64,000 nt of DNA from positions 1 through 64,000 of the IMG/VR virus record IMGVR_UViG_3300050019_000176; one strand, 5' to 3'. The translations under genes and the position numbers were made by a program. The notes beneath the pieces were generated by a model. It saw only the letters and a list, made by a program, of their open reading frames with translations, had not been told where the DNA came from and made no database searches. This stretch comes from a virus. Shown here in pieces: positions 1 through 64,000 of the stretch (position 1 is the first letter of the stretch; every line of letters starts with the position of its first letter).

Positions 1-245
1 CGCGTTTCCAGGGTTTTGAGTGTGGCCCACTTGGGCAGCACGTCCTGATCGAGTTTGAAGGTCCAGGCGGAGAGGTCGCCCCAATCTCCCTCGCGCGGTG
101 GCAGGAGTTCGATACGGGCGATATTTGGGCCGGTGGCGCCATCGGCATGGAGGTTGTTGGCGGTGATGATTTCCTCGTGGGAGTCGGTAGTCTCGGACCA
201 AAACTCCCGGTCGTTTGTGAGTACGAATGATGCAAATTGGCACAT
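1..245 (-). CDS. N-terminal part of a leucine-rich-repeat-like protein, cut by the window edge
   Basis: Reading leftward from an ATG at 245, this frame stays open to position 1. It encodes a protein beginning MCQFASFVLTNDREFW, nearly identical to the first 80 or so residues of the complete gene at 3547-4290. The two 245-bp stretches align without gaps (1 matches 4046, 245 matches 4290) with about ten substitutions. The complete copy continues into 21-residue leucine-rich repeats, so this copy probably does too, but that part lies outside the window. Function is unknown. The match points to a recent duplication or a small gene family. Confidence 0.8.
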   Translation of the reverse strand, partial: MCQFASFVLTNDREFWSETTDSHEEIITANNLHADGATGPNIARIELLPPREGDWGDLSAWTFKLDQDVLPKWATLKTLET

Positions 246-268
246 AACGTCTATTCCTTTCCAATACT

Positions 269-293
269 AAGAACCAGTTTTTGAGTGGTTCTT
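269..293. other. Hairpin in the divergent intergenic region
   Basis: AAGAACCA and TGGTTCTT form an 8-bp inverted repeat around a 9-nt spacer, followed by TTTAAG. It lies between a leftward gene starting at 245 and a rightward gene starting at 488. It could be an operator or a terminator for rightward transcription entering from the minus-gene side; the sequence does not decide. Confidence 0.4.
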
Positions 294-375
294 TAAGCAA
301 ACGATACACCCGTTCTTCACATAATGCAAGGACTATTTTGCGAGAAAGGTGGATATTTTTTTCTTGCGGTTTGCC

Positions 376-403
376 TTGGTTTGGTGCAGAATAGGGGTAT
401 TGT
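376..403 (+). promoter_or_regulatory. Possible sigma70-like promoter
   Basis: TTGGTT at 376-381 and TATTGT at 398-403 are 16 bp apart, upstream of the gene starting at 488. The surrounding AGAATAGGGGTATTG also resembles the AATAGGGTTGTGG motif seen at 20872 and 38510. A weak match; the real start could be elsewhere. Confidence 0.25.
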
Positions 404-482
404 AGGGTTGTTGTTCTCCATTCGGCAACCGCGGCGCTGTGGTTTCCTTCCTTTCCCTCGGCGCCGCGGTGGAAATAAAGGC

Positions 483-500
483 ATGTCTTGGGCAAGACAT
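483..500 (+). repeat. Dispersed palindrome, copy a
   Basis: ATGTCTTGGGCAAGACAT is a perfect 8-2-8 palindrome. It is followed by TGAC rather than a full TGGACA box. The TTG inside it is the only in-frame start near a Shine-Dalgarno-like AAAGG for the gene starting at 488, so this copy overlaps a start codon. Confidence 0.85.
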
Positions 501-820
501 TGACGATAGCTGATAAAGTCCGCGAACTCCTGGCGACCGAACCTACATGGACCCACGCCAAGATTGCCCTGCACTGCGGTTGCTCGGTCGGTTGGGTGAA
601 AACGGTCTCTTCTCGCGCCGGCCACCGTCAACTTTCCCTAGAGCCGCGCATCCAAGCACTCGAACAGACGGTAAAAGACATCCTGGAGCACCTTAACCGC
701 AGCGAAAAACGCACCAAAGTGTCTACAACCTACACACTATCACCACGGCAGAGCCTACGGATTCATGGCAAGACTTCGCTGGATGACTCCGGCGCGCATC
801 CAATTATAGCAAGACCGTGA
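488..820 (+). CDS. Small helix-turn-helix protein
   Basis: A 110-residue protein. Residues 8-45 (KVRELLATEP through VGWVKTVSSR) read as a helix-turn-helix of the homeodomain-like or resolvase-C-terminal type; residues 55-72 look like a short coiled coil. The frame has a TAA just upstream, so the start must be TTG at 488 or 497. AAAGG at 477-481 suits 488, which places the start inside the palindrome. It ends close to the next gene, as first member of a rightward operon. Likely a DNA-binding regulator; the target is not visible. Confidence 0.65.
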   Translation: MGKTLTIADKVRELLATEPTWTHAKIALHCGCSVGWVKTVSSRAGHRQLSLEPRIQALEQTVKDILEHLNRSEKRTKVSTTYTLSPRQSLRIHGKTSLDDSGAHPIIARP

Positions 821-834
821 GAGGTAAACTACCA

Positions 835-1719
835 ATGGCAAAAGCTGCACGAAAGCGTAGCCACCAGCAGGCGGTACTTAACAATCTGGTGGTGGTGAGT
901 GACATTCATGCTGGCTGTAGGCTGGCACTCTGCCCACCGGGCGGTGTGCCCCTCGATGATGGCGGGACCTACCATCCTTCGCCGCTACAGTTGAAAATGT
1001 GGGCGATGTGGCGGGAGTTCTGGGACGTGTTCGTGCCACGCGCGACACGGAAAGAACCTTTTGGCGTCGTGATTAACGGCGATGTCGTAGACGGCGTACA
1101 TCACAATTCGACGACCCAGATATCCCACAACCTGATGGATCAGGCCACCATTGCTCAGATGATATTGGCCCCCGTAGCAAAAGCCTGTCAAGGCCGGCTG
1201 TGGATGGTGCGCGGAACGGAAGCGCATGTCGGCCAAAGCGCAGCGACAGAGGAGGGAATCGCCAAGGCCATCGGTGCCATTCCGAACGCCGAAGGCCAGT
1301 GCGCTCGGTGGGATCTGTGGAAGTCGATCGGCCCGGGCAAGTTAGTTCACTTCCTGCACCACATTGGAACCACAGGAAGTCAGGCGTATGAGGCTACCGC
1401 GGTTCATAAAGAACTGGTGGAAGAGTTCGTCGAGGCGGCCCGTTGGCACCGGGATGCACCCTCGATAATTGTACGTAGTCACCGCCACCGATACATCGAG
1501 GACACGATTGCAACCGGCAGTTCGACGGGCGAAACTTGCCGCGCAATCGCTGTTGTAACGCCCGGCTGGCAGGCCAAGACGCCCTTTGCCTGGAAGATTC
1601 CCGGCGCCCGGCTGAGTACTCCACAGTTTGGCGGTCTGGTGCTACGATGGGTCGACGACGACCGGCAGATTTTCGTGGTCCCGCGTATTTGGACAGTTGA
1701 TCGATCCCCTGTTGAGTAA
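835..1719 (+). CDS. Calcineurin-like metallophosphoesterase
   Basis: A 294-residue protein with the ordered metal-binding motifs of the calcineurin-like phosphoesterase family: SDIHAG (D23, H25), NGDVVDG (D83, D86), a degenerate RGTEAH where GNH is usual, LHHIG, and SHRHRY near residue 215 matching GHxH. Such enzymes hydrolyse phosphomono- or diesters with two metal ions; the substrate of this one is unknown. I chose ATG 835 over GTG 817 because AGAGG lies about ten bases upstream of it. It sits between two small DNA-binding proteins, so a nucleic-acid or nucleotide role is plausible but inferred. Confidence 0.8.
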   Translation: MAKAARKRSHQQAVLNNLVVVSDIHAGCRLALCPPGGVPLDDGGTYHPSPLQLKMWAMWREFWDVFVPRATRKEPFGVVINGDVVDGVHHNSTTQISHNLMDQATIAQMILAPVAKACQGRLWMVRGTEAHVGQSAATEEGIAKAIGAIPNAEGQCARWDLWKSIGPGKLVHFLHHIGTTGSQAYEATAVHKELVEEFVEAARWHRDAPSIIVRSHRHRYIEDTIATGSSTGETCRAIAVVTPGWQAKTPFAWKIPGARLSTPQFGGLVLRWVDDDRQIFVVPRIWTVDRSPVE

Positions 1720-1753
1720 GCATAATGCCATTAAAAACCTGCCCAGGAACCGA

Positions 1754-2014
1754 ATGAAAACAAAGGCTGTTCCACCCATAACCCATAACGAGCTTCTCGC
1801 CGCTTGGGAAGACCTGGACGTCATCCGCGGTTCGCTCTCGATGCCAGTCGATCGGCCGCCGAACAGCTTCACGGTCGCCGAATACGCGCAACGCTACGGC
1901 TTGTTGCGTCGGACGGCCACTGAGCAATTGCAAAAACTTGTGAATGCCGGCAAATTGAAACATGTGCAGTGCATCGTGGACCGGAAGCTCGCCAACGTCT
2001 ATTGGATCCCCTGA
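1754..2014 (+). CDS. Small winged-helix DNA-binding protein
   Basis: An 86-residue protein whose C-terminal half (VAEYAQRYGLLRRTATEQLQ followed by KLVNAGKL and a YWIP end) has the pattern of a winged-helix domain: helix, recognition helix, then two strands. The open frame extends upstream, but ATG 1754 has AGGA six bases before it and starts the conserved-looking part. The stop overlaps the next start (CTGATG). Probably a regulator or DNA-binding subunit; the partner is unknown. Confidence 0.65.
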   Translation: MKTKAVPPITHNELLAAWEDLDVIRGSLSMPVDRPPNSFTVAEYAQRYGLLRRTATEQLQKLVNAGKLKHVQCIVDRKLANVYWIP

Positions 2015-2484
2015 TGCCGAGTAAACTGTATCTGACGGTTCCGCCATCCATCGTTCGCCGAATCAAGGCGCAGGCGAAGGCTGCATTCCCGAAGGAAACC
2101 TATGGGCTATTGCTGGGTACGGTTGTGGGCGATCATGTACACGTTGATGAACCCTACGCGCCGGATGATGTCAGCCAGCACGCCACAAACTGGCGCGTTC
2201 TTCCCCAGGCACACTGGTTTGTGGACGCACGCGAGGCTGCGGAGGAACTATTTCCCGATACTAGGGTGGTTGGTTACTACCATTCGCATCCATGGGCCAT
2301 CGGCGAACACAAGCACCGAGTAGACGATCGGGCGCTCTCGGAGTCGGACATTGACGGCCATCCGCCCGGGCTGGCGCTGGCCGGCGTGTGCGTGGTGGAG
2401 GATTTTCTGCGGAAGGGGAGACGGACCATGCGCGCCTCGGTGCGTTTTTGGGCTCCGCTTATAACCGTGGTAATGGAGGATTGA
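2014..2484 (+). CDS. JAB/MPN-family metallopeptidase-like protein
   Basis: A 156-residue protein with a JAMM-type motif: E28 in KETYGLLLG, then H90-S-H92-P, then S109-x-x-D112 (LSESD). JAMM enzymes bind zinc and cleave isopeptide or peptide bonds, or process small ubiquitin-like tags; in phages related domains also occur in tail-assembly proteins. The gap between the HSH and SxxD parts is longer than usual (16 instead of about 7 residues). ATG 2014 overlaps the previous TGA. The neighbouring genes are not tail genes, so a tail role is less likely. Confidence 0.75.
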   Translation: MPSKLYLTVPPSIVRRIKAQAKAAFPKETYGLLLGTVVGDHVHVDEPYAPDDVSQHATNWRVLPQAHWFVDAREAAEELFPDTRVVGYYHSHPWAIGEHKHRVDDRALSESDIDGHPPGLALAGVCVVEDFLRKGRRTMRASVRFWAPLITVVMED

Positions 2485-2864
2485 TGGCAAAACAGAAAAC
2501 GGTGGACAGGCGGGAAGTGGCGGACAGGCGAGAGGCCGTCCGCTATCCAGTTGACTACCTGTACATATCACTTAACTGGAACTTTATCAAGATGATGGCG
2601 CAGATTGCTCAGTACGCCGAAGGCAAGTACGGCCGCGCTGAAAACTACGTGGATTCGGAACTGAAACGCAACCGATCCCCGCTGAATCACATACCGGAGC
2701 ACCTACGGCAGTACCTCACCGGCGAACCGCACGATCATTTTGACAGTCAGGCGTACCACCTCGCCGCGATTGCCTACAATAGCATGATGGAGTATTTTTA
2801 CTTCGTCCAGAGGGGTAATGAGGCCGGCGAACTCTACAAAGAACCAACGGACCAGCCGGGATGA
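2484..2864 (+). CDS. DUF5664-like protein (putative dATP/dGTP diphosphohydrolase type)
   Basis: A 126-residue protein matching the layout of DUF5664 phage proteins: an aromatic-rich first helix, AEGKYG with a following NY, then HIPEHLRQYLTGE, HDHFD and a helix with HLAAIAYN. In some phages a related domain hydrolyses dATP or dGTP, for example in diaminopurine genome synthesis. ATGGAGGA precedes ATG 2484, whose first base is the last base of the previous stop. Substrate and purpose here are inferred from family only; no purZ-like gene is present in this window. Confidence 0.65.
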   Translation: MAKQKTVDRREVADRREAVRYPVDYLYISLNWNFIKMMAQIAQYAEGKYGRAENYVDSELKRNRSPLNHIPEHLRQYLTGEPHDHFDSQAYHLAAIAYNSMMEYFYFVQRGNEAGELYKEPTDQPG

Positions 2865-2944
2865 AAATACCCAAAGCTGGGCAGTCCGTGTGTTCTGAGT
2901 ACCAGGATCGAGCCGTGTACGCACTTGGCAACCATTACGGTTAG
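2861..2944 (+). CDS. Possible 27-residue small protein
   Basis: ATG 2861 overlaps the TGA of the previous gene (GGATGA) and opens a 27-codon frame ending TAG at 2944. No good ribosome-binding site is present, so translation would rely on coupling. Sequence is hydrophilic with one Cys. The last gene of the rightward block if real. Confidence 0.35.
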   Translation: MKIPKAGQSVCSEYQDRAVYALGNHYG

Positions 2945-2967
2945 CATGTCTTATTATCCCCCATTGG

Positions 2968-3171
2968 TCAGGTTGTCATCCGTGCTATAGTCTGATCGGT
3001 GCGCGCCGGCGCCGATGGTACGCTGCGCTCCAGGTGGTAGGCCCACCGCTCGGCCTCGTCGGGGCGCTCGGTGCGCCCCGTGATTGTCCAGTGATGCCCA
3101 TTCAGGCGGATAACGGCGCCGATGGGGTGTTCCTCGCAGGTGAACAGGTCCAGGCGTTTACGGAGGGGCAT
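2968..3171 (-). CDS. Hypothetical protein, 67 residues
   Basis: Leftward frame starting ATG 3171, directly after the stop of the gene at 3172-3366 and preceded by a GGAAGGGGGG stretch that can serve as ribosome-binding site. The product is mixed-charge with a central block (PIGAVIRLNGHHWTITGR) that may form beta strands. It is the last gene of the 6.8 to 3.0 kb leftward block and converges on the rightward block ending near 2864-2944. No family recognised. Confidence 0.6.
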   Translation of the reverse strand: MPLRKRLDLFTCEEHPIGAVIRLNGHHWTITGRTERPDEAERWAYHLERSVPSAPARTDQTIARMTT

Positions 3172-3366
3172 TTATAGCCCCCCTTCCGAATTGGCCTTCA
3201 TCGCCTCGGCGAAGGCTTCGCGGCCGGCCTCGATCTGGACGGCCCGGCAGTACAGCCGGAGCGATAGCCAGCGGCAGCCGATCGGCGAACACCAGAAGGC
3301 TACCGCCATAGTGGCCAGCAGGATCAGGGAAACGGCGAGAACGGCGTTGATGTCGTTATGCGTCAT
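3172..3366 (-). CDS. Small single-span membrane protein
   Basis: A 64-residue protein with one transmembrane segment near residues 7-26 (AVLAVSLILLATMAVAFWC) followed by a basic and then a charged helix. ATG 3366 has AGGGGG six bases upstream and overlaps the end of the preceding gene by 11 bp; ATG 3387 with a more distant GGAG is the alternative. In a dense small-gene block with no recognisable lysis genes. Function unknown. Confidence 0.6.
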   Translation of the reverse strand: MTHNDINAVLAVSLILLATMAVAFWCSPIGCRWLSLRLYCRAVQIEAGREAFAEAMKANSEGGL

Positions 3367-3547
3367 GGCCGGCCCCCTGGTACTCATTTGCTTTTCTTCT
3401 CCTCGCACACGTATAGCGGTAGATTCGCCCAACCATCAGAACCACAGCGGTTTTCTGTTCTTCGGTGAGTGGGCCGCCTGCGATCTTCTCACAGGCGGCA
3501 ATGTTGGCCTTGCACTTGTCGTGGTACTCGTTGAAGTCATAGGCCAT
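3356..3547 (-). CDS. Hypothetical protein, 63 residues
   Basis: ATG 3547 overlaps the TGA of the leucine-rich-repeat-like gene (TGATG). The product begins MAYDFNEYHDKCKANIAACE and is mostly helical, with two Cys and a basic C-terminus (CARRRKANE). The longer open frame upstream only reads through the repeats in another frame and is not used. No family recognised. Confidence 0.6.
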   Translation of the reverse strand: MAYDFNEYHDKCKANIAACEKIAGGPLTEEQKTAVVLMVGRIYRYTCARRRKANEYQGAGHDA

Positions 3548-4290
3548 CACCGAACCACCTTCGCCTGTAAGTATTTGGGGACCTTGAGCCCGGTGCAGCC
3601 GGAGAGGTCGAGCCACCCGCCGACGGAGAGGTCCTGGGGCAACGCCTTGAGCCCGGTGCAGCCGGAGAGGTTGAGGCTCCCGCGGACGGAGAGGCCCTGG
3701 GGCAACTCCTTGAGCCCGGTGCAGCCGGTGAGGTTGAGCCACCCGCCGACGGAGAGGCCCTGGGGCAACGCCTTGAGCCCGGTGCAGCCGTAGAGGTAGA
3801 GGCTCCCGCGGACGGAGAGGCCCTGGGGCAACTCCTTGAGCCCGGTGCAGCCGGAGAGGTTGAGACTCCCGCCGACGGAGAGGCCCTGGGGCAACGCCTT
3901 GAGCCCGGTGCAGCCGGAGAGGTTGAGACTCCCGCCGACGGAGAGGCCCTGGGGCAACGCCTTGAGCCCGGTGCAGCCGGAGAGGTCGAGGCTCCCGCCG
4001 ACCTTATAGCCGTTCTGAAAGCGGCGTGCGGCAGCAGCGCGGGTGCGCGTTTCCAGGGTTTTGAGTGTGGCCCACTTGGGCAGCACGTCCTGATCGAGTT
4101 TGAAGGTCCAGGCGGAGAGGTCGCCCCAATCTCCCTCGCGCGGTGGCAGGAGTTCGATACGGGCGATATTTGAGCCGGTGGCGCCATCGGCATGGAGCTT
4201 GTTGGCGCGTATAATTTCCTCATGGGAGTCGGTTGTCTCGGACCAAAACTCCCGGTCGTTTGTGAGCACGAATGATGCAAATTGGCACAT
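3547..4290 (-). CDS. Leucine-rich-repeat-like protein
   Basis: A 247-residue protein. Residues 1-90 form a globular N-terminus (MCQFASFVLTNDREFW..); residues about 95-240 are seven to eight near-identical 21-residue repeats with core GCTGLKALPQGLSVGGSLNL, varying mainly at a few positions (S/Y/W, K-A or K-E). This is the pattern of short leucine-rich or related beta-solenoid repeats, usually used for binding. GGAG lies about 11 bases before ATG 4290. A second copy of the N-terminus occurs at 1-245. The near-identical repeats suggest ongoing expansion or recombination. Target unknown. Confidence 0.8.
   Translation of the reverse strand: MCQFASFVLTNDREFWSETTDSHEEIIRANKLHADGATGSNIARIELLPPREGDWGDLSAWTFKLDQDVLPKWATLKTLETRTRAAAARRFQNGYKVGGSLDLSGCTGLKALPQGLSVGGSLNLSGCTGLKALPQGLSVGGSLNLSGCTGLKELPQGLSVRGSLYLYGCTGLKALPQGLSVGGWLNLTGCTGLKELPQGLSVRGSLNLSGCTGLKALPQDLSVGGWLDLSGCTGLKVPKYLQAKVVR
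3580..4008 (-). repeat. Tandem 63-bp repeats inside the leucine-rich-repeat-like gene
   Basis: About seven units of 63 bp, each encoding 21 residues, run through the 3' two thirds of the gene at 3547-4290. Units are almost identical at DNA level, including third positions, with scattered single-base changes. Confidence 0.85.
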
Positions 4291-4292
4291 TT

Positions 4293-4475
4293 CTAAAACA
4301 TCTCCTTTTGTCTTTCGCCGCCAAATAGCGGCAGGTCTTCAACTGCTTTTTGCGGGCGCTGCGGCGCGCGTGCGCTCCGAAACTCCCACGTTACCCGTTC
4401 GGCATCGAGACGCGATTCTCGCTCCGTGTCAGCTTCGCCAGCAATCGGCGGAATTTCCCGCTTTGTGGTTGTCAT
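4293..4475 (-). CDS. Hypothetical protein, 60 residues, probably leaderless mRNA
   Basis: Starts ATG 4475, one or two bases after the predicted transcription start of the promoter at 4483-4511, so the mRNA would have almost no leader. The product is hydrophilic and charged (residues 14-40 rich in R and E), without recognisable domain. It ends three bases before the leucine-rich-repeat-like gene at 4290, probably co-transcribed with it. Confidence 0.65.
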   Translation of the reverse strand: MTTTKREIPPIAGEADTERESRLDAERVTWEFRSARAPQRPQKAVEDLPLFGGERQKEMF

Positions 4476-4482
4476 TGGTTGA

Positions 4483-4511
4483 ACTATACGCCTCCGTGAT
4501 GGCTATGTCAA
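4483..4511 (-). promoter_or_regulatory. Strong sigma70-like promoter with no leader
   Basis: On the minus strand TTGACA (4511-4506), 17-bp spacer, TATAGT (4488-4483), then only seven bases to the ATG at 4475. The block GGCGTATAGTT..CC.ATG is shared with the promoter at 6802-6830. Drives the leftward genes from 4475 down. Confidence 0.8.
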
Positions 4512-4519
4512 TAGTTATT

Positions 4520-4765
4520 TCACGCTCCCCATAAATTAGCGTCTACGTCCGTCATGGAGCGTAGGCCCGCATCTTCGCCCGCGGCTGCATCTTTGCCTGA
4601 CGTGACCGGCTCCGCCTGCGGCCCGTGGCAAGTCAGACCGAACACGGCGCCCGATCGGTACCAGCGTGCCATGGCGCCAGCGGGAATGAATGCCCCGCAC
4701 TCATGGCAGGTAGCAGGACGCCGAAGTCGGATCGGGATAGCGCGCCGGCCCCGTTGCTGGTTCAT
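4520..4765 (-). CDS. Small zinc-ribbon-like protein
   Basis: An 81-residue protein with a half zinc ribbon, CHECGAFIPAGAMARW, and one further Cys-His (LTCHG), so metal binding is possible but incomplete. Its ATG overlaps the stop of the upstream 51-residue gene (CTGATG), with GGGGGG seven bases before it. Its last codons overlap nothing but lie just upstream of the next promoter. Function unknown. Confidence 0.6.
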   Translation of the reverse strand: MNQQRGRRAIPIRLRRPATCHECGAFIPAGAMARWYRSGAVFGLTCHGPQAEPVTSGKDAAAGEDAGLRSMTDVDANLWGA

Positions 4766-4920
4766 CAGTATCCCCCCAACGCATCCGCCACGGCCCCCGT
4801 GCGCCAGGTCCGCAGGGTGAACCGTTTGGCGTTCTTGGCCTTCCTTCGCCGCTCCATCAGATGGTACTGATAGGCGACCTGCAGCCGAATGCAGAGAAAC
4901 AGCAGCGATGGGTTAACCAT
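4765..4920 (-). CDS. Small single-span membrane protein, 51 residues
   Basis: ATG 4920 overlaps the TAA of the upstream gene (GTAATGG), and its TGA overlaps the next ATG at 4765. The first 18 residues (NPSLLFLCIRLQVAYQY) are hydrophobic enough to span a membrane, followed by a strongly basic stretch (ERRRKAKNAKR). Both overlaps argue that it is translated. No family recognised. Confidence 0.6.
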   Translation of the reverse strand: MVNPSLLFLCIRLQVAYQYHLMERRRKAKNAKRFTLRTWRTGAVADALGGY

Positions 4921-5450
4921 TACGCTACCTCGCTCTGTGCCACTTTCGGCCGCAGGTCCGTTACGTGCATCACGACGTCACAGCCAACGTAATGACCGAC
5001 GCGCCAGCCGTCCGCAGGCGCATCAACCGGCCTTATATCCGTTTGCACAGTGACGGGCCCGGATATGAGATCCTCGAAGAGATGCCACCGCAAGATGCCG
5101 AACTTTGGGTGCTTCACGTCCAGGCTGCCGACCTTCACGCCTTTGGTGCGCGTGTTCTCGCTGCCGGCGTCAAACCGTGGCGCAACTATGGTTACTTCGG
5201 CGCCGCGCAGCAAGGCCAGTAAACCGCCGCTGTAGCTGTCGATGATAATACGTCCGTTGGTCTTCACTTCGCCTTGGTCGTAGAACCCTCGATAACCGGA
5301 GGAGAATGTTACCCGGGTGCAGTACCCTAGCGTCAAATCCCAGGTATCGCCCAACTTGAGCCCGTCGCGCTTCTCCTCGAACATCTGTGCCAGCGTACCA
5401 TCGGCCCAGATGTAGGAGCAAAACAGCTTACGTTCGTACCGTGTTTTCAT
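4920..5450 (-). CDS. Hypothetical protein, 176 residues
   Basis: Begins MKTRYERKLFCSYIWADG with AAGGA upstream, and ends overlapping the next gene by the TAATG arrangement. The predicted protein is rich in beta-prone stretches (TRVTFSSGYRGFY, GRIIIDSYSGG, AEVTIVAPRF) without signal peptide or membrane span. Mixed composition and good codon pattern suggest a real globular protein. I recognise no domain. Confidence 0.65.
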   Translation of the reverse strand: MKTRYERKLFCSYIWADGTLAQMFEEKRDGLKLGDTWDLTLGYCTRVTFSSGYRGFYDQGEVKTNGRIIIDSYSGGLLALLRGAEVTIVAPRFDAGSENTRTKGVKVGSLDVKHPKFGILRWHLFEDLISGPVTVQTDIRPVDAPADGWRVGHYVGCDVVMHVTDLRPKVAQSEVA

Positions 5451-5465
5451 CGTCGTACCATCCTT

Positions 5466-5549
5466 TCACAACGTCTTCGCCAGCCATCCAAGGCCATCGG
5501 CGAACACCCAGAGCAACCCTATCAGGATCACCAGGGCTACAAAAGTCAT
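5466..5549 (-). CDS. Possible 27-residue membrane peptide
   Basis: ATG 5549 opens a 27-codon frame, MTFVALVILIGLLWVFADG plus GWLAKTL, almost entirely a transmembrane helix. It sits between genes ending at 5574 and starting at 5450. The ribosome-binding site is weak. Tiny one-span proteins of this kind are common in phages, but this one is supported only by its hydrophobic pattern and position. Confidence 0.4.
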   Translation of the reverse strand: MTFVALVILIGLLWVFADGLGWLAKTL

Positions 5550-5573
5550 CGATGAGAGAATGCTTTTGCGTGG

Positions 5574-5906
5574 TCACTGTGTAACCTCCGGTGGCAGATA
5601 GGCAGCATCGATGGCCGCCGCTTCCATGTCTTGTGCAAGACTTCTGGACAATTGGACATTCGCCGCAGGCTCGGTCCAGGTGGCCTCATTCCCGAGTGGA
5701 TGCAAAGACCGGATGCGGCCCGACGCCCCACAGTTGATGCAATACGCTGGCCTGATACCGGCGCTTACTGGAACGATCACGATGGAGCCGCACGCGCGGC
5801 AGGTAGAATGGGCGACCGCCAGAAGCCCGCCATCGATGCCTTGCCGCTCCCGCTCTCCTGCTATCAGGTCCAGGCAGAGTGCGGCGAAACGATCGGCCCG
5901 CGTCAT
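5574..5906 (-). CDS. Zinc-ribbon protein carrying the dispersed palindrome in its 3' end
   Basis: A 110-residue protein with a four-Cys ribbon CRACG and CINCG separated by about 17 residues (middle of the protein). AGGTGG before ATG 5906 favours that start over GTG 5915. The palindrome and its two TGGACA-type boxes (5626-5658) are read in frame near the C-terminus as NVQLSRSLAQDM. Its start overlaps the stop of the 43-residue gene upstream. Role unknown; single zinc ribbons often mediate nucleic-acid or protein contacts. Confidence 0.6.
   Translation of the reverse strand: MTRADRFAALCLDLIAGERERQGIDGGLLAVAHSTCRACGSIVIVPVSAGIRPAYCINCGASGRIRSLHPLGNEATWTEPAANVQLSRSLAQDMEAAAIDAAYLPPEVTQ
5626..5658 (+). 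repeat. Dispersed palindrome with TGGACA boxes, copy b
   Basis: ATGTCTTGTGCAAGACTT (5626-5643) followed by TGGACAATTGGACA (5645-5658). It lies inside the coding region of the leftward gene 5574-5906. Confidence 0.85.
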
Positions 5907-6034
5907 CGTGCCCACCTCGCCATATTGTGAAAGTCAATCTCCACCAGGCGCATACGCGGCGCCGATGTCCAAGTGGACTCCGCCACCTTCGCCCGCCGCA
6001 TCATCGCCAGTACTGCATGGATAACTCGCCTCAC
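5903..6034 (-). CDS. Small basic protein, 43 residues
   Basis: GTG 6034 overlaps the TGA of the upstream gene (TCGTGAGG) and its own TGA overlaps the ATG at 5906. The product, VRRVIHAVLAMMRRAKVAES onward, is basic with one amphipathic helix. The double overlap is the main evidence. No family recognised. Confidence 0.5.
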   Translation of the reverse strand: MRRVIHAVLAMMRRAKVAESTWTSAPRMRLVEIDFHNMARWAR

Positions 6035-6393
6035 GATTGCACCTCGCCATCCATCAACCGCGCATCGAAGGTTGGTCGGTCAACTCGGGATCCAAAAGCC
6101 ATCGCCGCCCGCCGCGCCATGGTCTTAGCAACGCAGCACCCGCCAGCGATAGACCAGAAATCCCCGTGCGCCTCGAACGCAGGAGCGGTGGCTATCTGCG
6201 CACCGGCCCCGTACATGTCCCACACCCGCAACGGGATAGAGTTCAAGTGCTCGTCTCCGCGATCCAGCGCCCGACGCACCTTCCGCAGGAATGCCGGATC
6301 CGAACCGACAAACGACACCCCCGCCATTTTCGCCACGCTCGCGTAATACTCCTCATGCGTTACCTTCCCGTTCATGTAGTCTTTTCTCGTCAT
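6031..6393 (-). CDS. Hypothetical protein, 120 residues
   Basis: ATG 6393 is preceded by GGAAAGGAAGG, a strong ribosome-binding site. The product starts MTRKDYMNGKVTHEEYYASV and has alternating helical segments and a GGCC pair; no signal peptide or membrane span. The region FLRKVRRALDRGDEHLNSIP looks like a helix-turn-helix-sized pair of helices but I cannot assign it. Second gene of the transcript starting at 6795. Confidence 0.65.
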   Translation of the reverse strand: MTRKDYMNGKVTHEEYYASVAKMAGVSFVGSDPAFLRKVRRALDRGDEHLNSIPLRVWDMYGAGAQIATAPAFEAHGDFWSIAGGCCVAKTMARRAAMAFGSRVDRPTFDARLMDGEVQS

Positions 6394-6411
6394 TGTGTTA
6401 CCTTCCTTTCC

Positions 6412-6795
6412 TTACAGCGTCATAAACGGCCCGATACCGCATTTCGGATCACCACACACTGAGCACACCGACCCGCGCCGCCGCTCCGGAGTAGTGGCAG
6501 CGTCCGGAAACATCGCTACTTGCATCATATTATGATGCCCGCGCGCTGTCTCGCTCGCGTCCACCATCCCGAACAACCCGCCGACCATGAGTACCTCGGC
6601 ATCCTGCCGCGCCACTTCCACATCGCGCACGACCAGCACCCGGCCCCGGCTGTACTTCGCCTTCGGTGCCTCCACCTGATCCAGTAGCGACACCACAACC
6701 GGCGCGCGTACTTCGGTGATCGCGTCCAGCCAGCTAAGCTCCCGGTACTCGGTCGCTTGCGTCTGCTCGCTCCGTTGTGTGTTCGTTGCTATCAT
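6412..6795 (-). CDS. Hypothetical protein with C-terminal Cys cluster, leaderless mRNA
   Basis: A 127-residue protein starting ATG 6795, six bases after the -10 box of the promoter at 6802-6830. The N-terminal 20 residues are hydrophilic; residues 25-85 look alpha/beta (APVVVSLLDQVEAP, GRVLVVRDVEVAR); the end carries CSVCGDPKCG, a likely metal-binding knuckle. First gene of the main leftward unit. No family recognised. Confidence 0.65.
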   Translation of the reverse strand: MIATNTQRSEQTQATEYRELSWLDAITEVRAPVVVSLLDQVEAPKAKYSRGRVLVVRDVEVARQDAEVLMVGGLFGMVDASETARGHHNMMQVAMFPDAATTPERRRGSVCSVCGDPKCGIGPFMTL

Positions 6796-6801
6796 GGCCC
6801 A

Positions 6802-6830
6802 ACTATACGCCCACGCTATCCAGCAGTCAA
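6802..6830 (-). promoter_or_regulatory. Strong sigma70-like promoter with no leader
   Basis: TTGACT (6830-6825), 17-bp spacer, TATAGT (6807-6802), then six bases to the ATG at 6795. Same layout and flanks as the promoter at 4483-4511. Confidence 0.8.
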
Positions 6831-6923
6831 GGACTATTTGTATTTATTTTTCGCGCTGCGTATACATATGATACTGCGCCATTTGCGCGCACTCCACTAA
6901 ACGGCTTAGGGGAAGCTCGCGCC

Positions 6924-6955
6924 ACGTCTTGTACAAGACTCTGGACATCTGGACA
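6924..6955 (+). repeat. Dispersed palindrome with TGGACA boxes, copy c
   Basis: ACGTCTTGTACAAGACTC followed by TGGACATCTGGACA. Intergenic, about 95 bp upstream of the leftward promoter at 6802-6830. Confidence 0.85.
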
Positions 6956-7060
6956 CACACCAGCAGGCAGAAACCCCATACCATCGCTGCATCGTTCTTT
7001 CCCCCAATAGCAGTTAAGACCAAAGGGAGAAAGCAGGAGAACCCCACACACACCCACCGG

Positions 7061-7086
7061 CCCCCAACCCCCAACCCCCAACCCCC
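7061..7086 (-). other. G-quadruplex motif
   Basis: The minus strand carries four runs of five G separated by TT (GGGGGTT repeated). This is an ideal short-loop intramolecular G-quadruplex pattern. It lies in the gene-free C-rich region. Confidence 0.8.
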
Positions 7087-8235
7087 GAACCGCGGCCACC
7101 CCTTACCAACGGCCAGCCCGCCCACACAGCCCCGGGCCAACGGCCAGCCCGCACCTTCGCTGCCTTCAATAGCCACAAACCCACACACCCAGCCGAACCT
7201 AAGCACCACGCCCCAACCGGCCACCCCTTTACCCTAGCCCCATTACCCCTCAACACCCACCCGCAGCCAGCCACCCCCGGCCGCCATAGACCCCACACCG
7301 CAAGCCAGCCGCGCCCCCTATCCTTATCAACACCTTGCACCCACCAACCAGGCGCCCATCACACCAGCCCCGCCCCGGGCCAACCACAACCCCAGCACCA
7401 CCCGCCCCGCCCCGCTATAGCCTAACCCCTTTCATTCCATCGGCGCCACATAGCCCCCAGTCTATACCTTTCCCCCTCTCCCGGCGCGCGTAATGTGTCC
7501 AGAATGGCAGGGGGTCACCTTCCCCGATCTCCTTTTTGTAACCACTGAGGTTGCAGTTAGCATCATAGTCTTGCCACTGCACGCATATACTTTTCTAGAC
7601 TTGTCTCCGAAATCCCCGGCTGGAGACCGGCGAGTCATGGCAAGACTTCGAGCGGCAGAAGACCGGCGAACGCGTTGCAGGGGAGAAATCCTTATCGGAC
7701 TGGTTTGGTCACGTTCAAGGGAAGCCCTGTAGCGCATCGCCACGGGGTGGTTGATGCTGTAGCATCCCCCAGGGAAGCCACGGGAAGCGTTCAAATAAGC
7801 AGAAGACGGTGAACGCCAGTTATCGCGGCTCGGCTCCGTTACCCTGCATCACGCTACATGGGCATCGAACGCATGGACATTATGAACGCATGAAGGCAAG
7901 GCAGAGAGAGAGTGAGCGCGAGTAGGGAGAACTCGCAGGTAGGCAAGGGCAGGGACGCGCAAGCCCATCGCCGCCCACCTACACCTGGGCGCCACGGACA
8001 CCACGCCGACCGGCAGCCAGCCACCGGCCCGGGACCAACCTCCCGGCCACCGGCCCGCCGCCGACCATCCAGCGCACAGGGGACCGGGCAGGTAAGTTGG
8101 CGAAGGGAAAATCCGGAGACAGCTTCAGCGGCCTCTGTTTTTCAGAATCGCAGAATCAATTCCAGGAAATATTTTACAAAAAATCAGTTACCGGATTGTT
8201 GTGACAGTGAGCGAGAACGGAGCGAAAATGACCGC

Positions 8236-8264
8236 TTGACTTCGTTCAGTAATACTGGTATGAT
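8236..8264 (+). promoter_or_regulatory. Strong sigma70-like promoter with no leader
   Basis: TTGACT (8236-8241), 17-bp spacer, TATGAT (8259-8264), then seven bases to the ATG of the recombinase at 8272. Third promoter of the leaderless type. Confidence 0.75.
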
Positions 8265-8271
8265 TTGAAAT

Positions 8272-8853
8272 ATGAACACGGCAATATATGCGCGAGTGAG
8301 CACGGGTGAGCAGGACTGCACGATTCAGTTGGAGGAATTGCGGCGGTACGTTTCGGCGCGTGGGTGGGTGGTAGTTGGGGAGTACGTCGATGATGGGGTG
8401 AGTGGGGTAAAGGCAAGCAGGCCGGCGCTGGACCGGCTGATGGAGGATGTAAGCGCCCGGCGTATCGATGTAGTGGTGGTGTGGAAACTGGACCGGTTCT
8501 CGCGGTCGACGATCCAGTTTCTGCGGCAAGTGGAGGCATTGGATGCGGCTGGGGTGCGGTTCATTGCGACGAGTCAGGGGATCGACACGGATAAGTCAAA
8601 CCCGACGGCTCGATTGTTCATGCAAATCATTGCGGCTGTGGCAGAATTTGACCGGCAGATGATCCTGGAGCGGACGTCGATGGGGCGGGCGAAGGCGGTA
8701 GCGGACGGGGTGGTGATGGGGAGGCCGCGGCTAGTGATTGACCGGCTGGTGGTGAAGGAGATGCGGGAGGCGGGAAAAAGTGTGCGGGAGATTGCGGCGA
8801 AGGTAGGGGCGAGTGTAGGGAAGGTGCACGGGATGCTGAAGGAGGGGTTATGA
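8272..8853 (+). CDS. Serine recombinase of the resolvase/invertase family
   Basis: A 193-residue protein of typical resolvase size. The catalytic domain has YARVSTGEQ with nucleophile S10 and R8, then the VWKLDRFSRS motif near residue 70 and a long dimer helix. Residues about 150-190 (DRLVVKEMREAGKSVREIAA onward) form a C-terminal helix-turn-helix. It makes double-strand cuts at paired sites and religates them: resolution, inversion or short-range integration. Transcribed from a leaderless-type promoter. Its stop overlaps the start of the HNH/recombinase-domain protein (TTATGA), so the two are probably made together. Confidence 0.9.
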   Translation: MNTAIYARVSTGEQDCTIQLEELRRYVSARGWVVVGEYVDDGVSGVKASRPALDRLMEDVSARRIDVVVVWKLDRFSRSTIQFLRQVEALDAAGVRFIATSQGIDTDKSNPTARLFMQIIAAVAEFDRQMILERTSMGRAKAVADGVVMGRPRLVIDRLVVKEMREAGKSVREIAAKVGASVGKVHGMLKEGL

Positions 8854-9464
8854 GTGGGCGGCGGGACGCATACGCGGCAGAGTTCCACGCCATCCGCACG
8901 TCGATCATTGAGCGTGACGTATCATGCGTTAAGTGCGGATACAATAAACACTTGGAGGTACATCACGTCAAGGGGTACCGGATCAACGACCCGGGAGAGA
9001 TGCGGACCCTGTGTTATCTTTGCCACCTGATCGCGCCGCATCATACTGGGTACTGGGAATGGGAATCTAGTGGCATCGACGGATGGAACACTGCGCTGGA
9101 CCACTTATGCGCAGAAGTTCCAGTTGACCGTGAGTACATGCGGCGATGCCTAACGGTATGGCTGGATTTTCGGAGGTCGAGTCCGGACTTTCTGCTTGGT
9201 GCGAGGCAGCGGATGAAGGCGCGTGGGGAGCGGTGTGAGGGACGAAAGCCGTACGGGCACTATGACGGCGAGGCGCCAGTGCTTGCGGAAATCCGGAGTG
9301 CGGCGGTTGGTGGGGAGAGTGCGGCGGCGATAGCGAGGGAGTTAAATGACAGGGGGGTGCGTACTCGATCGGGTGGGGAGTGGTTTCCATACACGGTTGG
9401 GAGGATTTTGGGGCGGGTAGGGAGCGGCGTCCAGGAGACGGAGATAAACCTGGAAAGGAGATAG
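8850..9464 (+). CDS. HNH nuclease fused to a recombinase-type DNA-binding domain
   Basis: A 204-residue protein in two parts. Residues 20-65 are an HNH nuclease with a zinc knuckle: CVKCG, LEVHHVKGY, CYLCH. Residues about 128-195 (GRKPYGHYDGEAPVLAEIRS, then IARELNDRGVRTRSGGEW and a VGRILG end) match the 'Recombinase' domain that large serine integrases use to bind DNA. No catalytic serine domain is present here; that function lies in the overlapping upstream gene. The pair together looks like a split large serine recombinase with an added nuclease. Confidence 0.75.
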   Translation: MSGRRDAYAAEFHAIRTSIIERDVSCVKCGYNKHLEVHHVKGYRINDPGEMRTLCYLCHLIAPHHTGYWEWESSGIDGWNTALDHLCAEVPVDREYMRRCLTVWLDFRRSSPDFLLGARQRMKARGERCEGRKPYGHYDGEAPVLAEIRSAAVGGESAAAIARELNDRGVRTRSGGEWFPYTVGRILGRVGSGVQETEINLERR

Positions 9465-9695
9465 ATGATGTCAAGGACCACGAAACGTGACGAAATCCGA
9501 GCGTACATAAAGCGCACAATAGAGGAAGGCGTACTCCTTCACAGTGCCAGGATGGCAGACCGAGTAGCGGCCGAAACCATTCGCCAACGAGCTTCTGCAT
9601 TGGCTGGCGACATTTCTTGGCATGTGTGCGAGGAGTACCGCTACCTGGAACTGGCCGACATATTCGAATGGAAGCGGGAAAGGGTGCGGAGGTAG
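9465..9695 (+). CDS. Hypothetical protein, 76 residues
   Basis: Follows the HNH/recombinase gene directly, with GGAAAGGAGATAG before ATG 9465 (ATG 9468 is an alternative). The product is helical and charged (RDEIRAYIKRTIEEGVLLHS..), ending in a basic KRERVRR. Possibly an accessory factor of the recombinase operon; no family recognised. Confidence 0.6.
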   Translation: MMSRTTKRDEIRAYIKRTIEEGVLLHSARMADRVAAETIRQRASALAGDISWHVCEEYRYLELADIFEWKRERVRR

Positions 9696-9698
9696 GTG

Positions 9699-10004
9699 AT
9701 GGACACGCAAGAGGCAATTCGGACGATCAAAGCAGCGCTGGTACATTCCAATCTGGATAATCAGCGGTGCGTGGACGCTCTTACTGCGCTGGAGGTGCTC
9801 CGGAAGGACGGGGAGCGGCTACAGACCGCGCCAGAGTGCGAGTGCCGGAAGGCGCTGGAGCAAGCACTTCAGGCGAAGCGGGAGGCGGAAGCCGAACTTA
9901 CCGCGCTTGAAAACGTCCATGCCACGGCAGAGGCCGTAATTGTCCGGCTCCGCGCCGAGGTGGAGCGGCTGACGGTCCAATTGGCCGGGTGCAGTATAGC
10001 ATAA
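9699..10004 (+). CDS. Coiled-coil protein, 101 residues
   Basis: ATG 9699 has GGAGG about six bases upstream. Residues 35-95 are a continuous heptad-type coiled coil rich in A, E, R and L (ALEQALQAKREAEAELTALE and further). Last rightward gene before the leftward tRNA array. Function unknown. Confidence 0.6.
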   Translation: MDTQEAIRTIKAALVHSNLDNQRCVDALTALEVLRKDGERLQTAPECECRKALEQALQAKREAEAELTALENVHATAEAVIVRLRAEVERLTVQLAGCSIA

Positions 10005-10022
10005 ACTAGCCTAAACGAAGAA

Positions 10023-10099
10023 TGGAGGGGAGCGCCGGGCTCGAACCGGCATAGTCCAATTACGTTATCTCGTTTAGAAGACGAGAACGATAGCTCCCC
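10023..10099 (-). tRNA. tRNA-Arg(TCT), unusual: no D-arm in the normal place
   Basis: Acceptor GGGGAGC/GCTCCCC, T-arm GCCGG-TTCGAGC-CCGGC, encoded CCA. Stem CTCGT-loop CTTCTAA-ACGAG is a perfect anticodon arm but starts only a few bases after the acceptor. A D-arm-like GTAATTGGACTAT follows it instead. Total length is normal. Confidence 0.65.
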
Positions 10100-10100
10100 G

Positions 10101-10177
10101 TGGTGGCCCTCCCCGGACTCCAACCGGGCGCCTCTCCGTTAGGACCGGAGCGCTCTATGCGGATGAGCTAGAGGGCC
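10101..10177 (-). tRNA. tRNA-Arg(CCT)
   Basis: Acceptor GGCCCTC/GAGGGCC, D-stem GCTC/GAGC, anticodon stem CTCCG/CGGAG with loop GTCCTAA, T-stem CCCGG/CCGGG, encoded CCA. Reads AGG. Confidence 0.9.
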
Positions 10178-10178
10178 A

Positions 10179-10685
10179 TTACGCGAATAAGTATTTGTCC
10201 CAAAGTTTGGAGTCACCAGCCAGCAACCTGTGTTTCGCGTGAATGCTGATCTGCCGTGGTTGCTTCAATAGCGTCATTCCGGCCTCCGCCGGCGTCCTGT
10301 CCTGCTTCCGGTTATTGCACGGGAAGCAGGACGCCACTAAATTCTCCCATGTCGAGAGCCCGCGCCGCGACCGTGGAACCACATGGTCAAGCGTCAGACT
10401 TCCCGAGGGTAGGCGGGCGCCGCAGTACTGACAGGAACTGCCATCCCGCAGCAGGATTCCCTTGCGGGAGACCGCCCGGTTCTGCCGCGGGAATTTCCGG
10501 TACCTGATGAGCCGGATCACGCTGGGGATTGGGATGTCGATCTTCGCTGTGTGGACCGTGTAGGCAGACACCTCCTCTACGAGCGCCGCCCCCTTGAAGA
10601 TCAGGGTCATCGCTCGGCGGGCTGGTACGATATTGATGGATTCGTAGCTGGCATTGAGAACCAACACGAGACGGTTCAGTGACAT
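10179..10685 (-). CDS. HNH endonuclease
   Basis: A 168-residue HNH protein of a family common in phage tRNA regions. The N-terminal part (LVLNASYESINIVPARRA) precedes the nuclease: VSRKGILLRDGSSCQYCG, LTLDHVVPRSRRG, NLVASCFPCNNRK, with H in DHVVP, N in WENL and two zinc CxxC pairs. It likely cuts DNA near its own gene to spread by repair. ATG 10685 lies just downstream of tRNA-Lys(TTT) and its stop is two bases before tRNA-Arg(CCT). Confidence 0.9.
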   Translation of the reverse strand: MSLNRLVLVLNASYESINIVPARRAMTLIFKGAALVEEVSAYTVHTAKIDIPIPSVIRLIRYRKFPRQNRAVSRKGILLRDGSSCQYCGARLPSGSLTLDHVVPRSRRGLSTWENLVASCFPCNNRKQDRTPAEAGMTLLKQPRQISIHAKHRLLAGDSKLWDKYLFA

Positions 10686-10690
10686 AACGT

Positions 10691-10766
10691 TGGTGAGGGG
10701 CACGGGCCACGATCCCGCATCTCCCGACTTAAAGGGACGGCGCTCTGCCTATTGAGCTAACCCCTC
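10691..10766 (-). tRNA. tRNA-Lys(TTT)
   Basis: Acceptor GAGGGGT/GCCCCTC, D-stem GCTC/GAGC, loop CCTTTAA with C at position 33, stem CCGTC/GTCGG with one mismatch, T-stem GCGGG/CCCGT, encoded CCA. Confidence 0.8.
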
Positions 10767-11464
10767 AAAAGACCTCTACAGTATTCGGATTCTCCCCCGG
10801 CTGCGACTCGTTTTACGTTGGCGGTTTTCTTGGCCTCTTGCAGTTTTCTCCATTCCCGGCCGCTCCCTTTATTCCTTCCCTTGTAAGTGGGGAGCTGCAT
10901 ATCGCAGTTCCCGCAAACCAAGCGAAGGTTGGCTACGCTCCAGTTTGTAGAGTTACCGTCTATATGATCCAAGATCAACGGCACCCTCTCGCCCATCCAA
11001 GTGTCCGTTCCACACCGGGAACATTTGTTACCAGCGGTGTCCTTTAGATAACGTTTGGCCCACCCTCCCCTAGCGCTCTCGGAGCCGCCCAACACCTCGC
11101 CAGTATTGCGGATGTGATTCAGCTGTAGTATCCATCTACTGCCGTAAAAGCAGGCTGTCGAGCAGAACGGTCCTGGCCTAAACGTGTCACCACCGCAGTT
11201 CTTGCATGGGTGGCGCTTTTCTTCTAGAGACTGCCCATGCCTACGGACTCCAATATTGCGCACCGCAGCAGCGCAACTGTGATTGCAGAACGTACTCTTG
11301 CCTCTTTTCTCGTATGGAATCACTTGATCACATTTTATGCACCGTTCTGGATTGAGAGCGTACGCCACTCGTTTTTGCTGTGCAACTTCTTTGGTTTTCT
11401 GGATGCCTGCCGCCAGCCATTTGCTGATAGTGTCGGCCCTGGCCTTCGTCATTCTTCGCGGCAT
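10757..11464 (-). CDS. HNH endonuclease with N-terminal zinc fingers
   Basis: A 235-residue protein. After MPRRMTKARADTISKWLAAG come Cys pairs CIKCDQVIPYEKRGKSTFCN, CKNCGG and FCSTACF, then the HNH core CSRCGTDTW, PLILDHIDGN, LRLVCGNCD. Zinc-finger plus HNH is the architecture of mobile phage endonucleases. ATG 11464 (or 11452) follows tRNA-Val directly. The last codons run ten bases into tRNA-Lys(TTT), using its TAG as stop. Confidence 0.85.
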   Translation of the reverse strand: MPRRMTKARADTISKWLAAGIQKTKEVAQQKRVAYALNPERCIKCDQVIPYEKRGKSTFCNHSCAAAVRNIGVRRHGQSLEEKRHPCKNCGGDTFRPGPFCSTACFYGSRWILQLNHIRNTGEVLGGSESARGGWAKRYLKDTAGNKCSRCGTDTWMGERVPLILDHIDGNSTNWSVANLRLVCGNCDMQLPTYKGRNKGSGREWRKLQEAKKTANVKRVAAGGESEYCRGLLRG

Positions 11465-11483
11465 TCTACTATCCAGTGTAACA

Positions 11484-11559
11484 TGGTACGGGGCAGAAGG
11501 ATCGAACTTCTCTGTACCTGTTCGTAGGAGCAGCACCGTCACCAGACGATAAACCCGGC
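11484..11559 (-). tRNA. tRNA-Val(TAC), degenerate anticodon stem
   Basis: Acceptor GCCGGGT/GCCCCGT with one mismatch, D-stem ATCG/CGGT with GG in the loop, loop CCTACGA (C33), T-stem AGAAG/CTTCT, encoded CCA. The anticodon stem CTGCT/ACAGG pairs poorly, so it may be inactive. It is the only valine candidate. Confidence 0.55.
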
Positions 11560-11560
11560 A

Positions 11561-11650
11561 TGGTCCCCGGCCCAGGTGCCGACCCTGGATCTAGCTCCGA
11601 TCTGGAGAAACGGTTATAGGCCGTCTTGCGGCGCCGGCCGCCCACCGGGG
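11561..11650 (-). tRNA. tRNA-Ile(TAT) with long variable arm
   Basis: Acceptor CCCCGGT/GCCGGGG, D-stem GCGG/CCGC, anticodon stem GACGG/CCGTT with loop CCTATAA (C33), variable hairpin CTCC-agatc-GGAG, T-stem CCAGG/CCTGG, encoded CCA. Its 5' part overlaps the end of the HNH gene at 11614. Confidence 0.65.
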
Positions 11651-12186
11651 GAAGGTTGATCCTTCAATACAATCAAGCCATCATGGATCTCTCCGTGACA
11701 GTTAGCGCATGTGAGCACGCACTTGTCTAGTTCTTTTTTTATCCGAACCCAAGATGCCGTGACTCGGCTGATCGAAAAATCCTTTTGCGATTGGTCACTG
11801 TGGTGGAACCCTAATGAGCGCAAGCACTTAGCATACCCGCAGAATTCGCACGCCCCTCCCTTGTATTCTACCGCCTTGAGCTTTAATCGCTTCCTCCACG
11901 CAGTTACCCCACGAACCGATCTAGCTTTTGGATCGGAGGATTGTCTGCTCGCCACCCGCGCGTTATGGCGGCATTGATTGCTGCAATATCGGGAGCGCCT
12001 TGTAGAGGGGGAACCGCAGACTGCGCACTTCCCTTCCGGTTTCCGTTTTGGAAACTTCTTGTTATTGTACTTGGCGGCGCATGACTTATTGCAGAACTTC
12101 TTAATCCGAACATCCCGCGCAGACTGCCCATCCATCGCCACAATCTTTCGTCGACATGATCGGCAGTAGTGTTGATTCGAAGCCAT
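11614..12186 (-). CDS. HNH endonuclease with N-terminal zinc fingers
   Basis: A 190-residue protein starting MASNQHYCRSCRRK. Cys pairs CRSC, FCNKSC, CAVCG and YCSNQC form zinc knuckles; the nuclease core is CEFCGYAK, LGFHHSDQSQKDF and CVLTCANCHGEIH, a compact HNH. ATG 12186 begins 24 bp downstream of tRNA-Asn. The reading frame ends inside the anticodon loop of tRNA-Ile(TAT), so gene and tRNA overlap by 37 bp. Sister of the zinc-finger HNH at 10757. Confidence 0.85.
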   Translation of the reverse strand: MASNQHYCRSCRRKIVAMDGQSARDVRIKKFCNKSCAAKYNNKKFPKRKPEGKCAVCGSPSTRRSRYCSNQCRHNARVASRQSSDPKARSVRGVTAWRKRLKLKAVEYKGGACEFCGYAKCLRSLGFHHSDQSQKDFSISRVTASWVRIKKELDKCVLTCANCHGEIHDGLIVLKDQPSPGGRPAPQDGL

Positions 12187-12209
12187 CAATAATATATTAA
12201 CACGAAAAC

Positions 12210-12298
12210 TGGCTGGCGGAAGAGGATTCGAACCTCCATGCGGGATCACTCCACGGCAGATTAACAGTCTGCTGCCTTACCAGTTAGGCGATCCGCCA
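12210..12298 (-). tRNA. tRNA-Asn(GTT) with long variable arm
   Basis: Acceptor TGGCGGA/TCCGCCA, D-stem GCCT/AGGC, anticodon stem GCAGA/TCTGC with loop CTGTTAA, an 18-nt variable region holding GGA-gtga-TCC, T-stem GGAGG/CCTCT, encoded CCA. Confidence 0.85.
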
Positions 12299-12302
12299 AT
12301 CT

Positions 12303-12378
12303 TGGTGGGTCCAGCGGGGCTCGAACCCGCACATCCCTGAGTAAGAATCAGGTACGCTGCCACTCGCGTCCTGGACCC
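12303..12378 (-). tRNA. tRNA-Lys(CTT)
   Basis: Acceptor GGGTCCA/TGGACCC, D-stem ACGC/GCGT, stem CCTGA/TCAGG with loop TTCTTAC, T-stem GCGGG/CCCGC, encoded CCA. Confidence 0.92.
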
Positions 12379-12384
12379 GAAACT

Positions 12385-12459
12385 TGGTAGGGGTGACGCG
12401 AATTGAACACGCATCGAGAGATTGAAAGCCTCTCATCCTAACCATTAGACGACACCCCC
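12385..12459 (-). tRNA. tRNA-Glu(TTC)
   Basis: Acceptor GGGGGTG/CACCCCT, stem AGAGG/TCTCT with loop CTTTCAA, T-stem GCGTG/CGCGT, encoded CCA. Confidence 0.9.
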
Positions 12460-12460
12460 A

Positions 12461-12536
12461 TGGCGTCCCCAGCCGGATTCGAACCGGCGATTTCTGGCGT
12501 GAGAAGCCAGCGTCCTTGCCGCTAGACGATGGGGAC
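12461..12536 (-). tRNA. tRNA-Glu(CTC)
   Basis: Acceptor GTCCCCA/TGGGGAC, stem CTGGC/GCCAG with loop TTCTCAC, T-stem GCCGG/CCGGC, discriminator G, encoded CCA. Confidence 0.92.
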
Positions 12537-12541
12537 AAACT

Positions 12542-12616
12542 TGGCGCGGTGGACGGGTAACGATCCCGCTTCGTCTCCGTAGACAGCGGAGTGCATATCC
12601 TACCTGCCCCCACCGC
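12542..12616 (-). tRNA. tRNA-Asp(GTC)
   Basis: Acceptor GCGGTGG/CCACCGC, stem CTCCG/CGGAG with loop CTGTCTA, T-stem GCGGG/CCCGT, discriminator G, encoded CCA. Confidence 0.9.
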
Positions 12617-12623
12617 GCAAACT

Positions 12624-12660
12624 TGGTCGGCCCGCCGGGATTCGAACCCGGAGGGATACT
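12624..12660 (-). tRNA. 3' half of a split tRNA-Arg(CCG)
   Basis: T-arm CCGGG-TTCGAAT-CCCGG, acceptor strand CGGGCCG and encoded CCA, without a 5' half next to it. The acceptor strand pairs over all seven positions (one G-T) with CGGCCTG of the orphan 5' half at 13192-13235. Preceded by AGTATCCCT. Confidence 0.7.
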
Positions 12661-12736
12661 TGGTGATCGTGGCTGGATTCTAACCAGCGACCTCTACCTT
12701 CGGAGGGCAGTGCTCTTTACGCTGAGCTACACGATC
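12661..12736 (-). tRNA. tRNA-Arg(CCG)
   Basis: Acceptor GATCGTG/CACGATC, D-stem GCTC/GAGC, stem CTGCC/GGTAG with loop CTCCGAA, T-stem GCTGG/CCAGC, encoded CCA. Complete, and directly abutting the orphan 3' half. Confidence 0.9.
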
Positions 12737-13177
12737 AAGACCTAATACTGTAATCCATTTCCATCCACGCTCAAGAGCAGTCTTGATAGTGTGACACTTC
12801 GAACACCGAACATCACACTTGCTGATCTCTTCTTGCCGTCTGCGTTGACTCCACCCTTGCATATTCGAAACACTGGCGACCTTTTTCCCACGCACGTGAT
12901 CGAATTGAAGAACGAGCGGGTTTGATTCACCACAATCTACACACGGGTGTTCACGAAAGAACGGCACCATTTCTGCGAAGAATGCTTCCATCCACTTGTC
13001 TCTCGAACGATCCGCCTTCAAGCGGTAGTATTCTTTGTTTCTCTGGTAATGATCCTTGTTATATGCCCTGTGGCATATTTTGCAGTCATCGGATCTTATG
13101 CCGCGGGATTTGTACTTGAATGAAAACTCATCGACGTTCTGTTCTTTTCCGCAGCGACAACATGTTTTCTTAGTCAT
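12680..13177 (-). CDS. HNH endonuclease inserted between two halves of a tRNA
   Basis: A 165-residue protein starting MTKKTCCRCGKEQNVDEFSF. Zinc pairs CCRCG and CKICHRAYNKDHYQ are followed by the nuclease CVDCGESNPLVLQFDHVRGK and CDVRCSKCHTIKTALERGW, a recognisable phage HNH with FDHVRG core. ATG 13177 has GGAGG directly upstream and TATACT before that. The frame continues about 57 bp into tRNA-Arg(CCG) and stops at its T-loop. Upstream lies the orphan tRNA 5' half at 13192-13235. Confidence 0.85.
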   Translation of the reverse strand: MTKKTCCRCGKEQNVDEFSFKYKSRGIRSDDCKICHRAYNKDHYQRNKEYYRLKADRSRDKWMEAFFAEMVPFFREHPCVDCGESNPLVLQFDHVRGKKVASVSNMQGWSQRRRQEEISKCDVRCSKCHTIKTALERGWKWITVLGLDRVAQRKEHCPPKVEVAG

Positions 13178-13191
13178 CCTCCGAAGTATAC

Positions 13192-13235
13192 CATCCTTCG
13201 GAGAGATGTGCCCTGTCCAGTTGAGCGACAGGCCG
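13192..13235 (-). tRNA. 5' half of a split tRNA-Arg(CCG)
   Basis: Acceptor strand CGGCCTG, TC, D-arm GCTC-aactggaca-GGGC, then anticodon stem CATCT/GGATG with loop CTCCGAA, ending at GTATAC where the HNH gene's upstream region begins. No T-arm follows; the matching 3' half is at 12624-12660. Confidence 0.7.
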
Positions 13236-13239
13236 AAAA

Positions 13240-13316
13240 TGGTACGCCCGCGAGGATTCGAACCCCGGTCTGATCGTTCGTAGCGATCTATCCTTTCCGG
13301 ATTGGACGACGGGCGC
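13240..13316 (-). tRNA. tRNA-Arg(ACG)
   Basis: Acceptor GCGCCCG/CGGGCGT, D-stem GTCC/GGAT, stem GATCG/CGATC with loop CTACGAA, T-stem CGGGG/CCTCG, encoded CCA. Confidence 0.9.
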
Positions 13317-13324
13317 GCGAAAAA

Positions 13325-13407
13325 TGGTAAGCACCCACCCAGTGATTCCGACACTGGCTCTGTACCGACTCCCGCCGGTCGAGACTCCATGCCTCCCGTG
13401 GGTGCAT
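13325..13407 (-). tRNA. tRNA, probably Pro(CGG)
   Basis: Acceptor ATGCACC/GGTGCTT with one mismatch, D-stem GGGA/TCTC, T-stem CAGTG/CACTG, encoded CCA. The anticodon arm is irregular: CGAC/GTCG around CGGCGGGA. CGG followed by G fits proline, but Ala(GGC) is not excluded. Confidence 0.55.
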
Positions 13408-13416
13408 AAGCATAAA

Positions 13417-13492
13417 TGGCTGGCCGCCCAGGGTACGATCCTGGAACCTCTGCGTTCAGAGCGCAGCGCGCTGCCAATTGCGCCAGCGGCCA
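13417..13492 (-). tRNA. tRNA-Gln(CTG)
   Basis: Acceptor TGGCCGC/GCGGCCA, D-stem GCGC/GCGC, stem CTGCG/CGCAG with loop CTCTGAA, T-stem CCAGG/CCTGG, encoded CCA. Confidence 0.92.
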
Positions 13493-13493
13493 A

Positions 13494-13567
13494 TGGCCGG
13501 GAGGGAGCGAATCGAACGCTCGAAGCTGGCTTCAAAGACCAGCGGCTTACCATTAACCTACCTCCCG
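13494..13567 (-). tRNA. tRNA-Gln(TTG)
   Basis: Acceptor CGGGAGG/CCTCCCG, stem CTGGT/GCCAG with loop CTTTGAA, T-stem GAGCG/CGCTC, discriminator G, encoded CCA. Confidence 0.92.
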
Positions 13568-13570
13568 AAT

Positions 13571-13644
13571 TGGGGTGACCGATCGGTTCGACCCGACAAC
13601 CTCCGGGGCCACAACCCGGCGCTCTACGTTTGAGCTACGGCCAC
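13571..13644 (-). tRNA. tRNA-His(GTG)
   Basis: Acceptor GTGGCCG/CGGTCAC, D-stem GCTC/GAGC, stem CCGGG/CCCGG with loop TTGTGGC, discriminator C as usual for histidine, encoded CCA. T-loop appears one base short (GTCGAA). Confidence 0.88.
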
Positions 13645-13647
13645 ACT

Positions 13648-13722
13648 TGGTGCCGGAAGCGGCGCTCGAATCCGCGTCACTGGCTTTTCAGACCAATGCT
13701 CTACCGTCTGAGCTATTCCGGC
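13648..13722 (-). tRNA. tRNA-Phe(GAA)
   Basis: Acceptor GCCGGAA/TTCCGGC, D-stem GCTC/GAGC, stem TTGGT/GCCAG with loop CTGAAAA, T-arm around TTCGAGC, encoded CCA. Confidence 0.9.
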
Positions 13723-13727
13723 GAAAT

Positions 13728-13807
13728 TGGTGGACCTCCAGAGAATTGAACTCTGCTGACTATCTTCCTTGCAAGGGAAGCGACCACCCCATGCAGTCTC
13801 GAGGCCC
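13728..13807 (-). tRNA. tRNA-Ala(TGC)
   Basis: Acceptor GGGCCTC/GAGGTCC, stem CTTCC/GGAAG with loop CTTGCAA, T-stem CAGAG/CTCTG, encoded CCA. The region between anticodon arm and T-arm is longer than usual. Confidence 0.85.
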
Positions 13808-13812
13808 AAAAT

Positions 13813-13885
13813 TGGTAGCGGGGGTCGGTGTTGATCCGACGCGGCTGGGTTTATGAGGCCAAGCTGTGAACCGTCTCTCCCCGCA
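13813..13885 (-). tRNA. tRNA with CAT anticodon (Met or initiator)
   Basis: Acceptor TGCGGGG/CCCCGCT with a T-T mismatch at the first pair, loop CTCATAA, T-stem GTCGG/CCGAC, encoded CCA. The open first pair hints at an initiator, but the anticodon stem is imperfect; Ile2 cannot be excluded. Confidence 0.75.
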
Positions 13886-13976
13886 ATAAATTCTGGCATA
13901 CAACCTCACGGCCCGGTATGCCGGCGGGTCGCGGCATGGACTGGAGTAGGGCTCACAGCGCCGCAGACGTCGAACT
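13886..13976. other. Spacer with hairpin inside the tRNA array
   Basis: A 91-bp gap between tRNA-Met and tRNA-Ile. GGCATAC (13895-13901) and GTATGCC (13916-13922) form a perfect 7-bp stem. No T-arm consensus is present, so I do not call a tRNA; it may be a processing signal or a relic. Confidence 0.4.
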
Positions 13977-14050
13977 TGGTGCGTCCCCGAAGAGTTGAAC
14001 TTCGATTGCTCCCCTATCGAGGGAGAGTCCTGCTATTGGACGAGGGGCGC
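13977..14050 (-). tRNA. tRNA-Ile(GAT)
   Basis: Acceptor GCGCCCC/GGGACGC with one mismatch, D-stem GTCC/GGAC, stem CTCCC/GGGAG with loop TCGATAG (C33), T-stem CGAAG/CTTCG, encoded CCA. Confidence 0.8.
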
Positions 14051-14051
14051 A

Positions 14052-14127
14052 TGGGGCCGGTGGCGGAACTCGAATCCGCGGATTCTTCCTTACCAAAGAA
14101 GCGGTGAACCATCCCACCTCCACCGGC
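14052..14127 (-). tRNA. tRNA-Thr(GGT)
   Basis: Acceptor GCCGGTG/CACCGGC, D-stem GGTG/CACC, stem CTTCT/GGAAG with loop TTGGTAA, T-stem GCGGA/TCCGC, discriminator C, encoded CCA. Confidence 0.9.
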
Positions 14128-14132
14128 GAAAC

Positions 14133-14207
14133 TGGGGCCAGATCGGAGAATCGAACTCCGGTCACAGGGATACGAATCCTGCACTCTGCCGACTGAGCTA
14201 ATCTGGC
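14133..14207 (-). tRNA. tRNA-Thr(CGT)
   Basis: Acceptor GCCAGAT/ATCTGGC, D-stem GCTC/GAGT, stem CAGGA/CCCTG with loop TTCGTAT, T-stem CGGAG/CTCCG, encoded CCA. Confidence 0.88.
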
Positions 14208-14208
14208 A

Positions 14209-14283
14209 TGGAGCCGGGCGCCGAACTCGAAGCGGCCTCACTGACTTACAGGGCCAGCGCATCGCCATCTATGCTTGCCCGGC
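14209..14283 (-). tRNA. tRNA-Thr(TGT)
   Basis: Acceptor GCCGGGC/GCCCGGC, D-stem GCAT/ATGC, stem CTGGC/GTCAG with loop CCTGTAA (C33), T-arm around TTCGAGT, encoded CCA. Confidence 0.88.
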
Positions 14284-14356
14284 TGGAGCGGATGGAGGCA
14301 TCGAAGCCTCGTATCGACCTTGGCAAGGTCGCGCTCTACCATTGAGCTACACCCGC
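14284..14356 (-). tRNA. tRNA-Gly(GCC)
   Basis: Acceptor GCGGGTG/CATCCGC, D-stem GCTC/GAGC, stem CGACC/GGTCG with loop TTGCCAA, T-stem GAGGC/GCCTC around a short TTCGAT loop, encoded CCA. Confidence 0.9.
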
Positions 14357-14363
14357 AGAAACT

Positions 14364-14437
14364 TGGAGCGGACGGGGGTACTCGAAACCCCTTCTCTGGG
14401 TTGGAGGCCCAGGGCACACCCTATATACCACGCCCGC
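14364..14437 (-). tRNA. tRNA-Gly(TCC)
   Basis: Acceptor GCGGGCG/CGTCCGC, stem CTGGG/CCCAG (perfect) with loop CCTCCAA, so C33 is certain; T-stem GGGGT/ACCCC, encoded CCA. Confidence 0.9.
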
Positions 14438-14500
14438 CTTACTGCCTACACTCTGTTGTCAAAGACCCTGCCGCGCCTTCATGCCACTGCGCGGCGAACT

Positions 14501-14577
14501 TGGTCGGGGCGGCAAGATTCGAACTTGCGACCTTCTGGTCCCAGGCCAGACGGGTTAAACCACTTCCCTACGCCCCG
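14501..14577 (-). tRNA. tRNA-Pro(TGG)
   Basis: Acceptor CGGGGCG/CGCCCCG, stem TCTGG/CCAGA (perfect) with loop CCTGGGA (C33, G37), T-stem GCAAG/CTTGC, encoded CCA. Confidence 0.9.
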
Positions 14578-14579
14578 AA

Positions 14580-14612
14580 AATCAAAAAGGCCCGAATCTT
14601 TCGATCCGAGCC
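14580..14612 (-). terminator. Intrinsic terminator inside the tRNA array
   Basis: On the minus strand GGCTCGGATC-GAAA-GATTCGGGCC is a 10-bp stem (two wobble pairs) with a GAAA tetraloop, followed by TTTTTGATTTT. A textbook Rho-independent terminator for leftward transcripts. Confidence 0.85.
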
Positions 14613-14738
14613 CACTGGAAAACCGGAAATCCCAAGTGGGCTTACGGAGCATCGCGGGCGACTGGATTCATCGCCGGTGCGATGGGTTCCGTCCCCTGCT
14701 GCTTCCTTGTGCCGAAATGGAATATGTATCTCATGTAC
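14613..14738 (-). ncRNA. Short independent transcript: small RNA or 30-residue mRNA
   Basis: Bounded by the promoter at 14745-14771 and the terminator at 14580-14612, giving a transcript of about 155 nt including the terminator. It contains CATCGC-accg-GCGATG and AGCCCACT/AGTGGGCT hairpins. It also holds a frame ATG 14734 to TAA 14642 encoding 30 residues (MRYIFHFGTRKQQGTEPIAP and on), whose ATG lies about four bases from the predicted transcript start. The sequence does not decide between RNA and peptide. Confidence 0.5.
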
Positions 14739-14744
14739 GATTTC

Positions 14745-14771
14745 AGTATATCACGGTTTCGCCGAATGCAA
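14745..14771 (-). promoter_or_regulatory. Promoter with GAAATCGTA start
   Basis: TTGCAT (14771-14766), 15-bp spacer, TATACT (14750-14745), followed by GAAATCGTAC. The TATACTGAAATCGTA block is identical to that of the promoter at 15684-15711. Confidence 0.65.
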
Positions 14772-14779
14772 GCACTTTT

Positions 14780-14864
14780 TGGCGGAAGATGGCCGAATCG
14801 AACGACTCCGCTTGCGCGGACCCCGGAATTCGAACCCGGTTGCCCACCATGGGCGGCATCTTCC
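14780..14864 (-). tRNA. tRNA-Ser(CGA)
   Basis: Acceptor GGAAGAT/ATCTTCC, stem CCGGG/TCCGG with loop TTCGAAT, long variable arm TCCGC-gcaa-GCGGA, T-arm around TTCGATT, discriminator G, encoded CCA. Confidence 0.88.
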
Positions 14865-14868
14865 GAAC

Positions 14869-14953
14869 TGGCGGAGAGCACCAGAGTCGAACTGGCACCC
14901 TTTCGGGGCTCCGGTTTTCCAGGCCGGCCGGGATCCACATCCCCGTACTCTCC
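14869..14953 (-). tRNA. tRNA-Ser(GGA)
   Basis: Acceptor GGAGAGT/GCTCTCC, loop CTGGAAA in stem CCGGC/ACCGG, variable arm CCC-gaaa-GGG, T-arm CCAG-TTCGACT-CTGG, discriminator G, encoded CCA. Confidence 0.9.
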
Positions 14954-14960
14954 AAACTTA

Positions 14961-15045
14961 TGGCCGCGGGCGAAGGAATCGAACCCTCATCCCGAAGGAG
15001 CGCCAGTACTCAAGACTGGTGGCGGACCATCCGCCCGCGCCCGCG
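14961..15045 (-). tRNA. tRNA-Ser(TGA)
   Basis: Acceptor CGCGGGC/GCCCGCG, stem CCAGT/ACTGG with loop CTTGAGT, variable arm TCC-ttcg-GGA, T-stem GAGGG/CCTTC, encoded CCA. Confidence 0.9.
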
Positions 15046-15046
15046 G

Positions 15047-15120
15047 TGGAATGGGGATCGGGAATCGAACCCGACATAACAGCTTTGCAGGCTGCCCTCT
15101 AGCCGATTGAGTTTCCCCAC
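15047..15120 (-). tRNA. tRNA-Cys(GCA)
   Basis: Acceptor GTGGGGA/TCCCCAT, stem GCAGC/GCTGT with loop CTGCAAA, T-stem TCGGG/CCCGA, discriminator T, encoded CCA. Confidence 0.92.
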
Positions 15121-15121
15121 G

Positions 15122-15192
15122 CACCCCAGCGACGATTCGAACGCCGAAAATCCGCTTTGGAGACGGACCACCTCACCATCGGTAACCGGGGC
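15122..15192 (-). tRNA. tRNA-Trp(CCA anticodon), no encoded 3' CCA
   Basis: Acceptor GCCCCGG/CTGGGGT, stem TCCGT/GCGGA with loop CTCCAAA, T-stem CGGCG/CGTCG, discriminator G. It abuts tRNA-Cys after one base, leaving no room for the CCA tail that nearly all other members encode. Confidence 0.88.
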
Positions 15193-15197
15193 AAACT

Positions 15198-15281
15198 TGG
15201 TAGGCTCGGTGGGATTCGAACCCACAGGGGAAAACGCTCTTGAGGCGTTTGGTTGTGCCAATTCACCTTATCCACGAGCCT
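15198..15281 (-). tRNA. tRNA-Leu(CAA) with short variable region
   Basis: Acceptor AGGCTCG/CGAGCCT, stem AACGC/GCGTT with loop CTCAAGA, T-stem GTGGG/CCCAC, encoded CCA. Only about seven variable-region bases, unusual for leucine. Confidence 0.88.
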
Positions 15282-15287
15282 AAAACT

Positions 15288-15364
15288 TGGTGCGCCGCCC
15301 GAGATTCGAACTCGGAAAAGTCAGGGCCTAAACCTGATGGATTTGCCAATTTTCCTAGCGGCGC
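15288..15364 (-). tRNA. tRNA-Leu(TAG) with short variable region
   Basis: Acceptor GCGCCGC/GCGGCGC, stem TCAGG/CCTGA with loop TTTAGGC, five variable bases CTTTT, T-stem CCGAG/CTCGG, encoded CCA. Confidence 0.9.
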
Positions 15365-15370
15365 ATAACT

Positions 15371-15458
15371 TGGTGAGTGCGGATGGATTTGAACCACCGT
15401 GGCCCCGAAGGACAGAAGGGTTACAGCCTTCCCGTTTCAGCCGCTCACGCACGCACTC
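15371..15458 (-). tRNA. tRNA-Tyr(GTA)
   Basis: Acceptor GAGTGCG/CGCACTC, stem GAAGG/CCTTC with loop CTGTAAC, long variable arm with CC-ttcg-GG, T-stem GGTGG/CCATC, encoded CCA. Confidence 0.92.
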
Positions 15459-15473
15459 ATTGTCAAAGATCTT

Positions 15474-15562
15474 TGGCGGAGAGCCGGCGACTCGAACGCC
15501 GGAGTCCCGAAGGAAGCACGCGTTTAGCAGACGCGCCGGACGGCCCACTGTCCATGCTCTCC
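15474..15562 (-). tRNA. tRNA-Ser(GCT)
   Basis: Acceptor GGAGAGC/GCTCTCC, stem CGCGT/ACGCG with loop CTGCTAA, long variable arm, T-stem CGGCG/CGCCG, discriminator G, encoded CCA. First tRNA of the array in transcription order. Confidence 0.92.
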
Positions 15563-15575
15563 GAAACCTGGGCTC

Positions 15576-15674
15576 CTATAAACTCGACAGGGATGATAGG
15601 TGCCCGGACGGACACCACAAATACTCGGCGGAGCGCCGATAGGAAAGAAATCCGCGATTGGAATTCTTGTGCAT
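15576..15674 (-). CDS. Possible 32-residue leader protein of the tRNA array
   Basis: ATG 15674 overlaps the TAA of the upstream gene (TAATG) and lies about three bases from the predicted start of the tRNA-array transcript. The frame (MHKNSNRGFLSYRRSAEYLW onward) ends TAG at 15576, before tRNA-Ser(GCT). The same DNA can fold into hairpins CGGCG-ctc-CGCCG and GGTGTCC-gtcc-GGGCACC, so it may instead be a structured RNA leader. Confidence 0.35.
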   Translation of the reverse strand: MHKNSNRGFLSYRRSAEYLWCPSGHLSSLSSL

Positions 15675-15979
15675 TACGATTTCAGTATAGCACGGGTACG
15701 TTCGGTGTCAAGTGGTATACGTTTCGAGGCATGGATCGGCGCAAACATGCTTCGCATCCTGCGGCGCTCCTCGGCCCACTTCGGGTCCGCCAGTTCCCGG
15801 CGCCGGTCGCGTTCATTCGATATTTCTCCCAACCGATAGAGAGCCTGTCCCTCCCACGAACTTTCTCCGTGATCATCTTCATCCAGCATGCCGACGCCGG
15901 CGTCGAGCAATTCCTGTTCCAGGATATAGAGTTCTGCATCCGTAAAACTTGTGACTTTTGCTTGGTAGAAGTTAGGCAT
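15674..15979 (-). CDS. Hypothetical charged protein, 101 residues
   Basis: ATG 15979 has GGAG eight bases upstream. The product (MPNFYQAKVTSFTDAELYIL and on) is largely helical and rich in E, D and R, with a region RDRRRELADPKWAEERRRMR likely to form a coiled coil. Its end contains the promoter of the tRNA array. No family recognised; it may be transcribed together with the array. Confidence 0.6.
   Translation of the reverse strand: MPNFYQAKVTSFTDAELYILEQELLDAGVGMLDEDDHGESSWEGQALYRLGEISNERDRRRELADPKWAEERRRMRSMFAPIHASKRIPLDTERTRAILKS
15684..15711 (-). promoter_or_regulatory. Promoter of the tRNA array
   Basis: TTGACA (15711-15706), 16-bp spacer, TATACT (15689-15684), then GAAATCGTAATG. Perfect -35 box and near-perfect -10 box. 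It lies inside the 3' end of the gene 15674-15979. Confidence 0.8.
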
Positions 15980-16091
15980 TACCGAGGCTCCGAGGGCCAC
16001 CCATACCACCGATGGTGCAGGTCAGCCGGACAGATTTTCTTCTCCTCGCCATCGTGCGGCACGGCGGCATGGAGGATCTTCAAAAGTAGGC

Positions 16092-16122
16092 GGGGCCATC
16101 CGAGAAGAGGTCGGGTGGCCCC
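16092..16122. other. Strong hairpin upstream of gene 15674-15979
   Basis: GGGGCCA (16092-16098) and TGGCCCC (16116-16122) pair, with an inner CCGA/TCGG continuation. No U-tract follows on either strand. In the 250-bp divergent region between 15979 and 16231. Confidence 0.45.
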
Positions 16123-16183
16123 GATGGAGGAGAATAGACGTACCACTTGACTTCATGCTACCACATTTTCTCCAAAATAAAAC

Positions 16184-16197
16184 TGGACATTTGGACA
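16184..16197 (+). repeat. Isolated TGGACATTTGGACA double box
   Basis: Same double box as follows the dispersed palindromes at 43521 and elsewhere, but here no palindrome precedes it. 34 bp upstream of the TTG start at 16231. Confidence 0.75.
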
Positions 16198-16230
16198 ATC
16201 CTGACGCACAATCAGGGTAAGGAGAAGAAC

Positions 16231-16650
16231 TTGACAGCAAATACCCTTCCGACATTCAAGTGCGGGACGTGGTTCGATCCCGAGATTTTCGGCCGGCTCG
16301 ATGCCGCCATCCAGAAAGAAGAGGCCGACAAGATTCGCGGCGCTCCGGAGTGCCTGTATTGCGGGCGTCCGTCAACCACCCCGCAAGGCATGTGTGGACA
16401 TCACTTCGCCCGCAGTCTGCGTTATGGAGATCCACTCGCCGATGGGCCAATGGATCGGGGGTGCGAATTCCCGGGTTGCACGCGTCCGCATCTCGCCCGT
16501 GGCATGTGCGCCACGCACTATTCTCGGTGGAAGCGTGGCCGGACTATTCAGACCACGTCTGCGGTGGTGGAGTCCCTACCGGTCCAGATGGACTTCGGGT
16601 GGATTGTACCGAACCATGCCGAGTTATACGCGGCGTCGAGTTGCGTGTAG
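16231..16650 (+). CDS. Cys/His-rich zinc-binding protein
   Basis: A 139-residue protein starting TTG 16231, with AAGGAG seven bases upstream; the upstream extension has no ribosome-binding site. CLYCGRPSTTPQGMCGHH and CEFPGCTRPHLARGMCATHY form two related Cys-Cys-Cys-His knuckles of the kind seen beside phage HNH domains, but no HNH core is present. Probably DNA-binding. The last 100 bp overlap the opposing gene ending at 16548, so the C-terminus may be shorter in evolution's eyes than in the frame. Confidence 0.6.
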   Translation: MTANTLPTFKCGTWFDPEIFGRLDAAIQKEEADKIRGAPECLYCGRPSTTPQGMCGHHFARSLRYGDPLADGPMDRGCEFPGCTRPHLARGMCATHYSRWKRGRTIQTTSAVVESLPVQMDFGWIVPNHAELYAASSCV

Positions 16651-17198
16651 TTCCGGTCGACGTAGCGTCCAGTGAAGCGGCAATCCCATTCCTCCATCCA
16701 TTCGTCGACTGGCCAAGTGATATTCCACTCGAACCAGTTCAGTGCACGGCGCCACCACGGCTTTGGTGTTGGCGTTATCAACTGGTAGATCGCTTTCTCC
16801 GTAAATACGTAGAGAGATCCGTTGAGTGATACGGGTTGGCCGGGAGGCATCATGGCGTTACCAAAAACGTATAGCTCTCGATCGCCTGCGCGTCCGCCGT
16901 ACTCACCACGATTCGCTGAATGCCGGGCACGGGGATGGTCAACCGGTGGCTCGGCGATAGCGATGAAGATCTCTCCATCGGGGACCGGGAGCACTGCCGG
17001 GAGCGGATCGGGAGACTTGACTATCGCCGTCTTCCCCCACGTGGATCCGTAGACGTGGATCAGAAACTTGTCGATTACGCCGGAAAACTTGTTCTCCAGG
17101 CAGTAACCACAGATTCCGCGCATTTGGCTTGTGCCTTCCCGGAAGATGTAGACGGACTCTCGCATTTCGCAGATACAACACGGTTTCCCGGTTTTCAT
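16548..17198 (-). CDS. Hypothetical protein with N-terminal zinc knuckle
   Basis: A 216-residue protein beginning MKTGKPCCICEMRESVYIFR, with CCIC and CGYC pairs that could bind zinc, followed by a mixed alpha/beta region and a Trp-rich end (KPWWRRALNWFEWNITWPVD). Its ATG overlaps the stop of the upstream gene (TCATGA). It converges on and overlaps the rightward gene ending at 16650 by about 100 bp. No family recognised. Confidence 0.65.
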   Translation of the reverse strand: MKTGKPCCICEMRESVYIFREGTSQMRGICGYCLENKFSGVIDKFLIHVYGSTWGKTAIVKSPDPLPAVLPVPDGEIFIAIAEPPVDHPRARHSANRGEYGGRAGDRELYVFGNAMMPPGQPVSLNGSLYVFTEKAIYQLITPTPKPWWRRALNWFEWNITWPVDEWMEEWDCRFTGRYVDRNYTQLDAAYNSAWFGTIHPKSIWTGRDSTTADVV

Positions 17199-17551
17199 GA
17201 GAGTGGGGGGTAGGGTGCTAGCGGGAGTGTGGAATCAAAATTCCAGACCTTCATGATAGAATCTTTCGACTGAGTGGAATGGATGGTGAACCCGAAGGTA
17301 TACCCGCACCGCGTGTTATATGCCTGCACCCACAGTCTTGGGTCAGATGCGCGCATGGACCCATCGGGCAATCGATGGATGCTGACGATCTTCTTTGGGC
17401 CGCCGTCGATGGAACATGTGAGCGATCCCACCACTGGGGAGAACTTCCTAAACTGTCGCAATGCCCGCATCTCCGGCGTCCAGGGGATGCGCTTCGCCGC
17501 CTTCGCCATGAATGGGGCGAACAGTGTTGCCAGAAACCATCGTCTCAACAT
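17195..17551 (-). CDS. Hypothetical exported protein, 118 residues
   Basis: ATG 17551 starts MLRRWFLATLFAPFMAKAAK, a signal peptide or N-terminal anchor of the Ala-x-Ala type. The mature part is beta-prone (KKIVSIHRLPDGSMRASDPR) with two Cys. Translationally coupled to the downstream gene at 17198. Upstream lie TACAAT and the isolated TGGACA double box. No family recognised. Confidence 0.6.
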   Translation of the reverse strand: MLRRWFLATLFAPFMAKAAKRIPWTPEMRALRQFRKFSPVVGSLTCSIDGGPKKIVSIHRLPDGSMRASDPRLWVQAYNTRCGYTFGFTIHSTQSKDSIMKVWNFDSTLPLAPYPPLS

Positions 17552-17582
17552 GCCTTCATTGTACACCCGCGTGCAAAGGTTC

Positions 17583-17596
17583 TGGACATTTGGACA
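17583..17596 (+). repeat. Isolated TGGACATTTGGACA double box
   Basis: Preceded by GTGCAAAGGTTC, which looks like a decayed right half of the palindrome. Between divergent genes starting at 17551 and 17642. Confidence 0.7.
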
Positions 17597-17641
17597 GGAC
17601 TTGGTTTACCATAAAGGCATGGGAATTGTGGGTCGGCGCTG

Positions 17642-17851
17642 ATGGCAAAGAAGCGTGTGAAGGACCCATGCTCCTACTGCCACCGAGCGGCGACGGTGCG
17701 GTGTGATGTGGAGGGGTTGACCATCGGTTCGCTGGAATGCGGTCGCGCCTGCTGCCCACGGCACTCGACGAAGTTGCCGAACGGGCAGGTACGATGCTTG
17801 GGGCATGAGGGCGTTGGGGAGCAGGTGTCCAATGTCTTGCCCAAGACATGA
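17642..17851 (+). CDS. Small Cys/His-rich protein ending in the palindrome
   Basis: A 69-residue protein, MAKKRVKDPCSYCHRAATVR onward, with CSYCHR, CGRACCPRH and CLGH: a cross-brace-like zinc-binding pattern. Its last codons (SNVLPKT, stop) are the palindrome at 17832-17849. A seven-codon frame (ATG 17619, stop overlapping this ATG) precedes it. First of four overlapping rightward mini-genes. Confidence 0.65.
   Translation: MAKKRVKDPCSYCHRAATVRCDVEGLTIGSLECGRACCPRHSTKLPNGQVRCLGHEGVGEQVSNVLPKT
17826..17849 (-). repeat. Dispersed palindrome with TGGACA box, copy d
   Basis: ATGTCTTGCCCAAGACAT (17832-17849), box on the left as TGTCCA, so the element points leftward. It holds the end of one gene and the ATG of the next (ACATGA). 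Confidence 0.85.
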
Positions 17852-18033
17852 AGGCTCTTGACTACTGGACAAGCTGTGCCGGGAAAATCCCACTGACCGG
17901 GAAGGTGGCGCGGAAGGTGGCGAAGAGGATGACGAGCCGAGACAAGGAGATATACGTCTGCTATAGATGTAGGTTCTGCGGGGGTGGCACTTGGCACGTG
18001 GGGCATAAACGAGAGGATAAAGTAGATGGATAA
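17848..18033 (+). CDS. Small zinc-binding protein
   Basis: A 61-residue protein whose ATG is inside the palindrome and overlaps the previous stop. Basic first half, then CYRCRFCGGGTWHVGHKRED: CxxCxxC plus WHxGH, a signature of small phage zinc proteins. Ends overlapping the next gene. Function unknown. Confidence 0.65.
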   Translation: MKALDYWTSCAGKIPLTGKVARKVAKRMTSRDKEIYVCYRCRFCGGGTWHVGHKREDKVDG

Positions 18034-18259
18034 CACTCCAATTACGGGATGTAGTGGATGCGCCACTACGGGTGGCCGGATGGGTTGTCCGCATCACGGG
18101 ACGCTGGCCATTACACCGCTAAGTCCAGCAACGGTGGGCTGGGTCTGTCCAAAGTGCGGTAGGGGGAATTCCCCACTATTGATGACCTGTCCATGTAATT
18201 TGTTGAAGATGTGGGACTATGCTCCGCCTCCAGCCAGACCGGGCGGTGGGGGTTGGTAA
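18026..18259 (+). CDS. Small zinc-ribbon protein
   Basis: A 77-residue protein with GCSGCATTGGRMGCPHHG and WVCPKCGRGNSPLLMTCPC, i.e. two Cys clusters; the second resembles the end of many phage proteins that close with CPKCG..CPC. Pro/Gly-rich tail. TAATG coupling to the next gene. Function unknown. Confidence 0.65.
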   Translation: MDNTPITGCSGCATTGGRMGCPHHGTLAITPLSPATVGWVCPKCGRGNSPLLMTCPCNLLKMWDYAPPPARPGGGGW

Positions 18260-18453
18260 TGGCTGAAGACATCTTCGTTTCCCCGGAAAAAGCCAGTGAG
18301 ATGACGGGCATCTGTGGGCGCACGCTGCGCCGATGGATCGAGGCCGGTCGATGTCCTGGCCGGCGCGGGCCGACGGGTCGCTACTCGGTGCCGATGACCT
18401 GGATACGCCAGCACCTGAAGGGGAAGGACGATGCCATTGCTGCCGCTGAGTAA
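18259..18453 (+). CDS. Excisionase/MerR-like helix-turn-helix protein
   Basis: A 64-residue protein with the winged-helix layout of Xis and MerR-type DNA binders: VSPEKASEMTGICGRTLRRW, then an RCPGRRGPTGRYSVP wing. ATG 18259 overlaps the previous stop. Such proteins control recombination direction or act as small regulators. The serine recombinase lies 10 kb away, so a link is possible but unproven. Confidence 0.7.
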   Translation: MAEDIFVSPEKASEMTGICGRTLRRWIEAGRCPGRRGPTGRYSVPMTWIRQHLKGKDDAIAAAE

Positions 18454-19240
18454 CGAGCAGATGTTGGAGTGCGGGTACGGCACTACCCCGCTGGCCACCG
18501 GGAATCTATTTTTCGATCCAGAGACCGTCCCACCGGTTGGCTCCCGGCTGGTCTGCCTCCGCGAGAACACGATCCTTCAGCTTTTTCCGGCGGACGGTGC
18601 CGCGTGGTACGCGTGGTACATCTGCGTCTACCTCGTGAAGGGTCGTTTGATTAACGGTACAACGTATCCGGCTGGCTCCAACGGGATTCCGCCGACCATC
18701 AGGAACATGTATCGGAACGGGTTGCTGCCGCGTGACCCTGGATTGCTGCTCACGGAGGGCGGCAGTCGAGATGTCTACCCTGTTCTCTTCGGCGAATGGT
18801 ACGTGCGAGCGTGTGCCAGAACCTGGAGCGCGAACCCCTATCGCCGGACTATGGCGGAACAGCCAGCGTTCTTCGCCCCCGCTGGCGTGGATGCGCCGGA
18901 AGAGATTGGCGTGCCGAGCCTGATCCAGTTTGTGCGAGACGATGGTGAGGAGCCAAACGTGGCCGGACGGCAGGTGGCGGAGGCGATGAAGCGGGAGGAT
19001 CCAGTACCGGACTGGGGATCGACCTGGGCCGGTAACGTCTTCCCTACGTACGGACAACAGTTTCGCTTGCAGACGGACGGTATCCCGTTTAGGACCTACG
19101 CGTACTCAGGGACGATGGGTTCTGGTCCATGGCCATCGACGCCTGTGGTGACACGGGAGGAGCGCCCTCGTCCTTCGGTGCCAATCCCCGACATCACCGA
19201 AGCACCTAAGAGAAAAATTCGTCTATGCGAGGAGAACTGA
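18431..19240 (+). CDS. Hypothetical protein, 269 residues
   Basis: ATG 18431 lies within the end of the excisionase-like gene, with AAGGGGAAGGACG upstream. The product has no signal peptide; Trp/Tyr-rich central part (AAWYAWYICVYLVKG) and a Pro-rich tail (PRPSVPIPDITEAP). No recognised domain. Good codon pattern over 800 bp supports a real gene. Confidence 0.7.
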   Translation: MPLLPLSNEQMLECGYGTTPLATGNLFFDPETVPPVGSRLVCLRENTILQLFPADGAAWYAWYICVYLVKGRLINGTTYPAGSNGIPPTIRNMYRNGLLPRDPGLLLTEGGSRDVYPVLFGEWYVRACARTWSANPYRRTMAEQPAFFAPAGVDAPEEIGVPSLIQFVRDDGEEPNVAGRQVAEAMKREDPVPDWGSTWAGNVFPTYGQQFRLQTDGIPFRTYAYSGTMGSGPWPSTPVVTREERPRPSVPIPDITEAPKRKIRLCEEN

Positions 19241-19292
19241 AGACTTTTTCGTGCTGCGATGGCACAATGAAGGGGTCAATCGATCTTTGAAT

Positions 19293-19541
19293 ATGGCGAA
19301 ACTTCGACAAAGCGTTTACTACGAAGTGAAGTTCCTACGGATGTTGGCCCACAAGAGGCCGGCGGCGTTCCTGAAAGCCGCCAAAATTATCCTGGCCGAC
19401 CGGCGGGTATGGGATCCAGACATTCTGCAGGCCGAGATCGTCGGTGGCCAGAACGGCGTCGGCCAGATCAAGAACGAGTGCCGGTGTCTGATCGACTGGA
19501 TTCGGTACGAGGAAGAAAACGGCAAGGTGAAATCCAAATGA
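19293..19541 (+). CDS. Hypothetical protein, 82 residues
   Basis: ATG 19293 begins MAKLRQSVYYEVKFLRMLAH; the frame extends upstream but without a start signal. Basic N-terminal half, mostly helical, with a single Cys. A seven-codon frame (ATG 19267) lies just before it. Its stop overlaps the ATG at 19538. No family recognised. Confidence 0.6.
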   Translation: MAKLRQSVYYEVKFLRMLAHKRPAAFLKAAKIILADRRVWDPDILQAEIVGGQNGVGQIKNECRCLIDWIRYEEENGKVKSK

Positions 19542-20020
19542 GCGGAAACGAGATTATCCTTATTATTGCGGCGACATTCCTGTTTTGCGCCATCACATTC
19601 GGCCTTGGTGCGCTCCTGTGGCGATACTTGGCGGAGCGCGGCCGCCGAGAGCGCGAGCGCGACGAACTTCTGCGGAAACTGGTGCCGGCGCTCGAAGCCT
19701 TCGCCGCGGCGGTAGTGCCGTTCAGTATTCTCCCCAAGATGTTGGATGGGCTGACAAAGGTGTGCGCCGCGCAGGTAGCCGAGATCACCAAGTTCCGGGA
19801 GGCCACCCAGGTAATCGCCGGGATCTTGGGGCAGAAGCCGCCGAAGGATGAGTTCACGGCGCCGACTGAGGAAGACGCCTACCGGGCCGGCCGGAAGCAG
19901 GAGTATCTGATTCGCGGTCTATCGCCGGAGGAGGCGGAGACGCAGATGGAAGTCGATGAACAGCAGAAGATCTACGGCGGCGGAGATCCCTCGGTTCTCA
20001 ACAGTATGATGGAGACGTAA
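19538..20020 (+). CDS. Membrane-anchored coiled-coil protein, 160 residues
   Basis: Starts MSGNEIILIIAATFLFCAIT: one transmembrane helix at residues 5-30, then a strongly charged helix (LAERGRRERERDELLRKLVP) and a soluble C-terminal part with an acidic end. Overlaps its neighbour upstream by four bases. May be a lysis-related or virion membrane protein; nothing decides. Confidence 0.65.
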   Translation: MSGNEIILIIAATFLFCAITFGLGALLWRYLAERGRRERERDELLRKLVPALEAFAAAVVPFSILPKMLDGLTKVCAAQVAEITKFREATQVIAGILGQKPPKDEFTAPTEEDAYRAGRKQEYLIRGLSPEEAETQMEVDEQQKIYGGGDPSVLNSMMET

Positions 20021-20024
20021 TCCC

Positions 20025-20828
20025 ATGAAGGCATTCGAGAAACTGATCGAGAAGGCGATGGCGAGGACGCAGGGGATGCCACCGCGTGAGCAGTGGGCAT
20101 CTATCCAGCAGCAGGTGGAGGTGTTCTTCGACATATTTGAGGATGGCGGCGCGATCGGGTATGCGGGGACGGCTGCGGAAAAATCGGCTGCGGACAAGTT
20201 CCGCACGGTGTTGGCATCGGACCTTCAGCAAGTCATCCAGAAGGCCAATCCCAATGGGCTGATCCTACTGCCAGGGAGGAAAGAAGACATTGATTCGGCT
20301 GTCCCCGTGGGACCTCCGGTCCGTATCGTCTACGCCGGCGGACCGTCGGCCGGCGACGAAGCGGCGCTTCCGGTGGAACACTGGCTAACCCTCGACGCCT
20401 TGGTGGAGGAGGTCCGTCGTGTGATGCCGACGGTGATTGAACTCGACCTACCGGGCTTCGCACAACCGCTCAAACTCAACCGGAAGATCACCCCCGGTCC
20501 GCCAGTCACCGAAGGCGTGAAGTTCTTACGTTTGCAGTACTTGGCGGAAGGCGCACCGGACGGCCCCGGTGTCTTGTGCAAGACATCGGACAGTTCGGTA
20601 GACGTCCAATCCATTCTCAGCGAGATCCAGGCCGGTGCGGTCGCCCAGTTCAGCGCCACGCAGCGCAAAGTCGAACCGCGGACGCCTTACGTGCGGCCAC
20701 CTTCCCTCGATGAGCTTCGTCGGATGATGCCTTCGTCTGATCCCGGTCCAGGGAAAGACGAGGAACGTGCTCCTCATGACGAAGACATCGTCACCGATCG
20801 CAACCGATGGGACCGCTATGCCAAATAG
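20025..20828 (+). CDS. Hypothetical protein with the palindrome inside its coding region
   Basis: A 267-residue soluble protein, MKAFEKLIEKAMARTQGMPP onward, with a mixed alpha/beta middle and a charged, disordered C-terminus (SSDPGPGKDEERAPHDEDIV). The palindrome at 20569-20586 is read in frame near residue 182 as GVLCKTSD. The gene follows the membrane protein by four bases. No family recognised. Confidence 0.65.
   Translation: MKAFEKLIEKAMARTQGMPPREQWASIQQQVEVFFDIFEDGGAIGYAGTAAEKSAADKFRTVLASDLQQVIQKANPNGLILLPGRKEDIDSAVPVGPPVRIVYAGGPSAGDEAALPVEHWLTLDALVEEVRRVMPTVIELDLPGFAQPLKLNRKITPGPPVTEGVKFLRLQYLAEGAPDGPGVLCKTSDSSVDVQSILSEIQAGAVAQFSATQRKVEPRTPYVRPPSLDELRRMMPSSDPGPGKDEERAPHDEDIVTDRNRWDRYAK
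20569..20586 (+). repeat. Dispersed palindrome, copy e
   Basis: GTGTCTTGTGCAAGACAT inside gene 20025-20828; followed by degenerate boxes CGGACAGTTCGG. Confidence 0.8.
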
Positions 20829-20871
20829 CTCGGCCACGTTACCCTTGAAGTCGTTGTCATTAAACCACTAG

Positions 20872-20884
20872 AATAGGGTTGTGG
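20872..20884 (+). promoter_or_regulatory. Possible late promoter motif AATAGGGTTGTGG
   Basis: The same 13 bases occur at 38510-38522, both in gaps before virion genes. Here TTGAAG lies 18 bp before TAGAAT, so an ordinary promoter is possible too. Confidence 0.35.
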
Positions 20885-20917
20885 GTGGAGGTGCGCCGCC
20901 ACCACAGGAGGTCTTGC

Positions 20918-21268
20918 ATGCAACTCATTCCACTCGGGCAGATTTTGCCGGGGGCTACTTATGCCACTGTTTCCGTTCCTGTCTTGTCGAGCGCCCTATT
21001 GGCCGCCCACCCCGAACTGGCGAATAAAGACGTCAATGTAGTCTCCATCCAGTTCGATCCGGGCAGCACCGGCGGTGGTCGAATCTACATCTGCAACAGC
21101 GCTGCTGCACCGGCGTCCAACCGTTCCAACGTTATTTATACTATCCAGTCTCCAGGAGACTCATGGCCACTGGTCGGTCACGCGTTGAACGACGTGGAGT
21201 TGGGTGGCCTTTACATCGGCGCCGACAATGCCGACGACTACGCCTGCGGGTACGTGCGGAGGGCCTAA
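20918..21268 (+). CDS. Probable small virion protein, 116 residues
   Basis: AGGAGG lies seven bases before ATG 20918. The product (MQLIPLGQILPGATYATVSV onward) is beta-rich, without signal peptide, and ends YACGYVRRA. Size and composition suit a decoration, head-fibre or tail component, and it opens the block of exported and fibre-like genes. The longer frame upstream lacks a ribosome-binding site. Function inferred from context only. Confidence 0.6.
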   Translation: MQLIPLGQILPGATYATVSVPVLSSALLAAHPELANKDVNVVSIQFDPGSTGGGRIYICNSAAAPASNRSNVIYTIQSPGDSWPLVGHALNDVELGGLYIGADNADDYACGYVRRA

Positions 21269-21272
21269 TCCC

Positions 21273-22892
21273 ATGAAGCGCATTGGATTTCTATTCGCGT
21301 TGATGTCCTCCCTGTGCTTGGCACAGAACCCGGTGACATCCAACGCCACAAGCATTTGGGGCAGGCGGATAGCCTCGACCGCGCCCAATGATGGATATAC
21401 GTTGGTCTGGAGCGCCAGCCAGGGGAAATGGATCGTCTCCGCCGGCGTAGCGTCGGCCATCGCCTGTGTGGGCACTCCAGGGAATACCACAGGCTCCTAC
21501 CGCCAGCAGTGTCAAACGACAGCGGGAGCGGTCTACGCCTGCAACAATGCGGCAGGATGCACGGTGGCGGGAGACTGGGTTGCAGTAGGCGGCGACGCAA
21601 CCAGCACCCCCGTCTGCAATCCAACGACGGCCAGTGGCTCAACCTATGCCTGCCCATCCGCCACGCTTTCCACCTACACCGCAGGTGGTTTGGTGGCGTT
21701 CACCCCCGATGTGGACTGCGCGGGCGGTGCAACCACGATTGCCGTGGCTGGGCTGTTGGCGAAGTCGTACAAACTCGCTGACGGGTCCACCAACCCATCG
21801 GCAGGGACCTGCACGGCGGGCAGTTTGCAGATCCTCGAATACGACGGCACTGTGCTTCGGCTCATCTATCCATTCGACGCTACGCATTCCGGCGGTCTAT
21901 ACTTCTCGGGGTTTACGTCCGGAGGCACCGGCATTGCGGCGCGAGATACGGCGGGGACAGCAATCACGTGGTATCTGCCGACGACGAATGGCTCGGCAGG
22001 GCAGGTGCTGTCTGATTCTGGCGTGGTGGCTTGCGACGCCAAGTTGCCTGCGTTCATGCCGCAGACTTGTCATCTGCTCGCGTGGATAGCGGCTGGATCT
22101 GGGACTGGATCTGGGACGGTTACTTCTATCGCCACAACCGCGCCACTCACGGGCGGAACGATCACCGGGAGCGGAACCATCGCGCTCGACACAACCAAAG
22201 TCCCACAGAAGTATTTTGGCACGGCTGCGCCTGGTAGCGTGACCGGAAATCTACCCGGCGATTTCTTTACCGACACGACAGCCCATAACCAGTACGTCTG
22301 TAATGCGCCCTCGGGAACTGCCGCACCAGCCTGCACGTCGGTTACAGCGGCGGGATGGCTGCTGGTGAATGGAGGAGGCGGAACGGGTGTTGGGCGGGCG
22401 GTGCTTTCCCCCACCTACACGGCCATCGGGGACGGCGGATGCCAAGACCAGACCGCGACATGGACCGGAGTCGGTACGGGAGACTCTGTGATCCTCGGTC
22501 CTCCCTCCAGTCTTGCGGCTGGCATGATCGCAAATGGTTGGGTGAGTTCGACGAACAACGTGACCATCCGCCTGTGCAACACCAGCGGGGGCGCGGTGAC
22601 TCCGGGAGTACTCAGTTTTAATGGCACGCTGGCGATCTACAATCTTTCCGCGACAGCAGCCATCGATTTCACCTCCATCGCTGACGGGTCTTGCCTGTCG
22701 AACAATCTGACGGTGACCGGTGCGGCGGCGGGCGATCCAGTGACACCCAAGTGGCCTGCGGCTCTCGAATCCGGATTGATCGGCAGCATGGTCACTTCGG
22801 CCACGAGCACTGTAGCGGTTCGGCTTTGCAATTGGAGTGGCGCGGCAGTCGATCCGGCCAGCGCGACATTTGGGGCGAGCATCGCCAAATAG
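21273..22892 (+). CDS. Exported tail-fibre-like protein, 539 residues
   Basis: Begins MKRIGFLFALMSSLCLAQ, a Sec signal peptide with cleavage probably after LAQ. The mature part is Gly/Thr/Ser-rich and beta-prone; around residue 281 it carries GTVTSIATTAPLTGGTITGS, a repeat typical of phage tail fibres. Several CxxP- and C-containing segments suggest disulphides, consistent with export. A signal peptide on a fibre-like protein is odd for a virion part, so a secreted adhesin is also possible. Confidence 0.7.
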   Translation: MKRIGFLFALMSSLCLAQNPVTSNATSIWGRRIASTAPNDGYTLVWSASQGKWIVSAGVASAIACVGTPGNTTGSYRQQCQTTAGAVYACNNAAGCTVAGDWVAVGGDATSTPVCNPTTASGSTYACPSATLSTYTAGGLVAFTPDVDCAGGATTIAVAGLLAKSYKLADGSTNPSAGTCTAGSLQILEYDGTVLRLIYPFDATHSGGLYFSGFTSGGTGIAARDTAGTAITWYLPTTNGSAGQVLSDSGVVACDAKLPAFMPQTCHLLAWIAAGSGTGSGTVTSIATTAPLTGGTITGSGTIALDTTKVPQKYFGTAAPGSVTGNLPGDFFTDTTAHNQYVCNAPSGTAAPACTSVTAAGWLLVNGGGGTGVGRAVLSPTYTAIGDGGCQDQTATWTGVGTGDSVILGPPSSLAAGMIANGWVSSTNNVTIRLCNTSGGAVTPGVLSFNGTLAIYNLSATAAIDFTSIADGSCLSNNLTVTGAAAGDPVTPKWPAALESGLIGSMVTSATSTVAVRLCNWSGAAVDPASATFGASIAK

Positions 22893-22901
22893 GAGACAGT
22901 C

Positions 22902-24260
22902 ATGAAAACGAAACTCATTTTACTTTGCGCGCTCCTGGCGATGAGCGCCTGGGCGCAGAACGCAGTGAAGCGCGATCTGGGATGCCCTACGGTGTCATCG
23001 GGGAGTGCCACAACGTACGCCTGTAATATTGCCGTGAACCCCACCGCATACGTTGTGGGAGAGACATACTACTTCGTGGCGGATGTCGCGAACACCACCT
23101 CTGGCGGAAATCCGACGATCAACTTCAACGGCATCGCGGCCAAGAAGATCGTCAAGGTGCAGGGGGCGATTACCACGGAGTTGGTCGCCAACGACATCAG
23201 GGTCGGGCAAGTGGTGGTGATGCGTTACGACGGCACCAACATGCAGATGACCAGCCCGCTCGGGAATGCTCCGGCAGGCGTCACTAATGGGCATGTGGTC
23301 GCGGTCGTGCTCACTTGCGCTGGCACGAACTCCAGCACCACGGCGGAAGTCTGCAACACTTCGCCCACATTTACTCCGGTAGCTGGCGACACGATCATCT
23401 ATCAGCCGATCACAGCCAATACCTCGACGTACACACTCAACGTGAACTCGCTCGGTGCGAAGGCGGTCACAAAGCGAGGCATGAATGCTCTCATCGCGGG
23501 CGACATCGCGGCGTCGCCATTCCAAGTGCTGGTGACTTACGACGGCATCCAATGGGAGATGCACAACGGAGCAAACCAGGTCGCGTATACGGGCGCGGCG
23601 AACACGTTCACGGCGATACAGACGTTTAACAATCCTATTCTCGCAGCATATGGGAATGCTAGTAGCGTAAGTTACGGATTCACGGGCACCAACGGGGGAC
23701 GCACTGGGATGTTCACGACAGGGGCAGATGTTGTGAAATTTGCGGGAGGCGGATCTTCGATGCTCTCTATATCCGTAAATCAAATGAACCTTCGAGACTC
23801 ATGGAACGGACTTGGATATACTTTGGGCGTAAATGCTGATAACTTCGGCCTTTCCGGTAACTCAAACCGTGCTGGAGGACCACTCATAATTCAGCCTGAA
23901 GCGAGCACTGGAAGTGCGTCTGCTGGGTATTTGTCCCTCCGTGTGGCTCCATCTGGTACGAGCGGAGTCAGCGTGAATCCTTTTATCGAGGTCGTTAGAA
24001 TACTTGCAACCGGCAAAATAGGATTTGGTCCCCTTAACACCGCATCCACGAGCACACTGGACATTACTGATAAGACGGCGACTATTGGCGCAACCCTCGT
24101 TACCATTGGGCTCGGGGCGGCAGACTCGGCGACTACCGCTACGTTTGTCAATGCGGGTACCACCAAGTCGGCTGGTTACCAGTCCAGCGATGGAAGCGCA
24201 GGTGCAACCGTGACAACATGCACCGGCTACAAGAACGGTCTTTGTGTAAGCGGGAGCTAA
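22902..24260 (+). CDS. Exported fibre-like protein, 452 residues
   Basis: Signal peptide MKTKLILLCALLAMSAWAQ. The mature protein starts with a beta-rich domain (SGSATTYACNIAVNPTAYVV, NPTINFNGIAAKKIVK) like the repeats of fibre and plate proteins, continues through a Gly/Ser-rich shaft, and ends in a knob-like TTCTGYKNGLCVSGS shared in style with tail-fibre tips. Nine bases after the previous gene, so same operon. Confidence 0.7.
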   Translation: MKTKLILLCALLAMSAWAQNAVKRDLGCPTVSSGSATTYACNIAVNPTAYVVGETYYFVADVANTTSGGNPTINFNGIAAKKIVKVQGAITTELVANDIRVGQVVVMRYDGTNMQMTSPLGNAPAGVTNGHVVAVVLTCAGTNSSTTAEVCNTSPTFTPVAGDTIIYQPITANTSTYTLNVNSLGAKAVTKRGMNALIAGDIAASPFQVLVTYDGIQWEMHNGANQVAYTGAANTFTAIQTFNNPILAAYGNASSVSYGFTGTNGGRTGMFTTGADVVKFAGGGSSMLSISVNQMNLRDSWNGLGYTLGVNADNFGLSGNSNRAGGPLIIQPEASTGSASAGYLSLRVAPSGTSGVSVNPFIEVVRILATGKIGFGPLNTASTSTLDITDKTATIGATLVTIGLGAADSATTATFVNAGTTKSAGYQSSDGSAGATVTTCTGYKNGLCVSGS

Positions 24261-24270
24261 GGAACTGATC

Positions 24271-24561
24271 ATGAAAACGATCTTGTCTCTTATTCTCGCG
24301 GTCGGTTGGTGCGTAATGCTAGCGCGTGCCGACGAGATCAAGCCACCAGTCAAAGCCGAGATCACGGCGGAACTGCGTGCAAAGTTCTGGCGGGCGAGCG
24401 CAGAGAACACTGCGGCGCAGATGCAGGCACAGAAGACTACTGCTGCCGTTCAAGTAATCGTAGACAACATGCAGAAGGTCTGTGGGGATGCCCAGTTGAC
24501 TATCGGACAAGACGGCGAGCCAGCGTGCGTGGCCAAACCACCCGAAACTAAACCGAAATGA
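24271..24561 (+). CDS. Small exported helical protein, 96 residues
   Basis: Signal peptide MKTILSLILAVGWCVMLARA, then a helical, Lys/Glu/Gln-rich mature part with two Cys (KVCGDAQL, EPACVAKP) likely disulphide-linked. Its stop overlaps the start of the next gene (AAATGA). Between two large exported proteins; may act in the periplasm. No family recognised. Confidence 0.7.
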   Translation: MKTILSLILAVGWCVMLARADEIKPPVKAEITAELRAKFWRASAENTAAQMQAQKTTAAVQVIVDNMQKVCGDAQLTIGQDGEPACVAKPPETKPK

Positions 24562-27500
24562 AGCGACTTCTCATATTCTGTCTCGCGGCTTCAACTTTCT
24601 ATGGTCAGGGAATAATTTCTGGTGGCAGAGTTACGAGTGCGGGAACTGCGCCGGTGGGCATCCCGACGCTTGCCACGTTCAACCTGACCGACCTTTTCAA
24701 CGCTGCATGGCCCGATCAGCCTATAGAGTTCCGGTACGACGGGGGTCTGCCTCCATCAGGGACAACGCGCATGGTCGTTGGCGGGACGGAGGTGCCTTAC
24801 CAGTGGGCCTCGACCTGCGCCGACCCCAATGCCACTAGCGGGTGCATTGTGGTGCGTGGAGCGTTGGCAGCAAACGCAAACTCAACTTGGACGTTACAAG
24901 CCAAGAGCGTGCCGCTGTCCAGCCCCACGAATCCGGCAGTCGTAGCAACAGTCGGAAACAATCTAGAGGTGACCAACGGGTTAACAGGAGTTCGCATCGT
25001 TACTGCGGCAGCGAACGGAACGCCCTGGAACAAGGCTCCGATTCAGGGGATTCTGTTGGCTGATGCGACTACGTGGACTGGGGCTGGTGGATCTCCCAAT
25101 CTCCTTTACTCTGAGCCAAGCAACCAAGCGGGGAATGTTGGGTGGCCACTTCGCACTCCGATGTACGCGGCCACAGGCTACAGCGCCGCCGTGACCGATG
25201 CCGGCCCACTGAAAGTGGTAGTGACGGCCACGTACACGTTCAATCGACCTCAGTATTCCTATGGCGCTGTCATTATCAACACCGCAGGTGCGGGACACTA
25301 CACAGCGGTCATTACGCTCTACGCGAATTCCAAGTCGATTCTGATCGACGAGGATTCTGATATGCAGTTCGCTTACTACCTGCCGATGTATGCCCAACTG
25401 ACACCAGACATTGCGCGCTGGCGGGGCCACGATTCGCTTTCGGGGGCAGGAGTAAGCGATTCGATGTGCGGGTACGAGAGCGCTGATGCAGTTTCAGGCG
25501 CGACGAACGCCACGCCTATCGTCGTCAGCGCTCCGTCCAGTCTATCGAACGGTCAGCCTGTCCTGATCGCTAGTGTTGGAGGGAATACCGCTGCCAACGG
25601 TAAATTCTATGCGAAAACAACCAGCTACTCTGCTGGTCAGTTCGCGCTGTATTCCGACGCTAACCTCACTGTCCCAATCGCGGGGACCGGGAACTTCACA
25701 AGCGGCGGAGTTGTCAAGCCCGCATATCGGGGGCAAACTCTTTACCCAACTCCAGACGCCTACTTGGACCTGACCTACTCAGGGGACAGACCTGCTTCAT
25801 ATACTTGCAGTGGCACTGACCTGTCCGGTCCAACCTACAAAAAACTCTTGACCGACTACCCGGCCGCAGCTCATAGCTCTGGCTGGTACTCGATACTCTA
25901 CAATTCCACTGGAAACTCGGCCTCGCCAGTGGTTGGCTTTTACACGGGACGGGCATCGCAGCAGGTGCGCTCGGCGCCCGGACCCTCGATGCCTGGCATC
26001 TATACCAGCAACAGTCACTGGATTACGAGTAGCCAGGATGCCGGAATTCAGATAGACAATCTGCTGCGTGGCCCGGACGCTACGCTCGCGCCTCTAGTTC
26101 ATCGCAATTGGGCGATTTGGGTGAGCACCAAAGCTGACCTCTTGGCGCCAGCCGCTCACCAACCAATCGCGGACGATCAGAACAGCCTAACCGGGATCAA
26201 CCTGTCCAGGCTCTACACTTATCAACTAGCATTCCCCGATCCGGCTACTGGGTGGAATTGGCAGTACTTGACCTCCGCCGCTGCAAGCCAGCTTGTTGGT
26301 TGGGTGCGGGATGGAACCTCCAAGTGCGGATCGACGACTTGCTACTACACGCTTCTGTACAATTCTGAGACTTCGACCTGGGGGCGCGGCCTCCTGGACA
26401 TGTGGAAAGGGAATAGTTCGGCGGCTGTCCAGACGATGCTCAACGCAGCAACCACGTTTGGGCAGAGGATGGTCAACAACTTCACGTCCGGGGACAACCA
26501 CTTCGACGCGGCCTTGCATTACTACCAGCTTGGCCTGACAACCTCTCCCGCAACGGCAGTGCTTAACGCCATCCTAATGGACTCCAACAGCACGGTGGCA
26601 CAGAAGCGAACCGCGAAGGCTTGCCTAGCACTCTTTGGCTCAGTCTTCTGGGACAACGATTGGTTCCCCATCGACAACGCCAGCGGCGAGAGCGTTGGCT
26701 TGGCCAATCAGATCCAGCAGTATTTGCAGTACCGGGCGCAGTCGGCAGCAGTGATCCCCTCGAATCCGTTTTTGGCGACGAAGCTGGCCCAGGGGAAGGC
26801 ATCTGTGCTGTCGGACCTTGCTACAGAATTCAGTGCGACAGGAGCGGCTGGAGCTTCTACACACTACCAGGGCACGTACTTCCAGCCCCTGTATCTGAAT
26901 TACCAGAACCTATCACTCATCGGGGAGGAGACGTTCGCCGGGTCCCGCTGGATTCCCTACGCCCAGTGGGAACTCTCGATCCAGACCCCACCAGAGCCAC
27001 GCTTCGGAAATCTCCGAAAGGGCTACAGCAACGGTGATGGGAACACAGAAGCGGATGTCCGAACGGGAATGCTGGCGACGGGGATAAACTCTGTAAATCC
27101 GACCCTGGCCGGGAATCTAATATGGGCCTGGAATCAGTCAAATAGGGCTGCTATGCTGACCGAAGATATGCAGTTTGTGACTACCATTCCGACCATCGAC
27201 GTTACCATCACTCCGGTCACGCCAACTCTCGGCAGCATCAATATCCCTGGCTATCACACGGCAGAACGACACAGTTTTGGCACTGCGAACGAGACAGCAC
27301 TCTGGTTCATTAATGGAGGCTTCTACGCGACTGGGGGGCACCGGCACTATGACGATGGTCAGGTAAGCATCTATGCTCATGCCGCTCCATTGGCTATCGA
27401 CTGGAATGCGAATTTGTACTCGCCGGATACGCCGGGCCGGTTCATGCATGACTCGATCGTCTACGACTCAGAGCGCATCCCGGCGTGGAGTGACGATAAC

Positions 27501-28472
27501 CCATCCCCAGACGAAGTCTCAACGCTGTTTTCCTCACCAACCAATACGGAGTACGAAGGGTTCACCAGATCCACGCATTCCACGGCGACGTTCACCAAGG
27601 CCGACTCTACCATTTGGACTCGCAACGTTCGCATGATGGCGTTTAACGCGAGCTACCCGATCATCTATGTGGCCGATTCGTTCTCCGGGACCAGTGCGGC
27701 AGCAGCGAAGACGCTCACGTGGAACCTGATGGCCACCGGCGCAGTAACAACGCCCTCTGGCTCCGTGACGCCCACCGCTCGATTCAGCACGGGCTGTCAG
27801 TCACCGGCTGGAGCGCTCCCGTCCAACGGTACGATCTACAATCTGGGGTCCGGGCTCCAACCGTTCAGCTTCACGGGCTACACGTGGGCGCAACACGCTA
27901 CGGGTGGAATCAACTGGGATCTGCTGACGCTTTCCGCCGTGACCTCGCAGCAGTTCTTGATCGGTGATTGGGGACATGGATGTCACTCGGGGCGCGAGAC
28001 TGGCGAATACAGTACCGCCAACTCCGCATCGTTCGCGGAGAAGCAACACATCCTGCGGGTCCACGATACCGGACCGTTCACGACGATCATCCTGCCGTAC
28101 CGCAAGACCGAGACTCCCACGCGGACGATCACCAGCGAAACGTGCGGGACGCAGATCGTACAGGGCAGCGAGACAACGTGTTTTGACGGTGCCCACGCCA
28201 CCTGGACGGATCAGACGAACAGCAACTTGTCGGTGTACGACAACTCAACGCAGACGGCCTTCGGCACCACGGCGGTCGGTGGGCCACAAGAGGTAACCAT
28301 CACGCCATCTCAGATCGTGTGGACGATCAGCGGGGCGGCATCGGGCGACCGGAGCCTGACATTGACGGGCACCTGGACGCCAACGCCATCGGTGCCGAAG
28401 GTTGGCGGGACGTACACATACACATTTGCGGGTGGATTGCAGGCCGCGCCTGTGACCATTACGTTCAATTGA
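24558..28472 (+). CDS. Large exported heparinase-like protein, 1304 residues
   Basis: Signal peptide MKRLLIFCLAASTFYGQ. Residues 40-450 are beta-rich; 520-860 form a helical toroid-like region (ATTFGQRMVNNFTSGDNHFD, TEDMQFV); around residue 915-960 the stretch WFINGGFYATGGHRHYDDGQ followed by SIYAHAAPLAIDWN matches the beta-sandwich signature of heparinase II/III-type and related polysaccharide lyases (H-x-H-x-D-x-G). A C-terminal beta domain ends in YTFAGGLQAAPVTITFN. Likely acts on an acidic glycan at the cell surface; substrate unknown. May be a depolymerase. Confidence 0.7.
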   Translation: MKRLLIFCLAASTFYGQGIISGGRVTSAGTAPVGIPTLATFNLTDLFNAAWPDQPIEFRYDGGLPPSGTTRMVVGGTEVPYQWASTCADPNATSGCIVVRGALAANANSTWTLQAKSVPLSSPTNPAVVATVGNNLEVTNGLTGVRIVTAAANGTPWNKAPIQGILLADATTWTGAGGSPNLLYSEPSNQAGNVGWPLRTPMYAATGYSAAVTDAGPLKVVVTATYTFNRPQYSYGAVIINTAGAGHYTAVITLYANSKSILIDEDSDMQFAYYLPMYAQLTPDIARWRGHDSLSGAGVSDSMCGYESADAVSGATNATPIVVSAPSSLSNGQPVLIASVGGNTAANGKFYAKTTSYSAGQFALYSDANLTVPIAGTGNFTSGGVVKPAYRGQTLYPTPDAYLDLTYSGDRPASYTCSGTDLSGPTYKKLLTDYPAAAHSSGWYSILYNSTGNSASPVVGFYTGRASQQVRSAPGPSMPGIYTSNSHWITSSQDAGIQIDNLLRGPDATLAPLVHRNWAIWVSTKADLLAPAAHQPIADDQNSLTGINLSRLYTYQLAFPDPATGWNWQYLTSAAASQLVGWVRDGTSKCGSTTCYYTLLYNSETSTWGRGLLDMWKGNSSAAVQTMLNAATTFGQRMVNNFTSGDNHFDAALHYYQLGLTTSPATAVLNAILMDSNSTVAQKRTAKACLALFGSVFWDNDWFPIDNASGESVGLANQIQQYLQYRAQSAAVIPSNPFLATKLAQGKASVLSDLATEFSATGAAGASTHYQGTYFQPLYLNYQNLSLIGEETFAGSRWIPYAQWELSIQTPPEPRFGNLRKGYSNGDGNTEADVRTGMLATGINSVNPTLAGNLIWAWNQSNRAAMLTEDMQFVTTIPTIDVTITPVTPTLGSINIPGYHTAERHSFGTANETALWFINGGFYATGGHRHYDDGQVSIYAHAAPLAIDWNANLYSPDTPGRFMHDSIVYDSERIPAWSDDNPSPDEVSTLFSSPTNTEYEGFTRSTHSTATFTKADSTIWTRNVRMMAFNASYPIIYVADSFSGTSAAAAKTLTWNLMATGAVTTPSGSVTPTARFSTGCQSPAGALPSNGTIYNLGSGLQPFSFTGYTWAQHATGGINWDLLTLSAVTSQQFLIGDWGHGCHSGRETGEYSTANSASFAEKQHILRVHDTGPFTTIILPYRKTETPTRTITSETCGTQIVQGSETTCFDGAHATWTDQTNSNLSVYDNSTQTAFGTTAVGGPQEVTITPSQIVWTISGAASGDRSLTLTGTWTPTPSVPKVGGTYTYTFAGGLQAAPVTITFN

Positions 28473-28523
28473 GGGCCGCGCTGCCCAGCGGGGAATGGGC
28501 AGAATGGAAGTGAGGTAAAGACG

Positions 28524-28949
28524 ATGATTATCAGAGCAGCAGACGGAACACTCAGTTACACGAAGGCGGATGGCACGGTAGTCAGTGCCGGGATCTTCGA
28601 CGAAGCGAAGTACGCCCAACTGGAAGAGATGGAGACCGTGGAGTCGGGACAGGAACTTCTCAACCAAACCAACCTCAACAACTACAACCGCGACCTCGCC
28701 AATGCCCAGGAGTCGGTGGACACAGGTCGGTCGGCCATGGCACCCACAAAGCCGGTTAGGGGCGTCTTGAACTACGACACCGGGAAGATTGTCCCGGCGG
28801 ATTGGGTACCCCCACTGAAGGATCTGGTTCAGCCGGCCACGCCGAACGCGCCGAGCAGCGGACTGATCGCGGTGCCGACCGTCAATGAGGCGCACTTGAC
28901 GTACCTCATGGTCAAGGCGCTATACGCCAAACAGTTCCCTGGAGCGTAA
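28524..28949 (+). CDS. Hypothetical protein, 141 residues
   Basis: Begins MIIRAADGTLSYTKADGTVV, a small beta hairpin, followed by a helical segment (AKYAQLEEMETVESGQELLN) and a Pro-rich middle (ADWVPPLKDLVQPATPN). No signal peptide. GAAGTGAGG precedes the ATG. Sits between the lyase-like gene and a run of small membrane proteins. No family recognised. Confidence 0.65.
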   Translation: MIIRAADGTLSYTKADGTVVSAGIFDEAKYAQLEEMETVESGQELLNQTNLNNYNRDLANAQESVDTGRSAMAPTKPVRGVLNYDTGKIVPADWVPPLKDLVQPATPNAPSSGLIAVPTVNEAHLTYLMVKALYAKQFPGA

Positions 28950-28953
28950 ACCA

Positions 28954-29280
28954 ATGGGACTGCTTGACGGAACAGTGAAAGACCTCTCCTCCGAAGTTGT
29001 CACGCCCGCTCTGGACAAGGTTCGCACGGAGACTATCCCGGCACTGGGTTCGATGATCAACGCCGAGTTGACTGCCGCCATAGCCCAGACATCGAACGTC
29101 ATCCAGGGGGCCGAAATCGGGCTTCAGGCGACAGTGGACAGCGCACTGATGAAACTGTCACCGGTCATTGCGCTGGCGACCGCCTTCCAGCCCGTGGCCG
29201 CGGATATCCACGCGCTGCTGGCGAAGCTAAATGCTGGTGAGACGGTGGAGATCACCGTGCGTCTGGGAGGGAAGGCGTGA
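28954..29280 (+). CDS. Amphipathic helical protein, 108 residues
   Basis: MGLLDGTVKDLSSEVVTPAL onward: almost entirely helical with Ala-rich amphipathic stretches (INAELTAAIAQTSNVIQGAE) and a beta-like end (GETVEITVRLGGKA). No signal peptide. Its stop overlaps the GTG of the next gene. Could be a membrane-associated or virion-internal helper; unknown. Confidence 0.6.
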   Translation: MGLLDGTVKDLSSEVVTPALDKVRTETIPALGSMINAELTAAIAQTSNVIQGAEIGLQATVDSALMKLSPVIALATAFQPVAADIHALLAKLNAGETVEITVRLGGKA

Positions 29281-29753
29281 GACTCCTGCTAATCTCGCTC
29301 ATGGCATCTATCTGCCTTGCCCAGGCCCCCGCTCCCGTCACCCTTCCCGCCAACTGGGTGGGGGTGGGCGCGGGGTACACGGCGGGCGCCGTCCCGCCCG
29401 TCAACGGGTGGGCCAGTTATGCCACGCTGATCTCCACCAAAGGCCAAATCTACTCGTTCTCGTCCTACGACTTGATGGCCTCGGCGACCGCCCCACACAA
29501 TATCACTACCACTGCCCGAACAGGCTTCGCTACACTCTTGCGCACCTGGGGTCCAGTATACGTCCTCGGGTTCGGCACGGCCGGCGTAGCGGCCTCTGGG
29601 ACGGCGACCACCGGAGCATTCAGCGGCGGAGGCATCGCCGTCCTGAAGATTGGCAAGACCGCTTGGACAATCGAGGGCGGATGGCGCGTGGCCAAGACAC
29701 CGATGAACGGGACGCAGAACGTCTACGAATTCGGAACCGGGAGGACGTTCTAA
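29277..29753 (+). CDS. Exported beta-barrel-like protein, 158 residues
   Basis: GTG 29277 starts MRLLLISLMASICLAQ, a signal peptide. The mature part alternates short beta strands with Gly/Ser turns and ends in a terminal aromatic-Phe pattern (VYEFGTGRTF), as outer-membrane beta-barrels do. Eight to ten strands would fit its length. If it enters the outer membrane it could block superinfection or modify the surface; this is inference. Confidence 0.6.
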   Translation: MRLLLISLMASICLAQAPAPVTLPANWVGVGAGYTAGAVPPVNGWASYATLISTKGQIYSFSSYDLMASATAPHNITTTARTGFATLLRTWGPVYVLGFGTAGVAASGTATTGAFSGGGIAVLKIGKTAWTIEGGWRVAKTPMNGTQNVYEFGTGRTF

Positions 29754-29851
29754 TGAAACCCGCGGCGTACTGTCACCATCCACCGTGGATGTGGTGTCCG
29801 GGATGCGATCCGAGGCGCGTCCTGGCCCCGCCGCCGAAGGCAAAACGATGA
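29753..29851 (+). CDS. Mini-protein with Cys pair, 32 residues
   Basis: ATG 29753 overlaps the preceding TAA, with GGGAGG upstream, and its TGA overlaps the ATG at 29848. The product MKPAAYCHHPPWMWCPGCDP and on has CHH and CPGC, a possible metal site, and a basic Pro-rich tail. Overlaps at both ends support translation. Confidence 0.55.
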   Translation: MKPAAYCHHPPWMWCPGCDPRRVLAPPPKAKR

Positions 29852-30204
29852 ACTGGTACAAGCGAATTCAACCTGTGAGCGCACGGGATCTCGATGACCT
29901 GGAACGAAGGGTGAATAAAATTATGGCTACACAACAGGAACAAATCAACGCAATCGCAACCGAACTGTCCGCGACCAAACTGGTTGTGGACAAGACCGCA
30001 ACGAACGTATCCGTCATCAAAACCGGCATCGACAGCCTGAAGTTAAGCGTGGCGGACCTGCAACAGAAAGTGCTGGATCTGCAAGCGCAGAACCCGGCAT
30101 TGGACCTGACGGCCCTCCAGGCTGCGGCGAACGCCGTATCGGACGATGTGGCAGGCGTGGAGACGGCAACCGAATCGACGGTGGCCGACCTTCCGGTCGC
30201 GTAA
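29848..30204 (+). CDS. Coiled-coil protein, 118 residues
   Basis: Starts MNWYKRIQPVSARDLDDLER; residues 15-105 are long helices with heptad pattern (ATQQEQINAIATELSATKLV, SLKLSVADLQQKVLDLQAQN). No signal peptide. Resembles small trimeric or dimeric coiled-coil phage proteins in composition only. Coupled to the upstream mini-protein. Confidence 0.6.
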   Translation: MNWYKRIQPVSARDLDDLERRVNKIMATQQEQINAIATELSATKLVVDKTATNVSVIKTGIDSLKLSVADLQQKVLDLQAQNPALDLTALQAAANAVSDDVAGVETATESTVADLPVA

Positions 30205-30215
30205 AAGAGGCAACC

Positions 30216-30401
30216 ATGTCGCCTATCCTGTATTTTCTCTGCGTTCTGACCCTGGTGCTGCTGTTCTTCGCGGCACTGGGGCAGACTTTCTGGTGGCGTC
30301 CCCAAGGCCAGCCATGGCACGGGAACGCCACCTTCGCTTGGGGCGTGTTCTTCCTTGCCGTCTACATCACGTGGCCGACACTCAAAGCGATGGGGGTGTA
30401 A
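30216..30401 (+). CDS. Small membrane protein, two spans
   Basis: A 61-residue protein: helix one MSPILYFLCVLTLVLLFFAA, short polar loop with Trp-rich WWRPQGQPWHG, helix two TFAWGVFFLAVYITWPTL. Small two-span proteins near the end of a phage module may be holins, but no endolysin is seen nearby. GAGG precedes the start. Confidence 0.6.
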   Translation: MSPILYFLCVLTLVLLFFAALGQTFWWRPQGQPWHGNATFAWGVFFLAVYITWPTLKAMGV

Positions 30402-30403
30402 TC

Positions 30404-30562
30404 GTGCTTCTTTTACTGATCGTGCTTCTTCTGTTGTTCGGCGTTCCCGGTTGGCGCTACGGCGGTCCAGGGATCAGCCTCGGTGCTATCGTGTTCATCC
30501 TGGTGATCTGGTGGCTGGTTATGGGGTTCCCCGGATACCCCGGCCACTACTATCACTGGTAA
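30404..30562 (+). CDS. DUF3309-like small membrane protein
   Basis: GTG 30404, directly after the previous stop. The 52 residues, LLLLIVLLLLFGVPGWRYGG then a second hydrophobic helix AIVFILVIWWLVMG, follow the layout of DUF3309 proteins: a Leu-rich helix, a G-x-P-x-W turn, a second helix. These are tiny bacterial membrane proteins of unknown role. Match made by eye. Confidence 0.55.
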   Translation: MLLLLIVLLLLFGVPGWRYGGPGISLGAIVFILVIWWLVMGFPGYPGHYYHW

Positions 30563-30568
30563 ACCGGT

Positions 30569-31420
30569 ATGGGTGACAGGGACTACGTTCAGCGGACGGT
30601 GGCGGTGACCACCGTCTGCGCGCTGTTGTTGGCCAGTGTGTCTGGCGGCCTGATCATGGCGCAAAATAAAGCCGAGATCAGCGCCGCCGACCTCAAGGAT
30701 CGGATGGTTCTGATGCAGAAGACCATCGACGATGGAAAGGCAGAGCGCGCCCGTATGACTGCGGAACTGGCCAAGGCGAACGCAGCCGCAGCGAGGAATA
30801 CGCAGACTCTGCGGAGTGTGGAGGGTATCACCGTAGCAATGAAGGGTGAGGTACTAGCCCGTCAACAGGCCGACGCGCAGGCGAAGCAGGAGCAACTTGT
30901 AAAAGATACAGCAGCCGCCGCATTGGCAGCGAAGAGTGCGGCGGATTCCACGCATTCCCAAAATGCCGCGCTCCTGATCGTCCAGAGTTTCATGCTTCTG
31001 ACGCTCATCATCACCATCGGGGAGAGACTCTGGAACCGCAGAGACGAGCGCCACACTAGGGAGGTCAACCATCAGTGGCAGGTGGCGGCGACGGATCGTG
31101 AAAAAAATATCGTGACAGGTATTGGGCAGATCCATACGCTGGTGAATAGCGGTTACACGCTGGTGTTGGAGAACACCCTGAAAGCGTTCAAGGCCACACT
31201 GGTGTCGTTGCAGAGCAATCTTTCCCTACTCAAGGCTGCGTCTGGCTCAAGCGCCGAAGACATCGGTTCGGTAACGATGCAAATAGGAGACACTTGGACG
31301 AACATCGCTGATCTGACAAAGCAACTAGCGGAACGACAACAGCAGACAGACGATGCGGCAACCAGGCTGGAGATCGACAAGAAAAATATCGAGAACCACG
31401 CACCATTGGTGGTGAATTAA
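30569..31420 (+). CDS. Membrane-bound coiled-coil protein, 283 residues
   Basis: N-terminal hydrophobic helix at residues 10-32 (signal anchor ending LIMAQ), long coiled coil (residues 40-115), second transmembrane helix about 130-150 (ALLIVQSFMLLTLIITIG), then a second coiled coil to the end. Rich in A, K, Q, T. This layout suits a spanin-like, holin-associated or structural membrane protein; I cannot choose. Confidence 0.6.
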   Translation: MGDRDYVQRTVAVTTVCALLLASVSGGLIMAQNKAEISAADLKDRMVLMQKTIDDGKAERARMTAELAKANAAAARNTQTLRSVEGITVAMKGEVLARQQADAQAKQEQLVKDTAAAALAAKSAADSTHSQNAALLIVQSFMLLTLIITIGERLWNRRDERHTREVNHQWQVAATDREKNIVTGIGQIHTLVNSGYTLVLENTLKAFKATLVSLQSNLSLLKAASGSSAEDIGSVTMQIGDTWTNIADLTKQLAERQQQTDDAATRLEIDKKNIENHAPLVVN

Positions 31421-31471
31421 GTTGAGATATTGGGAGAAATCCCGTGAGACGTTTTACGTCAATTTACGTCA

Positions 31472-31855
31472 ATGACTTTTACCCGCGTTAAAATCTTGGC
31501 ATTGTCCGGATCTCTGATCTGGATGGGACTGGCGTTTTCCCAGTCAACGAGAAACTCCCTAAGTACTCAGGATCGTATTCAGGATCTCAACGATAAACTC
31601 CAGGATCATCTAGTGACTGCCGAAGGCAAGATCGCCGAAGTGTCCGACCTGCAACGTAGGGTGAACATCATAGAGGCTGGAGCCAGGGCAGACCGGCTGG
31701 ATGCCCGCGTGGCGCGCATAGAATCCAACGTAGAAAGCCTTCACTCGATGTTCTGGGGAATCCTGATTCCTGTTATGCTGATGGGGGCTGAGGCGATCAT
31801 GCGGTTGATCGTAGCGGCACAGTCGGCCACAAAAAAACGGCTCGGCTCGGGGTGA
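31472..31855 (+). CDS. Membrane protein with coiled coil, 127 residues
   Basis: Begins MTFTRVKILALSGSLIWMGL with AFSQ after, a signal-peptide-like start; a coiled coil at residues 32-90; then a hydrophobic C-terminal helix MFWGILIPVMLMGAEAIM. Its stop overlaps the dispersed palindrome at 31855. Immediately precedes the terminase genes. No family recognised. Confidence 0.6.
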   Translation: MTFTRVKILALSGSLIWMGLAFSQSTRNSLSTQDRIQDLNDKLQDHLVTAEGKIAEVSDLQRRVNIIEAGARADRLDARVARIESNVESLHSMFWGILIPVMLMGAEAIMRLIVAAQSATKKRLGSG

Positions 31856-31878
31856 TGTCTTGGACAAGACATTGGACA
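31855..31878 (+). repeat. Dispersed palindrome with TGGACA box, copy f
   Basis: ATGTCTTGGACAAGACAT (31855-31872) and TGGACA. It covers the end of the upstream gene and contains the TTG start of the next. Confidence 0.85.
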
Positions 31879-32270
31879 TTTTCGAAGACGTCGAGACACT
31901 TCCAGCCATTTCCCCTACGGCCGAACCACCGGCCAAGAAGAAGCGCTGGTCCCGGAAGAGTCTGCAACGGGAACTGGACTCCAGGACCGCGGAGAAACTC
32001 CCTGATGTCCTCGATGCCGCACTCAGCAAGGCACTGACGCTCATCAATGGCAACAACGAGAAGGCGGCCACCGCCCTGATCAGCGTGGTGTTCGAAGCCG
32101 CTGGGTTGAAGCAGCGCACCGGGATGACGGTGAACGTGCAGCAGAACAACTCCAATGGCGTCGGCGCTGGCACTAACTTCCGATCTATCGACTCCATCAT
32201 CCGGGCGCGGGAGCAGGCAGCGCAGAGAGCCTCGGAGCAGATCATCGATGTGACCCCGGAGAGGAGGTAG
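31860..32270 (+). CDS. Putative terminase small subunit
   Basis: A 136-residue protein directly upstream of the large terminase. The only in-frame start nearby is TTG 31860 inside the palindrome (reads MDKTLDIFEDVETL). Residues 25-35 are basic (AKKKRWSRKS), followed by helices (RELDSRTAEKLPDVLDAALS, TALISVVFEAAGLKQRTG) and a charged tail. Small terminases bind the packaging site and feed DNA to the large subunit. The assignment rests on position and helical character; no clear family motif. Confidence 0.5.
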   Translation: MDKTLDIFEDVETLPAISPTAEPPAKKKRWSRKSLQRELDSRTAEKLPDVLDAALSKALTLINGNNEKAATALISVVFEAAGLKQRTGMTVNVQQNNSNGVGAGTNFRSIDSIIRAREQAAQRASEQIIDVTPERR

Positions 32271-32274
32271 ACCC

Positions 32275-34500
32275 TTGGGCTCGATCGTCACCCCGCGCGG
32301 CCCGCTGATCAAGGTCGCCCAGTACATCCCCGCCGGCCGAGATCTGGAAGTCTACTCCCGCCTCGAATACTTCGACCAACCAAACCTAAAAAACCAGTGG
32401 GACCGCCTATCTAAGAAGGACCTGAATTGGATCGACGAAGAGGTTGGCCGTATCCAGGACGGGTTCAAGGGGTTCGTCTACGCTGCCCGCAACTACTTCT
32501 GGATCAAAACCAAGAAACAGGGAGAACAGTTATTCTCCCTGTGGCCGTCACAGGAACTGCTGCTCGAAGTATTGACCGAGATGCGGAACAAGGGCCTTCC
32601 GCAGAAGGTCATGATCATCAAGTCTCGGAAACTCGGGTATTCCACGCTCATCGAAGCGCTGCTTGCTTGGCGGACGATGTTTTTCACCAACCAGGAGGGC
32701 ATGGTGGTCTCGTTCGACCCGGAGAGTGCCGCCTACCTGTTCGGCATCATGCAGTTGATCTATGACCGGATGCCGTGGTTCCTGAAACCCATGTGCTCGT
32801 CTCGCGAGTTCAAGGAAGGGCTGAAGTTCGAGAACCCCAACTACAAGGGCCGCGGCGATGACCCCGGGCTAAACTCTCTGATCACCGTCCAGGGAGCCAA
32901 CAAGAAGACCGGTATCGGACAGGGAATGACACTTTCTGGCGTGCATTTTTCGGAATTCTGTGATGTAGATGACAAGCAATGCAAGCAGATTATCCAGGAA
33001 GATATGGGTAACGCTCTCGGGCAAGGGCCGGGAGTATTCGCTATCCTCGAATCGACGGCGAAGGGTGCTGGCAGGTATGCCCACTGGCTCTGGATGAAGA
33101 TGTGCGAGTTGGGAGAGAGGGCGGACTGGCGACCGGAGTTCTTCCCGTCCTTCTTCGATGCTGAGAATTTCCTGGCACCTCCCGGAGGGTGGCAACCGGA
33201 GGACAATGAGGCCGGCATCCGCGCCCAGGCGGCGCAGGAGTGGGTGCGTTGCAATGCCGCAGACTGTCTGCGGTATCAGCGCCGCTACCTGTCCGGGGAA
33301 GACCGCAACCAGACGACGTGCCCATCGTGCGGCGTCGGTGTACTCCAGGACCTGCTAGTGACCAACGGGTTCCTATACTGGATGGAGCGGAAGCGCAAGA
33401 ACGCCGAAGGGGATGCCGAGTCGTTATCACTACTTTGGCAAGAACAAGCTGTCACCGCAAGTGATGCGTTTGTGGTGAGTGGCAACCCGGTTTTCCCTGC
33501 CGAAGCGCAGAAGTGGGCGGCGTCGAAGTGCACTGACAACTACGTCGAGGTCTTCATCTCCGCTGACGGGCACTTCCACGGTGTGCACCCCAAGCACAAT
33601 CATTGTATCGATGCTGACTGCGAGGAAGACCACAGTTTCGACCGGCGCCCCATCAAACTGTATGAGTTGCCGATCCCCGGTGCGCGGTACGTCTGCGGGG
33701 GAGATCCATCCCACGGGAACGGCGGCGAGGCCGACTACTTCGTGGGTTCAGTGATTCGAGTGCCATCGCAGGGTGCCGATATCCAGGTAGCCGTCGCCCG
33801 GGCGAACGACATCGACCCGACGGATCAGGCGATGATACTGAACTACTTGGGGCGTCACTACAACGATGCGTTGATGGCGGTGGAAGCAAACAAGTTGGAT
33901 GTCGTCGCCAGCGATCTTCGGACGAAGTGGAACTACCCTAACCTGTACAAGGAGCGAAACCGGTCCACCGGCCAGCCGACTGGCAGGTTCTGCTGGATCA
34001 CCGATGAAAAGAGTAAGCCGGCGATCTACCTGCACATGAAGCGGTGGCTTCGCCTGCACCTGTTCGAACCGCGGTCCCGCAACTTCGCCGAGGAGATGAA
34101 GTTCTTCCGGAAGGAGGATACTGAATCAGACAAGGCCGGCGCGATCCGGAAGTTCAAAGACGACGAGGTGATGGCGTCGTGTGTGGCTCTGTACGTTGCC
34201 CACTCCGACGACTGGGATGAGAACCTGGGGATGATCCGGATTCAGCAGGCGATCACCAACGAGAACTGCACTTGGCACATGTCGTGTGATGCCTGCGGTT
34301 TCCATTGGCCTTCCAACGACATTGCGGCGGAGAAAGCCTGTGGACAGTGTGGGTCGATGTGTTTCTCGGCGCGGCAGAACCCCGAGTACAAGAAGCCGGA
34401 GGAGGAGCCCGCTGAGGAGGACTTCTTTGCGGAGTTGAACCGAATGCTCAAGACGACAGACGACACCGACCCCAACAACCCGGACTACGCTCTACTCTGA
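32275..34500 (+). CDS. terL: Terminase large subunit
   Basis: A 741-residue protein, larger than most TerL. Start TTG 32275 with GAGGAGGT upstream. ATPase part: Walker-A-like SRKLGYST at 117-124 and an acidic Walker-B region at LSGVHFSEFCDVDD (about 215). Residues about 325-350 are an inserted zinc ribbon (CNAADC, CPSCG). Nuclease part: GGDPSHGNGG (about 475), EANKLD (about 537), KDDEVMA (about 628), the three acidic clusters of a RNase-H-fold terminase nuclease. A second zinc ribbon CDACGFHW/CGQCG lies near 672. Packages phage DNA into proheads. Confidence 0.9.
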   Translation: MGSIVTPRGPLIKVAQYIPAGRDLEVYSRLEYFDQPNLKNQWDRLSKKDLNWIDEEVGRIQDGFKGFVYAARNYFWIKTKKQGEQLFSLWPSQELLLEVLTEMRNKGLPQKVMIIKSRKLGYSTLIEALLAWRTMFFTNQEGMVVSFDPESAAYLFGIMQLIYDRMPWFLKPMCSSREFKEGLKFENPNYKGRGDDPGLNSLITVQGANKKTGIGQGMTLSGVHFSEFCDVDDKQCKQIIQEDMGNALGQGPGVFAILESTAKGAGRYAHWLWMKMCELGERADWRPEFFPSFFDAENFLAPPGGWQPEDNEAGIRAQAAQEWVRCNAADCLRYQRRYLSGEDRNQTTCPSCGVGVLQDLLVTNGFLYWMERKRKNAEGDAESLSLLWQEQAVTASDAFVVSGNPVFPAEAQKWAASKCTDNYVEVFISADGHFHGVHPKHNHCIDADCEEDHSFDRRPIKLYELPIPGARYVCGGDPSHGNGGEADYFVGSVIRVPSQGADIQVAVARANDIDPTDQAMILNYLGRHYNDALMAVEANKLDVVASDLRTKWNYPNLYKERNRSTGQPTGRFCWITDEKSKPAIYLHMKRWLRLHLFEPRSRNFAEEMKFFRKEDTESDKAGAIRKFKDDEVMASCVALYVAHSDDWDENLGMIRIQQAITNENCTWHMSCDACGFHWPSNDIAAEKACGQCGSMCFSARQNPEYKKPEEEPAEEDFFAELNRMLKTTDDTDPNNPDYALL

Positions 34501-34785
34501 GGTGTCCAAATGTCCAATGTCTTGTGTAAGACATTGGCGCTTCTTCATGATCCGGAGCACCAGATCTTGTGGAGAAACTTCAAACGCTCCAGATGCCACA
34601 GCCTTGGTGCGCTTAGAAAGGCAGATATCGAAGTGCTCCCATGGGGTTCCGGCCTTCTGTATCCACTTCCTCTGGACGCCGATTCGGTCCACCATAGATA
34701 ATAATTCATCTCTGGTGTCGGCGATCATGTGGCACATCACCATCCGGCCAAAGGAAGCACCGTAATTATCCACGTATACGGACAA
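34492..34785 (-). CDS. DUF4031 protein
   Basis: A 97-residue leftward protein matching DUF4031: YVDNYGASFGRMVMCHMIAD, TRDELLSMVDRIGV, WEHFDICLSKRTKAV. TTG 34785 is the start, with GGAG seven bases upstream and one base after the previous stop. The C-terminal residues (KKRQCLTQDIGHLDTSE) are encoded by the palindrome and its boxes, suggesting the element sits at the gene's end. Family function is unknown. Confidence 0.8.
   Translation of the reverse strand: MSVYVDNYGASFGRMVMCHMIADTRDELLSMVDRIGVQRKWIQKAGTPWEHFDICLSKRTKAVASGAFEVSPQDLVLRIMKKRQCLTQDIGHLDTSE
34503..34534 (-). repeat. Dispersed palindrome with TGGACA boxes, copy g
   Basis: ATGTCTTGTGTAAGACAT (34517-34534, one mismatch) with the boxes on its left as TGTCCAAATGTCCA. 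Points leftward, matching the orientation of gene 34492-34785, whose end it encodes; convergent with terL. Confidence 0.85.
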
Positions 34786-34786
34786 T

Positions 34787-35239
34787 TCACTTCTCCCTCG
34801 GTGCCTTCTTGTCCTTGAACCCAGCCTCTCGGCACCATAGGAGAATTGCAGCGATGGTGGTGACCGACCGCTCCTCGTGCTTCATGGCCTCGTCTTGCGC
34901 TTGGGAGTTCTCGAAGGTAGGCGGACCCCACATCCGCATCTCGTTCAGGAGTACGTGGCAGATCTCGTGCCTAACGATGCGGTCCAGTTCCGAGTCGCAA
35001 TTGCAGGAAATCGCGTCCAGATTCCAATGGAAGCAGACCGTATAATACTCCCAGGACACCGAAGCACGGGCGGTTGTCTCCGTGTTGGCATCGTTTCGGT
35101 TCCCGCTATCGGCACCGGCGGTTCCATCCCGGTGCCACATGTGGGTTACGATCCATGAACCCATGCCAGTAGGCGAACTCCATTTGGCGTAGAATTTTAG
35201 GACGCGGGCTCGCTGGATTCGGAATTCTTTATCCGTCAT
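34787..35239 (-). CDS. Zinc metallopeptidase-like protein (HExxH)
   Basis: A 150-residue leftward protein. RIVRHEICHVLLNEMRMW holds an HExxH zinc site (H-E-I-C-H) followed by a helix with a candidate third ligand (E in KHEERS). Folds of this type include SprT-like and small phage metallopeptidases. ATG 35239 is six bases downstream of GATAAT with GAAGG between, so either a leaderless or an ordinary start. With the DUF4031 gene it forms a two-gene leftward island inside the rightward head operon. Confidence 0.7.
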   Translation of the reverse strand: MTDKEFRIQRARVLKFYAKWSSPTGMGSWIVTHMWHRDGTAGADSGNRNDANTETTARASVSWEYYTVCFHWNLDAISCNCDSELDRIVRHEICHVLLNEMRMWGPPTFENSQAQDEAMKHEERSVTTIAAILLWCREAGFKDKKAPREK

Positions 35240-35347
35240 ACCTTCATTATCCACCGAATATTCTGGGTGATACCCACCTTTCGCTGCCCCACCTCGGCCA
35301 CGAACTTGTTGTCCGGCCAACCACTTCGCGTCAAAATAGAGGTAGCT

Positions 35348-35926
35348 ATGGCAACCAAGCAGGATACCGTCAATTTCAACCTTCCCCTCGATCTACCCAA
35401 GGGTGACTTCGAGGCGATAGCCAAAATCTCCAAAAGCGATGCCATCACCACCCTGAAATCCTGGGTTCCTTGGTGGCTGAAGAACCACCTCGGCGGTGGC
35501 ATCATGCTCCAGCCAGAGCATGTGACCTACCTCAACAAGCTGAAACCGGACGGCACGGCCTTCCGGGAGGCTACCGAGATCGTGAAGTGCGTCGAGAAGG
35601 CGTTGGGCCGGGAGGAAGGCCAATTCACCTTCCAGGTGGCCGTCGACCCGGCGCGGATTCCGGGCATCGAGCAGCGGGCGAAGGAGTGCTCCGTCGAGCC
35701 GCTCGACCTGATTCAGCGGGCGATCATGATCGCGCTGACGCACCCCGACCTGATGAATATCGCTTCCTCCATGGACCAGTCGCTGATTTTCGACAGGGAC
35801 CAGTATCGAGAACTGGCGAAGCTGACTGGGACCGGGACGCCCTTCGGGGCGGACGTCCTGGCGGCGCTCCGTAAGTTGGTGCCGGCCGAGGCCGACCAAC
35901 CGGAGCCTGCCGGGACGAAGGGGTGA
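35348..35926 (+). CDS. Hypothetical protein, 192 residues
   Basis: ATG 35348 with AGAGGTAG upstream; begins MATKQDTVNFNLPLDLPKGD. Helical, with a central alpha/beta part (GREEGQFTFQVAVDPARIPG) and a Pro-rich end. The position between packaging genes suggests a head-assembly role, but no domain is recognised. Confidence 0.65.
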   Translation: MATKQDTVNFNLPLDLPKGDFEAIAKISKSDAITTLKSWVPWWLKNHLGGGIMLQPEHVTYLNKLKPDGTAFREATEIVKCVEKALGREEGQFTFQVAVDPARIPGIEQRAKECSVEPLDLIQRAIMIALTHPDLMNIASSMDQSLIFDRDQYRELAKLTGTGTPFGADVLAALRKLVPAEADQPEPAGTKG

Positions 35927-35929
35927 GCA

Positions 35930-36355
35930 ATGCCGATTTTCGAATTGGTCTGTCGCTCGGCACCAACCTGCCCGAACTACGGCAAGGTGGAGGAGGTGCT
36001 TCAGCACTTCGATGCGCAGGACCCGTTCTGCCCGGAATGCGGCATCCAGATGAAGCGGCGGATCAGTGCTCCGCACGTCATCTGGACTAGACCGCTCGCC
36101 GCCTATGGTGATCCAAAAAAAGAGACTTATGAAAAAGATCTTCGTCGCGGGGGGCACTGGGTTGCGCGTAAGCGGAGCGGTGGAGGAACGCCAGAAAATC
36201 CCAAGTTCGAGTTGATTCGGACACGGCAAGACCAAATCGCTTATTGCAAATCCGAGGGCCTAAGCGACCCTACTGATTTTTCCCCCAACGTGCGGGTTTC
36301 GCAGGACGGAAAGTCGTTCTCTTCTGGCGTTGGTGAACCAGGATGTTGGACGTGA
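35930..36355 (+). CDS. FmdB-like zinc-ribbon protein
   Basis: A 141-residue protein starting MPIFELVCRS, with CPNYG and FCPECGIQMKRRISAPHVIW: the single zinc ribbon with following R-x-x-S-x-P that marks FmdB-type regulators, common before phage portal genes. The C-terminal half is disordered and charged. RNA- or DNA-binding is expected; phage function unknown. Confidence 0.75.
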   Translation: MPIFELVCRSAPTCPNYGKVEEVLQHFDAQDPFCPECGIQMKRRISAPHVIWTRPLAAYGDPKKETYEKDLRRGGHWVARKRSGGGTPENPKFELIRTRQDQIAYCKSEGLSDPTDFSPNVRVSQDGKSFSSGVGEPGCWT

Positions 36356-36366
36356 AGGGAGTTGTG

Positions 36367-36582
36367 ATGAAGCCATCTTTGTGCAGGTGTGTCATTTTCT
36401 GCGAGAAGCGCGACGGTGCTCGGGCCGGTATGGAGTCCGCCGCCATCATTCACGGCGTCGGTGACATGACCGTCGATCTCACGGTATTCGGGCCTGGGTA
36501 TGGGGCGCCGCGCATGATCTGCGACGTGCTCTACAACGAAGACGGGAAACCGGGGACCTGGCACTGGCCGGTGAAGGTCTAA
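36367..36582 (+). CDS. Hypothetical protein, 71 residues
   Basis: ATG 36367 has GAAGGGAG seven bases upstream (36343 is the longer option). The product, MKPSLCRCVIFCEKRDGARA and on, has three Cys near its start and a beta-rich remainder (MTVDLTVFGPGYGAPRMICD). Fourteen bases before the portal gene. No family recognised. Confidence 0.6.
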   Translation: MKPSLCRCVIFCEKRDGARAGMESAAIIHGVGDMTVDLTVFGPGYGAPRMICDVLYNEDGKPGTWHWPVKV

Positions 36583-36595
36583 CGAGGTCTAAACT

Positions 36596-38458
36596 ATGTA
36601 TGCGCTGCCCCGTGGTTCCATTTACCGCGAAGATGGAGAGACCCAGTTTGACACAGGGTCTGGGTCATCTGGCTACATTCGGGCACTGGGAACGTGGCAG
36701 CAGGGTGCGGCTGAGGAAGCTACCCGCACCGCCCGACTGAACGTCGAACTCGATCACATCGCCCGCTACATCAGTTTCATTCAGGGGAACCATTGGGATC
36801 CGCGCCGACCGCGGTACAAGTCCAGATTCGTGGACAATCGCGTGGGGAAGACCCGCTTCGATGTGCTGTCTCTGCTGACCAACCCCCGCCCCGTATTCGA
36901 TGTTGGCACGAAGGTGGCAGAGTATCAGGACACCGCCGATGCCATCGAAGGGGTCATCCGCCACGAATGGCTCCACAACGATATGGACCTGAGCCTTGTG
37001 ACGGCCACCGACATCTGCATGGCCTACGGAACGTCGTTCTGGAAGCAAGGTGCTTGCAAGCCCGGGATGATGAGGGTTTCGCCGTGTGGGCCGGATCAGG
37101 TTATGCCGATCCAACCGGGAATGCACATCCAGGAATCCTCGGCTGTCTTGTACAAGACATACAAGCCGGTCCACTGGGCGCGGTCGCGGTTCCCCTTCCG
37201 GGCGGAGGACATTGAGCGAGAGGCGGCAGCGATCGACATCCGAACGGCCGCCGGCACGTCGACGTATGCGCGTCCAGGCCATATCGAGGAGTACGTCTGG
37301 CAGGGATTATCTCCGCAAATGCGGAGAATCGTCGGTGTGCGGCAGGAACCAACCGCCGCCGGCCAGGACTTCTTCAAGTCCTTGGAGATCAGGGAGTTCT
37401 ACGTCGATGACCCAGAAGTGAATGAGTCGAAGGAAACGGTGATCATGCGTGACCCGTACCTTTCGCTCGATGCCCACAACTGGTGGTACAGGGTCCGTCC
37501 CGGAGAGCGACTGTACCCACGGAAGCGGTTGCTGATCTTCGCTGGGCGCCGCGTCCTGTACGATGGCCCATCGCCGTTCATCCACGGGCTCTACCCCTTC
37601 TCGATGCTTCGGCTGAACCCGGTGTTCTATTCGTTCTGGGGTCTGTCGAAGTACCGTGATCTGATCCCATTGAACATGGCGATCAACGAGATCGTGGCCG
37701 GCGGACTGGACATGATCAAGCGGACACTGAATCCGCAGGCCATTACCAAGGAGAACGCCGTCAGCCAATCTGCGTGGCGCGAGTTCTTCAGCGATATGCC
37801 GGGTGCCAAGTTGCGCCTGCAGAACAACGCCAACCCCGCGACGGACTTCAAGTACCTGGATTCGCCGAAGATCTCGGCGGATGTCTTCACGATGTTGCAG
37901 GGTTGGTTGGATCCGGAGTACCAGAAGATGTCCGGCATGTTCGATGTGACCGGCCTGATGGGAAAGAACCAAGTCCCCGGCGGCGACACGGTCGAGCAGA
38001 TGCGCGATTCGCAGCAGACCGGTACCCAACTGGAGGGCCGCTACCTGGAAGCGTTCATCCGCGATGCCGGTGTCCAGGCCGTTCCGAACGTGGTCCAGTT
38101 CTACACCGCCAGCCGGACGATGCAGATCCTCGGTGCCGCTGGGCTGGTACTGGCGCACGCCGATTGCAAGCCGGGAGAATTCACGCCGGCGGGTGTCGAC
38201 CAAAGCCTATTCGCGAAGACGTTCGAGATGTCCATCGAACCGGGATCGCTGAGAAGTGGACACCATGATCGCGACAAACAGGTAGCAATTCAACTTGTAG
38301 CGATGGGCCTGATACCGATCAAAAAATTCTACCGGATCATGGAGTTCACGGACGCCGACCAAATGCTGGAAGAACTCAAAGAGCAATCGTCGGCCGGAAT
38401 TTCTCCCGGTGCTGGTCCCAGGATGACGCGGGGCCAGAAAAACGGCCAAGCGGCCTGA
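36596..38458 (+). CDS. Portal protein
   Basis: A 620-residue protein with portal features: long helical and mixed core, RYISFIQGNHWDPRRPRYKS and VGKTRFDVLSLLTNPRPVFD near the N-terminus, a central wing (FFKSLEIREFYVDDPEVNES) and the helical LNMAINEIVAGGLDMIKRTL segment, followed by the GDTVEQMRDSQQTGTQLEGR clip-like stretch. It follows terL and precedes scaffold and capsid genes, as portals do. Forms the dodecameric DNA gate at one vertex. The palindrome at 37143-37160 is read in frame near residue 183 as AVLYKTYK. Confidence 0.85.
   Translation: MYALPRGSIYREDGETQFDTGSGSSGYIRALGTWQQGAAEEATRTARLNVELDHIARYISFIQGNHWDPRRPRYKSRFVDNRVGKTRFDVLSLLTNPRPVFDVGTKVAEYQDTADAIEGVIRHEWLHNDMDLSLVTATDICMAYGTSFWKQGACKPGMMRVSPCGPDQVMPIQPGMHIQESSAVLYKTYKPVHWARSRFPFRAEDIEREAAAIDIRTAAGTSTYARPGHIEEYVWQGLSPQMRRIVGVRQEPTAAGQDFFKSLEIREFYVDDPEVNESKETVIMRDPYLSLDAHNWWYRVRPGERLYPRKRLLIFAGRRVLYDGPSPFIHGLYPFSMLRLNPVFYSFWGLSKYRDLIPLNMAINEIVAGGLDMIKRTLNPQAITKENAVSQSAWREFFSDMPGAKLRLQNNANPATDFKYLDSPKISADVFTMLQGWLDPEYQKMSGMFDVTGLMGKNQVPGGDTVEQMRDSQQTGTQLEGRYLEAFIRDAGVQAVPNVVQFYTASRTMQILGAAGLVLAHADCKPGEFTPAGVDQSLFAKTFEMSIEPGSLRSGHHDRDKQVAIQLVAMGLIPIKKFYRIMEFTDADQMLEELKEQSSAGISPGAGPRMTRGQKNGQAA
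37143..37160 (+). repeat. Dispersed palindrome, copy h
   Basis: CTGTCTTGTACAAGACAT, with the 16-bp core TGTCTTGTACAAGACA perfect. Inside the portal gene; no TGGACA box follows. Confidence 0.8.
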
Positions 38459-38509
38459 AAGAACATCCTCGGCAAGAAATTTGTGGACGCCAATTTCTCC
38501 ACAGGCGAA

Positions 38510-38522
38510 AATAGGGTTGTGG
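38510..38522 (+). promoter_or_regulatory. Possible late promoter motif AATAGGGTTGTGG
   Basis: Second copy of the 13-bp sequence at 20872. An inverted repeat TGTGGA/TCCACA (38482-38503) lies just upstream. In the 105-bp gap before the gene at 38564. Confidence 0.35.
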
Positions 38523-38563
38523 AAGGTAACAGAAACAAGTAGTTGCGCCGATACTGAGCGCGG

Positions 38564-38842
38564 ATGGTACAAACTATGAAAAATCAGCAATCCTTTGGCG
38601 AGAAGGCACCCTTGAAGAAAGGCCCGAACTCAATGGAGCGTGAAGGGTTCACGGGCGGCCACACCCAGAGTTTCGCGACCAAGGCGCCGCTGGTGAAGAA
38701 TGCGCCGAAGGCCGACACCTACACCGGGTGCCCCGACGGCACGCGCCAGTCCTTCGGCGAGAAGGCTAAGTTGGATCGGACCCCGCGCCGGGAGTGGGAC
38801 AGTTTCTCGACGCCGGCCTCGACGGACCGGTCGACGAAGTAA
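38564..38842 (+). CDS. Small basic protein with three internal repeats
   Basis: A 92-residue protein with the repeat SFGEKAPLKKGPN, SFATKAPLVKNAP, SFGEKAKLDRTPR, each separated by a Gly-rich turn. Basic and probably disordered; possibly a DNA-binding or head-associated peptide. ATG 38576 is an alternative start. Between portal and scaffold-like genes. Confidence 0.6.
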   Translation: MVQTMKNQQSFGEKAPLKKGPNSMEREGFTGGHTQSFATKAPLVKNAPKADTYTGCPDGTRQSFGEKAKLDRTPRREWDSFSTPASTDRSTK

Positions 38843-38858
38843 CCCCGGCTTGCCGGGA

Positions 38859-38883
38859 ATGTCTTGGGCAAGACATCTGGACA
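38859..38883 (+). repeat. Dispersed palindrome with TGGACA box, copy i
   Basis: ATGTCTTGGGCAAGACAT (38859-38876) then cTGGACA. Intergenic, 26 bp before the ATG at 38909. Confidence 0.85.
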
Positions 38884-38908
38884 TCGACCCAAGACTTGAG
38901 GTGCGTCT

Positions 38909-39313
38909 ATGGCTCCTTCGGGAAGCTCGGGAAGGGATTATTCGATGCCGCCGCTGCCGCCGGATGTGACGGCGCAGCAGCAACCGCCGATCGCCCGCTA
39001 TGCGCAGGCGCAGCAGACCGGTAACTCCGGCCCGGCGAGCACTCCGGACCCGTCGCACGGCGATGGGGCGAACATGGGATTCGTCAATGACTGCATGGGG
39101 CAAATCGCCCAGTTATTGACCAAGGTCGTGAAGGTAGTCGAAGTGGCACGGCCTGAACTGATGCCGATCTTGCAGCGAATGGCGCAGATGGGCAGCATGT
39201 TGACAAACGAAATTCAGTCGTCGAAGTCTCCGCAAGGAACGGGTTCCTCGCTGGCTCCCCCACAGGCGCAAATGGCCCCAGGGGAAGGCGCGGGTTCGGT
39301 CGGGATGTCGTAA
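38909..39313 (+). CDS. Hypothetical virion-region protein, 134 residues
   Basis: GAGGTG lies eight bases before ATG 38909. Disordered Pro/Gln-rich N-terminus (residues 1-55), a helical middle (CMGQIAQLLTKVVKVVEVAR and LMPILQRMAQMGSMLTNEIQ) and a Gly/Ala/Pro tail. The compact helical pair could oligomerise. Between portal and scaffold genes; function unknown. Confidence 0.6.
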   Translation: MAPSGSSGRDYSMPPLPPDVTAQQQPPIARYAQAQQTGNSGPASTPDPSHGDGANMGFVNDCMGQIAQLLTKVVKVVEVARPELMPILQRMAQMGSMLTNEIQSSKSPQGTGSSLAPPQAQMAPGEGAGSVGMS

Positions 39314-39356
39314 CTGTCCCAGATCCCCGAACTGGCTGCGTGTAGGCTAAGTCTCT

Positions 39357-40244
39357 ATGGCAAAAAACAATAACGCTTTTGACAATCTGCTGGCGTCGGC
39401 TTCCTGGGGAACCCCGGAGAGTCGGCAGGCATTCGAGGAACTGGCCACCAAGGAGCCATTTCTCAAAGAAGCGGTCATGTTGCGGTCGGACTACTCCAGG
39501 AATCTGGACGAACTCAAGCCCAAACTGGCGAAAGCCGAGGCGTGGGACACGTGGGAATCCGATAACTGGGATTTCGAACACAACATGACGAAAGCTGAGT
39601 ACGTGCTGACACAGCGGAATCTGGACATCCAGACCAGCCTGGAGACGGCCGCACTGGGAAAAGGGGGCGAAGTGACATTCGACGATTTGAACAAGCACCT
39701 GGATGCAAAGATCAAGGCGCTGGGGATCGACCCGGCGAAACTCGTGAAGCAGGAAGATTTCGACAAGGCAGTCGGCAGCAAGGTTGAGGAAGCGCGGAAC
39801 TACAACAACTACACCGCGAATCTGGCCACCCGGGCGACGTACTGCATGCTGAAGCACAAAGAAGAATTCGGCGAGATTCTGGATCCGAACGATCTGTTCA
39901 AGTTCGCGCAGGAGAAGGGCATCAGCGACATCGATGACGCCCACGCCAAGATGGTCGCGGACAAACGGCAGGCGAGGATCGACGCCAAGATCGCCGACGA
40001 GAAGAAGGCCGAACGTGAAGCCGGCCGGAAGGAAGGGCTCCAGGAGCGCGCGATGGGTGAATCGAACATGCCCACCGCCGACGGCTCCCCAGACATGGGG
40101 CACTTCCAGAAACGGCTGCTTTCCATCGGCGAGAAGAAAGACGGCGCCGGCGTGGTCGACGAAAGCGTTGGCCTCGGCCAGGGTGTCGCACAGCATGCTG
40201 CTCGGGTGTACGAGCAGAGGGCTATCGAGCAACGTAGCGCCTGA
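39357..40244 (+). CDS. Putative capsid scaffolding protein
   Basis: A 295-residue protein immediately before the capsid gene. Highly helical and charged (NLDELKPKLAKAEAWDTWES, EVTFDDLNKHLDAKIKALGI) with a coiled-coil, Lys/Glu-rich region near 215-240 (EKKAEREAGRKEGLQERAMG) and a basic-acidic tail, the usual layout of phage scaffolds. It would template prohead assembly and leave before packaging. Assignment rests on position and composition. Confidence 0.65.
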   Translation: MAKNNNAFDNLLASASWGTPESRQAFEELATKEPFLKEAVMLRSDYSRNLDELKPKLAKAEAWDTWESDNWDFEHNMTKAEYVLTQRNLDIQTSLETAALGKGGEVTFDDLNKHLDAKIKALGIDPAKLVKQEDFDKAVGSKVEEARNYNNYTANLATRATYCMLKHKEEFGEILDPNDLFKFAQEKGISDIDDAHAKMVADKRQARIDAKIADEKKAEREAGRKEGLQERAMGESNMPTADGSPDMGHFQKRLLSIGEKKDGAGVVDESVGLGQGVAQHAARVYEQRAIEQRSA

Positions 40245-40317
40245 ACTCCCGGCGTGGCGCGTTGACTTCGGTGGCGAACATAGGGGTAGTTTTAACTGAG
40301 CCTTGTGAGGGGTATCC

Positions 40318-42149
40318 ATGGCACTCTCTATCACCGAAGTCAATGCGTTCACCCAACAGGAGTTGGTTCCGCGAACCACTGACGTAATCTTCAAGCAGTC
40401 GCCGCTGTTCGTGCGTTTGATGAATCGCCGGGCGATCAAGATCGACGGCGGCACGCAGATAAACTAAGAGGTAGCCTGTGTCTGCGTTAAATCTGGCTAT
40501 ATCGGTGGAACTCCTTGAACAACCGGGCTACAACGGGCACGGCAAGGACAATACCGAGGTAAGACTGGGCTGAAATGAAAGAAATCAACCAACTCACGGA
40601 ACCGCAGGTAGCGTACCTGGCAGGCTTGATCGACGGCGAAGGCACGATCTGCATGTCCAAGTGTAACCACGCAACCGGCGACCGTAAGGTTCGGTATCGG
40701 GTGAGGCTTACGGTCGTGGCGACCACCTCGCTGGAAATGCTGGACTGGTTGGTCTCTGAAATTGGCGCTATACCCACCAAGGTCGGCACCCCAAAGTCTC
40801 CCAAGCATAGGCAGGGATGGAGGGTTTCTCTAGCCGAGAAGCAGGCGGAACAGCTTCTTGAGCGGGCGATGCCGTACCTGGTGATCAAAAAGCGCCAAGC
40901 AGGTCTCTACTTGCGATACCGGAGTCTCCAGAAAGCGTGTGGCAATCCAGCGCTCCGGTTGTCCAAGGAAAAGATGAAGGCAATGCGAGTGATCCGAGAC
41001 TGCTTCTTGCAGGAATTCCGGAAACTGAATGCCAAAGGCCCAGAAACCGTATCGACTAATACGCCAGACATGATTTCCGAGTTTGAAATCATGAAGATAG
41101 AGTCAGGACTGCATGGTAACATGCAGAGGGTAAACGGTGACGTTGCCCCGCCTACGGTACTGCAGTAACCCGTAGGTCATCAAGTAACAGAGCGTCAACG
41201 CCCGATCCAATACGCGAAACTAAACGGCGGGTTCTTCCAGCGCGGCGATTCCTTCAATACCGCCTTCGTGCAGACCGACACGGCCTTCCTTGTCAACTGG
41301 AAGCACGCGTACGTCAACATCACGCTTTACGGCACCGATGACGTGCTGAACCGCGGGCGCAACGCCGCGTTCTCCCAGGTGGAGTCGAAGTTCTCCAACG
41401 CGTCGATGCGTATTGCCGAGATCATCGCCAAGTCCATGTACATGGACGGCCAGGCGACCGTCGGCGCCACCGGCACCACCGGCAGCGATCCGTACTTCAC
41501 GCCGGCCACGTCCCTGGACGGACTGGCGGCCTGGATCGACGATGGCAACAGCAATTCCACCACGTACTCCGCCGCGACGACTCTGTTGAAGTCGTATCTG
41601 GCGGTGGGCGGCATCACCCGCAGCGACCTGTTTGCGACGGCCCCGACCTTCACCGGTGCGGTCACCCCGAACTCCGCAGTCGCCGGTGCCAATGCCTACA
41701 CTCTGCGCAGTTTCAATTCGTTCACGCTGTTGGACGTGCAGAACGCCTTCGGCGCCGCGTGGTACGGCAACGAGTACCCCGACCTGATCGTCTGCAACAT
41801 GAACGCGTTCAATAAGTTCTGGAATGCCGTCCAGTCCCTGCAACGCTACAACGACGAGCAGGCGGACGTGGCCAAGGTCGGCTTCCGGACCTTCCGGTTC
41901 AACGGCCTAACCGAAGTGACGGTGGACAAGTACATCCCCGACGATGGCACCAACGGCATGCTGTTCGGCCTGAACACCAACTACGTGGAACTGTACACCA
42001 CCAGCAATCCGCGGTTCCAGTTCGGGTTCACCGGCTTCAAGGACGACCAGAAGACCATCGACCTCGCGGGACAGTTCCTGTGGGCCGGAAATTTGGTCTG
42101 CGCCAACCCAAGGACCTCGTTCAAGATGGTGGGAACTGCTTTGCTGTAA
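40318..42149 (+). CDS. Major capsid protein, interrupted by a group I intron
   Basis: Exons 40318-40460 and 41201-42149 join in frame to 363 residues. Exon 1 encodes MALSITEVNAFTQQELVPRT and on to KIDGGTQ; it then meets a stop 11 codon positions later if unspliced. Exon 2 continues ..PIQYAKLNGGFFQRGDSFNT, giving the GGTQI-P-IQYAKLNGG segment typical of HK97-like capsid N-domains. The rest is beta-rich with a Gly/Thr-rich middle and ends FKMVGTALL. AGGGG lies seven bases before ATG. Exact splice sites are inferred from the reading frame and the U/G rule of group I introns. Confidence 0.8.
40461..41200 (+). mobile_element. Group I intron in the capsid gene
   Basis: Follows a U at the exon end (CAGAT) and ends in G. 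Core elements readable by eye: CGGTGGAAC (40502-40510) pairing region with GACAATACCGAGG near 40547 (P4/P-Q), ATCGACTA near 41054 (R), a perfect 9-bp hairpin CATGATTTC/GAAATCATG (P8), and AAGATAGAGTC near 41094 (S, forming P7 with GACT). The R and S parts lie inside the 3' end of the endonuclease gene. Confidence 0.75.
40575..41168 (+). CDS. LAGLIDADG homing endonuclease within the intron
   Basis: A 197-residue protein with one clear motif, YLAGLIDGEGTICM at residues 14-27, and a possible degenerate second half, so it may act as a dimer or a degenerate monomer. Such enzymes cut the intronless allele to copy the intron. LAGLIDADG types are less usual in phage introns than HNH or GIY-YIG. Its last third shares DNA with the intron core. 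Own ATG 40575 follows GGGCTGAA. Confidence 0.85.
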   Translation: MKEINQLTEPQVAYLAGLIDGEGTICMSKCNHATGDRKVRYRVRLTVVATTSLEMLDWLVSEIGAIPTKVGTPKSPKHRQGWRVSLAEKQAEQLLERAMPYLVIKKRQAGLYLRYRSLQKACGNPALRLSKEKMKAMRVIRDCFLQEFRKLNAKGPETVSTNTPDMISEFEIMKIESGLHGNMQRVNGDVAPPTVLQ

Positions 42150-42160
42150 ACGACTTAGCG

Positions 42161-42190
42161 ATGTGGGCTGCACTCAAATGTAGCCCACAT
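42161..42190. other. 12-bp hairpin after the capsid gene
   Basis: ATGTGGGCTGCA and TGTAGCCCACAT pair (one wobble) around CTCAAA. It starts 11 bases after the capsid stop. No U-tract follows, so it may stabilise or process the mRNA end rather than terminate. Confidence 0.55.
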
Positions 42191-42207
42191 AAACTGAGGA
42201 ATTTGCC

Positions 42208-42825
42208 ATGAATAGGCTCAACATCTTCGAAGACGTCACCTCGCTTGCAGCGTCCACCACGCTAGGCTACGGTCCGGGGCAAACCATCCCGGCCAGCCTG
42301 ATGCTGGTCACTGCTGCCGCTACGATTACCCTGCCGCCGATCCTGACCTCGACGCAGACGGTACTTCCCGGTCTCGTGACCGAGGGCGCTGGCTCTATCG
42401 AGATCACAATCCGCAGCGCAGTGGCTGGCACTGTGGCGCTGGCCGCCGCGTCCGGCGACACGCTGAACGATGCCTACAACCTGTCCGAGGTTGGCGCCCT
42501 GGTCACGCTTCGGTCCAATCCTTCGGATCGGAAGTGGTATCGGGTAAGGTCCGGCCTGACCAAAGGCTACCGGACGGTGGCAACCGGCGGAACCCTGTCG
42601 GCCAATGACCGAATCGTCACCATCATCGGCGCCGGAACGACGGTTGTGCCAGCGCCATCCGCTGTCGAAGTTGGCATGCCGCTGACCATCCTGAATGTCA
42701 CAGCAAGCCAAACTATCAATCCTTCGGTGAGTGAGACCTTCGATGGATTGGCTCACGTTACGCTCGCCGGGTATGGCAAGGTAACGCTGGTCACCGATGG
42801 CACCAACTGGATTTCCATCGCCTAA
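42208..42825 (+). CDS. Capsid-associated protein, copy 1 of a tandem pair
   Basis: A 205-residue protein, MNRLNIFEDVTSLAASTTLG onward. Thr/Gly/Ser-rich, beta-prone domains (AATITLPPILTSTQTVLPGL, GYRTVATGGTLSANDRIVTI) and an end DGTNWISIA. About 70% identical by eye to the next gene. Such twin proteins right after the capsid gene are usually decoration, head-fibre or vertex proteins. GAGGAAT precedes ATG 42208. Confidence 0.7.
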   Translation: MNRLNIFEDVTSLAASTTLGYGPGQTIPASLMLVTAAATITLPPILTSTQTVLPGLVTEGAGSIEITIRSAVAGTVALAAASGDTLNDAYNLSEVGALVTLRSNPSDRKWYRVRSGLTKGYRTVATGGTLSANDRIVTIIGAGTTVVPAPSAVEVGMPLTILNVTASQTINPSVSETFDGLAHVTLAGYGKVTLVTDGTNWISIA

Positions 42826-42839
42826 GAGAGGAAAATATC

Positions 42840-43457
42840 ATGAACAGGCTCAACATCTTCGACGACGTCACCTCGCTTGCGGCGAGCACCACGCTGGGTT
42901 ATGGACCGGGGCAGACGATCCCCGCCAGCCTCATGTTGGTCACCGCCGCCGCTACCATCACCCTCCCACCCATTCTGACCTCGACCCAGACGGTGCTCCC
43001 CGGCCTTGTGACCGAGGGTTGCGGATCGATCGAGTTCACGATTCGCAGTGCCGTCGCCGGCACTGTCGTCCTGGCCGCTGCATCCGGCGACACGCTGAAC
43101 GACAGTTACAATCTGTCACAGGTCGGCTCCCAGGTTACCCTAAAGGCCAACCCGGCAGACCGGAAGTGGTACCGAACCAATGCCGGCGGAACCAAGGGAT
43201 ACCGAACGGTCGGCACCGGCGGAACTCTGACGGCTAACGACCAGGTCGTCAGCATCCAGGCCGCGGGCACGACCACGATGCCGGCGCCGGCTACGCTACA
43301 GATCGGCCAACCGCTGACCATTTACAATGTGGCGGCCAGCCAAACCCTGGCACCGGCGTCCGGCGAGAACTTCAACGGCGCAGCCAATATCACGCTCGGT
43401 GCGTTGGGCAAGGTGACGCTGATCACCGATGGCACCAACTGGCTGTCCATCGCGTAA
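42840..43457 (+). CDS. Capsid-associated protein, copy 2 of a tandem pair
   Basis: Same length (205) and layout as the previous gene, with the conserved start MNRLNIFDDVTSLAASTTLG and end DGTNWLSIA. Most differences lie in the second half. AGAGAGGAAAA precedes the ATG. Tandem duplication with divergence allows two surface specificities; this is inference. Confidence 0.7.
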   Translation: MNRLNIFDDVTSLAASTTLGYGPGQTIPASLMLVTAAATITLPPILTSTQTVLPGLVTEGCGSIEFTIRSAVAGTVVLAAASGDTLNDSYNLSQVGSQVTLKANPADRKWYRTNAGGTKGYRTVGTGGTLTANDQVVSIQAAGTTTMPAPATLQIGQPLTIYNVAASQTLAPASGENFNGAANITLGALGKVTLITDGTNWLSIA

Positions 43458-43476
43458 CCCGAACATTCGGGAAAGC

Positions 43477-43519
43477 GGCGCTGGTCGTTGCGGGTTACAA
43501 GCCCGCCGCGGCCAGCGCC
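43477..43519. other. Strong structured intergenic hairpin
   Basis: GGCGCTGG pairs with CCAGCGCC, enclosing GCGGG/CCCGC. A short CCCGA/TCGGG hairpin lies just before. Directly upstream of palindrome copy j and without a U-tract. Confidence 0.5.
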
Positions 43520-43520
43520 G

Positions 43521-43552
43521 ATGTCTTGCACAAGACATTGGACATTTGGACA
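43521..43552 (+). repeat. Dispersed palindrome with two TGGACA boxes, copy j (best match)
   Basis: ATGTCTTGCACAAGACAT followed directly by TGGACATTTGGACA. Intergenic, 22 bp before the GTG at 43575. Taken as the consensus form. Confidence 0.9.
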
Positions 43553-43574
43553 AAATAAGTGAAACAGGTGAACC

Positions 43575-44735
43575 GTGCAGTACAACGATACGCTGCAAAG
43601 TATGATCGGCTACGTCCGGAATGTCAAACCTAACTGTCCGGCCCCACTTTGTCGGCAATTTTTGAACTCGCGTATACGCCAGATCATTGATGCCAAGCCT
43701 AATTGGGCCGGACTGATCAAGTACACCACAGTCAAAATCCCAGATGCTTTTGTCAGCGGTTCCATCAATCTAACGTCCGGTTCCCCAGTCGTGGCAGGCG
43801 TTGCAGCCACGTTCCCCACCGATGACGTAGTCAATAGTGTCATTGCTGCTGGCGTAACAAGCACCGGCCTGCAATGGGTGGCTCCGGCATCGATGGACGG
43901 CATCACCGCGGACACCATCCTCTACGTCGATGCAGGTGGGACGAATCCCGAAATCGTCCCGGTCACCGAAGTCAGGTCCACCACGTTTCGGGCAAACTTC
44001 CGTTCGCCGCACAATGCGAACGTCCCCATCACCTGCTCCAGCCTATCGGGCCGGCAATTGGTCACCGGTCTGACCTACCCCATTTTCACGGTTCTGGCCG
44101 TCAAGGACAGTTCCACGCTCATCCTCGATGCTAAATGGAGCGGGACGTCACTGGCCAACATGTCGTACAGTATCCTGGGGATCTACTACACCTTCGCCAC
44201 CGATATTAAGGAAATCCTCAGCATCGTGGACCCGATCCAACCGCTGGAGCTTTCGATCCACGTTCCACAGCGGTACATCGCTGTCCGCGACCCGCGGCGA
44301 CAGACTGTCGGCTCGGCGCCGGAACTCTTCCTGGACCGTTCACCGAACCTGTGCGGAAATATGCAGTACGAGATCTACCCGCCGCAGTCCGCAGCCCGGC
44401 AGTTGAATATGCTCTATTACCAGCAGTGGCCGGACCTGGAAGCGCCCGGGGATCGACCACCGACGTTCATCAATCCCGGCGTGATACTTGATGGAGCGAT
44501 GGCGGACGCGAAGCGGCACAAGGCGGAAGCGAACGACATCTACTACGATCTTGCGGCAGCACAGTACTACGAGCAGCGATTCATGATGGGTCTCGGCGAT
44601 GCGATGAACGCCGACAACACCAAGGCGCAACAGCAACTGGAATGGAACTACCGGCAGTTGTACGGGATGGGCGGATTCGCCAGTAGCGGATCGTTCGCAC
44701 AACAGCATGACGTTGGAGGTTACCTTGACTACTAA
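43575..44735 (+). CDS. Putative head-tail connector or structural protein, 386 residues
   Basis: GTG 43575 with CAGGTGA upstream. N-terminal helices (SMIGYVRNVKPNCPAPLCRQ, RIRQIIDAKPNWAGLI), a beta-rich middle, then an alpha/beta end with Gln/Tyr-rich helices (AAAQYYEQRFMMGLGDAMNA). The layout and position after capsid-associated genes fit an adaptor or neck protein. The stop overlaps the next start. Confidence 0.6.
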   Translation: MQYNDTLQSMIGYVRNVKPNCPAPLCRQFLNSRIRQIIDAKPNWAGLIKYTTVKIPDAFVSGSINLTSGSPVVAGVAATFPTDDVVNSVIAAGVTSTGLQWVAPASMDGITADTILYVDAGGTNPEIVPVTEVRSTTFRANFRSPHNANVPITCSSLSGRQLVTGLTYPIFTVLAVKDSSTLILDAKWSGTSLANMSYSILGIYYTFATDIKEILSIVDPIQPLELSIHVPQRYIAVRDPRRQTVGSAPELFLDRSPNLCGNMQYEIYPPQSAARQLNMLYYQQWPDLEAPGDRPPTFINPGVILDGAMADAKRHKAEANDIYYDLAAAQYYEQRFMMGLGDAMNADNTKAQQQLEWNYRQLYGMGGFASSGSFAQQHDVGGYLDY

Positions 44736-45048
44736 GGAACGCATAACCCAGGAGATGTTATCGCCGGACACGCAGTTGGGTGGCCAGATCCACACCCCGC
44801 TCTCCGGGGCGCTGTTGGAGCGTCCGGAGACGGAAGACTATGGAGGCGACGGCATGTTCTCGGCACCGTCGCAGGCGCAGGCGAAGCAATACAGCGATGA
44901 CTGTGCGAAGTACTATAGTGCCCGCCAGTCATGGAGCGACCACACACAGCCCGGTGGCAAGACATTCGACTTCTCGGATGACGGCAACGACCGGATGGCG
45001 GAGTGCACGGCGGCCGTTCCGTCGAGGGATGACGCGGAAGAGGTTTGA
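44707..45048 (+). CDS. Hypothetical protein, 113 residues
   Basis: Starts ATG 44707 within the end of the preceding gene (different frame, 29-bp overlap), MTLEVTLTTKERITQEMLSP onward. Acidic, probably partly disordered (DDGNDRMAECTAAVPSRDDA). No signal peptide or span. Unknown, between adaptor-type genes. Confidence 0.55.
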   Translation: MTLEVTLTTKERITQEMLSPDTQLGGQIHTPLSGALLERPETEDYGGDGMFSAPSQAQAKQYSDDCAKYYSARQSWSDHTQPGGKTFDFSDDGNDRMAECTAAVPSRDDAEEV

Positions 45049-45059
45049 TGGAGAGGTCT

Positions 45060-45338
45060 ATGAATAAAGATATGAGTGGTGATTCCTGGCTTGTTGTGGA
45101 ACTCGGCTTGGCGCTATTGGTCATCACGGTGTTCTCCTTCTTCTTCAGCCCGACCTACGCGAAATCAGTGGACCGAATCACCGACGTCCTGGCCATCGCG
45201 TTCACCTCCGTGATTAGTTACAAATTCGGTCGCACGATGCCACAACAAGCATCCGACCCGAAAGTAGGGCAGGCGTCAACGAGCGACGTCCATCAATCAT
45301 CCACGCAATTGCCACCAGAAGTAGTCCCTGGAAAATGA
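45060..45338 (+). CDS. Small two-span membrane protein
   Basis: A 92-residue protein with GGAG six bases before ATG 45060 (45048 possible). Spans near residues 10-32 (LVVELGLALLVITVFSFFFS) and 40-58 (ITDVLAIAFTSVISYKFG), then a hydrophilic tail. A holin or a tail-associated membrane protein would both fit; no endolysin gene is adjacent. Confidence 0.6.
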   Translation: MNKDMSGDSWLVVELGLALLVITVFSFFFSPTYAKSVDRITDVLAIAFTSVISYKFGRTMPQQASDPKVGQASTSDVHQSSTQLPPEVVPGK

Positions 45339-45344
45339 AACACC

Positions 45345-45992
45345 ATGCCGCTGCTGACATTGAATTCGCTCGACCAAATGGTTCTCGGATGTCTGGAGAA
45401 TAACGACACTCTATATCTCCTGCGCGAGCGTACTGCGGCCATCAACGAAGCCATCAAGATCATCAATCTGCACACCGGATTCCTCCATACTTCGGCGAAC
45501 ATGGCCGGATGGAGTGTGGCCGGACGGCACTTCTATGACGTCCCTGCCGGAATGCTGATCCCGCTACGTATGGAATTCGAGGGACGCTACCTGCCACCCA
45601 TCGGACTTCGGGCGATTGGCCAGTCTTACCCGGACTGGATGAAGGAGACCACAGCGAACACTGGATGCCCCGTGGCGCGCTGGGTGCGCGCCGGCCTGAA
45701 GCGCATTGCGATCCATCCGGCCGATTCCATTGGTGGGCAGGACATGCTGTTCTACGGAGTGGCGGAGCCGACTCCGCTGGTCAATCCCACCGATACCATT
45801 CCACTGAACGACGAACTCGCCGATGAGATCAAGGACTACGCCGCGCACATCCTGCCATTCAAGGAGGGCGGGGCTATCTTCGCCGCGGCCAGCCTCTACT
45901 ACCAGGAGTTTATTCGCAAGCGTAAGAAGACGGAGAGGTGGCGCCAGATGGAGTGGCCGGCCTACTACGTCGAAATGAAGGTGGCAGCATGA
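45345..45992 (+). CDS. Putative head-tail adaptor protein, 215 residues
   Basis: Starts MPLLTLNSLDQMVLGCLENN. Helix-rich N-terminus, a beta-barrel-like middle (SVAGRHFYDVPAGMLIPLRM, GQDMLFYGVAEPTPLVNPTD) and a C-terminal helical basic part (EFIRKRKKTERWRQMEWPAY). Matches the shape of phage adaptor proteins by size, order and position only. Confidence 0.55.
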   Translation: MPLLTLNSLDQMVLGCLENNDTLYLLRERTAAINEAIKIINLHTGFLHTSANMAGWSVAGRHFYDVPAGMLIPLRMEFEGRYLPPIGLRAIGQSYPDWMKETTANTGCPVARWVRAGLKRIAIHPADSIGGQDMLFYGVAEPTPLVNPTDTIPLNDELADEIKDYAAHILPFKEGGAIFAAASLYYQEFIRKRKKTERWRQMEWPAYYVEMKVAA

Positions 45993-46795
45993 CCAACGTA
46001 AACGACATTTACGTAGAAACGTGTGATGCGTTTCTGGAACCAAATGGTCTCCAACTCGGACTGATCACCGAGGCAGACTTCCTGAAGTTCCTGTTCGAGA
46101 CACTGTCGGATTTCCTGATGACCGGACTCATCTGGAAGATGGTCTGTCTGGAGGGGCACGCTGGGCAGACAGATTACATTGAGCCTGACCAGATCACGGA
46201 CATCAGCGAAGCCTTTTGGAACGACGGATTCCTCAACGATACTAGCTCGTTCTCGCTGGACAATGCTGGCAGCGGTGAGGAGCCGGAACCGGGCAATCCG
46301 GAGGCGTGGTACGAAGACCACCTTCCGGTCAAGCGCATCCGCGTGTTGCCTCCGCCGGACGTGGAGGGATTCCAGGTGGGTGTGACCGGCGCTGGTTACG
46401 GTCTCCCGGCGAAGACTTCAGCGGCTAACGACTTCGATGTGGTCAGTGCTCCAGGCGGCCCATATTACGGAACAGTGGCTGGAGCACCGAAGGGGGCTGT
46501 CTTCGCGGAATCGCTCCAGGCAGGATACGGAATTCCGGCCAACATCGTGCCCAGCACCGGAAATCTGAAACTGGTAGGTACCGCTATACCTACCATCCTG
46601 ACTCTCACACTGGACACGCCGATCGAGTTCGTTCCGGACAGCTTCATCCCTTATTTGAAGTGGGGAGTTCTGGAGAAGATCCATTCAGTCGACGGAGAGG
46701 CCAAAAATTTGGCTTCCGCCAAGTATGCGGCGGCCAGGTACCTGGAAGGGAAAAATCTTGTAAACGCGATTTTCGGAGAGCCCACGGAGGCGTGA
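45989..46795 (+). CDS. Putative tail or baseplate-region structural protein, 268 residues
   Basis: ATG 45989 overlaps the previous stop by four bases (GCATGA). Acidic N-terminal half (ITEADFLKFLFETLSDFLMT) followed by a beta-rich Gly/Pro part (EGFQVGVTGAGYGLPAKTSA). No known domain; placed among adaptor and tail genes. Confidence 0.6.
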   Translation: MTNVNDIYVETCDAFLEPNGLQLGLITEADFLKFLFETLSDFLMTGLIWKMVCLEGHAGQTDYIEPDQITDISEAFWNDGFLNDTSSFSLDNAGSGEEPEPGNPEAWYEDHLPVKRIRVLPPPDVEGFQVGVTGAGYGLPAKTSAANDFDVVSAPGGPYYGTVAGAPKGAVFAESLQAGYGIPANIVPSTGNLKLVGTAIPTILTLTLDTPIEFVPDSFIPYLKWGVLEKIHSVDGEAKNLASAKYAAARYLEGKNLVNAIFGEPTEA

Positions 46796-46797
46796 TT

Positions 46798-47028
46798 ATG
46801 GCAGATAGCGTAGTTATCCAATTCAGAAAGATCGTTCAGGAGGACTTCGCGTCCAGCGCCACTGCGGATGGGGCTACCACGACAACCATTATGGGGATCG
46901 GCGATGGTGTGCCGGTGCACGCGTTCATCGCTGCGGCGAACGATGCGGCGGCGGCGGCGCTGAACTGCGCTGTTGGGCAGGTTTACTGGTCGACGACGCT
47001 GAACGCGTTGGCGGTGAGGTTGATATGA
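46798..47028 (+). CDS. Hypothetical protein, 76 residues
   Basis: ATG 46798 follows the previous stop by two bases with GGAGGCG upstream. MADSVVIQFRKIVQEDFASS onward; beta/alpha mix, Ala-rich end. The stop overlaps the ATG of the tail spike gene (ATATGATT). Unknown; possibly a small structural or assembly protein. Confidence 0.6.
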   Translation: MADSVVIQFRKIVQEDFASSATADGATTTTIMGIGDGVPVHAFIAAANDAAAAALNCAVGQVYWSTTLNALAVRLI

Positions 47029-50000
47029 TTCGAAAAATGTCCAATGTCTTGGGCAAGACATTGCCCTTCGCGATCTTCCTGCTGGTGGCCAGTACTCTAC
47101 GTGGCCAAGGTGTCACTAGGTCCACGCCCCTACAGGTTACTAGGATATACAACATCACATCGACCTGGGCCGGAGAGTGCGGTGCGGGAGTGATTGACAA
47201 TCGTTCTCTGGTGGCCGGCCGCACCAACAATTACCACTCTGTCTATGCTACTGGCTCCGGTTCCTGGACCGTCGCCATCAACTACTCCGACACATCCTGT
47301 TCCGGTTCTTGGACATCCTTCGGATCGACATCTTCGATCTCTCAAGCTAGCAACCCTCCGATCGCCTACGCCAACGGTAACCACTCGTTCATTCAGATTG
47401 TAGTCACTGGCAACGCCTCGGTGACCTATTCCGCAGCCAAGGACTTCTTCCTGGCCACCTCGGTCGGTTCAGTGTCTTTCCCTGTCACTGTCCCGCAGGG
47501 TGGTACTGGCCTAGCCACGCTTCCATTGCACAGTATTATGCTAGGCAACGGGAACTCGACTCCAAATACAATTACCCCAGGGGATGCGGGAACGGTGTTG
47601 ACTTCCAACGGTCCAGGGGCTGATCCAAGCTACAAAGTATCGTCTCCCGTCTCTACTGATTACGATTACGCGGCGCAGTATCCGGGAACCACTCTGATCG
47701 CCCTGGGATCAAACCAGACGATTACCATGACGCCGTGCCCGAAAGGCATTTACGCAAACGGCATCTGGGCGCCCGTGTATCTGTCTGGTGGTACGGGGAC
47801 CGCCGAGCATCTAGTGCCGATCGGTGGAACCTGCACCTCGGGAGCAACCACTGGGACAATTATCCTCACGCCGACATACGGGCATTCGAACGCCTATACG
47901 GTACAGTCCTACACCGCTGGAATTCAGGAAGCCGTGAACGCGAATCCAGGGAAAACCATTAAGATTCCACCTGGACAGCACTCGGTAGGTAACGTCAGGA
48001 TCACGACCAACAGCACTTACCTGGAAGGTGGCGGAGACCCTGGGGGCGGGGACAACGGCCTTGGCACGGTAATTGTTCCCTTGGTTAGTTCGGGTTGCGT
48101 CTTCGAATGGACGACGGCGGTGAACCACCAGATCATCATCGGCGGCGGGATGTCCAAACTGGGATTCGCCAAACCCGCGTATGCCGCAGGTACAGAGATC
48201 GCCGTCTGCGTGCATGGCGAGGCAGCGAACCAAACCTACGGGATGCGCTTCACTGAACTAACAACGCACTACGTGGGTCGCGCACTCGAAACGATTTACG
48301 ACCAAGGATCCTATTATTCAGATTCCGGCTTCAGCGGCACGACCCCAGGCCAAAATGTCATCGGAATCGGCAGCGGGCTCGCTCGCTATTTTCGAGGGAT
48401 CACAACCTACAACGGATCCGGCCCTCTCGGATCTCCTTCTTCCGTCTCCACGGCATCTTGGGCTACTGGTACGGCAACCTATACGGTCGGGACGCACGCG
48501 ATCCTACTGGGCCAAGTGGTTGGGATTACGGGGATCACCCCATCTGGATATAACGTCGCGTGGGCGACCGTTACCGGGATCACCCCAACCACAATCAGCG
48601 TTTCCATTGTCAGCGACCCGGGTTCTTACTCGACCGGGGGGTCTGTGCAACCAACCGGGCTAGCTGGGACGGTTATCGACATTACCGAGGATGCTGGTGA
48701 TGATTTTGCATCTCTCAACCCGATGGGGGCGGACACCGTAATCAAGCTCCATCCCGCCTCCGGGAAAAGCACAAGTTGGAACGAGTTCACCGCGGTCAAC
48801 GTGGATTCTTCGCTTCACGGCATCGTCATAGCTCCTGAGACTGGTGGAACGGCGAACATCAATTCTTTCAGCAATATGTGGTTCTCGTCGATGCTTGTGG
48901 GTAGTGCTATCTCTCTCGAAGGCACAGGCACAATTGGCGACACCAACTTCACTGGAGGTCGCATCCGAGCGAGCAAAGGTCCCGTCATCAGTATCACGAA
49001 CAGCAGTGTAGTCAACTTCAAGGTTACGGGAGCACAGATTGGCGACGGTCTCGACGATGGCATTCTCATCGCGGCCGGGTCAGGCATTTCTCTAATTGGA
49101 AACTCGATCACGGGCAACGTCAAGAACGGCATCCACATCACTGGTGGCTACAACATCCACATATCCAGTAACACCATCACGGGGAACTCGGTCTCACCGA
49201 GCACCTCCGGTCAGTATGACGGCATCCGAATTACCGGTGGTCCGCAAGGTATCGACATGCCCGGCAACAAACTGTGCACTCTCTATGGCGAAACCCAAGG
49301 GTGGGGCCTTAACTGGGGGGGCACGGGCGATGCTGGCTCATTCACAGGCGGATCGGCTGGACCGGGGTGCGTCAATGGGCCATTTACCTACAGTTCAACA
49401 GGCGGTAATTTCATCTATGGCGGCGTGCAGGGAATTGATAATGGTGTCCAGTCCTGCACAAACGGAGCCAGTGAATGCGTAGTATCAGGATCGACTATCA
49501 CAGTCACCCCGAAGAAAACGATCAATTTGCTGAGTTCTGCCACCGTCCTAAACATCGTTGACCCATCGCATTTCGAAGGCAAAACGATCCACATCGTCGC
49601 CGCCGCAAGCCCACCAGCATCGCCGACGCTTCAAGCCGGAGGCACTCTGGGGTCCGGGTTCGCCGAAAATCTGACTTTAGCGCGGTATCAAATGGCAGAT
49701 TGCACGTACTCCACCATCGACTACTCCTACCACTGCACTGCGAAAAATAGGGAAAACGTTCGTGATTATGGGGCTAAGGGAGACGGGTCCACCGACGACA
49801 CTTCGGCGATCAATTCCGCTTTGGCCCGGTGTCCTAACGCGACGATCTATTTTCCGGACGGGACCTACAAAATCACCGCACCTCTTAGCGCTGTCGGTAA
49901 CGGCTGCAACGTCGTCGGTGCCGGACGCGGAGCCACCGTAGTCAATCAGGCAACGGCAGGACAGGACGCCTTTGACTTCTCAGGGAGCGGATATTTTTCT

Positions 50001-51410
50001 TCCATCCAGGATATGACGATCTCTGCGACCACGGGGACCTCTGGTACCGCCGGATGGGCGATCAACGCCAACACGGTGTTCTGGCTGACCGTAAAGAATC
50101 TACACATCACCGGATTCCCGAATGGCATCAACCTGTACGACGCTTCCTCGACCCACATCACTCAGTCGGATATCCGAATTATGGCGCCAACGACAGGGAT
50201 AGGTCTACAGGTTAGCGGCAGCACCAGTTTCGATGGTTCGGTGGACGTATGGATGGACCATTCAATAATCGCAGGAGATACCTCTAACATGGCTGCTGCT
50301 GGGGTAGTTTTGATCAATTCCAGCGGATTCAACATGGACCACGTTGGGGTCCTCGGAAACGCCATTGGTCTATGGGCGAAGCCGGGCACTAACCAGATCG
50401 TGCAATGGACCTTTTTGAGCCACGTTCAGTTTGACACCAATAATCTCGGGGTGAAACTGGCACCCACGGTTTCCAGTATTATGGTCCGCGGATTTAACGG
50501 CACAGATGTCTGGATGAGCGGTAGCCAAACTGGCGACGGCATGCAGTTGGCCCCAGTTGGCGGAGCCTTTGTCACGGGTGTGGACTTTGGAAACTGCTAC
50601 GTGTATTCGAACGCCAAACACGGCATTGACATTGCCGGGCCGGGTACGGTGGAGAACGTCGATTTTCACGGTTGTCACATCGGTGGCAACGGGAAACTAC
50701 CGGCCGCTGGTTCTGGGTCGGACATATACGTCGCTGCCAACCAGAACAACTGGACCGTTCGGGATTCCAGAATTGGCGTGATTGATTCGACCGGCGACAT
50801 CCAGCCGACCGAGACGAAAGGAATCCAGGTTGCCGCTGGGACATCTTCGCATTTCTCGATCACCAACAATACCTTTGTCATCCCGGCCACCGCCAGTACA
50901 GTGACAGTGTCCGGCACTACCGCTGTCCACGTGACGGCGGGGTCGGGCTTCGACCAGCGCCTGGCGGGAAGCACTGTGCTGCTGAATGGCGTCCTACTTC
51001 CCGTCCTTACGGTTACCAATTCCACCGACTTAGTGCTGGCGACTCCGACCAGCAACGGAACCGGCTTGTCCCTTACGGCATTCTATGACATCGACGACCA
51101 GAGCACCGGCGTCAACAAGACGATCTCTGGCAACCAGACCTCTACCGACGCCCCGCAGACCCTGGCCTCGGCCACCACGTTGAACCTTCCCGCCTGGCAG
51201 GACGAAATCTATTTTGTGACGGGCAACGCCGTTATTGCGACGTTGGGAGGCGGTTGGAATCAGCGGACGGTGACGCTGATCCCGGCATCGTCACCTCCGT
51301 TTACGTTGACCACAGGGGGCAATATCGCCGCTGCCGTGACGCCGGTTCAGTTCTCCCGGGTGGTTTGCACCTACACCGGTGGAACGACCGCCTGGTATTG
51401 CAGCAAATAG
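47025..51410 (+). CDS. Tail spike with pectate-lyase-like beta-helix, 1461 residues
   Basis: Starts with MIRKMSNVLGKTLPFAIFLL, a signal peptide ending STLRGQ; the palindrome copy k encodes SNVLGKTL inside it. Residues about 290-800 and 905-1350 are right-handed parallel beta-helix; at residue 911 VRDYGAKGDGSTDDTSAINS is the classic Pectate_lyase_3 signature, followed by TIYFPDGTYKITAPL. The C-terminal 100 residues are a beta-rich tip. Such spikes bind or cleave surface polysaccharide. The signal peptide is unusual for a virion spike. Confidence 0.8.
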   Translation: MIRKMSNVLGKTLPFAIFLLVASTLRGQGVTRSTPLQVTRIYNITSTWAGECGAGVIDNRSLVAGRTNNYHSVYATGSGSWTVAINYSDTSCSGSWTSFGSTSSISQASNPPIAYANGNHSFIQIVVTGNASVTYSAAKDFFLATSVGSVSFPVTVPQGGTGLATLPLHSIMLGNGNSTPNTITPGDAGTVLTSNGPGADPSYKVSSPVSTDYDYAAQYPGTTLIALGSNQTITMTPCPKGIYANGIWAPVYLSGGTGTAEHLVPIGGTCTSGATTGTIILTPTYGHSNAYTVQSYTAGIQEAVNANPGKTIKIPPGQHSVGNVRITTNSTYLEGGGDPGGGDNGLGTVIVPLVSSGCVFEWTTAVNHQIIIGGGMSKLGFAKPAYAAGTEIAVCVHGEAANQTYGMRFTELTTHYVGRALETIYDQGSYYSDSGFSGTTPGQNVIGIGSGLARYFRGITTYNGSGPLGSPSSVSTASWATGTATYTVGTHAILLGQVVGITGITPSGYNVAWATVTGITPTTISVSIVSDPGSYSTGGSVQPTGLAGTVIDITEDAGDDFASLNPMGADTVIKLHPASGKSTSWNEFTAVNVDSSLHGIVIAPETGGTANINSFSNMWFSSMLVGSAISLEGTGTIGDTNFTGGRIRASKGPVISITNSSVVNFKVTGAQIGDGLDDGILIAAGSGISLIGNSITGNVKNGIHITGGYNIHISSNTITGNSVSPSTSGQYDGIRITGGPQGIDMPGNKLCTLYGETQGWGLNWGGTGDAGSFTGGSAGPGCVNGPFTYSSTGGNFIYGGVQGIDNGVQSCTNGASECVVSGSTITVTPKKTINLLSSATVLNIVDPSHFEGKTIHIVAAASPPASPTLQAGGTLGSGFAENLTLARYQMADCTYSTIDYSYHCTAKNRENVRDYGAKGDGSTDDTSAINSALARCPNATIYFPDGTYKITAPLSAVGNGCNVVGAGRGATVVNQATAGQDAFDFSGSGYFSSIQDMTISATTGTSGTAGWAINANTVFWLTVKNLHITGFPNGINLYDASSTHITQSDIRIMAPTTGIGLQVSGSTSFDGSVDVWMDHSIIAGDTSNMAAAGVVLINSSGFNMDHVGVLGNAIGLWAKPGTNQIVQWTFLSHVQFDTNNLGVKLAPTVSSIMVRGFNGTDVWMSGSQTGDGMQLAPVGGAFVTGVDFGNCYVYSNAKHGIDIAGPGTVENVDFHGCHIGGNGKLPAAGSGSDIYVAANQNNWTVRDSRIGVIDSTGDIQPTETKGIQVAAGTSSHFSITNNTFVIPATASTVTVSGTTAVHVTAGSGFDQRLAGSTVLLNGVLLPVLTVTNSTDLVLATPTSNGTGLSLTAFYDIDDQSTGVNKTISGNQTSTDAPQTLASATTLNLPAWQDEIYFVTGNAVIATLGGGWNQRTVTLIPASSPPFTLTTGGNIAAAVTPVQFSRVVCTYTGGTTAWYCSK
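47038..47061 (-). repeat. Dispersed palindrome with TGGACA box, copy k
   Basis: ATGTCTTGGGCAAGACAT (47044-47061) with TGTCCA on its left, so leftward. In the first codons of the tail spike gene. Confidence 0.85.
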
Positions 51411-51451
51411 GAGACCGCACGAGTGGAATTCTCCTGTGTGGGGAACTGACT

Positions 51452-54400
51452 ATGGCAGACGCTCAAACCAAAATCTTCCCGTTCAGCAACAAGGGCTGGG
51501 TCCAGAAATTAGACCCGGCCCAACTCGGAGATGGGCAGTACCAACTCCTGCAGAACGCGCAGAGCTTCCAGGAGGGAACCATCTCATCGAGGAATGGGTC
51601 CAAGCGTCTGACAGCAGCATCTCCCGCCAGTGTATCGTCCACGGTCTTCATCAATTCGTTGGCGAAACTGCGCGTGGATTCGACTCACACCTATCGGTAT
51701 TTCGGGCACAACACCAATCTCTACCGATCCGGCAACAGCGGATACTCCACCATCGCTCCCGGAAATTTCCTCGATACGCTAACGTTTGTCACCATCGCTG
51801 CCGGACTCTGTTCTTCCGCCAGCGACCGAATCGCCGGAATTCAGTATGACTCCGGACCATCGGGGATCCCGGTAGCCTACTTTGGCGGCTCCGCAGCGAT
51901 GAAGATGGACGATGGCACCCGGGCGGCGCCGGCGCTTCGTTGGGGTATCATGCCGTTGGACCAGGCGGTGGTCGCCACCGCTGTCATCGCCAGCCTTGGG
52001 ATTTCTGGAATCAGCATCGATACGGCGGCCGAGGTGACCACCGCGGCACCACATGGGCTTTCTACTGGGACGATGGTCACGATCTCTGGGGCCGTGGGAA
52101 CTGGGTGGACGGACGTCAATGCGACGTGGCAAATTAGCGTCACTGGAGCCAGCACATTCACGATCCCGATAGACTCCAGTGGCTTCGGAGCATTGAGTGG
52201 CACAATTGTATACACCACCGGCGGTTCGGATCTGTTGGTTCCTTACTCATACTGTGCGACGGCACGCGATCCAGTGACCGGCTCCGAGGGAAACCCGAGC
52301 CCGCTGATGATCGATGCGCTACAGATTACGCAGGTTGGTGCATCTGGCGTTTCACTTGCCATTGGCGGCATCGATTCTGACAATGGCAGAATCTCCACGA
52401 CCAGTGGAGATAAGAGCATTGCGGTCTACCGTGCCGGCGGGACCCTAGATGATGGCCTATACCGAAAGATAGGGTACACCACCAACCCCGGATCAGGGAG
52501 CACGGTGACGTATGTCGATACGGCACAAGACATCGACATCGTCAATGGAGACATCCTGGAGTTCGACAATGATCCGCCGGTACCCAGCGCGCTGAAGATC
52601 CCTCTGGTATCGCCGATCAACTATTCATCCTCAACCCTTCACCACGGAGCGGTGAGTACGTTTCATATCGATACGGCAGACATGCCAACCGGCATCACAG
52701 ACCTGCGCACCGTGCTAACTCCAGGAAGCATCGTGAGGATCACGGGGATACAGTGGTGGCCCGGACCGCCGAGCGTGGAGAACATAACGGAGTCTGCAAT
52801 TATTCGGTCGGTCACCACAGCAAACGAGTTCACGGCATACACCCAGCAGCAGTTCTGGGATGGGGGAACATCCGTCCCGATCACGGTGGAGGTTACCACG
52901 GCCTGCGCCCACGGGGCAAATATTGGCTGCTCGGCGTTCGAGAACATCTTCCTGGCCGGCGACGATGCCAATCCGAGCGTCCTGTACAAGTGCAAGAATG
53001 GGCGCCCGGAATCCTGGCCGTTGCTGAATATGACCAGTGGGTCCGTCCAGCAATTGCGCGTCGGAAGTCCATCGAATCCGATTCGCGGCATCACGGAATT
53101 CAACGGAGAACTGGTCTGTCTGAACGCCGCCAACATTTTTGTGGTTGGATTCGCAGCGAACGGAAAGGACATGCGGCAGGCCAGCGCCACGCCGGCCACG
53201 CACGGGGTGGTTGGCAAAGAGGCTTGGGTCAAGGCAGACAACCAGATCTGGTACGTCGGGGCAGACGGATTGTACTCATGGCGTGGCGGTCAGGAGACGT
53301 TGCGCAGTCTCGCGGTGGAGTTCATGTTCCGTGGATTGACGGTCAACGGGATTGCTCCAATTAACATGACCAAACCCGAGAAGATCATCGTCGGGTACCA
53401 CCAGAACATAGTTTTCATCTCGTTCGAGGACACCAGCGGTAAGCCACACCGGATGCGATACGAAACCCTGTTTGATCGCTGGAACTATGATATAGTGGAC
53501 GATTTCGGAACAGCCTCTACCGTTGGGGCTACGGCCATGCTGACCGAGACGGACACCAATCTTCTTACCTCGGCTAAGTTGACAGGGAGCACGGAATGCC
53601 GTATTCACCAGGAGAATGTAGGGTTCACCGATGGTTGGGTGACAGATCCGGCATCTGCCAGCGATGGTATCCCGCCAACATTCATTGTTGATACGGCAGC
53701 CTACGATCTTGGAGACCGCCTACTGGACAAGCAATTCTCAGAACTCGGATTGGAAGCCGTTGCCAACGGTTCTTGTCTGGTGGAAACGTTCTATGACTAC
53801 GGTTCGTCGATAGATGAAACATTTTCATTCCCAAACTCAGTAGTTAGATCACGCGCATCGTTTTCGATCCAGTCTGGATCTGGCAAGGAAGCATCGGTAA
53901 TGTCTTTCCGGATCACCGGTGGTGGAGGATCAGTAAGGACGACGCTCTACTCGATGCTATTCAATACGATCCCGTTGACGCGCATCCAGGTAGGCGCGGC
54001 GACGGATTGGACGGACTGCGGACACCCGTTCGATAAACGCTTCTATCAACTACTGATCGAGTACAACACTTCTGGGACGGATGTTGTGATGAACGTGGAC
54101 ACGATATCCGGGATAACCGGGGCCACGCACACCAGCGCGGTCGCCACGTTCACATTAAACAGCGCCGTCCGTGCCCAGGCCACGTTGCCATTCCCGGATG
54201 GAGTGATTGCCAAGAAGGTTCGCCTTCGCCCGACGGTCGGCTCGACCACCTTCCGCGTATGGCGGACCGACTTCAAGGTAGAGAAGTACCCGGAGGACAT
54301 CGTCGCCTTCACCGAAACGGAGGACGGCGGCACGCCGGAGTTGAAGTACGGTGAACAGATCACTTTCAACGTCGACACGGGCGGGAAAGACGTCCCCGTG

Positions 54401-56482
54401 AAGATCCAGGCGGACGGAACCACGGTGCAGACTCTGACGGTGAACTCAACCGCTACGGACCGGGAACGGCGCTACACGCTTCTCCCTAACCTGTCGGGAC
54501 GCCGGTGGCGTTTGTACGTGGACACCACCACTGTGCCCAGCGGAGGGAAATTCCAGTTATTCGACCATCAATTCAAGTTCCTGCCGGCGGACAAGGGTCC
54601 GGTGGCCCACACCTACGACTGGGATGACTTGGGGCACCCGTACGACAAGCGGCTATACACCGTGGCGATGGAGTGGGACAACGTCGGCGGTGCTGCGGTC
54701 ACAATGGCGATGGACACCCTTTCGGGCATCGATGGTGCGACGATCGCCGCGGCGGTGGAAACATTCTCCCTGCCCCCCGGAACCCGCCAGCAGAAGACGT
54801 TCCCAATCACCGATGGGCTGATCGTCAAAAAGGTAAAGTTTTATCCGCAAGGGACGCCAGGAACGGCTTTCCGCCTGTGGTGGTACAAGGTCACTGCGGA
54901 GAATTATCCTCCCGACGTGGTGCCGTTCACGGAACCAGAGGACGGCGGGTATCCGTCCGAGAAGTACGCCCAGGAGTTATTCCTGGACGTGGACACCGCC
55001 GGCCATCCGGTACCAGTACAGGTCCAGGCTGACGGCACAACGCTCCAGACCCTGATAATGACGACGACCCCCACTGATCGTCGGCGCCGGTTGACCCTCT
55101 CGCCGGAACTGTCTGGTCGCCAATGGCGCTTGCTGGTCGACCCATCGCTGATCCCGGCCGGCGGGAAGTTCCAGTTGTTCGCTCACCAGTTCAAGTTCCT
55201 GCCAGTCGACAAGGGGCCTGTGGAGCACAGCGCCGGCTGGGATGATATTGGGCACCCGTTCGACAAGCGGTTGAAGACCGTCACTATCGACTTCAACACA
55301 TCTGGGACGGACACGACGATGGAGATGGATACGATCTCCGGAATCAATGGCAATACGACGAATCTGGCTGTGGCCTCATTCGTTTTGTCTGGTGCTGATC
55401 GAGCGCAGAAGACCTTCGCCGTCCCGGACGGCAACGTTGTCAAGAAGATCCGCCTGCGCCCTCTCGGAGACAACACGCTGTTCAAAATGTGGGGGTACCA
55501 ATTCGATCTGGAAAAGTATCCAGCAGACTCTATCGCCGCAACGGAGTATTCGGATCTCGGGCATCCATACGAGAAGAACCCGAAGAACCTATGCCTCAAC
55601 GTGGACACAGGTGGCGTGGCCGCTACGGTAGAGGTATGGACGGACGGGGCCATCGTGCAGACCTTTAGTGTCGACACGACGGCCAGCACGCGCCGATGGG
55701 AAGGGTCTTTCGACCGGGACATCTTCGGCAAGATCTGGCGCCTACTTATCACACCCGGGGCCGGCGGAAAGTTCCAGATGTGGGAGTGGAAGATCGAGGC
55801 CACAAATGAACCGTCCTATTCGGTTGAGTTCACTGACTGGAACGACTTCGGCTATCCTTACGAGAAGGTAGCCCGCAACTTGGTGTTGAACTGCAATTCT
55901 GGCGGCGAGGCGGCAACAGTTCAGGTCGAGGGGGATGGAATCGTTCTCCAGACATTCTACGTTACAACCACCAACGAGAACCGGCAGATCGTTCTGCCAT
56001 TCGATACCGAAAAAATCGCGCGCCGATTCCGACTGCTTGTCACTCCTGGAACAGCCCATCAGCAGTTCAAATTATACAGTTGGAACATCAACTATGTAAG
56101 GGAACCGGCGACGGTAACGTACTGGAACTCCCTGCCGATGTTGTTCGGGTTCGCTGGCCACAAGCTCATAAAGCAGATCTGGATAGAGTACCGGTGCGCT
56201 TCTGCCCCAACGTTCTCAATATATCGCGACAACGGACAACTCTTCTGGCAAGAGACCCTGCCGATCCATGCTTGGAGAGACATTGAGCGCTTTTACCTTC
56301 CGCCGATCAACGGGTTAGCATTGAACAAATCGAAAACCTACGAGTTTACGATGTCAGCGGCCACTCCATTCGCCTTCTACCGAGATGGAACCAGGATCGA
56401 AGTCAAGTCCCTGTCCGGAGACCAACGTTCGGCTTACGAGCAAAAGTACCTGTTCGAGAGTCAAAATGGACCAGACTCGTGA
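51452..56482 (+). CDS. Very large repeat-containing tail protein, 1676 residues
   Basis: ATG 51452 with GGGGAA upstream; the frame extends back into the previous gene but without start signal. Residues 1-850 are a beta-rich, disorder-poor region; from about 854 the motif D-x-G-x-P-[YF]-[DE]-K recurs near 854, 957, 1058, 1164, 1265, 1367 and 1464, i.e. about every 100 residues, each followed by a beta-sandwich-like run with VDT or VQADG. Seven tandem domains. Probably a central tail, baseplate or fibre protein; no catalytic motif seen. Confidence 0.7.
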   Translation: MADAQTKIFPFSNKGWVQKLDPAQLGDGQYQLLQNAQSFQEGTISSRNGSKRLTAASPASVSSTVFINSLAKLRVDSTHTYRYFGHNTNLYRSGNSGYSTIAPGNFLDTLTFVTIAAGLCSSASDRIAGIQYDSGPSGIPVAYFGGSAAMKMDDGTRAAPALRWGIMPLDQAVVATAVIASLGISGISIDTAAEVTTAAPHGLSTGTMVTISGAVGTGWTDVNATWQISVTGASTFTIPIDSSGFGALSGTIVYTTGGSDLLVPYSYCATARDPVTGSEGNPSPLMIDALQITQVGASGVSLAIGGIDSDNGRISTTSGDKSIAVYRAGGTLDDGLYRKIGYTTNPGSGSTVTYVDTAQDIDIVNGDILEFDNDPPVPSALKIPLVSPINYSSSTLHHGAVSTFHIDTADMPTGITDLRTVLTPGSIVRITGIQWWPGPPSVENITESAIIRSVTTANEFTAYTQQQFWDGGTSVPITVEVTTACAHGANIGCSAFENIFLAGDDANPSVLYKCKNGRPESWPLLNMTSGSVQQLRVGSPSNPIRGITEFNGELVCLNAANIFVVGFAANGKDMRQASATPATHGVVGKEAWVKADNQIWYVGADGLYSWRGGQETLRSLAVEFMFRGLTVNGIAPINMTKPEKIIVGYHQNIVFISFEDTSGKPHRMRYETLFDRWNYDIVDDFGTASTVGATAMLTETDTNLLTSAKLTGSTECRIHQENVGFTDGWVTDPASASDGIPPTFIVDTAAYDLGDRLLDKQFSELGLEAVANGSCLVETFYDYGSSIDETFSFPNSVVRSRASFSIQSGSGKEASVMSFRITGGGGSVRTTLYSMLFNTIPLTRIQVGAATDWTDCGHPFDKRFYQLLIEYNTSGTDVVMNVDTISGITGATHTSAVATFTLNSAVRAQATLPFPDGVIAKKVRLRPTVGSTTFRVWRTDFKVEKYPEDIVAFTETEDGGTPELKYGEQITFNVDTGGKDVPVKIQADGTTVQTLTVNSTATDRERRYTLLPNLSGRRWRLYVDTTTVPSGGKFQLFDHQFKFLPADKGPVAHTYDWDDLGHPYDKRLYTVAMEWDNVGGAAVTMAMDTLSGIDGATIAAAVETFSLPPGTRQQKTFPITDGLIVKKVKFYPQGTPGTAFRLWWYKVTAENYPPDVVPFTEPEDGGYPSEKYAQELFLDVDTAGHPVPVQVQADGTTLQTLIMTTTPTDRRRRLTLSPELSGRQWRLLVDPSLIPAGGKFQLFAHQFKFLPVDKGPVEHSAGWDDIGHPFDKRLKTVTIDFNTSGTDTTMEMDTISGINGNTTNLAVASFVLSGADRAQKTFAVPDGNVVKKIRLRPLGDNTLFKMWGYQFDLEKYPADSIAATEYSDLGHPYEKNPKNLCLNVDTGGVAATVEVWTDGAIVQTFSVDTTASTRRWEGSFDRDIFGKIWRLLITPGAGGKFQMWEWKIEATNEPSYSVEFTDWNDFGYPYEKVARNLVLNCNSGGEAATVQVEGDGIVLQTFYVTTTNENRQIVLPFDTEKIARRFRLLVTPGTAHQQFKLYSWNINYVREPATVTYWNSLPMLFGFAGHKLIKQIWIEYRCASAPTFSIYRDNGQLFWQETLPIHAWRDIERFYLPPINGLALNKSKTYEFTMSAATPFAFYRDGTRIEVKSLSGDQRSAYEQKYLFESQNGPDS

Positions 56483-56490
56483 GGTGATTG

Positions 56491-58149
56491 ATGGCTTCCA
56501 ATAACGCACCTCCGGGATTCCCCAAGTTCGACCCCGTCGACATCATCGGCGAACAGCTTGCTGCACAGTACCCAAACCTTGACCTGTCGAAACTCAACCG
56601 GATGTTCACTAACATCCTCACGGAACTACAGGATTCCCAGTCCGCCGCAGCGACGGCACAGACTACCGCCAACACCGCTTCCGCAACCATGGGTGCAAAA
56701 ACCGGGACACACGCACAACGGATCGGCTTACCGGTCCCGGATAATGGCACGATCTTCGTTGAGACCGACCGCAATGATGTCGCCTATCAAGTCCAAGGAG
56801 GAGTGTGGCGATACGTTCTCGGGGAGATGTTTGGGGTGCTGTCCGGCAGGCCAACGGACCTTGGGGCGAACGATGAGGGATTCCTGTACTCGGCATCGAA
56901 TGCGCTGGACTACCGATGGAGCGGAACCGCCTGGGTGAGCCTGGATACCGTGCGCGGCGGGACGGCGCTGGTGGATGTCGGTCGGCTGATAAAGGTGGGC
57001 GCCACTGGAACGCTTGGAGAAACGGCGTTCGCGGATAGCGCCGTGGTTTTGGGTGCAACCAACCTGACGCACGCCAACCATCTTCTGAAGGTAGATGGGT
57101 CAAGCGGGACAGCTACGGAGAGCGTAGTCACCGACGACGGGACGACGGTTGTTATCAACAAAAATACCGTCGCACCCGCCGCAGCAGCGGCGGGAACGAT
57201 TTTGCAGTTGGCTGGAGCAGACGCCGCTGCCGCCCGAGCCCTCATCGATGCCTATGGCGGCTTTGTAACGATTAGCGGACGGAGGGCAAACGGCACAGCC
57301 GCTGCCCCATCGGCATTGGCCGCCCTTGATGTCATCGCCGGATACCAAGCGCGTGGGTACGGGGCGACGGGATATTCGGCCACCAGCCGCGCCCAAATGG
57401 CTCTTGCCGCCGCAGAGGCTTGGTCGGATACCGCTCAGGGAACACGGATTGACTTCTATACCACTCTGAACGGCACGGTCACGACCATCCTACGGATGAC
57501 CATCGCTGACGACGGAAAAGTCGGTGTCAACTGCGTCCCGGCCTACCAGTTCGATGTGGGTGGAGGCATCAACACTAGCACCGAATACCGACTCGGCGGA
57601 ACGGTGGTGATTGCATCTACCGAAGCGGCGAACACCTTCCTACGCGGGCCGACCAGCGGCGCGGCTGCGCTCCCTTCCTTCGGGGCACTTGTAAGTGCAG
57701 ACATCCCGAACAATGCCGCCGACACCTCTGGGACTTCCGGGAACACCACAAAAGTTAACGGGGCATCCGTGCCCGCTTCGGCCGGATTCCTCGGTAGCAA
57801 CGGGTCCAGCCAGTTGGTGTCCGTATCGTCGCCTACTATCCTAACCGGCCAATCCGTCGTGACGGGAAGTAGGAACCTCACCTCGATATACCAAAACACT
57901 GGGGCGAAGCCAATTTACGTTCTAGTGACACTGGCCTGTACGGCGGCCGGCGGAGCCAATTTCGGGCAGGCCGAGGCCAGGACGGACGCATCCGCCACGC
58001 CGACGACGACGGTGGGCAGCACGTTCAATGGATCTGCCACGGCGACCGTCAACCAGCAGATGGCCTTCTGGGTGCTCCCAGGGAACTATTACCGCGTCGT
58101 CGTCGTGACCACCACCGTTACCCTGTCCTGTTGGACAGAGTGGAGTTGA
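56491..58149 (+). CDS. Tail fibre protein, 552 residues
   Basis: ATG 56491 with AGGTG upstream (TTG 56488 possible). N-terminal coiled-coil linker (YPNLDLSKLNRMFTNILTEL), then a beta-rich Ala/Thr/Gly shaft (SAAATAQTTANTASATMGAK, GTATESVVTDDGTTVVINKN), and a C-terminal beta domain with a Cys-rich end (TVTLSCWTEWS). Typical collagen-free tail-fibre composition. No signal peptide, unlike the earlier fibre-like genes. Confidence 0.7.
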   Translation: MASNNAPPGFPKFDPVDIIGEQLAAQYPNLDLSKLNRMFTNILTELQDSQSAAATAQTTANTASATMGAKTGTHAQRIGLPVPDNGTIFVETDRNDVAYQVQGGVWRYVLGEMFGVLSGRPTDLGANDEGFLYSASNALDYRWSGTAWVSLDTVRGGTALVDVGRLIKVGATGTLGETAFADSAVVLGATNLTHANHLLKVDGSSGTATESVVTDDGTTVVINKNTVAPAAAAAGTILQLAGADAAAARALIDAYGGFVTISGRRANGTAAAPSALAALDVIAGYQARGYGATGYSATSRAQMALAAAEAWSDTAQGTRIDFYTTLNGTVTTILRMTIADDGKVGVNCVPAYQFDVGGGINTSTEYRLGGTVVIASTEAANTFLRGPTSGAAALPSFGALVSADIPNNAADTSGTSGNTTKVNGASVPASAGFLGSNGSSQLVSVSSPTILTGQSVVTGSRNLTSIYQNTGAKPIYVLVTLACTAAGGANFGQAEARTDASATPTTTVGSTFNGSATATVNQQMAFWVLPGNYYRVVVVTTTVTLSCWTEWS

Positions 58150-58152
58150 GCC

Positions 58153-58177
58153 ATGTCTTGTGCAAGACTTTTGGACA
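58153..58177 (+). repeat. Dispersed palindrome with TGGACA box, copy l
   Basis: ATGTCTTGTGCAAGACTT followed by tTGGACA. Between the fibre gene and the acetyltransferase-like gene. Confidence 0.85.
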
Positions 58178-58228
58178 TCAGGGACGGCGGCAACGCTATT
58201 GTAGAATCTAGCAGTTGCAAGTGGGAAA

Positions 58229-58807
58229 ATGGGGATGCGGGGGTGTGTCTTGCAGGAATATGAAAAACAGGACGGAATCTATCGGATAGGCAGTCTGATC
58301 GTTGCGCCAAACCTTCCAGAGGTTGTGGTGGCTGGGGCCTACCTGCGGTTCGCCAAAGAAGACCTGCTGGGGCAGATTTTCTACGAAGGTATCCCGTCGA
58401 TGGTGTGGTTCCTGAACGAGTTTCGGAAGCCAGATACCCACCTTCTCGGATGTTACCAACGCGTTGGTGATATGGCCGATCTCCGCGGCCTGGGTTGGGT
58501 CAACAAGATCACCGCAGGAGCGGACGGGTTCCGGCGGGCGGAAGTGGGAATCGCGTTTTTCCGGGGAACCACCCTTCGATCGGTGAAGTTCGGCGGCATG
58601 ATGGTGGACTGGATCTTCGAGAACTGCAAACTCGACATGATCTACGGGACCACCCCCGTGCCCAACGAGCCAGCCTGGAAGTACGCTCGGGCGCTCGGGA
58701 TGACGCTCGCCGGGCCGGTTCCGAATTTCACTTCCTGGAATGGAGAACTGTGCGGGGTATGGATTTCCAGCCTGTCCCGGAAAGATTGGCAGACGATGCG
58801 GGGGTAA
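58229..58807 (+). CDS. GNAT-fold acetyltransferase-like protein
   Basis: A 192-residue protein (ATG 58229; TTG 58250 is the alternative). The order RFAKEDLLGQIFYEG, EVGIAFFRGT, GGMMVDWIFENCKLDMIYGT and NEPAWKYARALGMTLAGPVP is the beta-strand, acetyl-CoA loop and C-terminal pattern of GNAT enzymes as found in phage tail or DNA-ejection regions. Likely acetylates a protein or small molecule, or is a degenerate structural copy; the substrate is unknown. Confidence 0.65.
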   Translation: MGMRGCVLQEYEKQDGIYRIGSLIVAPNLPEVVVAGAYLRFAKEDLLGQIFYEGIPSMVWFLNEFRKPDTHLLGCYQRVGDMADLRGLGWVNKITAGADGFRRAEVGIAFFRGTTLRSVKFGGMMVDWIFENCKLDMIYGTTPVPNEPAWKYARALGMTLAGPVPNFTSWNGELCGVWISSLSRKDWQTMRG

Positions 58808-58812
58808 TTCTT

Positions 58813-59655
58813 ATGGGCGGAAATAACGACGCAACGAACCAGGAAAACTCGATTGCCCAGCAACAGATTGGCATAGCGCAACAGGCTAACACGCTGTCGC
58901 AACAGCAAATGGCACAGCGTCAAGCGCTTCAGGCGCCAGCCATTGACCAGTTGACGAAGATCATCTCCGGAGACAAGAATGCGTTGACCTCTGCCACATC
59001 GGTGCCCATCGGTCAACTCGCCAAATCGGCGCAGGCGACGAAGGAGAACATCTACGACCAAATTCCGGCTGGAGCCGGACGCGATGTCGCCTTGGCGCAG
59101 AACACGATGAACAAAAACACCGGAGTGGCATCGTTCCTGAACGATACCTACATGAAGGCTTTCCCAGCGCTGGCGCAGATGGGTTCGGAGAGCGGTAACG
59201 TGGGACTTCAGGCACTCGGCGGATCCGAGAACGCATTCAGCGGGGCATCGAGTACCACCGGGCAGGTAATGCAGGCTGATTCCGCGAACAAGGCCAGCAC
59301 GATGGGGTTGTTGGGATCGTTGGCCGGAGCGGGTGGGATGGCAGCAATGGGTAAGAGTGATGCACGGCTGAAAGAGAACGTCGAGACTCTCGACGGAACC
59401 CTTGATAAACTCGATTCGATCCGTGGTGTTCACTTTGACTTCATCGGTGAAAACCCACGCCCTGGTGGCAACATCGGTGTCATCGCCCAGGAAGTTCTGG
59501 AAGTCTTCCCGGAACTCGTCACGACTGACCCATACGACGGCATGTACCGTGTCGACTATGGTGCCCTTTCGGCGGTGGCGATTCAGGCCGTGAAGGAACT
59601 ACACCAGCAGGTGAAGGCGCTTCAGGAGCGCCTTACTGCGCTGGAGGTGAGGTAA
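58813..59655 (+). CDS. Gln-rich protein with C-terminal S74 chaperone domain
   Basis: A 280-residue protein. Residues 1-150 are Gln/Ala-rich helices (NSIAQQQIGIAQQANTLSQQ); residues 180-270 match the intramolecular chaperone/autoprotease domain of peptidase family S74: SDARLKENVETLDGTLDKLD (catalytic Ser in the leading S-D), NIGVIAQEVLEVFPELVTTD and DYGALSAVAIQAVKELHQQV. S74 domains normally sit on long tail fibres, fold them and cut themselves off. Here it is on a short non-fibre protein. Confidence 0.75.
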   Translation: MGGNNDATNQENSIAQQQIGIAQQANTLSQQQMAQRQALQAPAIDQLTKIISGDKNALTSATSVPIGQLAKSAQATKENIYDQIPAGAGRDVALAQNTMNKNTGVASFLNDTYMKAFPALAQMGSESGNVGLQALGGSENAFSGASSTTGQVMQADSANKASTMGLLGSLAGAGGMAAMGKSDARLKENVETLDGTLDKLDSIRGVHFDFIGENPRPGGNIGVIAQEVLEVFPELVTTDPYDGMYRVDYGALSAVAIQAVKELHQQVKALQERLTALEVR

Positions 59656-59659
59656 CGCC

Positions 59660-61603
59660 ATGGCAACCAGTCAACCAACTCCGGGTATGAGTTTTGGGCC
59701 GTTCAGCAGCATGCTGACCGCGCCAACGTACTCCGCGCAGAATCTGCCACAGAACCACGTCTCCGGGTTCACCGGTCCGGCCGGACAGGTCGCCAACATC
59801 CTCGATCAGTTTATGAAAGGTGCGGCTCTGGGACGCTTCCAGCAGTTCCAGCAGAATGAACTGGCGAAGGCGAAGCGTCACGATGGCATCAACGACCTGA
59901 TGGCGACGATGTCTAGACCCGGGTTTGACCAAAGCATCGCGGCCCAATATCAACCGCAGTTGCTGGCGTGGCAGTCTCAGGACGTGCTGGATTCTACCAA
60001 AAAAGCAGACGACAAGACTCCACCCGGAGCGTTCCATAAAGCGATAGCCGGGGCGCTCAGCGGTATCCTTGGCCCCAAAGCGGAGAAGATTGAACCGCTA
60101 AATCCAGATCTCCTATTGGAGATGCAACAGGCCATCAAAAATCCGAACAACTGGAAACTAGGTGCGATGCCGGGGGTGGCAACGCACGACCTCCCTACTG
60201 CGCCTCCTCCCAGTCAGGCCACACCGCAGATCTCCGGACCTCCGATCCCGCAGCAGTCCGCGCCGCCCCCGGGAATGCCGGCGGTGGCGGCGGCTCCTCC
60301 GATGGCTCCCCTCGGTCCGGTAGTGAACGGTAAGCCGGCGGCCGGTCCGCCGGAGGCGGTCGAACCCTCCGCTCCAGTGACAACCCCGCCACCCACGGTA
60401 TCTCCGGTCGCGGCGCCCATCGCCTACGATCCTACCGCGGCGGTCCAATCCACCCCGCCTCCGGGGGCTCCGCCGAAGCAGACGGTGTATCAGCAGGACT
60501 ACATCAATCGGGTCATGGCCAGCCCGGACTACGCGGAGTACGCAAGGTACGGCAGGAACCTACTGGACAGTTCGCAGGTGAAGGCAACGCTCGCTACGCT
60601 GCCGGTGCGTCCAACAGAGGAGCAGAGGGCTGACATCGCGGAACGTGGCGCACGGACGAACCAGTACAACGCAAACGCGGAGTACATGCGGGGAGGGATG
60701 AAGAATCCCGTGAACATGATCGTCACCACGCCAGACGGTAGATCCACCTCCCATTCGGTGTACAGTTCTTCCACCGCAGACGGAAGGATGCAGACGATGG
60801 ATGTTGCCACAGGGCAACCCCTTGTGATTCCCCCAGGCGCATCGACATCGTTCGAGAAGGCCGCGGCTCCGGGAGCGGCGAAGACCATCTCGACGGCCAA
60901 CGGGTTCTATCAGGTGATGCGCAACGGAACCACGCGGGCGTTGACGGACGAAGGCGACGAAGCGCTGATGCCGCAAGTCAAGATGCTCCCGAAAGTCGAC
61001 CAGAACGGTCAACTGAGGATGGTGAATCCGGTGGACGGAACCTCGATGCAGGCGACCGACGAGGACGGCCAACCCATCAAGATGACCACGGAACTCCAGA
61101 AGATCATCACCCGCGAGGGATACATCGACAATCGCTTCTGGCAGCGCACGGATACCCAACTCGCCGTGGCATTAGGCAAGACACGGCAACAGCAGGCGGC
61201 ACTTACGGGGAGCCTAAAGACCATTAAGAACCCAGCACTGCGGGCGGCCACGCAGGGGCAGATCAACGACCTGATGGATCAGGAACGCGCTCAACTCGAA
61301 GCCTACCGTGCCAGCACTGGAGCGGGAACTCCGGCACGCGGCGGGGCAAAGCCAACAGCGAAGACCACTCCACCTCCGGGTGCTCCAAAACCCGCGCTGT
61401 CCGCTCAGGATTATGCGGCTGCGGCAGCGGCGGGCGGAAAGGCTCCGGCTTCCTCGGCTCCGCCGGCGGCGGGCGGACGCGGTGGCAGGCAGGTTACCGG
61501 CGGAGCCGGGAAAATCAACGTTACTGCGCCGGATGGATCAGTGCATCCATTTGACACACAGGAGCAGGCTGACAATTTCAAGAAAATGGCGGGGATCAAG
61601 TAA
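59660..61603 (+). CDS. Proline-rich internal or ejection protein, 647 residues
   Basis: Starts four bases after the previous stop. N-terminal helical part (ILDQFMKGAALGRFQQFQQN), a Pro/Ala/Val-rich linker at about 185-280 (APPPGMPAVAAAPPMAPLGP), then a helical, Arg/Gln-rich middle (KTRQQQAALTGSLKTIKNPA) and a disordered Gly/Ala/Pro tail ending in DTQEQADNFKKMAGIK. Composition is like phage internal or DNA-ejection proteins. No catalytic motif. Confidence 0.6.
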   Translation: MATSQPTPGMSFGPFSSMLTAPTYSAQNLPQNHVSGFTGPAGQVANILDQFMKGAALGRFQQFQQNELAKAKRHDGINDLMATMSRPGFDQSIAAQYQPQLLAWQSQDVLDSTKKADDKTPPGAFHKAIAGALSGILGPKAEKIEPLNPDLLLEMQQAIKNPNNWKLGAMPGVATHDLPTAPPPSQATPQISGPPIPQQSAPPPGMPAVAAAPPMAPLGPVVNGKPAAGPPEAVEPSAPVTTPPPTVSPVAAPIAYDPTAAVQSTPPPGAPPKQTVYQQDYINRVMASPDYAEYARYGRNLLDSSQVKATLATLPVRPTEEQRADIAERGARTNQYNANAEYMRGGMKNPVNMIVTTPDGRSTSHSVYSSSTADGRMQTMDVATGQPLVIPPGASTSFEKAAAPGAAKTISTANGFYQVMRNGTTRALTDEGDEALMPQVKMLPKVDQNGQLRMVNPVDGTSMQATDEDGQPIKMTTELQKIITREGYIDNRFWQRTDTQLAVALGKTRQQQAALTGSLKTIKNPALRAATQGQINDLMDQERAQLEAYRASTGAGTPARGGAKPTAKTTPPPGAPKPALSAQDYAAAAAAGGKAPASSAPPAAGGRGGRQVTGGAGKINVTAPDGSVHPFDTQEQADNFKKMAGIK

Positions 61604-61606
61604 TCC

Positions 61607-64000
61607 ATGGCCGACGTCGACTACAGCGTACTGGCCCAGCAGGCGAGGGACGCCACCCCGCCGCCGCCGGACTATGCGGCGATGGCCCAACAGGCGAGGG
61701 ACGCCACCCCGCCGCCGCCGGACTATGCGGCGATGGCCCAACAGGCGAGGACGTCTGCGCCAATTGACTACAACGCGCTCGCACAACAGGCCCGTAGCAT
61801 AACAACTACGCCGCGCACCAACCCGGAGGGAATCCTGGAGGGTGTCGGTAAAGATCTCAGCATCGGCTTCCGAACTGGCGTAGCCGACATCGCGCACACC
61901 GCCGCCAATGTCTTGGACAAGACACCGTTCACCGACTTCGCCGACCGCACTCGTGCCTTCGCCGCCGAAGAGGAGCCAAAGCCGGAGGAGACGGTTGACC
62001 GCGGCGGATTCGGTAATGCCCTGGTACAGGGGGTTGGTGGGCTGGTTCCTTCGGCCGTAAAATATGCTCCGGCGATGGTGGCCAAGAAGTGGGCACCACT
62101 CGTGGCCGGTGCTATCGAGGCAGCGGGGAAGGCCGACGAAGGGCTGGTCCCAGCGATCAAGGCTGGAGTGAAGGGTGCTGCCCAGTTCGCTTTGGTTGGC
62201 AAAGCGGCAGACCTACCCACCCGGGCGCAACGCGCGATCGGCATGTCTGCGGCGATGGCCACGCCGGCGCTGATCGAATCAAAGGGGAACACCGCACAGA
62301 CCGCCTCCGCCGCGGTACTCGGCGCAGCGATGGGTGGGTTATCCAAAGCGCCAAAGGGCGAGACATCGCCGGTCATGGATGAAGCCATCTCCGCCGGAAA
62401 GCAGTTGGCGGATAACTTCAAGAGTGTCTTCGACCCACAGTCGCGCGAGTTCAAGGGGAGCACAGCCCCACCGAATGCCGCTGCACAGACAGCGACAGTG
62501 GCCCGCGCTCACCTTGGCGAGATGTGGCAGAAGGGCGTTCAGGTGGAAGATTCGCTAAGGAAGTTGAGTGACTTCTTCGACGAGCAGGCACCAGATCCAA
62601 GATTCCCCGAAGGCCCATCGACGCCGGCCATCGACTTCATGATGGCAATCCGTAAGGGGAATGTTGACCAGTTGCCGGAAATGATGCAGCCGTTCGCCAA
62701 GGTGGTGCGGGACACGTACGACAATCGCGCCGAAGTCATGCAGCAGAAGGGCATCCTGAAAAGCTACGTCGACAACTATTTCGGTCTGTTATGGAAGCGC
62801 GGTGGCGACAATCCGGACTTCCAAGCCATCGCCAAGAAACCCCTGGAGGGGCAGAAGGGATTTGCCAAGCAACACGTTTTCGACGATGTGATGGAAGGAC
62901 TGGAGTACGCGCAACAGAACCCAGACTCCGGGTTGCAATTGGCCTTCAATAACCCGGTCGACTTGGTGATGAGCAAGGTCCGGGAGATGGACAAAGCCAT
63001 CATGGCGCACGATACGCTTTCGGAGATGCGGGACATGGGACTCTCGCAATTCGTGCGGCAGGGTACTCGGGCACCGGATGGTTGGACGCAGATTGATGAC
63101 AAGACGTCGACGGTGATGTTCAAAGACCCCCGGACGGACATGTGGACGCTGGCGGGACACTGGTTCTCACCGGAACCGGCGGCGAAGGTAATCAATAATT
63201 ATCTCTCGCCCGGACTGGGAAAGAACGCTGCTTTCCGCGGATACAAACTGGCCGCCAACACCATGAACCAATTCCAATTGGGATGGTCGGCGTTCCACCT
63301 TGGATTCACCACGTACGATGCCATGCTATCCCAGTTCGCGCTCTCGGCGGAGGAAGCCGCCACCGGCCTTGCACGCAAAGACCCGGCTCTCATGGCGAAG
63401 GCGGCAGGGCATGCACTCACCGCACCATTCGCCGCGTTCGAACCCATCGTGGCCGCTGCAGCGCACCAAATCTCCCCTGAACTTGGGAAGATGTTCCGCT
63501 CGAATCAACTCATGCAGGAATGGCGAAATCCTGGATCGTTCCCCCAACTGGCTCCCATTGTGGAGTATGCCAAGCAGGCCGGCGCCCGCTTCGAATTGGA
63601 CCCATTCTACAAAAACGATCTCTGGCGCAACATGAAGCAGACGTACTACGAAGGCAATGCCCTCGGTGCTGCGCTGAAGTTGCCCACGGCGATAACCGAG
63701 CAGTTGGCGAAGCCCATCATGGAGTACGTGGTACCGCGCCAGAAGGCGGCAGTATTCGCCAAACTGACGGAGTTCGAGGTAGGGAAACTGGGGCCGAACG
63801 CGACACAGATGCAGGTACGCAGTGCGGTACAGTCGGCATGGAATAGCGTCGATAACCGAATGGGGCAACTCGTTTATGACAACCTGTTCTGGAATCGGAC
63901 GGCAAAGGATCTGGCGATGACCAGCATCCGGAGCGTGGGTTGGAACCTGGGAACGTGGCGAGAACTCGGCGGCGGCATGAAGGATTGGGCGAATGCCGTG
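61607..64000 (+). CDS. Large internal or DNA-ejection protein, continues past the window
   Basis: ATG 61607 opens a frame that stays open for 798 codons to the edge. Residues 1-75 are 17-residue repeats (DYAAMAQQARDATPPPP). The palindrome copy m is read near residue 101 as NVLDKTPF. The rest is helical with a hydrophobic segment (LVGKAADLPTRAQRAIGMSA) and a C-terminal part with NQFQLGWSAFHLGFTTYDAM and SVGWNLGTWRELGGG, which recalls the LPD38-type large polyvalent proteins of phage ejection modules. The likeness is by eye only. Confidence 0.6.
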   Translation, partial: MADVDYSVLAQQARDATPPPPDYAAMAQQARDATPPPPDYAAMAQQARTSAPIDYNALAQQARSITTTPRTNPEGILEGVGKDLSIGFRTGVADIAHTAANVLDKTPFTDFADRTRAFAAEEEPKPEETVDRGGFGNALVQGVGGLVPSAVKYAPAMVAKKWAPLVAGAIEAAGKADEGLVPAIKAGVKGAAQFALVGKAADLPTRAQRAIGMSAAMATPALIESKGNTAQTASAAVLGAAMGGLSKAPKGETSPVMDEAISAGKQLADNFKSVFDPQSREFKGSTAPPNAAAQTATVARAHLGEMWQKGVQVEDSLRKLSDFFDEQAPDPRFPEGPSTPAIDFMMAIRKGNVDQLPEMMQPFAKVVRDTYDNRAEVMQQKGILKSYVDNYFGLLWKRGGDNPDFQAIAKKPLEGQKGFAKQHVFDDVMEGLEYAQQNPDSGLQLAFNNPVDLVMSKVREMDKAIMAHDTLSEMRDMGLSQFVRQGTRAPDGWTQIDDKTSTVMFKDPRTDMWTLAGHWFSPEPAAKVINNYLSPGLGKNAAFRGYKLAANTMNQFQLGWSAFHLGFTTYDAMLSQFALSAEEAATGLARKDPALMAKAAGHALTAPFAAFEPIVAAAAHQISPELGKMFRSNQLMQEWRNPGSFPQLAPIVEYAKQAGARFELDPFYKNDLWRNMKQTYYEGNALGAALKLPTAITEQLAKPIMEYVVPRQKAAVFAKLTEFEVGKLGPNATQMQVRSAVQSAWNSVDNRMGQLVYDNLFWNRTAKDLAMTSIRSVGWNLGTWRELGGGMKDWANAV
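61653..61754 (+). repeat. 51-bp tandem repeat in the ejection-protein gene
   Basis: Units encoding DYAAMAQQARDATPPPP; two adjacent units are identical at DNA level apart from their first copy's start (DYSVL) and the shortened third (ARTSAPI) and fourth (ARSITT) units. Confidence 0.8.
61908..61925 (+). repeat. Dispersed palindrome, copy m
   Basis: ATGTCTTGGACAAGACAC inside the ejection-protein gene, without TGGACA box downstream. Confidence 0.8.

Follow-up and report, generated by a model that had tools for sequence, protein, structure and literature searches.

Dispersed palindromes with tandem half-site tails in an uncultured tailed phage: possible binding sites of a single regulator

The DNA analysed here is a window comprising bases 1–64000 of a 75,521-bp virus record from an uncultured phage. 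The record is assigned to a tailed phage because it contains genes for a terminase-like protein (32275-34500), a P22-like portal (36596-38458) and a major head protein (41268-42149). It also carries 30 tRNA genes and a serine DNA-invertase/resolvase gene (8272-8853) with a PHROG DNA-invertase match of 2e-48, while no replication genes were recognised in the record. Both ends lie within one LRR-repeat gene: the left end holds its N-terminus and the right end its C-terminus, and a complete homologue is present at 3547-4290. These ends are most simply explained by a nearly complete circular genome that was interrupted within repeats; alternatively, a segment between LRR genes may be missing.

Dispersed among these genes is an 18-bp palindrome, ATGTCTTG-NN-CAAGACAT, for which the record was searched with up to three mismatches allowed. 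All 13 copies listed by an earlier sequence-only reading of the window were recovered at the coordinates given, against a mean of 0.18 and a maximum of two in shuffled sequence. Extending the search to the complete record added copies at 67140 and 71613, giving a total of 15, compared with a mean of 0.15 and a maximum of one in Markov-1 resamples. The set is sharply bounded, as the record contains eight sites without mismatch, six with one, one with three and none with four, whereas 13 background matches appear at five mismatches. These near-identical sites span 71 kb (n=15, 0.15 expected), the first at 483 and the last at 71613; the gaps between them measure 1.3–11.3 kb, and evenness of spacing does not reach significance (CV P 0.08).

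Alignment of the 15 copies, oriented with their tails to the right, reveals a core that is a perfect 18-bp palindrome of 8-2-8 geometry. All 15 copies agree at positions 3-7 (GTCTT) and 11-16 (CAAGAC), together 11 of 18, and 14 of them also at position 8, while conservation is slightly looser at the two outermost positions of either side and the two central bases are variable. On the untailed side, conservation ends at 18 bp. The tails of one or two TGGACA boxes described earlier proved to be real and accompany 11 of the 15 palindromes, six of which have two boxes and five a single box; a further copy (20569) has the degenerate box CGGACA, and three (483, 37143 and 61908) have none. The box is related to the palindrome arm CAAGACAT, the tetranucleotide GACA being common to both, and the first box stands 7–8 bp from the arm. 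Pairs of TGGACA with a period of exactly 8 bp occur eight times, with 0.05 expected, and a 7-bp period is found once; the convergent half-sites also stand at a fixed distance. Both tails previously noticed without a palindrome, at 16184 and 17583, were confirmed, and a third such pair lies at 70536, beyond the window (the sites within it are given in Table 1). The tail boxes are additional half-sites with a fixed period of 7–8 bp, so that the whole element reads as a dimer site followed by tandem half-sites for one DNA-binding protein.

Table 1. Palindromes, tail-only sites and HTH-like ORFs of the window (palindrome start in brackets where it differs from the first position)
Feature	Position	Strand	Description
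Palindrome ATGTCTTGGGCAAGACAT	483..500	+	No clear tail; holds likely TTG start (488) of HTH-like ORF 488-820
HTH-like ORF, candidate regulator	488..820	+	110 aa; start inside site 483; weak family matches
HTH-like ORF	1754-2014		By inspection; weak matches
Palindrome, two TGGACA boxes (right)	5626..5658	+	Within minus-strand ORF 5574-5915
Palindrome (weakest, 3 mismatches), two TGGACA boxes (right)	6924..6955	+	Non-coding; divergent genes flank
Tail-only TGGACATTTGGACA	16184..16197	+	First TGGACA is -35 of promoter-like sequence, CACAAT at 16207-16212; gene start near 16231
Tail-only TGGACATTTGGACA	17583..17596	+	First TGGACA is -35 of promoter-like sequence, TACCAT at 17607-17612; gene 17642-17851 next
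Palindrome (17832), one box (left)	17826..17849	-	3' end of gene 17642-17851; extends into stop codon and next start
HTH-like ORF	18256-18453		HTH_17, E 2e-5
Palindrome, degenerate box CGGACA (right)	20569..20592	+	Within gene 20025-20828
Palindrome, one box (right)	31855..31878	+	Overlaps stop of gene 31472-31855 and TTG start (31860) of next gene
Palindrome (34517), two boxes (left)	34503..34534	-	Palindrome begins 17 bp past stop of terminase-like gene 32275-34500
Palindrome, tailless	37143..37160	.	Within portal gene 36596-38458; ungapped stretch of alignment to Tunturi_1 portal
Palindrome, one box (right)	38859..38883	+	17 bp past a stop; shortly upstream of ATG 38909
Palindrome, two boxes (right)	43521..43552	+	Intergenic; upstream of GTG 43575
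Palindrome (47044), one box (left)	47038..47061	-	5' end of gene 47025-51410
Palindrome, one box (right)	58153..58177	+	4 bp past a stop
Palindrome, tailless	61908..61925	.	Within gene 61607-65062

The gene calls rest on codon usage and inspection, and the P values for placement are therefore approximate. Seven of the 15 palindromes are found no more than 20 bp away from a gene end, where 9 % would be expected (P 0.00016, approximate); sites 17832 and 31855 overlap a stop together with the next start, a start codon falls inside 483, 47044 is located at a gene start, and 34517, 38859 and 58153 lie 4–17 bp past a stop. In the tightly coded 18–75 kb region, 4 of 11 sites are placed entirely in non-coding sequence (against 4.5 % expected, P 0.001), and in the record as a whole eight of the 15 palindromes fall wholly within coding sequence. 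The proposal that box orientation usually matches gene direction, with 47044 as the sole exception, did not withstand the count, since the tail runs with the gene at five sites (20569, 31855, 38859, 43521 and 58153), against it at five (5626, 17832, 47044, 67140 and 71613) and is ambiguous at 6924, between divergent genes, and at 34517, between convergent ones. The tail of 17832, for instance, opposes a plus-strand gene and that of 5626 a minus-strand ORF, and a strand bias relative to gene direction is absent (five versus five).

A sigma-70-like consensus scan identified 37 promoter-like sequences in the record, none of which is overlapped by any of the 15 palindromes. In two of the three tail-only sites, the site provides the -35 hexamer of a promoter-like sequence (a consensus match only) positioned just upstream of a rightward gene. 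The record holds 88 TGGACA boxes, three of which serve as -35 boxes, and by our own estimate the probability of finding two of three tail-only sites at a -35 box by chance is about 0.003.

Scans of IMG/VR with the exact palindrome, the palindrome plus box and a relaxed core returned only single, chance-level copies, and no dispersed set was found in the phage records scanned for the element. The palindrome plus box is also absent from the GTDB genomes, a set in which 84,980 species of bacteria and archaea are represented by one genome each, although the host could be missing from it. Pairs of copies spaced 21 bp apart at eight loci were rejected as a different thing; where examined, these loci adjoin integrase genes. 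Searches of IMG/VR with the major capsid protein and the terminase gave no close relative; a terminase alignment recovered six remote relatives, one of which, G004, has no dispersed palindrome.

Among named phages, Tunturi_1 and Tunturi_2 of Tunturiibacter come closest, with approximately 22–26 % identity in portal and terminase, and a host in Acidobacteriota, to which Tunturiibacter belongs, is plausible on the basis of this relationship. Absence of the motif from relatives with conserved gene order, named earlier as a refutation, holds for the exact spelling but not for the architecture, since a palindrome of equal size and layout and another sequence is present in both Tunturi_1 and Tunturi_2. 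Tunturi_1 has nine dispersed copies of GAGTCCAA-NN-TTGGACTC (two or fewer mismatches; 0 in resamples) and Tunturi_2 has eight, with 0–1 in resamples across the two phages. The 18-bp, 8-2-8 arrangement and the GTC..GAC ends are the same as in the phage described here, and the half-site TTGGAC equals its tail box. Sites of the Tunturi_1 type touch stop codons (9299 and 53729) or a start (55456), or sit in genes, and the portal genes of Tunturi_1 and of this phage each hold a site, at different positions. In a diverged stretch, site 47540 of Tunturi_1 and site 45708 of Tunturi_2 differ by substitutions, the latter being nearer to the consensus. The unrelated Tunturi_4 contains a third palindrome, CTGCACA-N-TGTGCAG, with 13 copies at one or fewer mismatches and 19 at two or fewer, 8 of the 13 being non-coding (P 1e-5). 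This palindrome is 15 bp long with a 1-bp centre, unlike the 18 bp and 2-bp centre found here. In all three Tunturi phages the sites differ in sequence from those of this phage and lack tails, whereas they are similar in number (8 to 19) and in being scattered through both late and early genes, frequently where a gene ends. Tunturi_4 is probably temperate; it encodes an integrase and two HTH_3 (Cro/CI-type) repressor-like proteins, and a search of the GTDB genomes with its terminase gave no prophage. Tunturi_1 and Tunturi_2 have no annotated integrase or recombinase, and because of the missing integrase annotation dispersed palindromes need not mean lysogeny. No dispersed palindrome was found in Tunturi_3, and a text search of the publication in which the Tunturi phages are described found neither 'palindrom' nor 'repressor' (PMC11924767).

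Among 15 unrelated control contigs, which were picked from those with one chance copy of the core rather than randomly, any 6-bp dyad has four or fewer dispersed copies in 14, compared with 14 copies in this record; the single exception (G012) has one dyad dispersed six times. The Tunturi_1-type core AGTCCAANNTTGGACT occurs in intergenic clusters, a different arrangement, in several AT-rich contigs, and in five dispersed copies in one unrelated contig (G031).

With respect to the protein that could bind these sites, ORF 488-820 is a candidate autoregulated regulator, as its putative start codon lies inside site 483, but its family matches are weak (PHROG repressor, E 0.013; HTH_23, E 0.059) and its structure model is poor (pLDDT 45) and unusable. 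No homologue of the stoperator repressors, which combine an HTH with a stoperator domain, was recognised among the ORFs scanned. Among the proteins scanned, neither an integrase of ordinary size nor a ParA/ParB-like or CI-like gene was recognised, and phmmer returned no small DNA-binding protein common to the record and Tunturi_1 or Tunturi_3.

These observations suggest, with a probability of about one half, that the elements are palindromic operator or roadblock sites of one phage regulator with a stoperator-like action, outside the cluster A mycobacteriophage family. The operator reading draws on the invariant contacts around free spacers, the fixed half-site period, the enrichment at gene junctions, the two tail-only sites on promoter-like sequences and the comparable sets in cultured Acidobacteriota phages, among them the integrase- and repressor-encoding Tunturi_4, and the earlier suggestion of dispersed operator-like sites for a single DNA-binding protein accordingly stands as the best reading. 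On the other hand, most sites are not located at promoters and tail orientation is random with respect to transcription. A dimer would bind the 18-bp palindrome through the half-site CAAGACAT, and further subunits would spread in tandem onto the direct half-sites TTGGACA, 7–8 bp apart. Half-site steps of this length recall ribbon-helix-helix regulators such as omega and MetJ, which serve here as a lead only. At 16184 and 17583, the half-site array would cover the -35 box and block initiation, while palindromes at junctions and within genes, away from promoter-like sequences, may act as roadblocks or long-range silencers. Since the core is symmetric, the element would be expected to work in either orientation. 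Much of the genome could thereby be held off, as in lysogeny or in ordered expression; the repressor itself, lysogeny, roadblocking and genome-wide silencing are all presumed in this scheme.

The sites could instead serve partition or genome organisation, with a ParB/KorB-like or omega-type (ribbon-helix-helix) protein segregating a plasmid-like prophage or organising the genome, with or without silencing. Omega-type regulators use tandem half-sites (heptads), and the sites are spread along the whole of a record that may be circular, given that both ends lie in one repeat-rich LRR gene. Dispersed symmetric sites are also used by KorB (PMC11790492). However, no ParA or ParB family match was obtained for the proteins scanned against Pfam, nor was a KorB/ParB match found among the proteins scanned, the spacing is not significantly even, and the promoter-like overlap of the tail-only sites and the junction enrichment point to transcription, so that partition appears unlikely.

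A similarly low probability is assigned to the sites belonging to a host regulator, or to a phage activator or late-gene regulator, rather than to a global repressor. The positions of 38859, 43521 and 58153, approximately 25–60 bp upstream of start codons, would suit such a protein, as would the overlap of tail-only sites with -35 boxes, but other palindromes lie in genes far from starts and none overlaps a promoter-like sequence. A host regulator is further disfavoured by the absence of the palindrome plus box from the genomes of 84,980 species, unless the host is unsampled.

The spread of a mobile palindromic element by insertion, partly in frame, as in Rickettsia palindromic elements or REP, is improbable. 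All seven plus-strand copies lying wholly within genes share one reading phase (V-L-x-K-T), the minus-strand in-gene copy 5626 being read in a different one, and several copies are found at protein termini or in proline-rich linkers. Nevertheless, no other phase has as many G/C third positions as this one, which may therefore only reflect coding constraint. The portal copy aligns to the Tunturi_1 portal free of gaps, one site differs between Tunturi_1 and Tunturi_2 by substitutions and not by insertion, and presence or absence of an insertion at homologous places was not observed among the few copies suited to this comparison. Moreover, the tails vary in number and spacing while the contact bases are fixed, a pattern indicative of protein contacts around free spacers and not of recent copying.

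A quite improbable explanation is that the product of the serine DNA-invertase/resolvase gene (8272-8853) recombines these sites, with the central dinucleotide as the crossover. The record does contain a clear invertase match, the central two bases vary, and resolvase half-sites begin with TGTC, as do the half-sites here. Serine-recombinase crossover sites, however, are approximately 26–28 bp or longer, whereas here conservation on the untailed side stops at 18 bp. Essential genes would be scrambled if 15 sites in both orientations recombined with one another, and Tunturi_1 and Tunturi_2 have comparable palindromes with no annotated recombinase. An RNA hairpin controlling processing, termination or translation at gene junctions, as the palindromes at stops and starts might suggest, is hardly credible, because mismatches disrupt the stem of five copies and are not compensated by a second change, both tail orientations occur, no T-run follows the palindromes and the Rfam scan matched tRNAs only.

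The idea of regulator sites is open to experiment, because comparable, differently spelled site sets are found in cultured phages that infect soil Acidobacteriota. It is conceivable, albeit doubtful, that hitherto unrecognised, genome-wide symmetric 'palindromic stoperators' are common in Acidobacteriota phages, with lineage-specific spelling and fast-diverging regulators that silence elongation both ways, this phage adding a composite version in which tandem half-sites would allow cooperative spreading. Among the published systems compared, elongation-stopping genome-wide repressor sites are only of the asymmetric mycobacteriophage type. If true, the presence in cultured Acidobacteriota phages of a symmetric type that works regardless of orientation would extend the mechanism to another phylum, offer a laboratory-tractable test in Tunturi_1 and Tunturi_4 and provide a sequence signature by which the immunity groups of uncultured soil phages could be predicted.

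The stoperators of cluster A mycobacteriophages (L5, Bxb1 and TipsytheTRex) comprise some 20–30 dispersed sites, many of them in short intergenic gaps and some at promoters, with motifs that vary between related genomes (PMC9283540, PMC6550527). They are asymmetric, 13 bp long, bound by a monomer and aligned with transcription, and their reversal abolishes function (PMC9283540, PMC6550527). The phage described here resembles them in having many near-identical sites dispersed over its genome (15 over 71 kb). In placement, it shows junction enrichment (P 0.00016) and two tail-only sites on promoter-like sequences, yet 8 of 15 palindromes are wholly coding. Its elements differ in combining an 18-bp palindrome with tandem half-sites that have no polarity, so neither the asymmetry nor the polarity of cluster A sites is found, and the membership in the L5/Bxb1 stoperator family suggested earlier is unsupported. 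In Bacillus phage SPbeta, a repeated dispersed motif, SPBRE, is read by the master repressor MrpR (PMC10516654). The repetition of one motif throughout one phage genome is common to both cases, but SPBREs are located in promoter regions, whereas here the consensus scan placed no sigma-70-like promoter on any of the 15 palindromes and many lie in genes; an MrpR-like protein was not recognised in the record. The KorB operators (OB) of plasmid RK2 are dispersed palindromes that act both near and far from promoters (PMC11790492), and hence independently of orientation. Dispersed palindromic sites are therefore common to OB and to the elements described here, although the sequences differ and the tails of direct half-sites are an additional feature of this phage.

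Both ends of the record lie within a single LRR gene built of 63-bp repeats, which suggests that the genome is circular and nearly complete, having been broken within these repeats; a homologue of this gene is also present (see table). The dispersed palindrome copy at 6924 is adjoined by a strongly C-rich, non-coding stretch with CCAACCCCC-type repeats, which precedes a gene for a DNA invertase/resolvase. This gene overlaps a second one that combines an HNH-like start with a piece of a recombinase domain, and HNH endonuclease genes are also interspersed at some points of a dense array of 30 tRNA genes. Near the right end of the record, an inverted GGACAATATGTTGTCC, composed of the same TGGACA box as the site tails, is found directly upstream of a minus-strand gene.

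Coordinates of features in the virus record
Feature	Position	Strand
LRR gene at record ends	1-246; 75167-75521	
Homologue of LRR gene	3547-4290	
C-rich non-coding stretch	7000-8100	
DNA invertase/resolvase and overlapping gene	8272-9464	
tRNA array	10023-15562	minus
Inverted GGACAATATGTTGTCC (L005:12960-12978, beyond the window)	about 72960-72978	
Gene downstream of GGACAATATGTTGTCC	72759-72941	minus

In other contigs, copies resembling the palindrome core of this phage (TGTCTTG-NN-CAAGACA) are paired at 21 bp (L034, L047, L049, L067, L068, L069, L073 and L086); at those of these loci that were examined, the pairs adjoin tyrosine integrase and small accessory genes. Several AT-rich virus contigs (L184, L195, L196, L203, L171 and others) each have copies of AGTCCAA-NN-TTGGACT clustered within a single region, in some of them directly upstream of a ribosome-binding-site-like sequence.

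Dispersed palindromes were also observed elsewhere. The 61.7-kb virus contig G012 (L120-L123) carries six exact dispersed copies of TTGACGCCGGCGTCAA, and the unrelated 40-kb contig G031 (L274, L275) contains five dispersed copies of the palindrome type found in the Tunturiibacter phage Tunturi_1. At least 13 dispersed copies of CTGCACA-N-TGTGCAG, most of them intergenic, occur in the unrelated phage Tunturi_4 (L099, L101), which also encodes an integrase and HTH_3 repressor-like genes.
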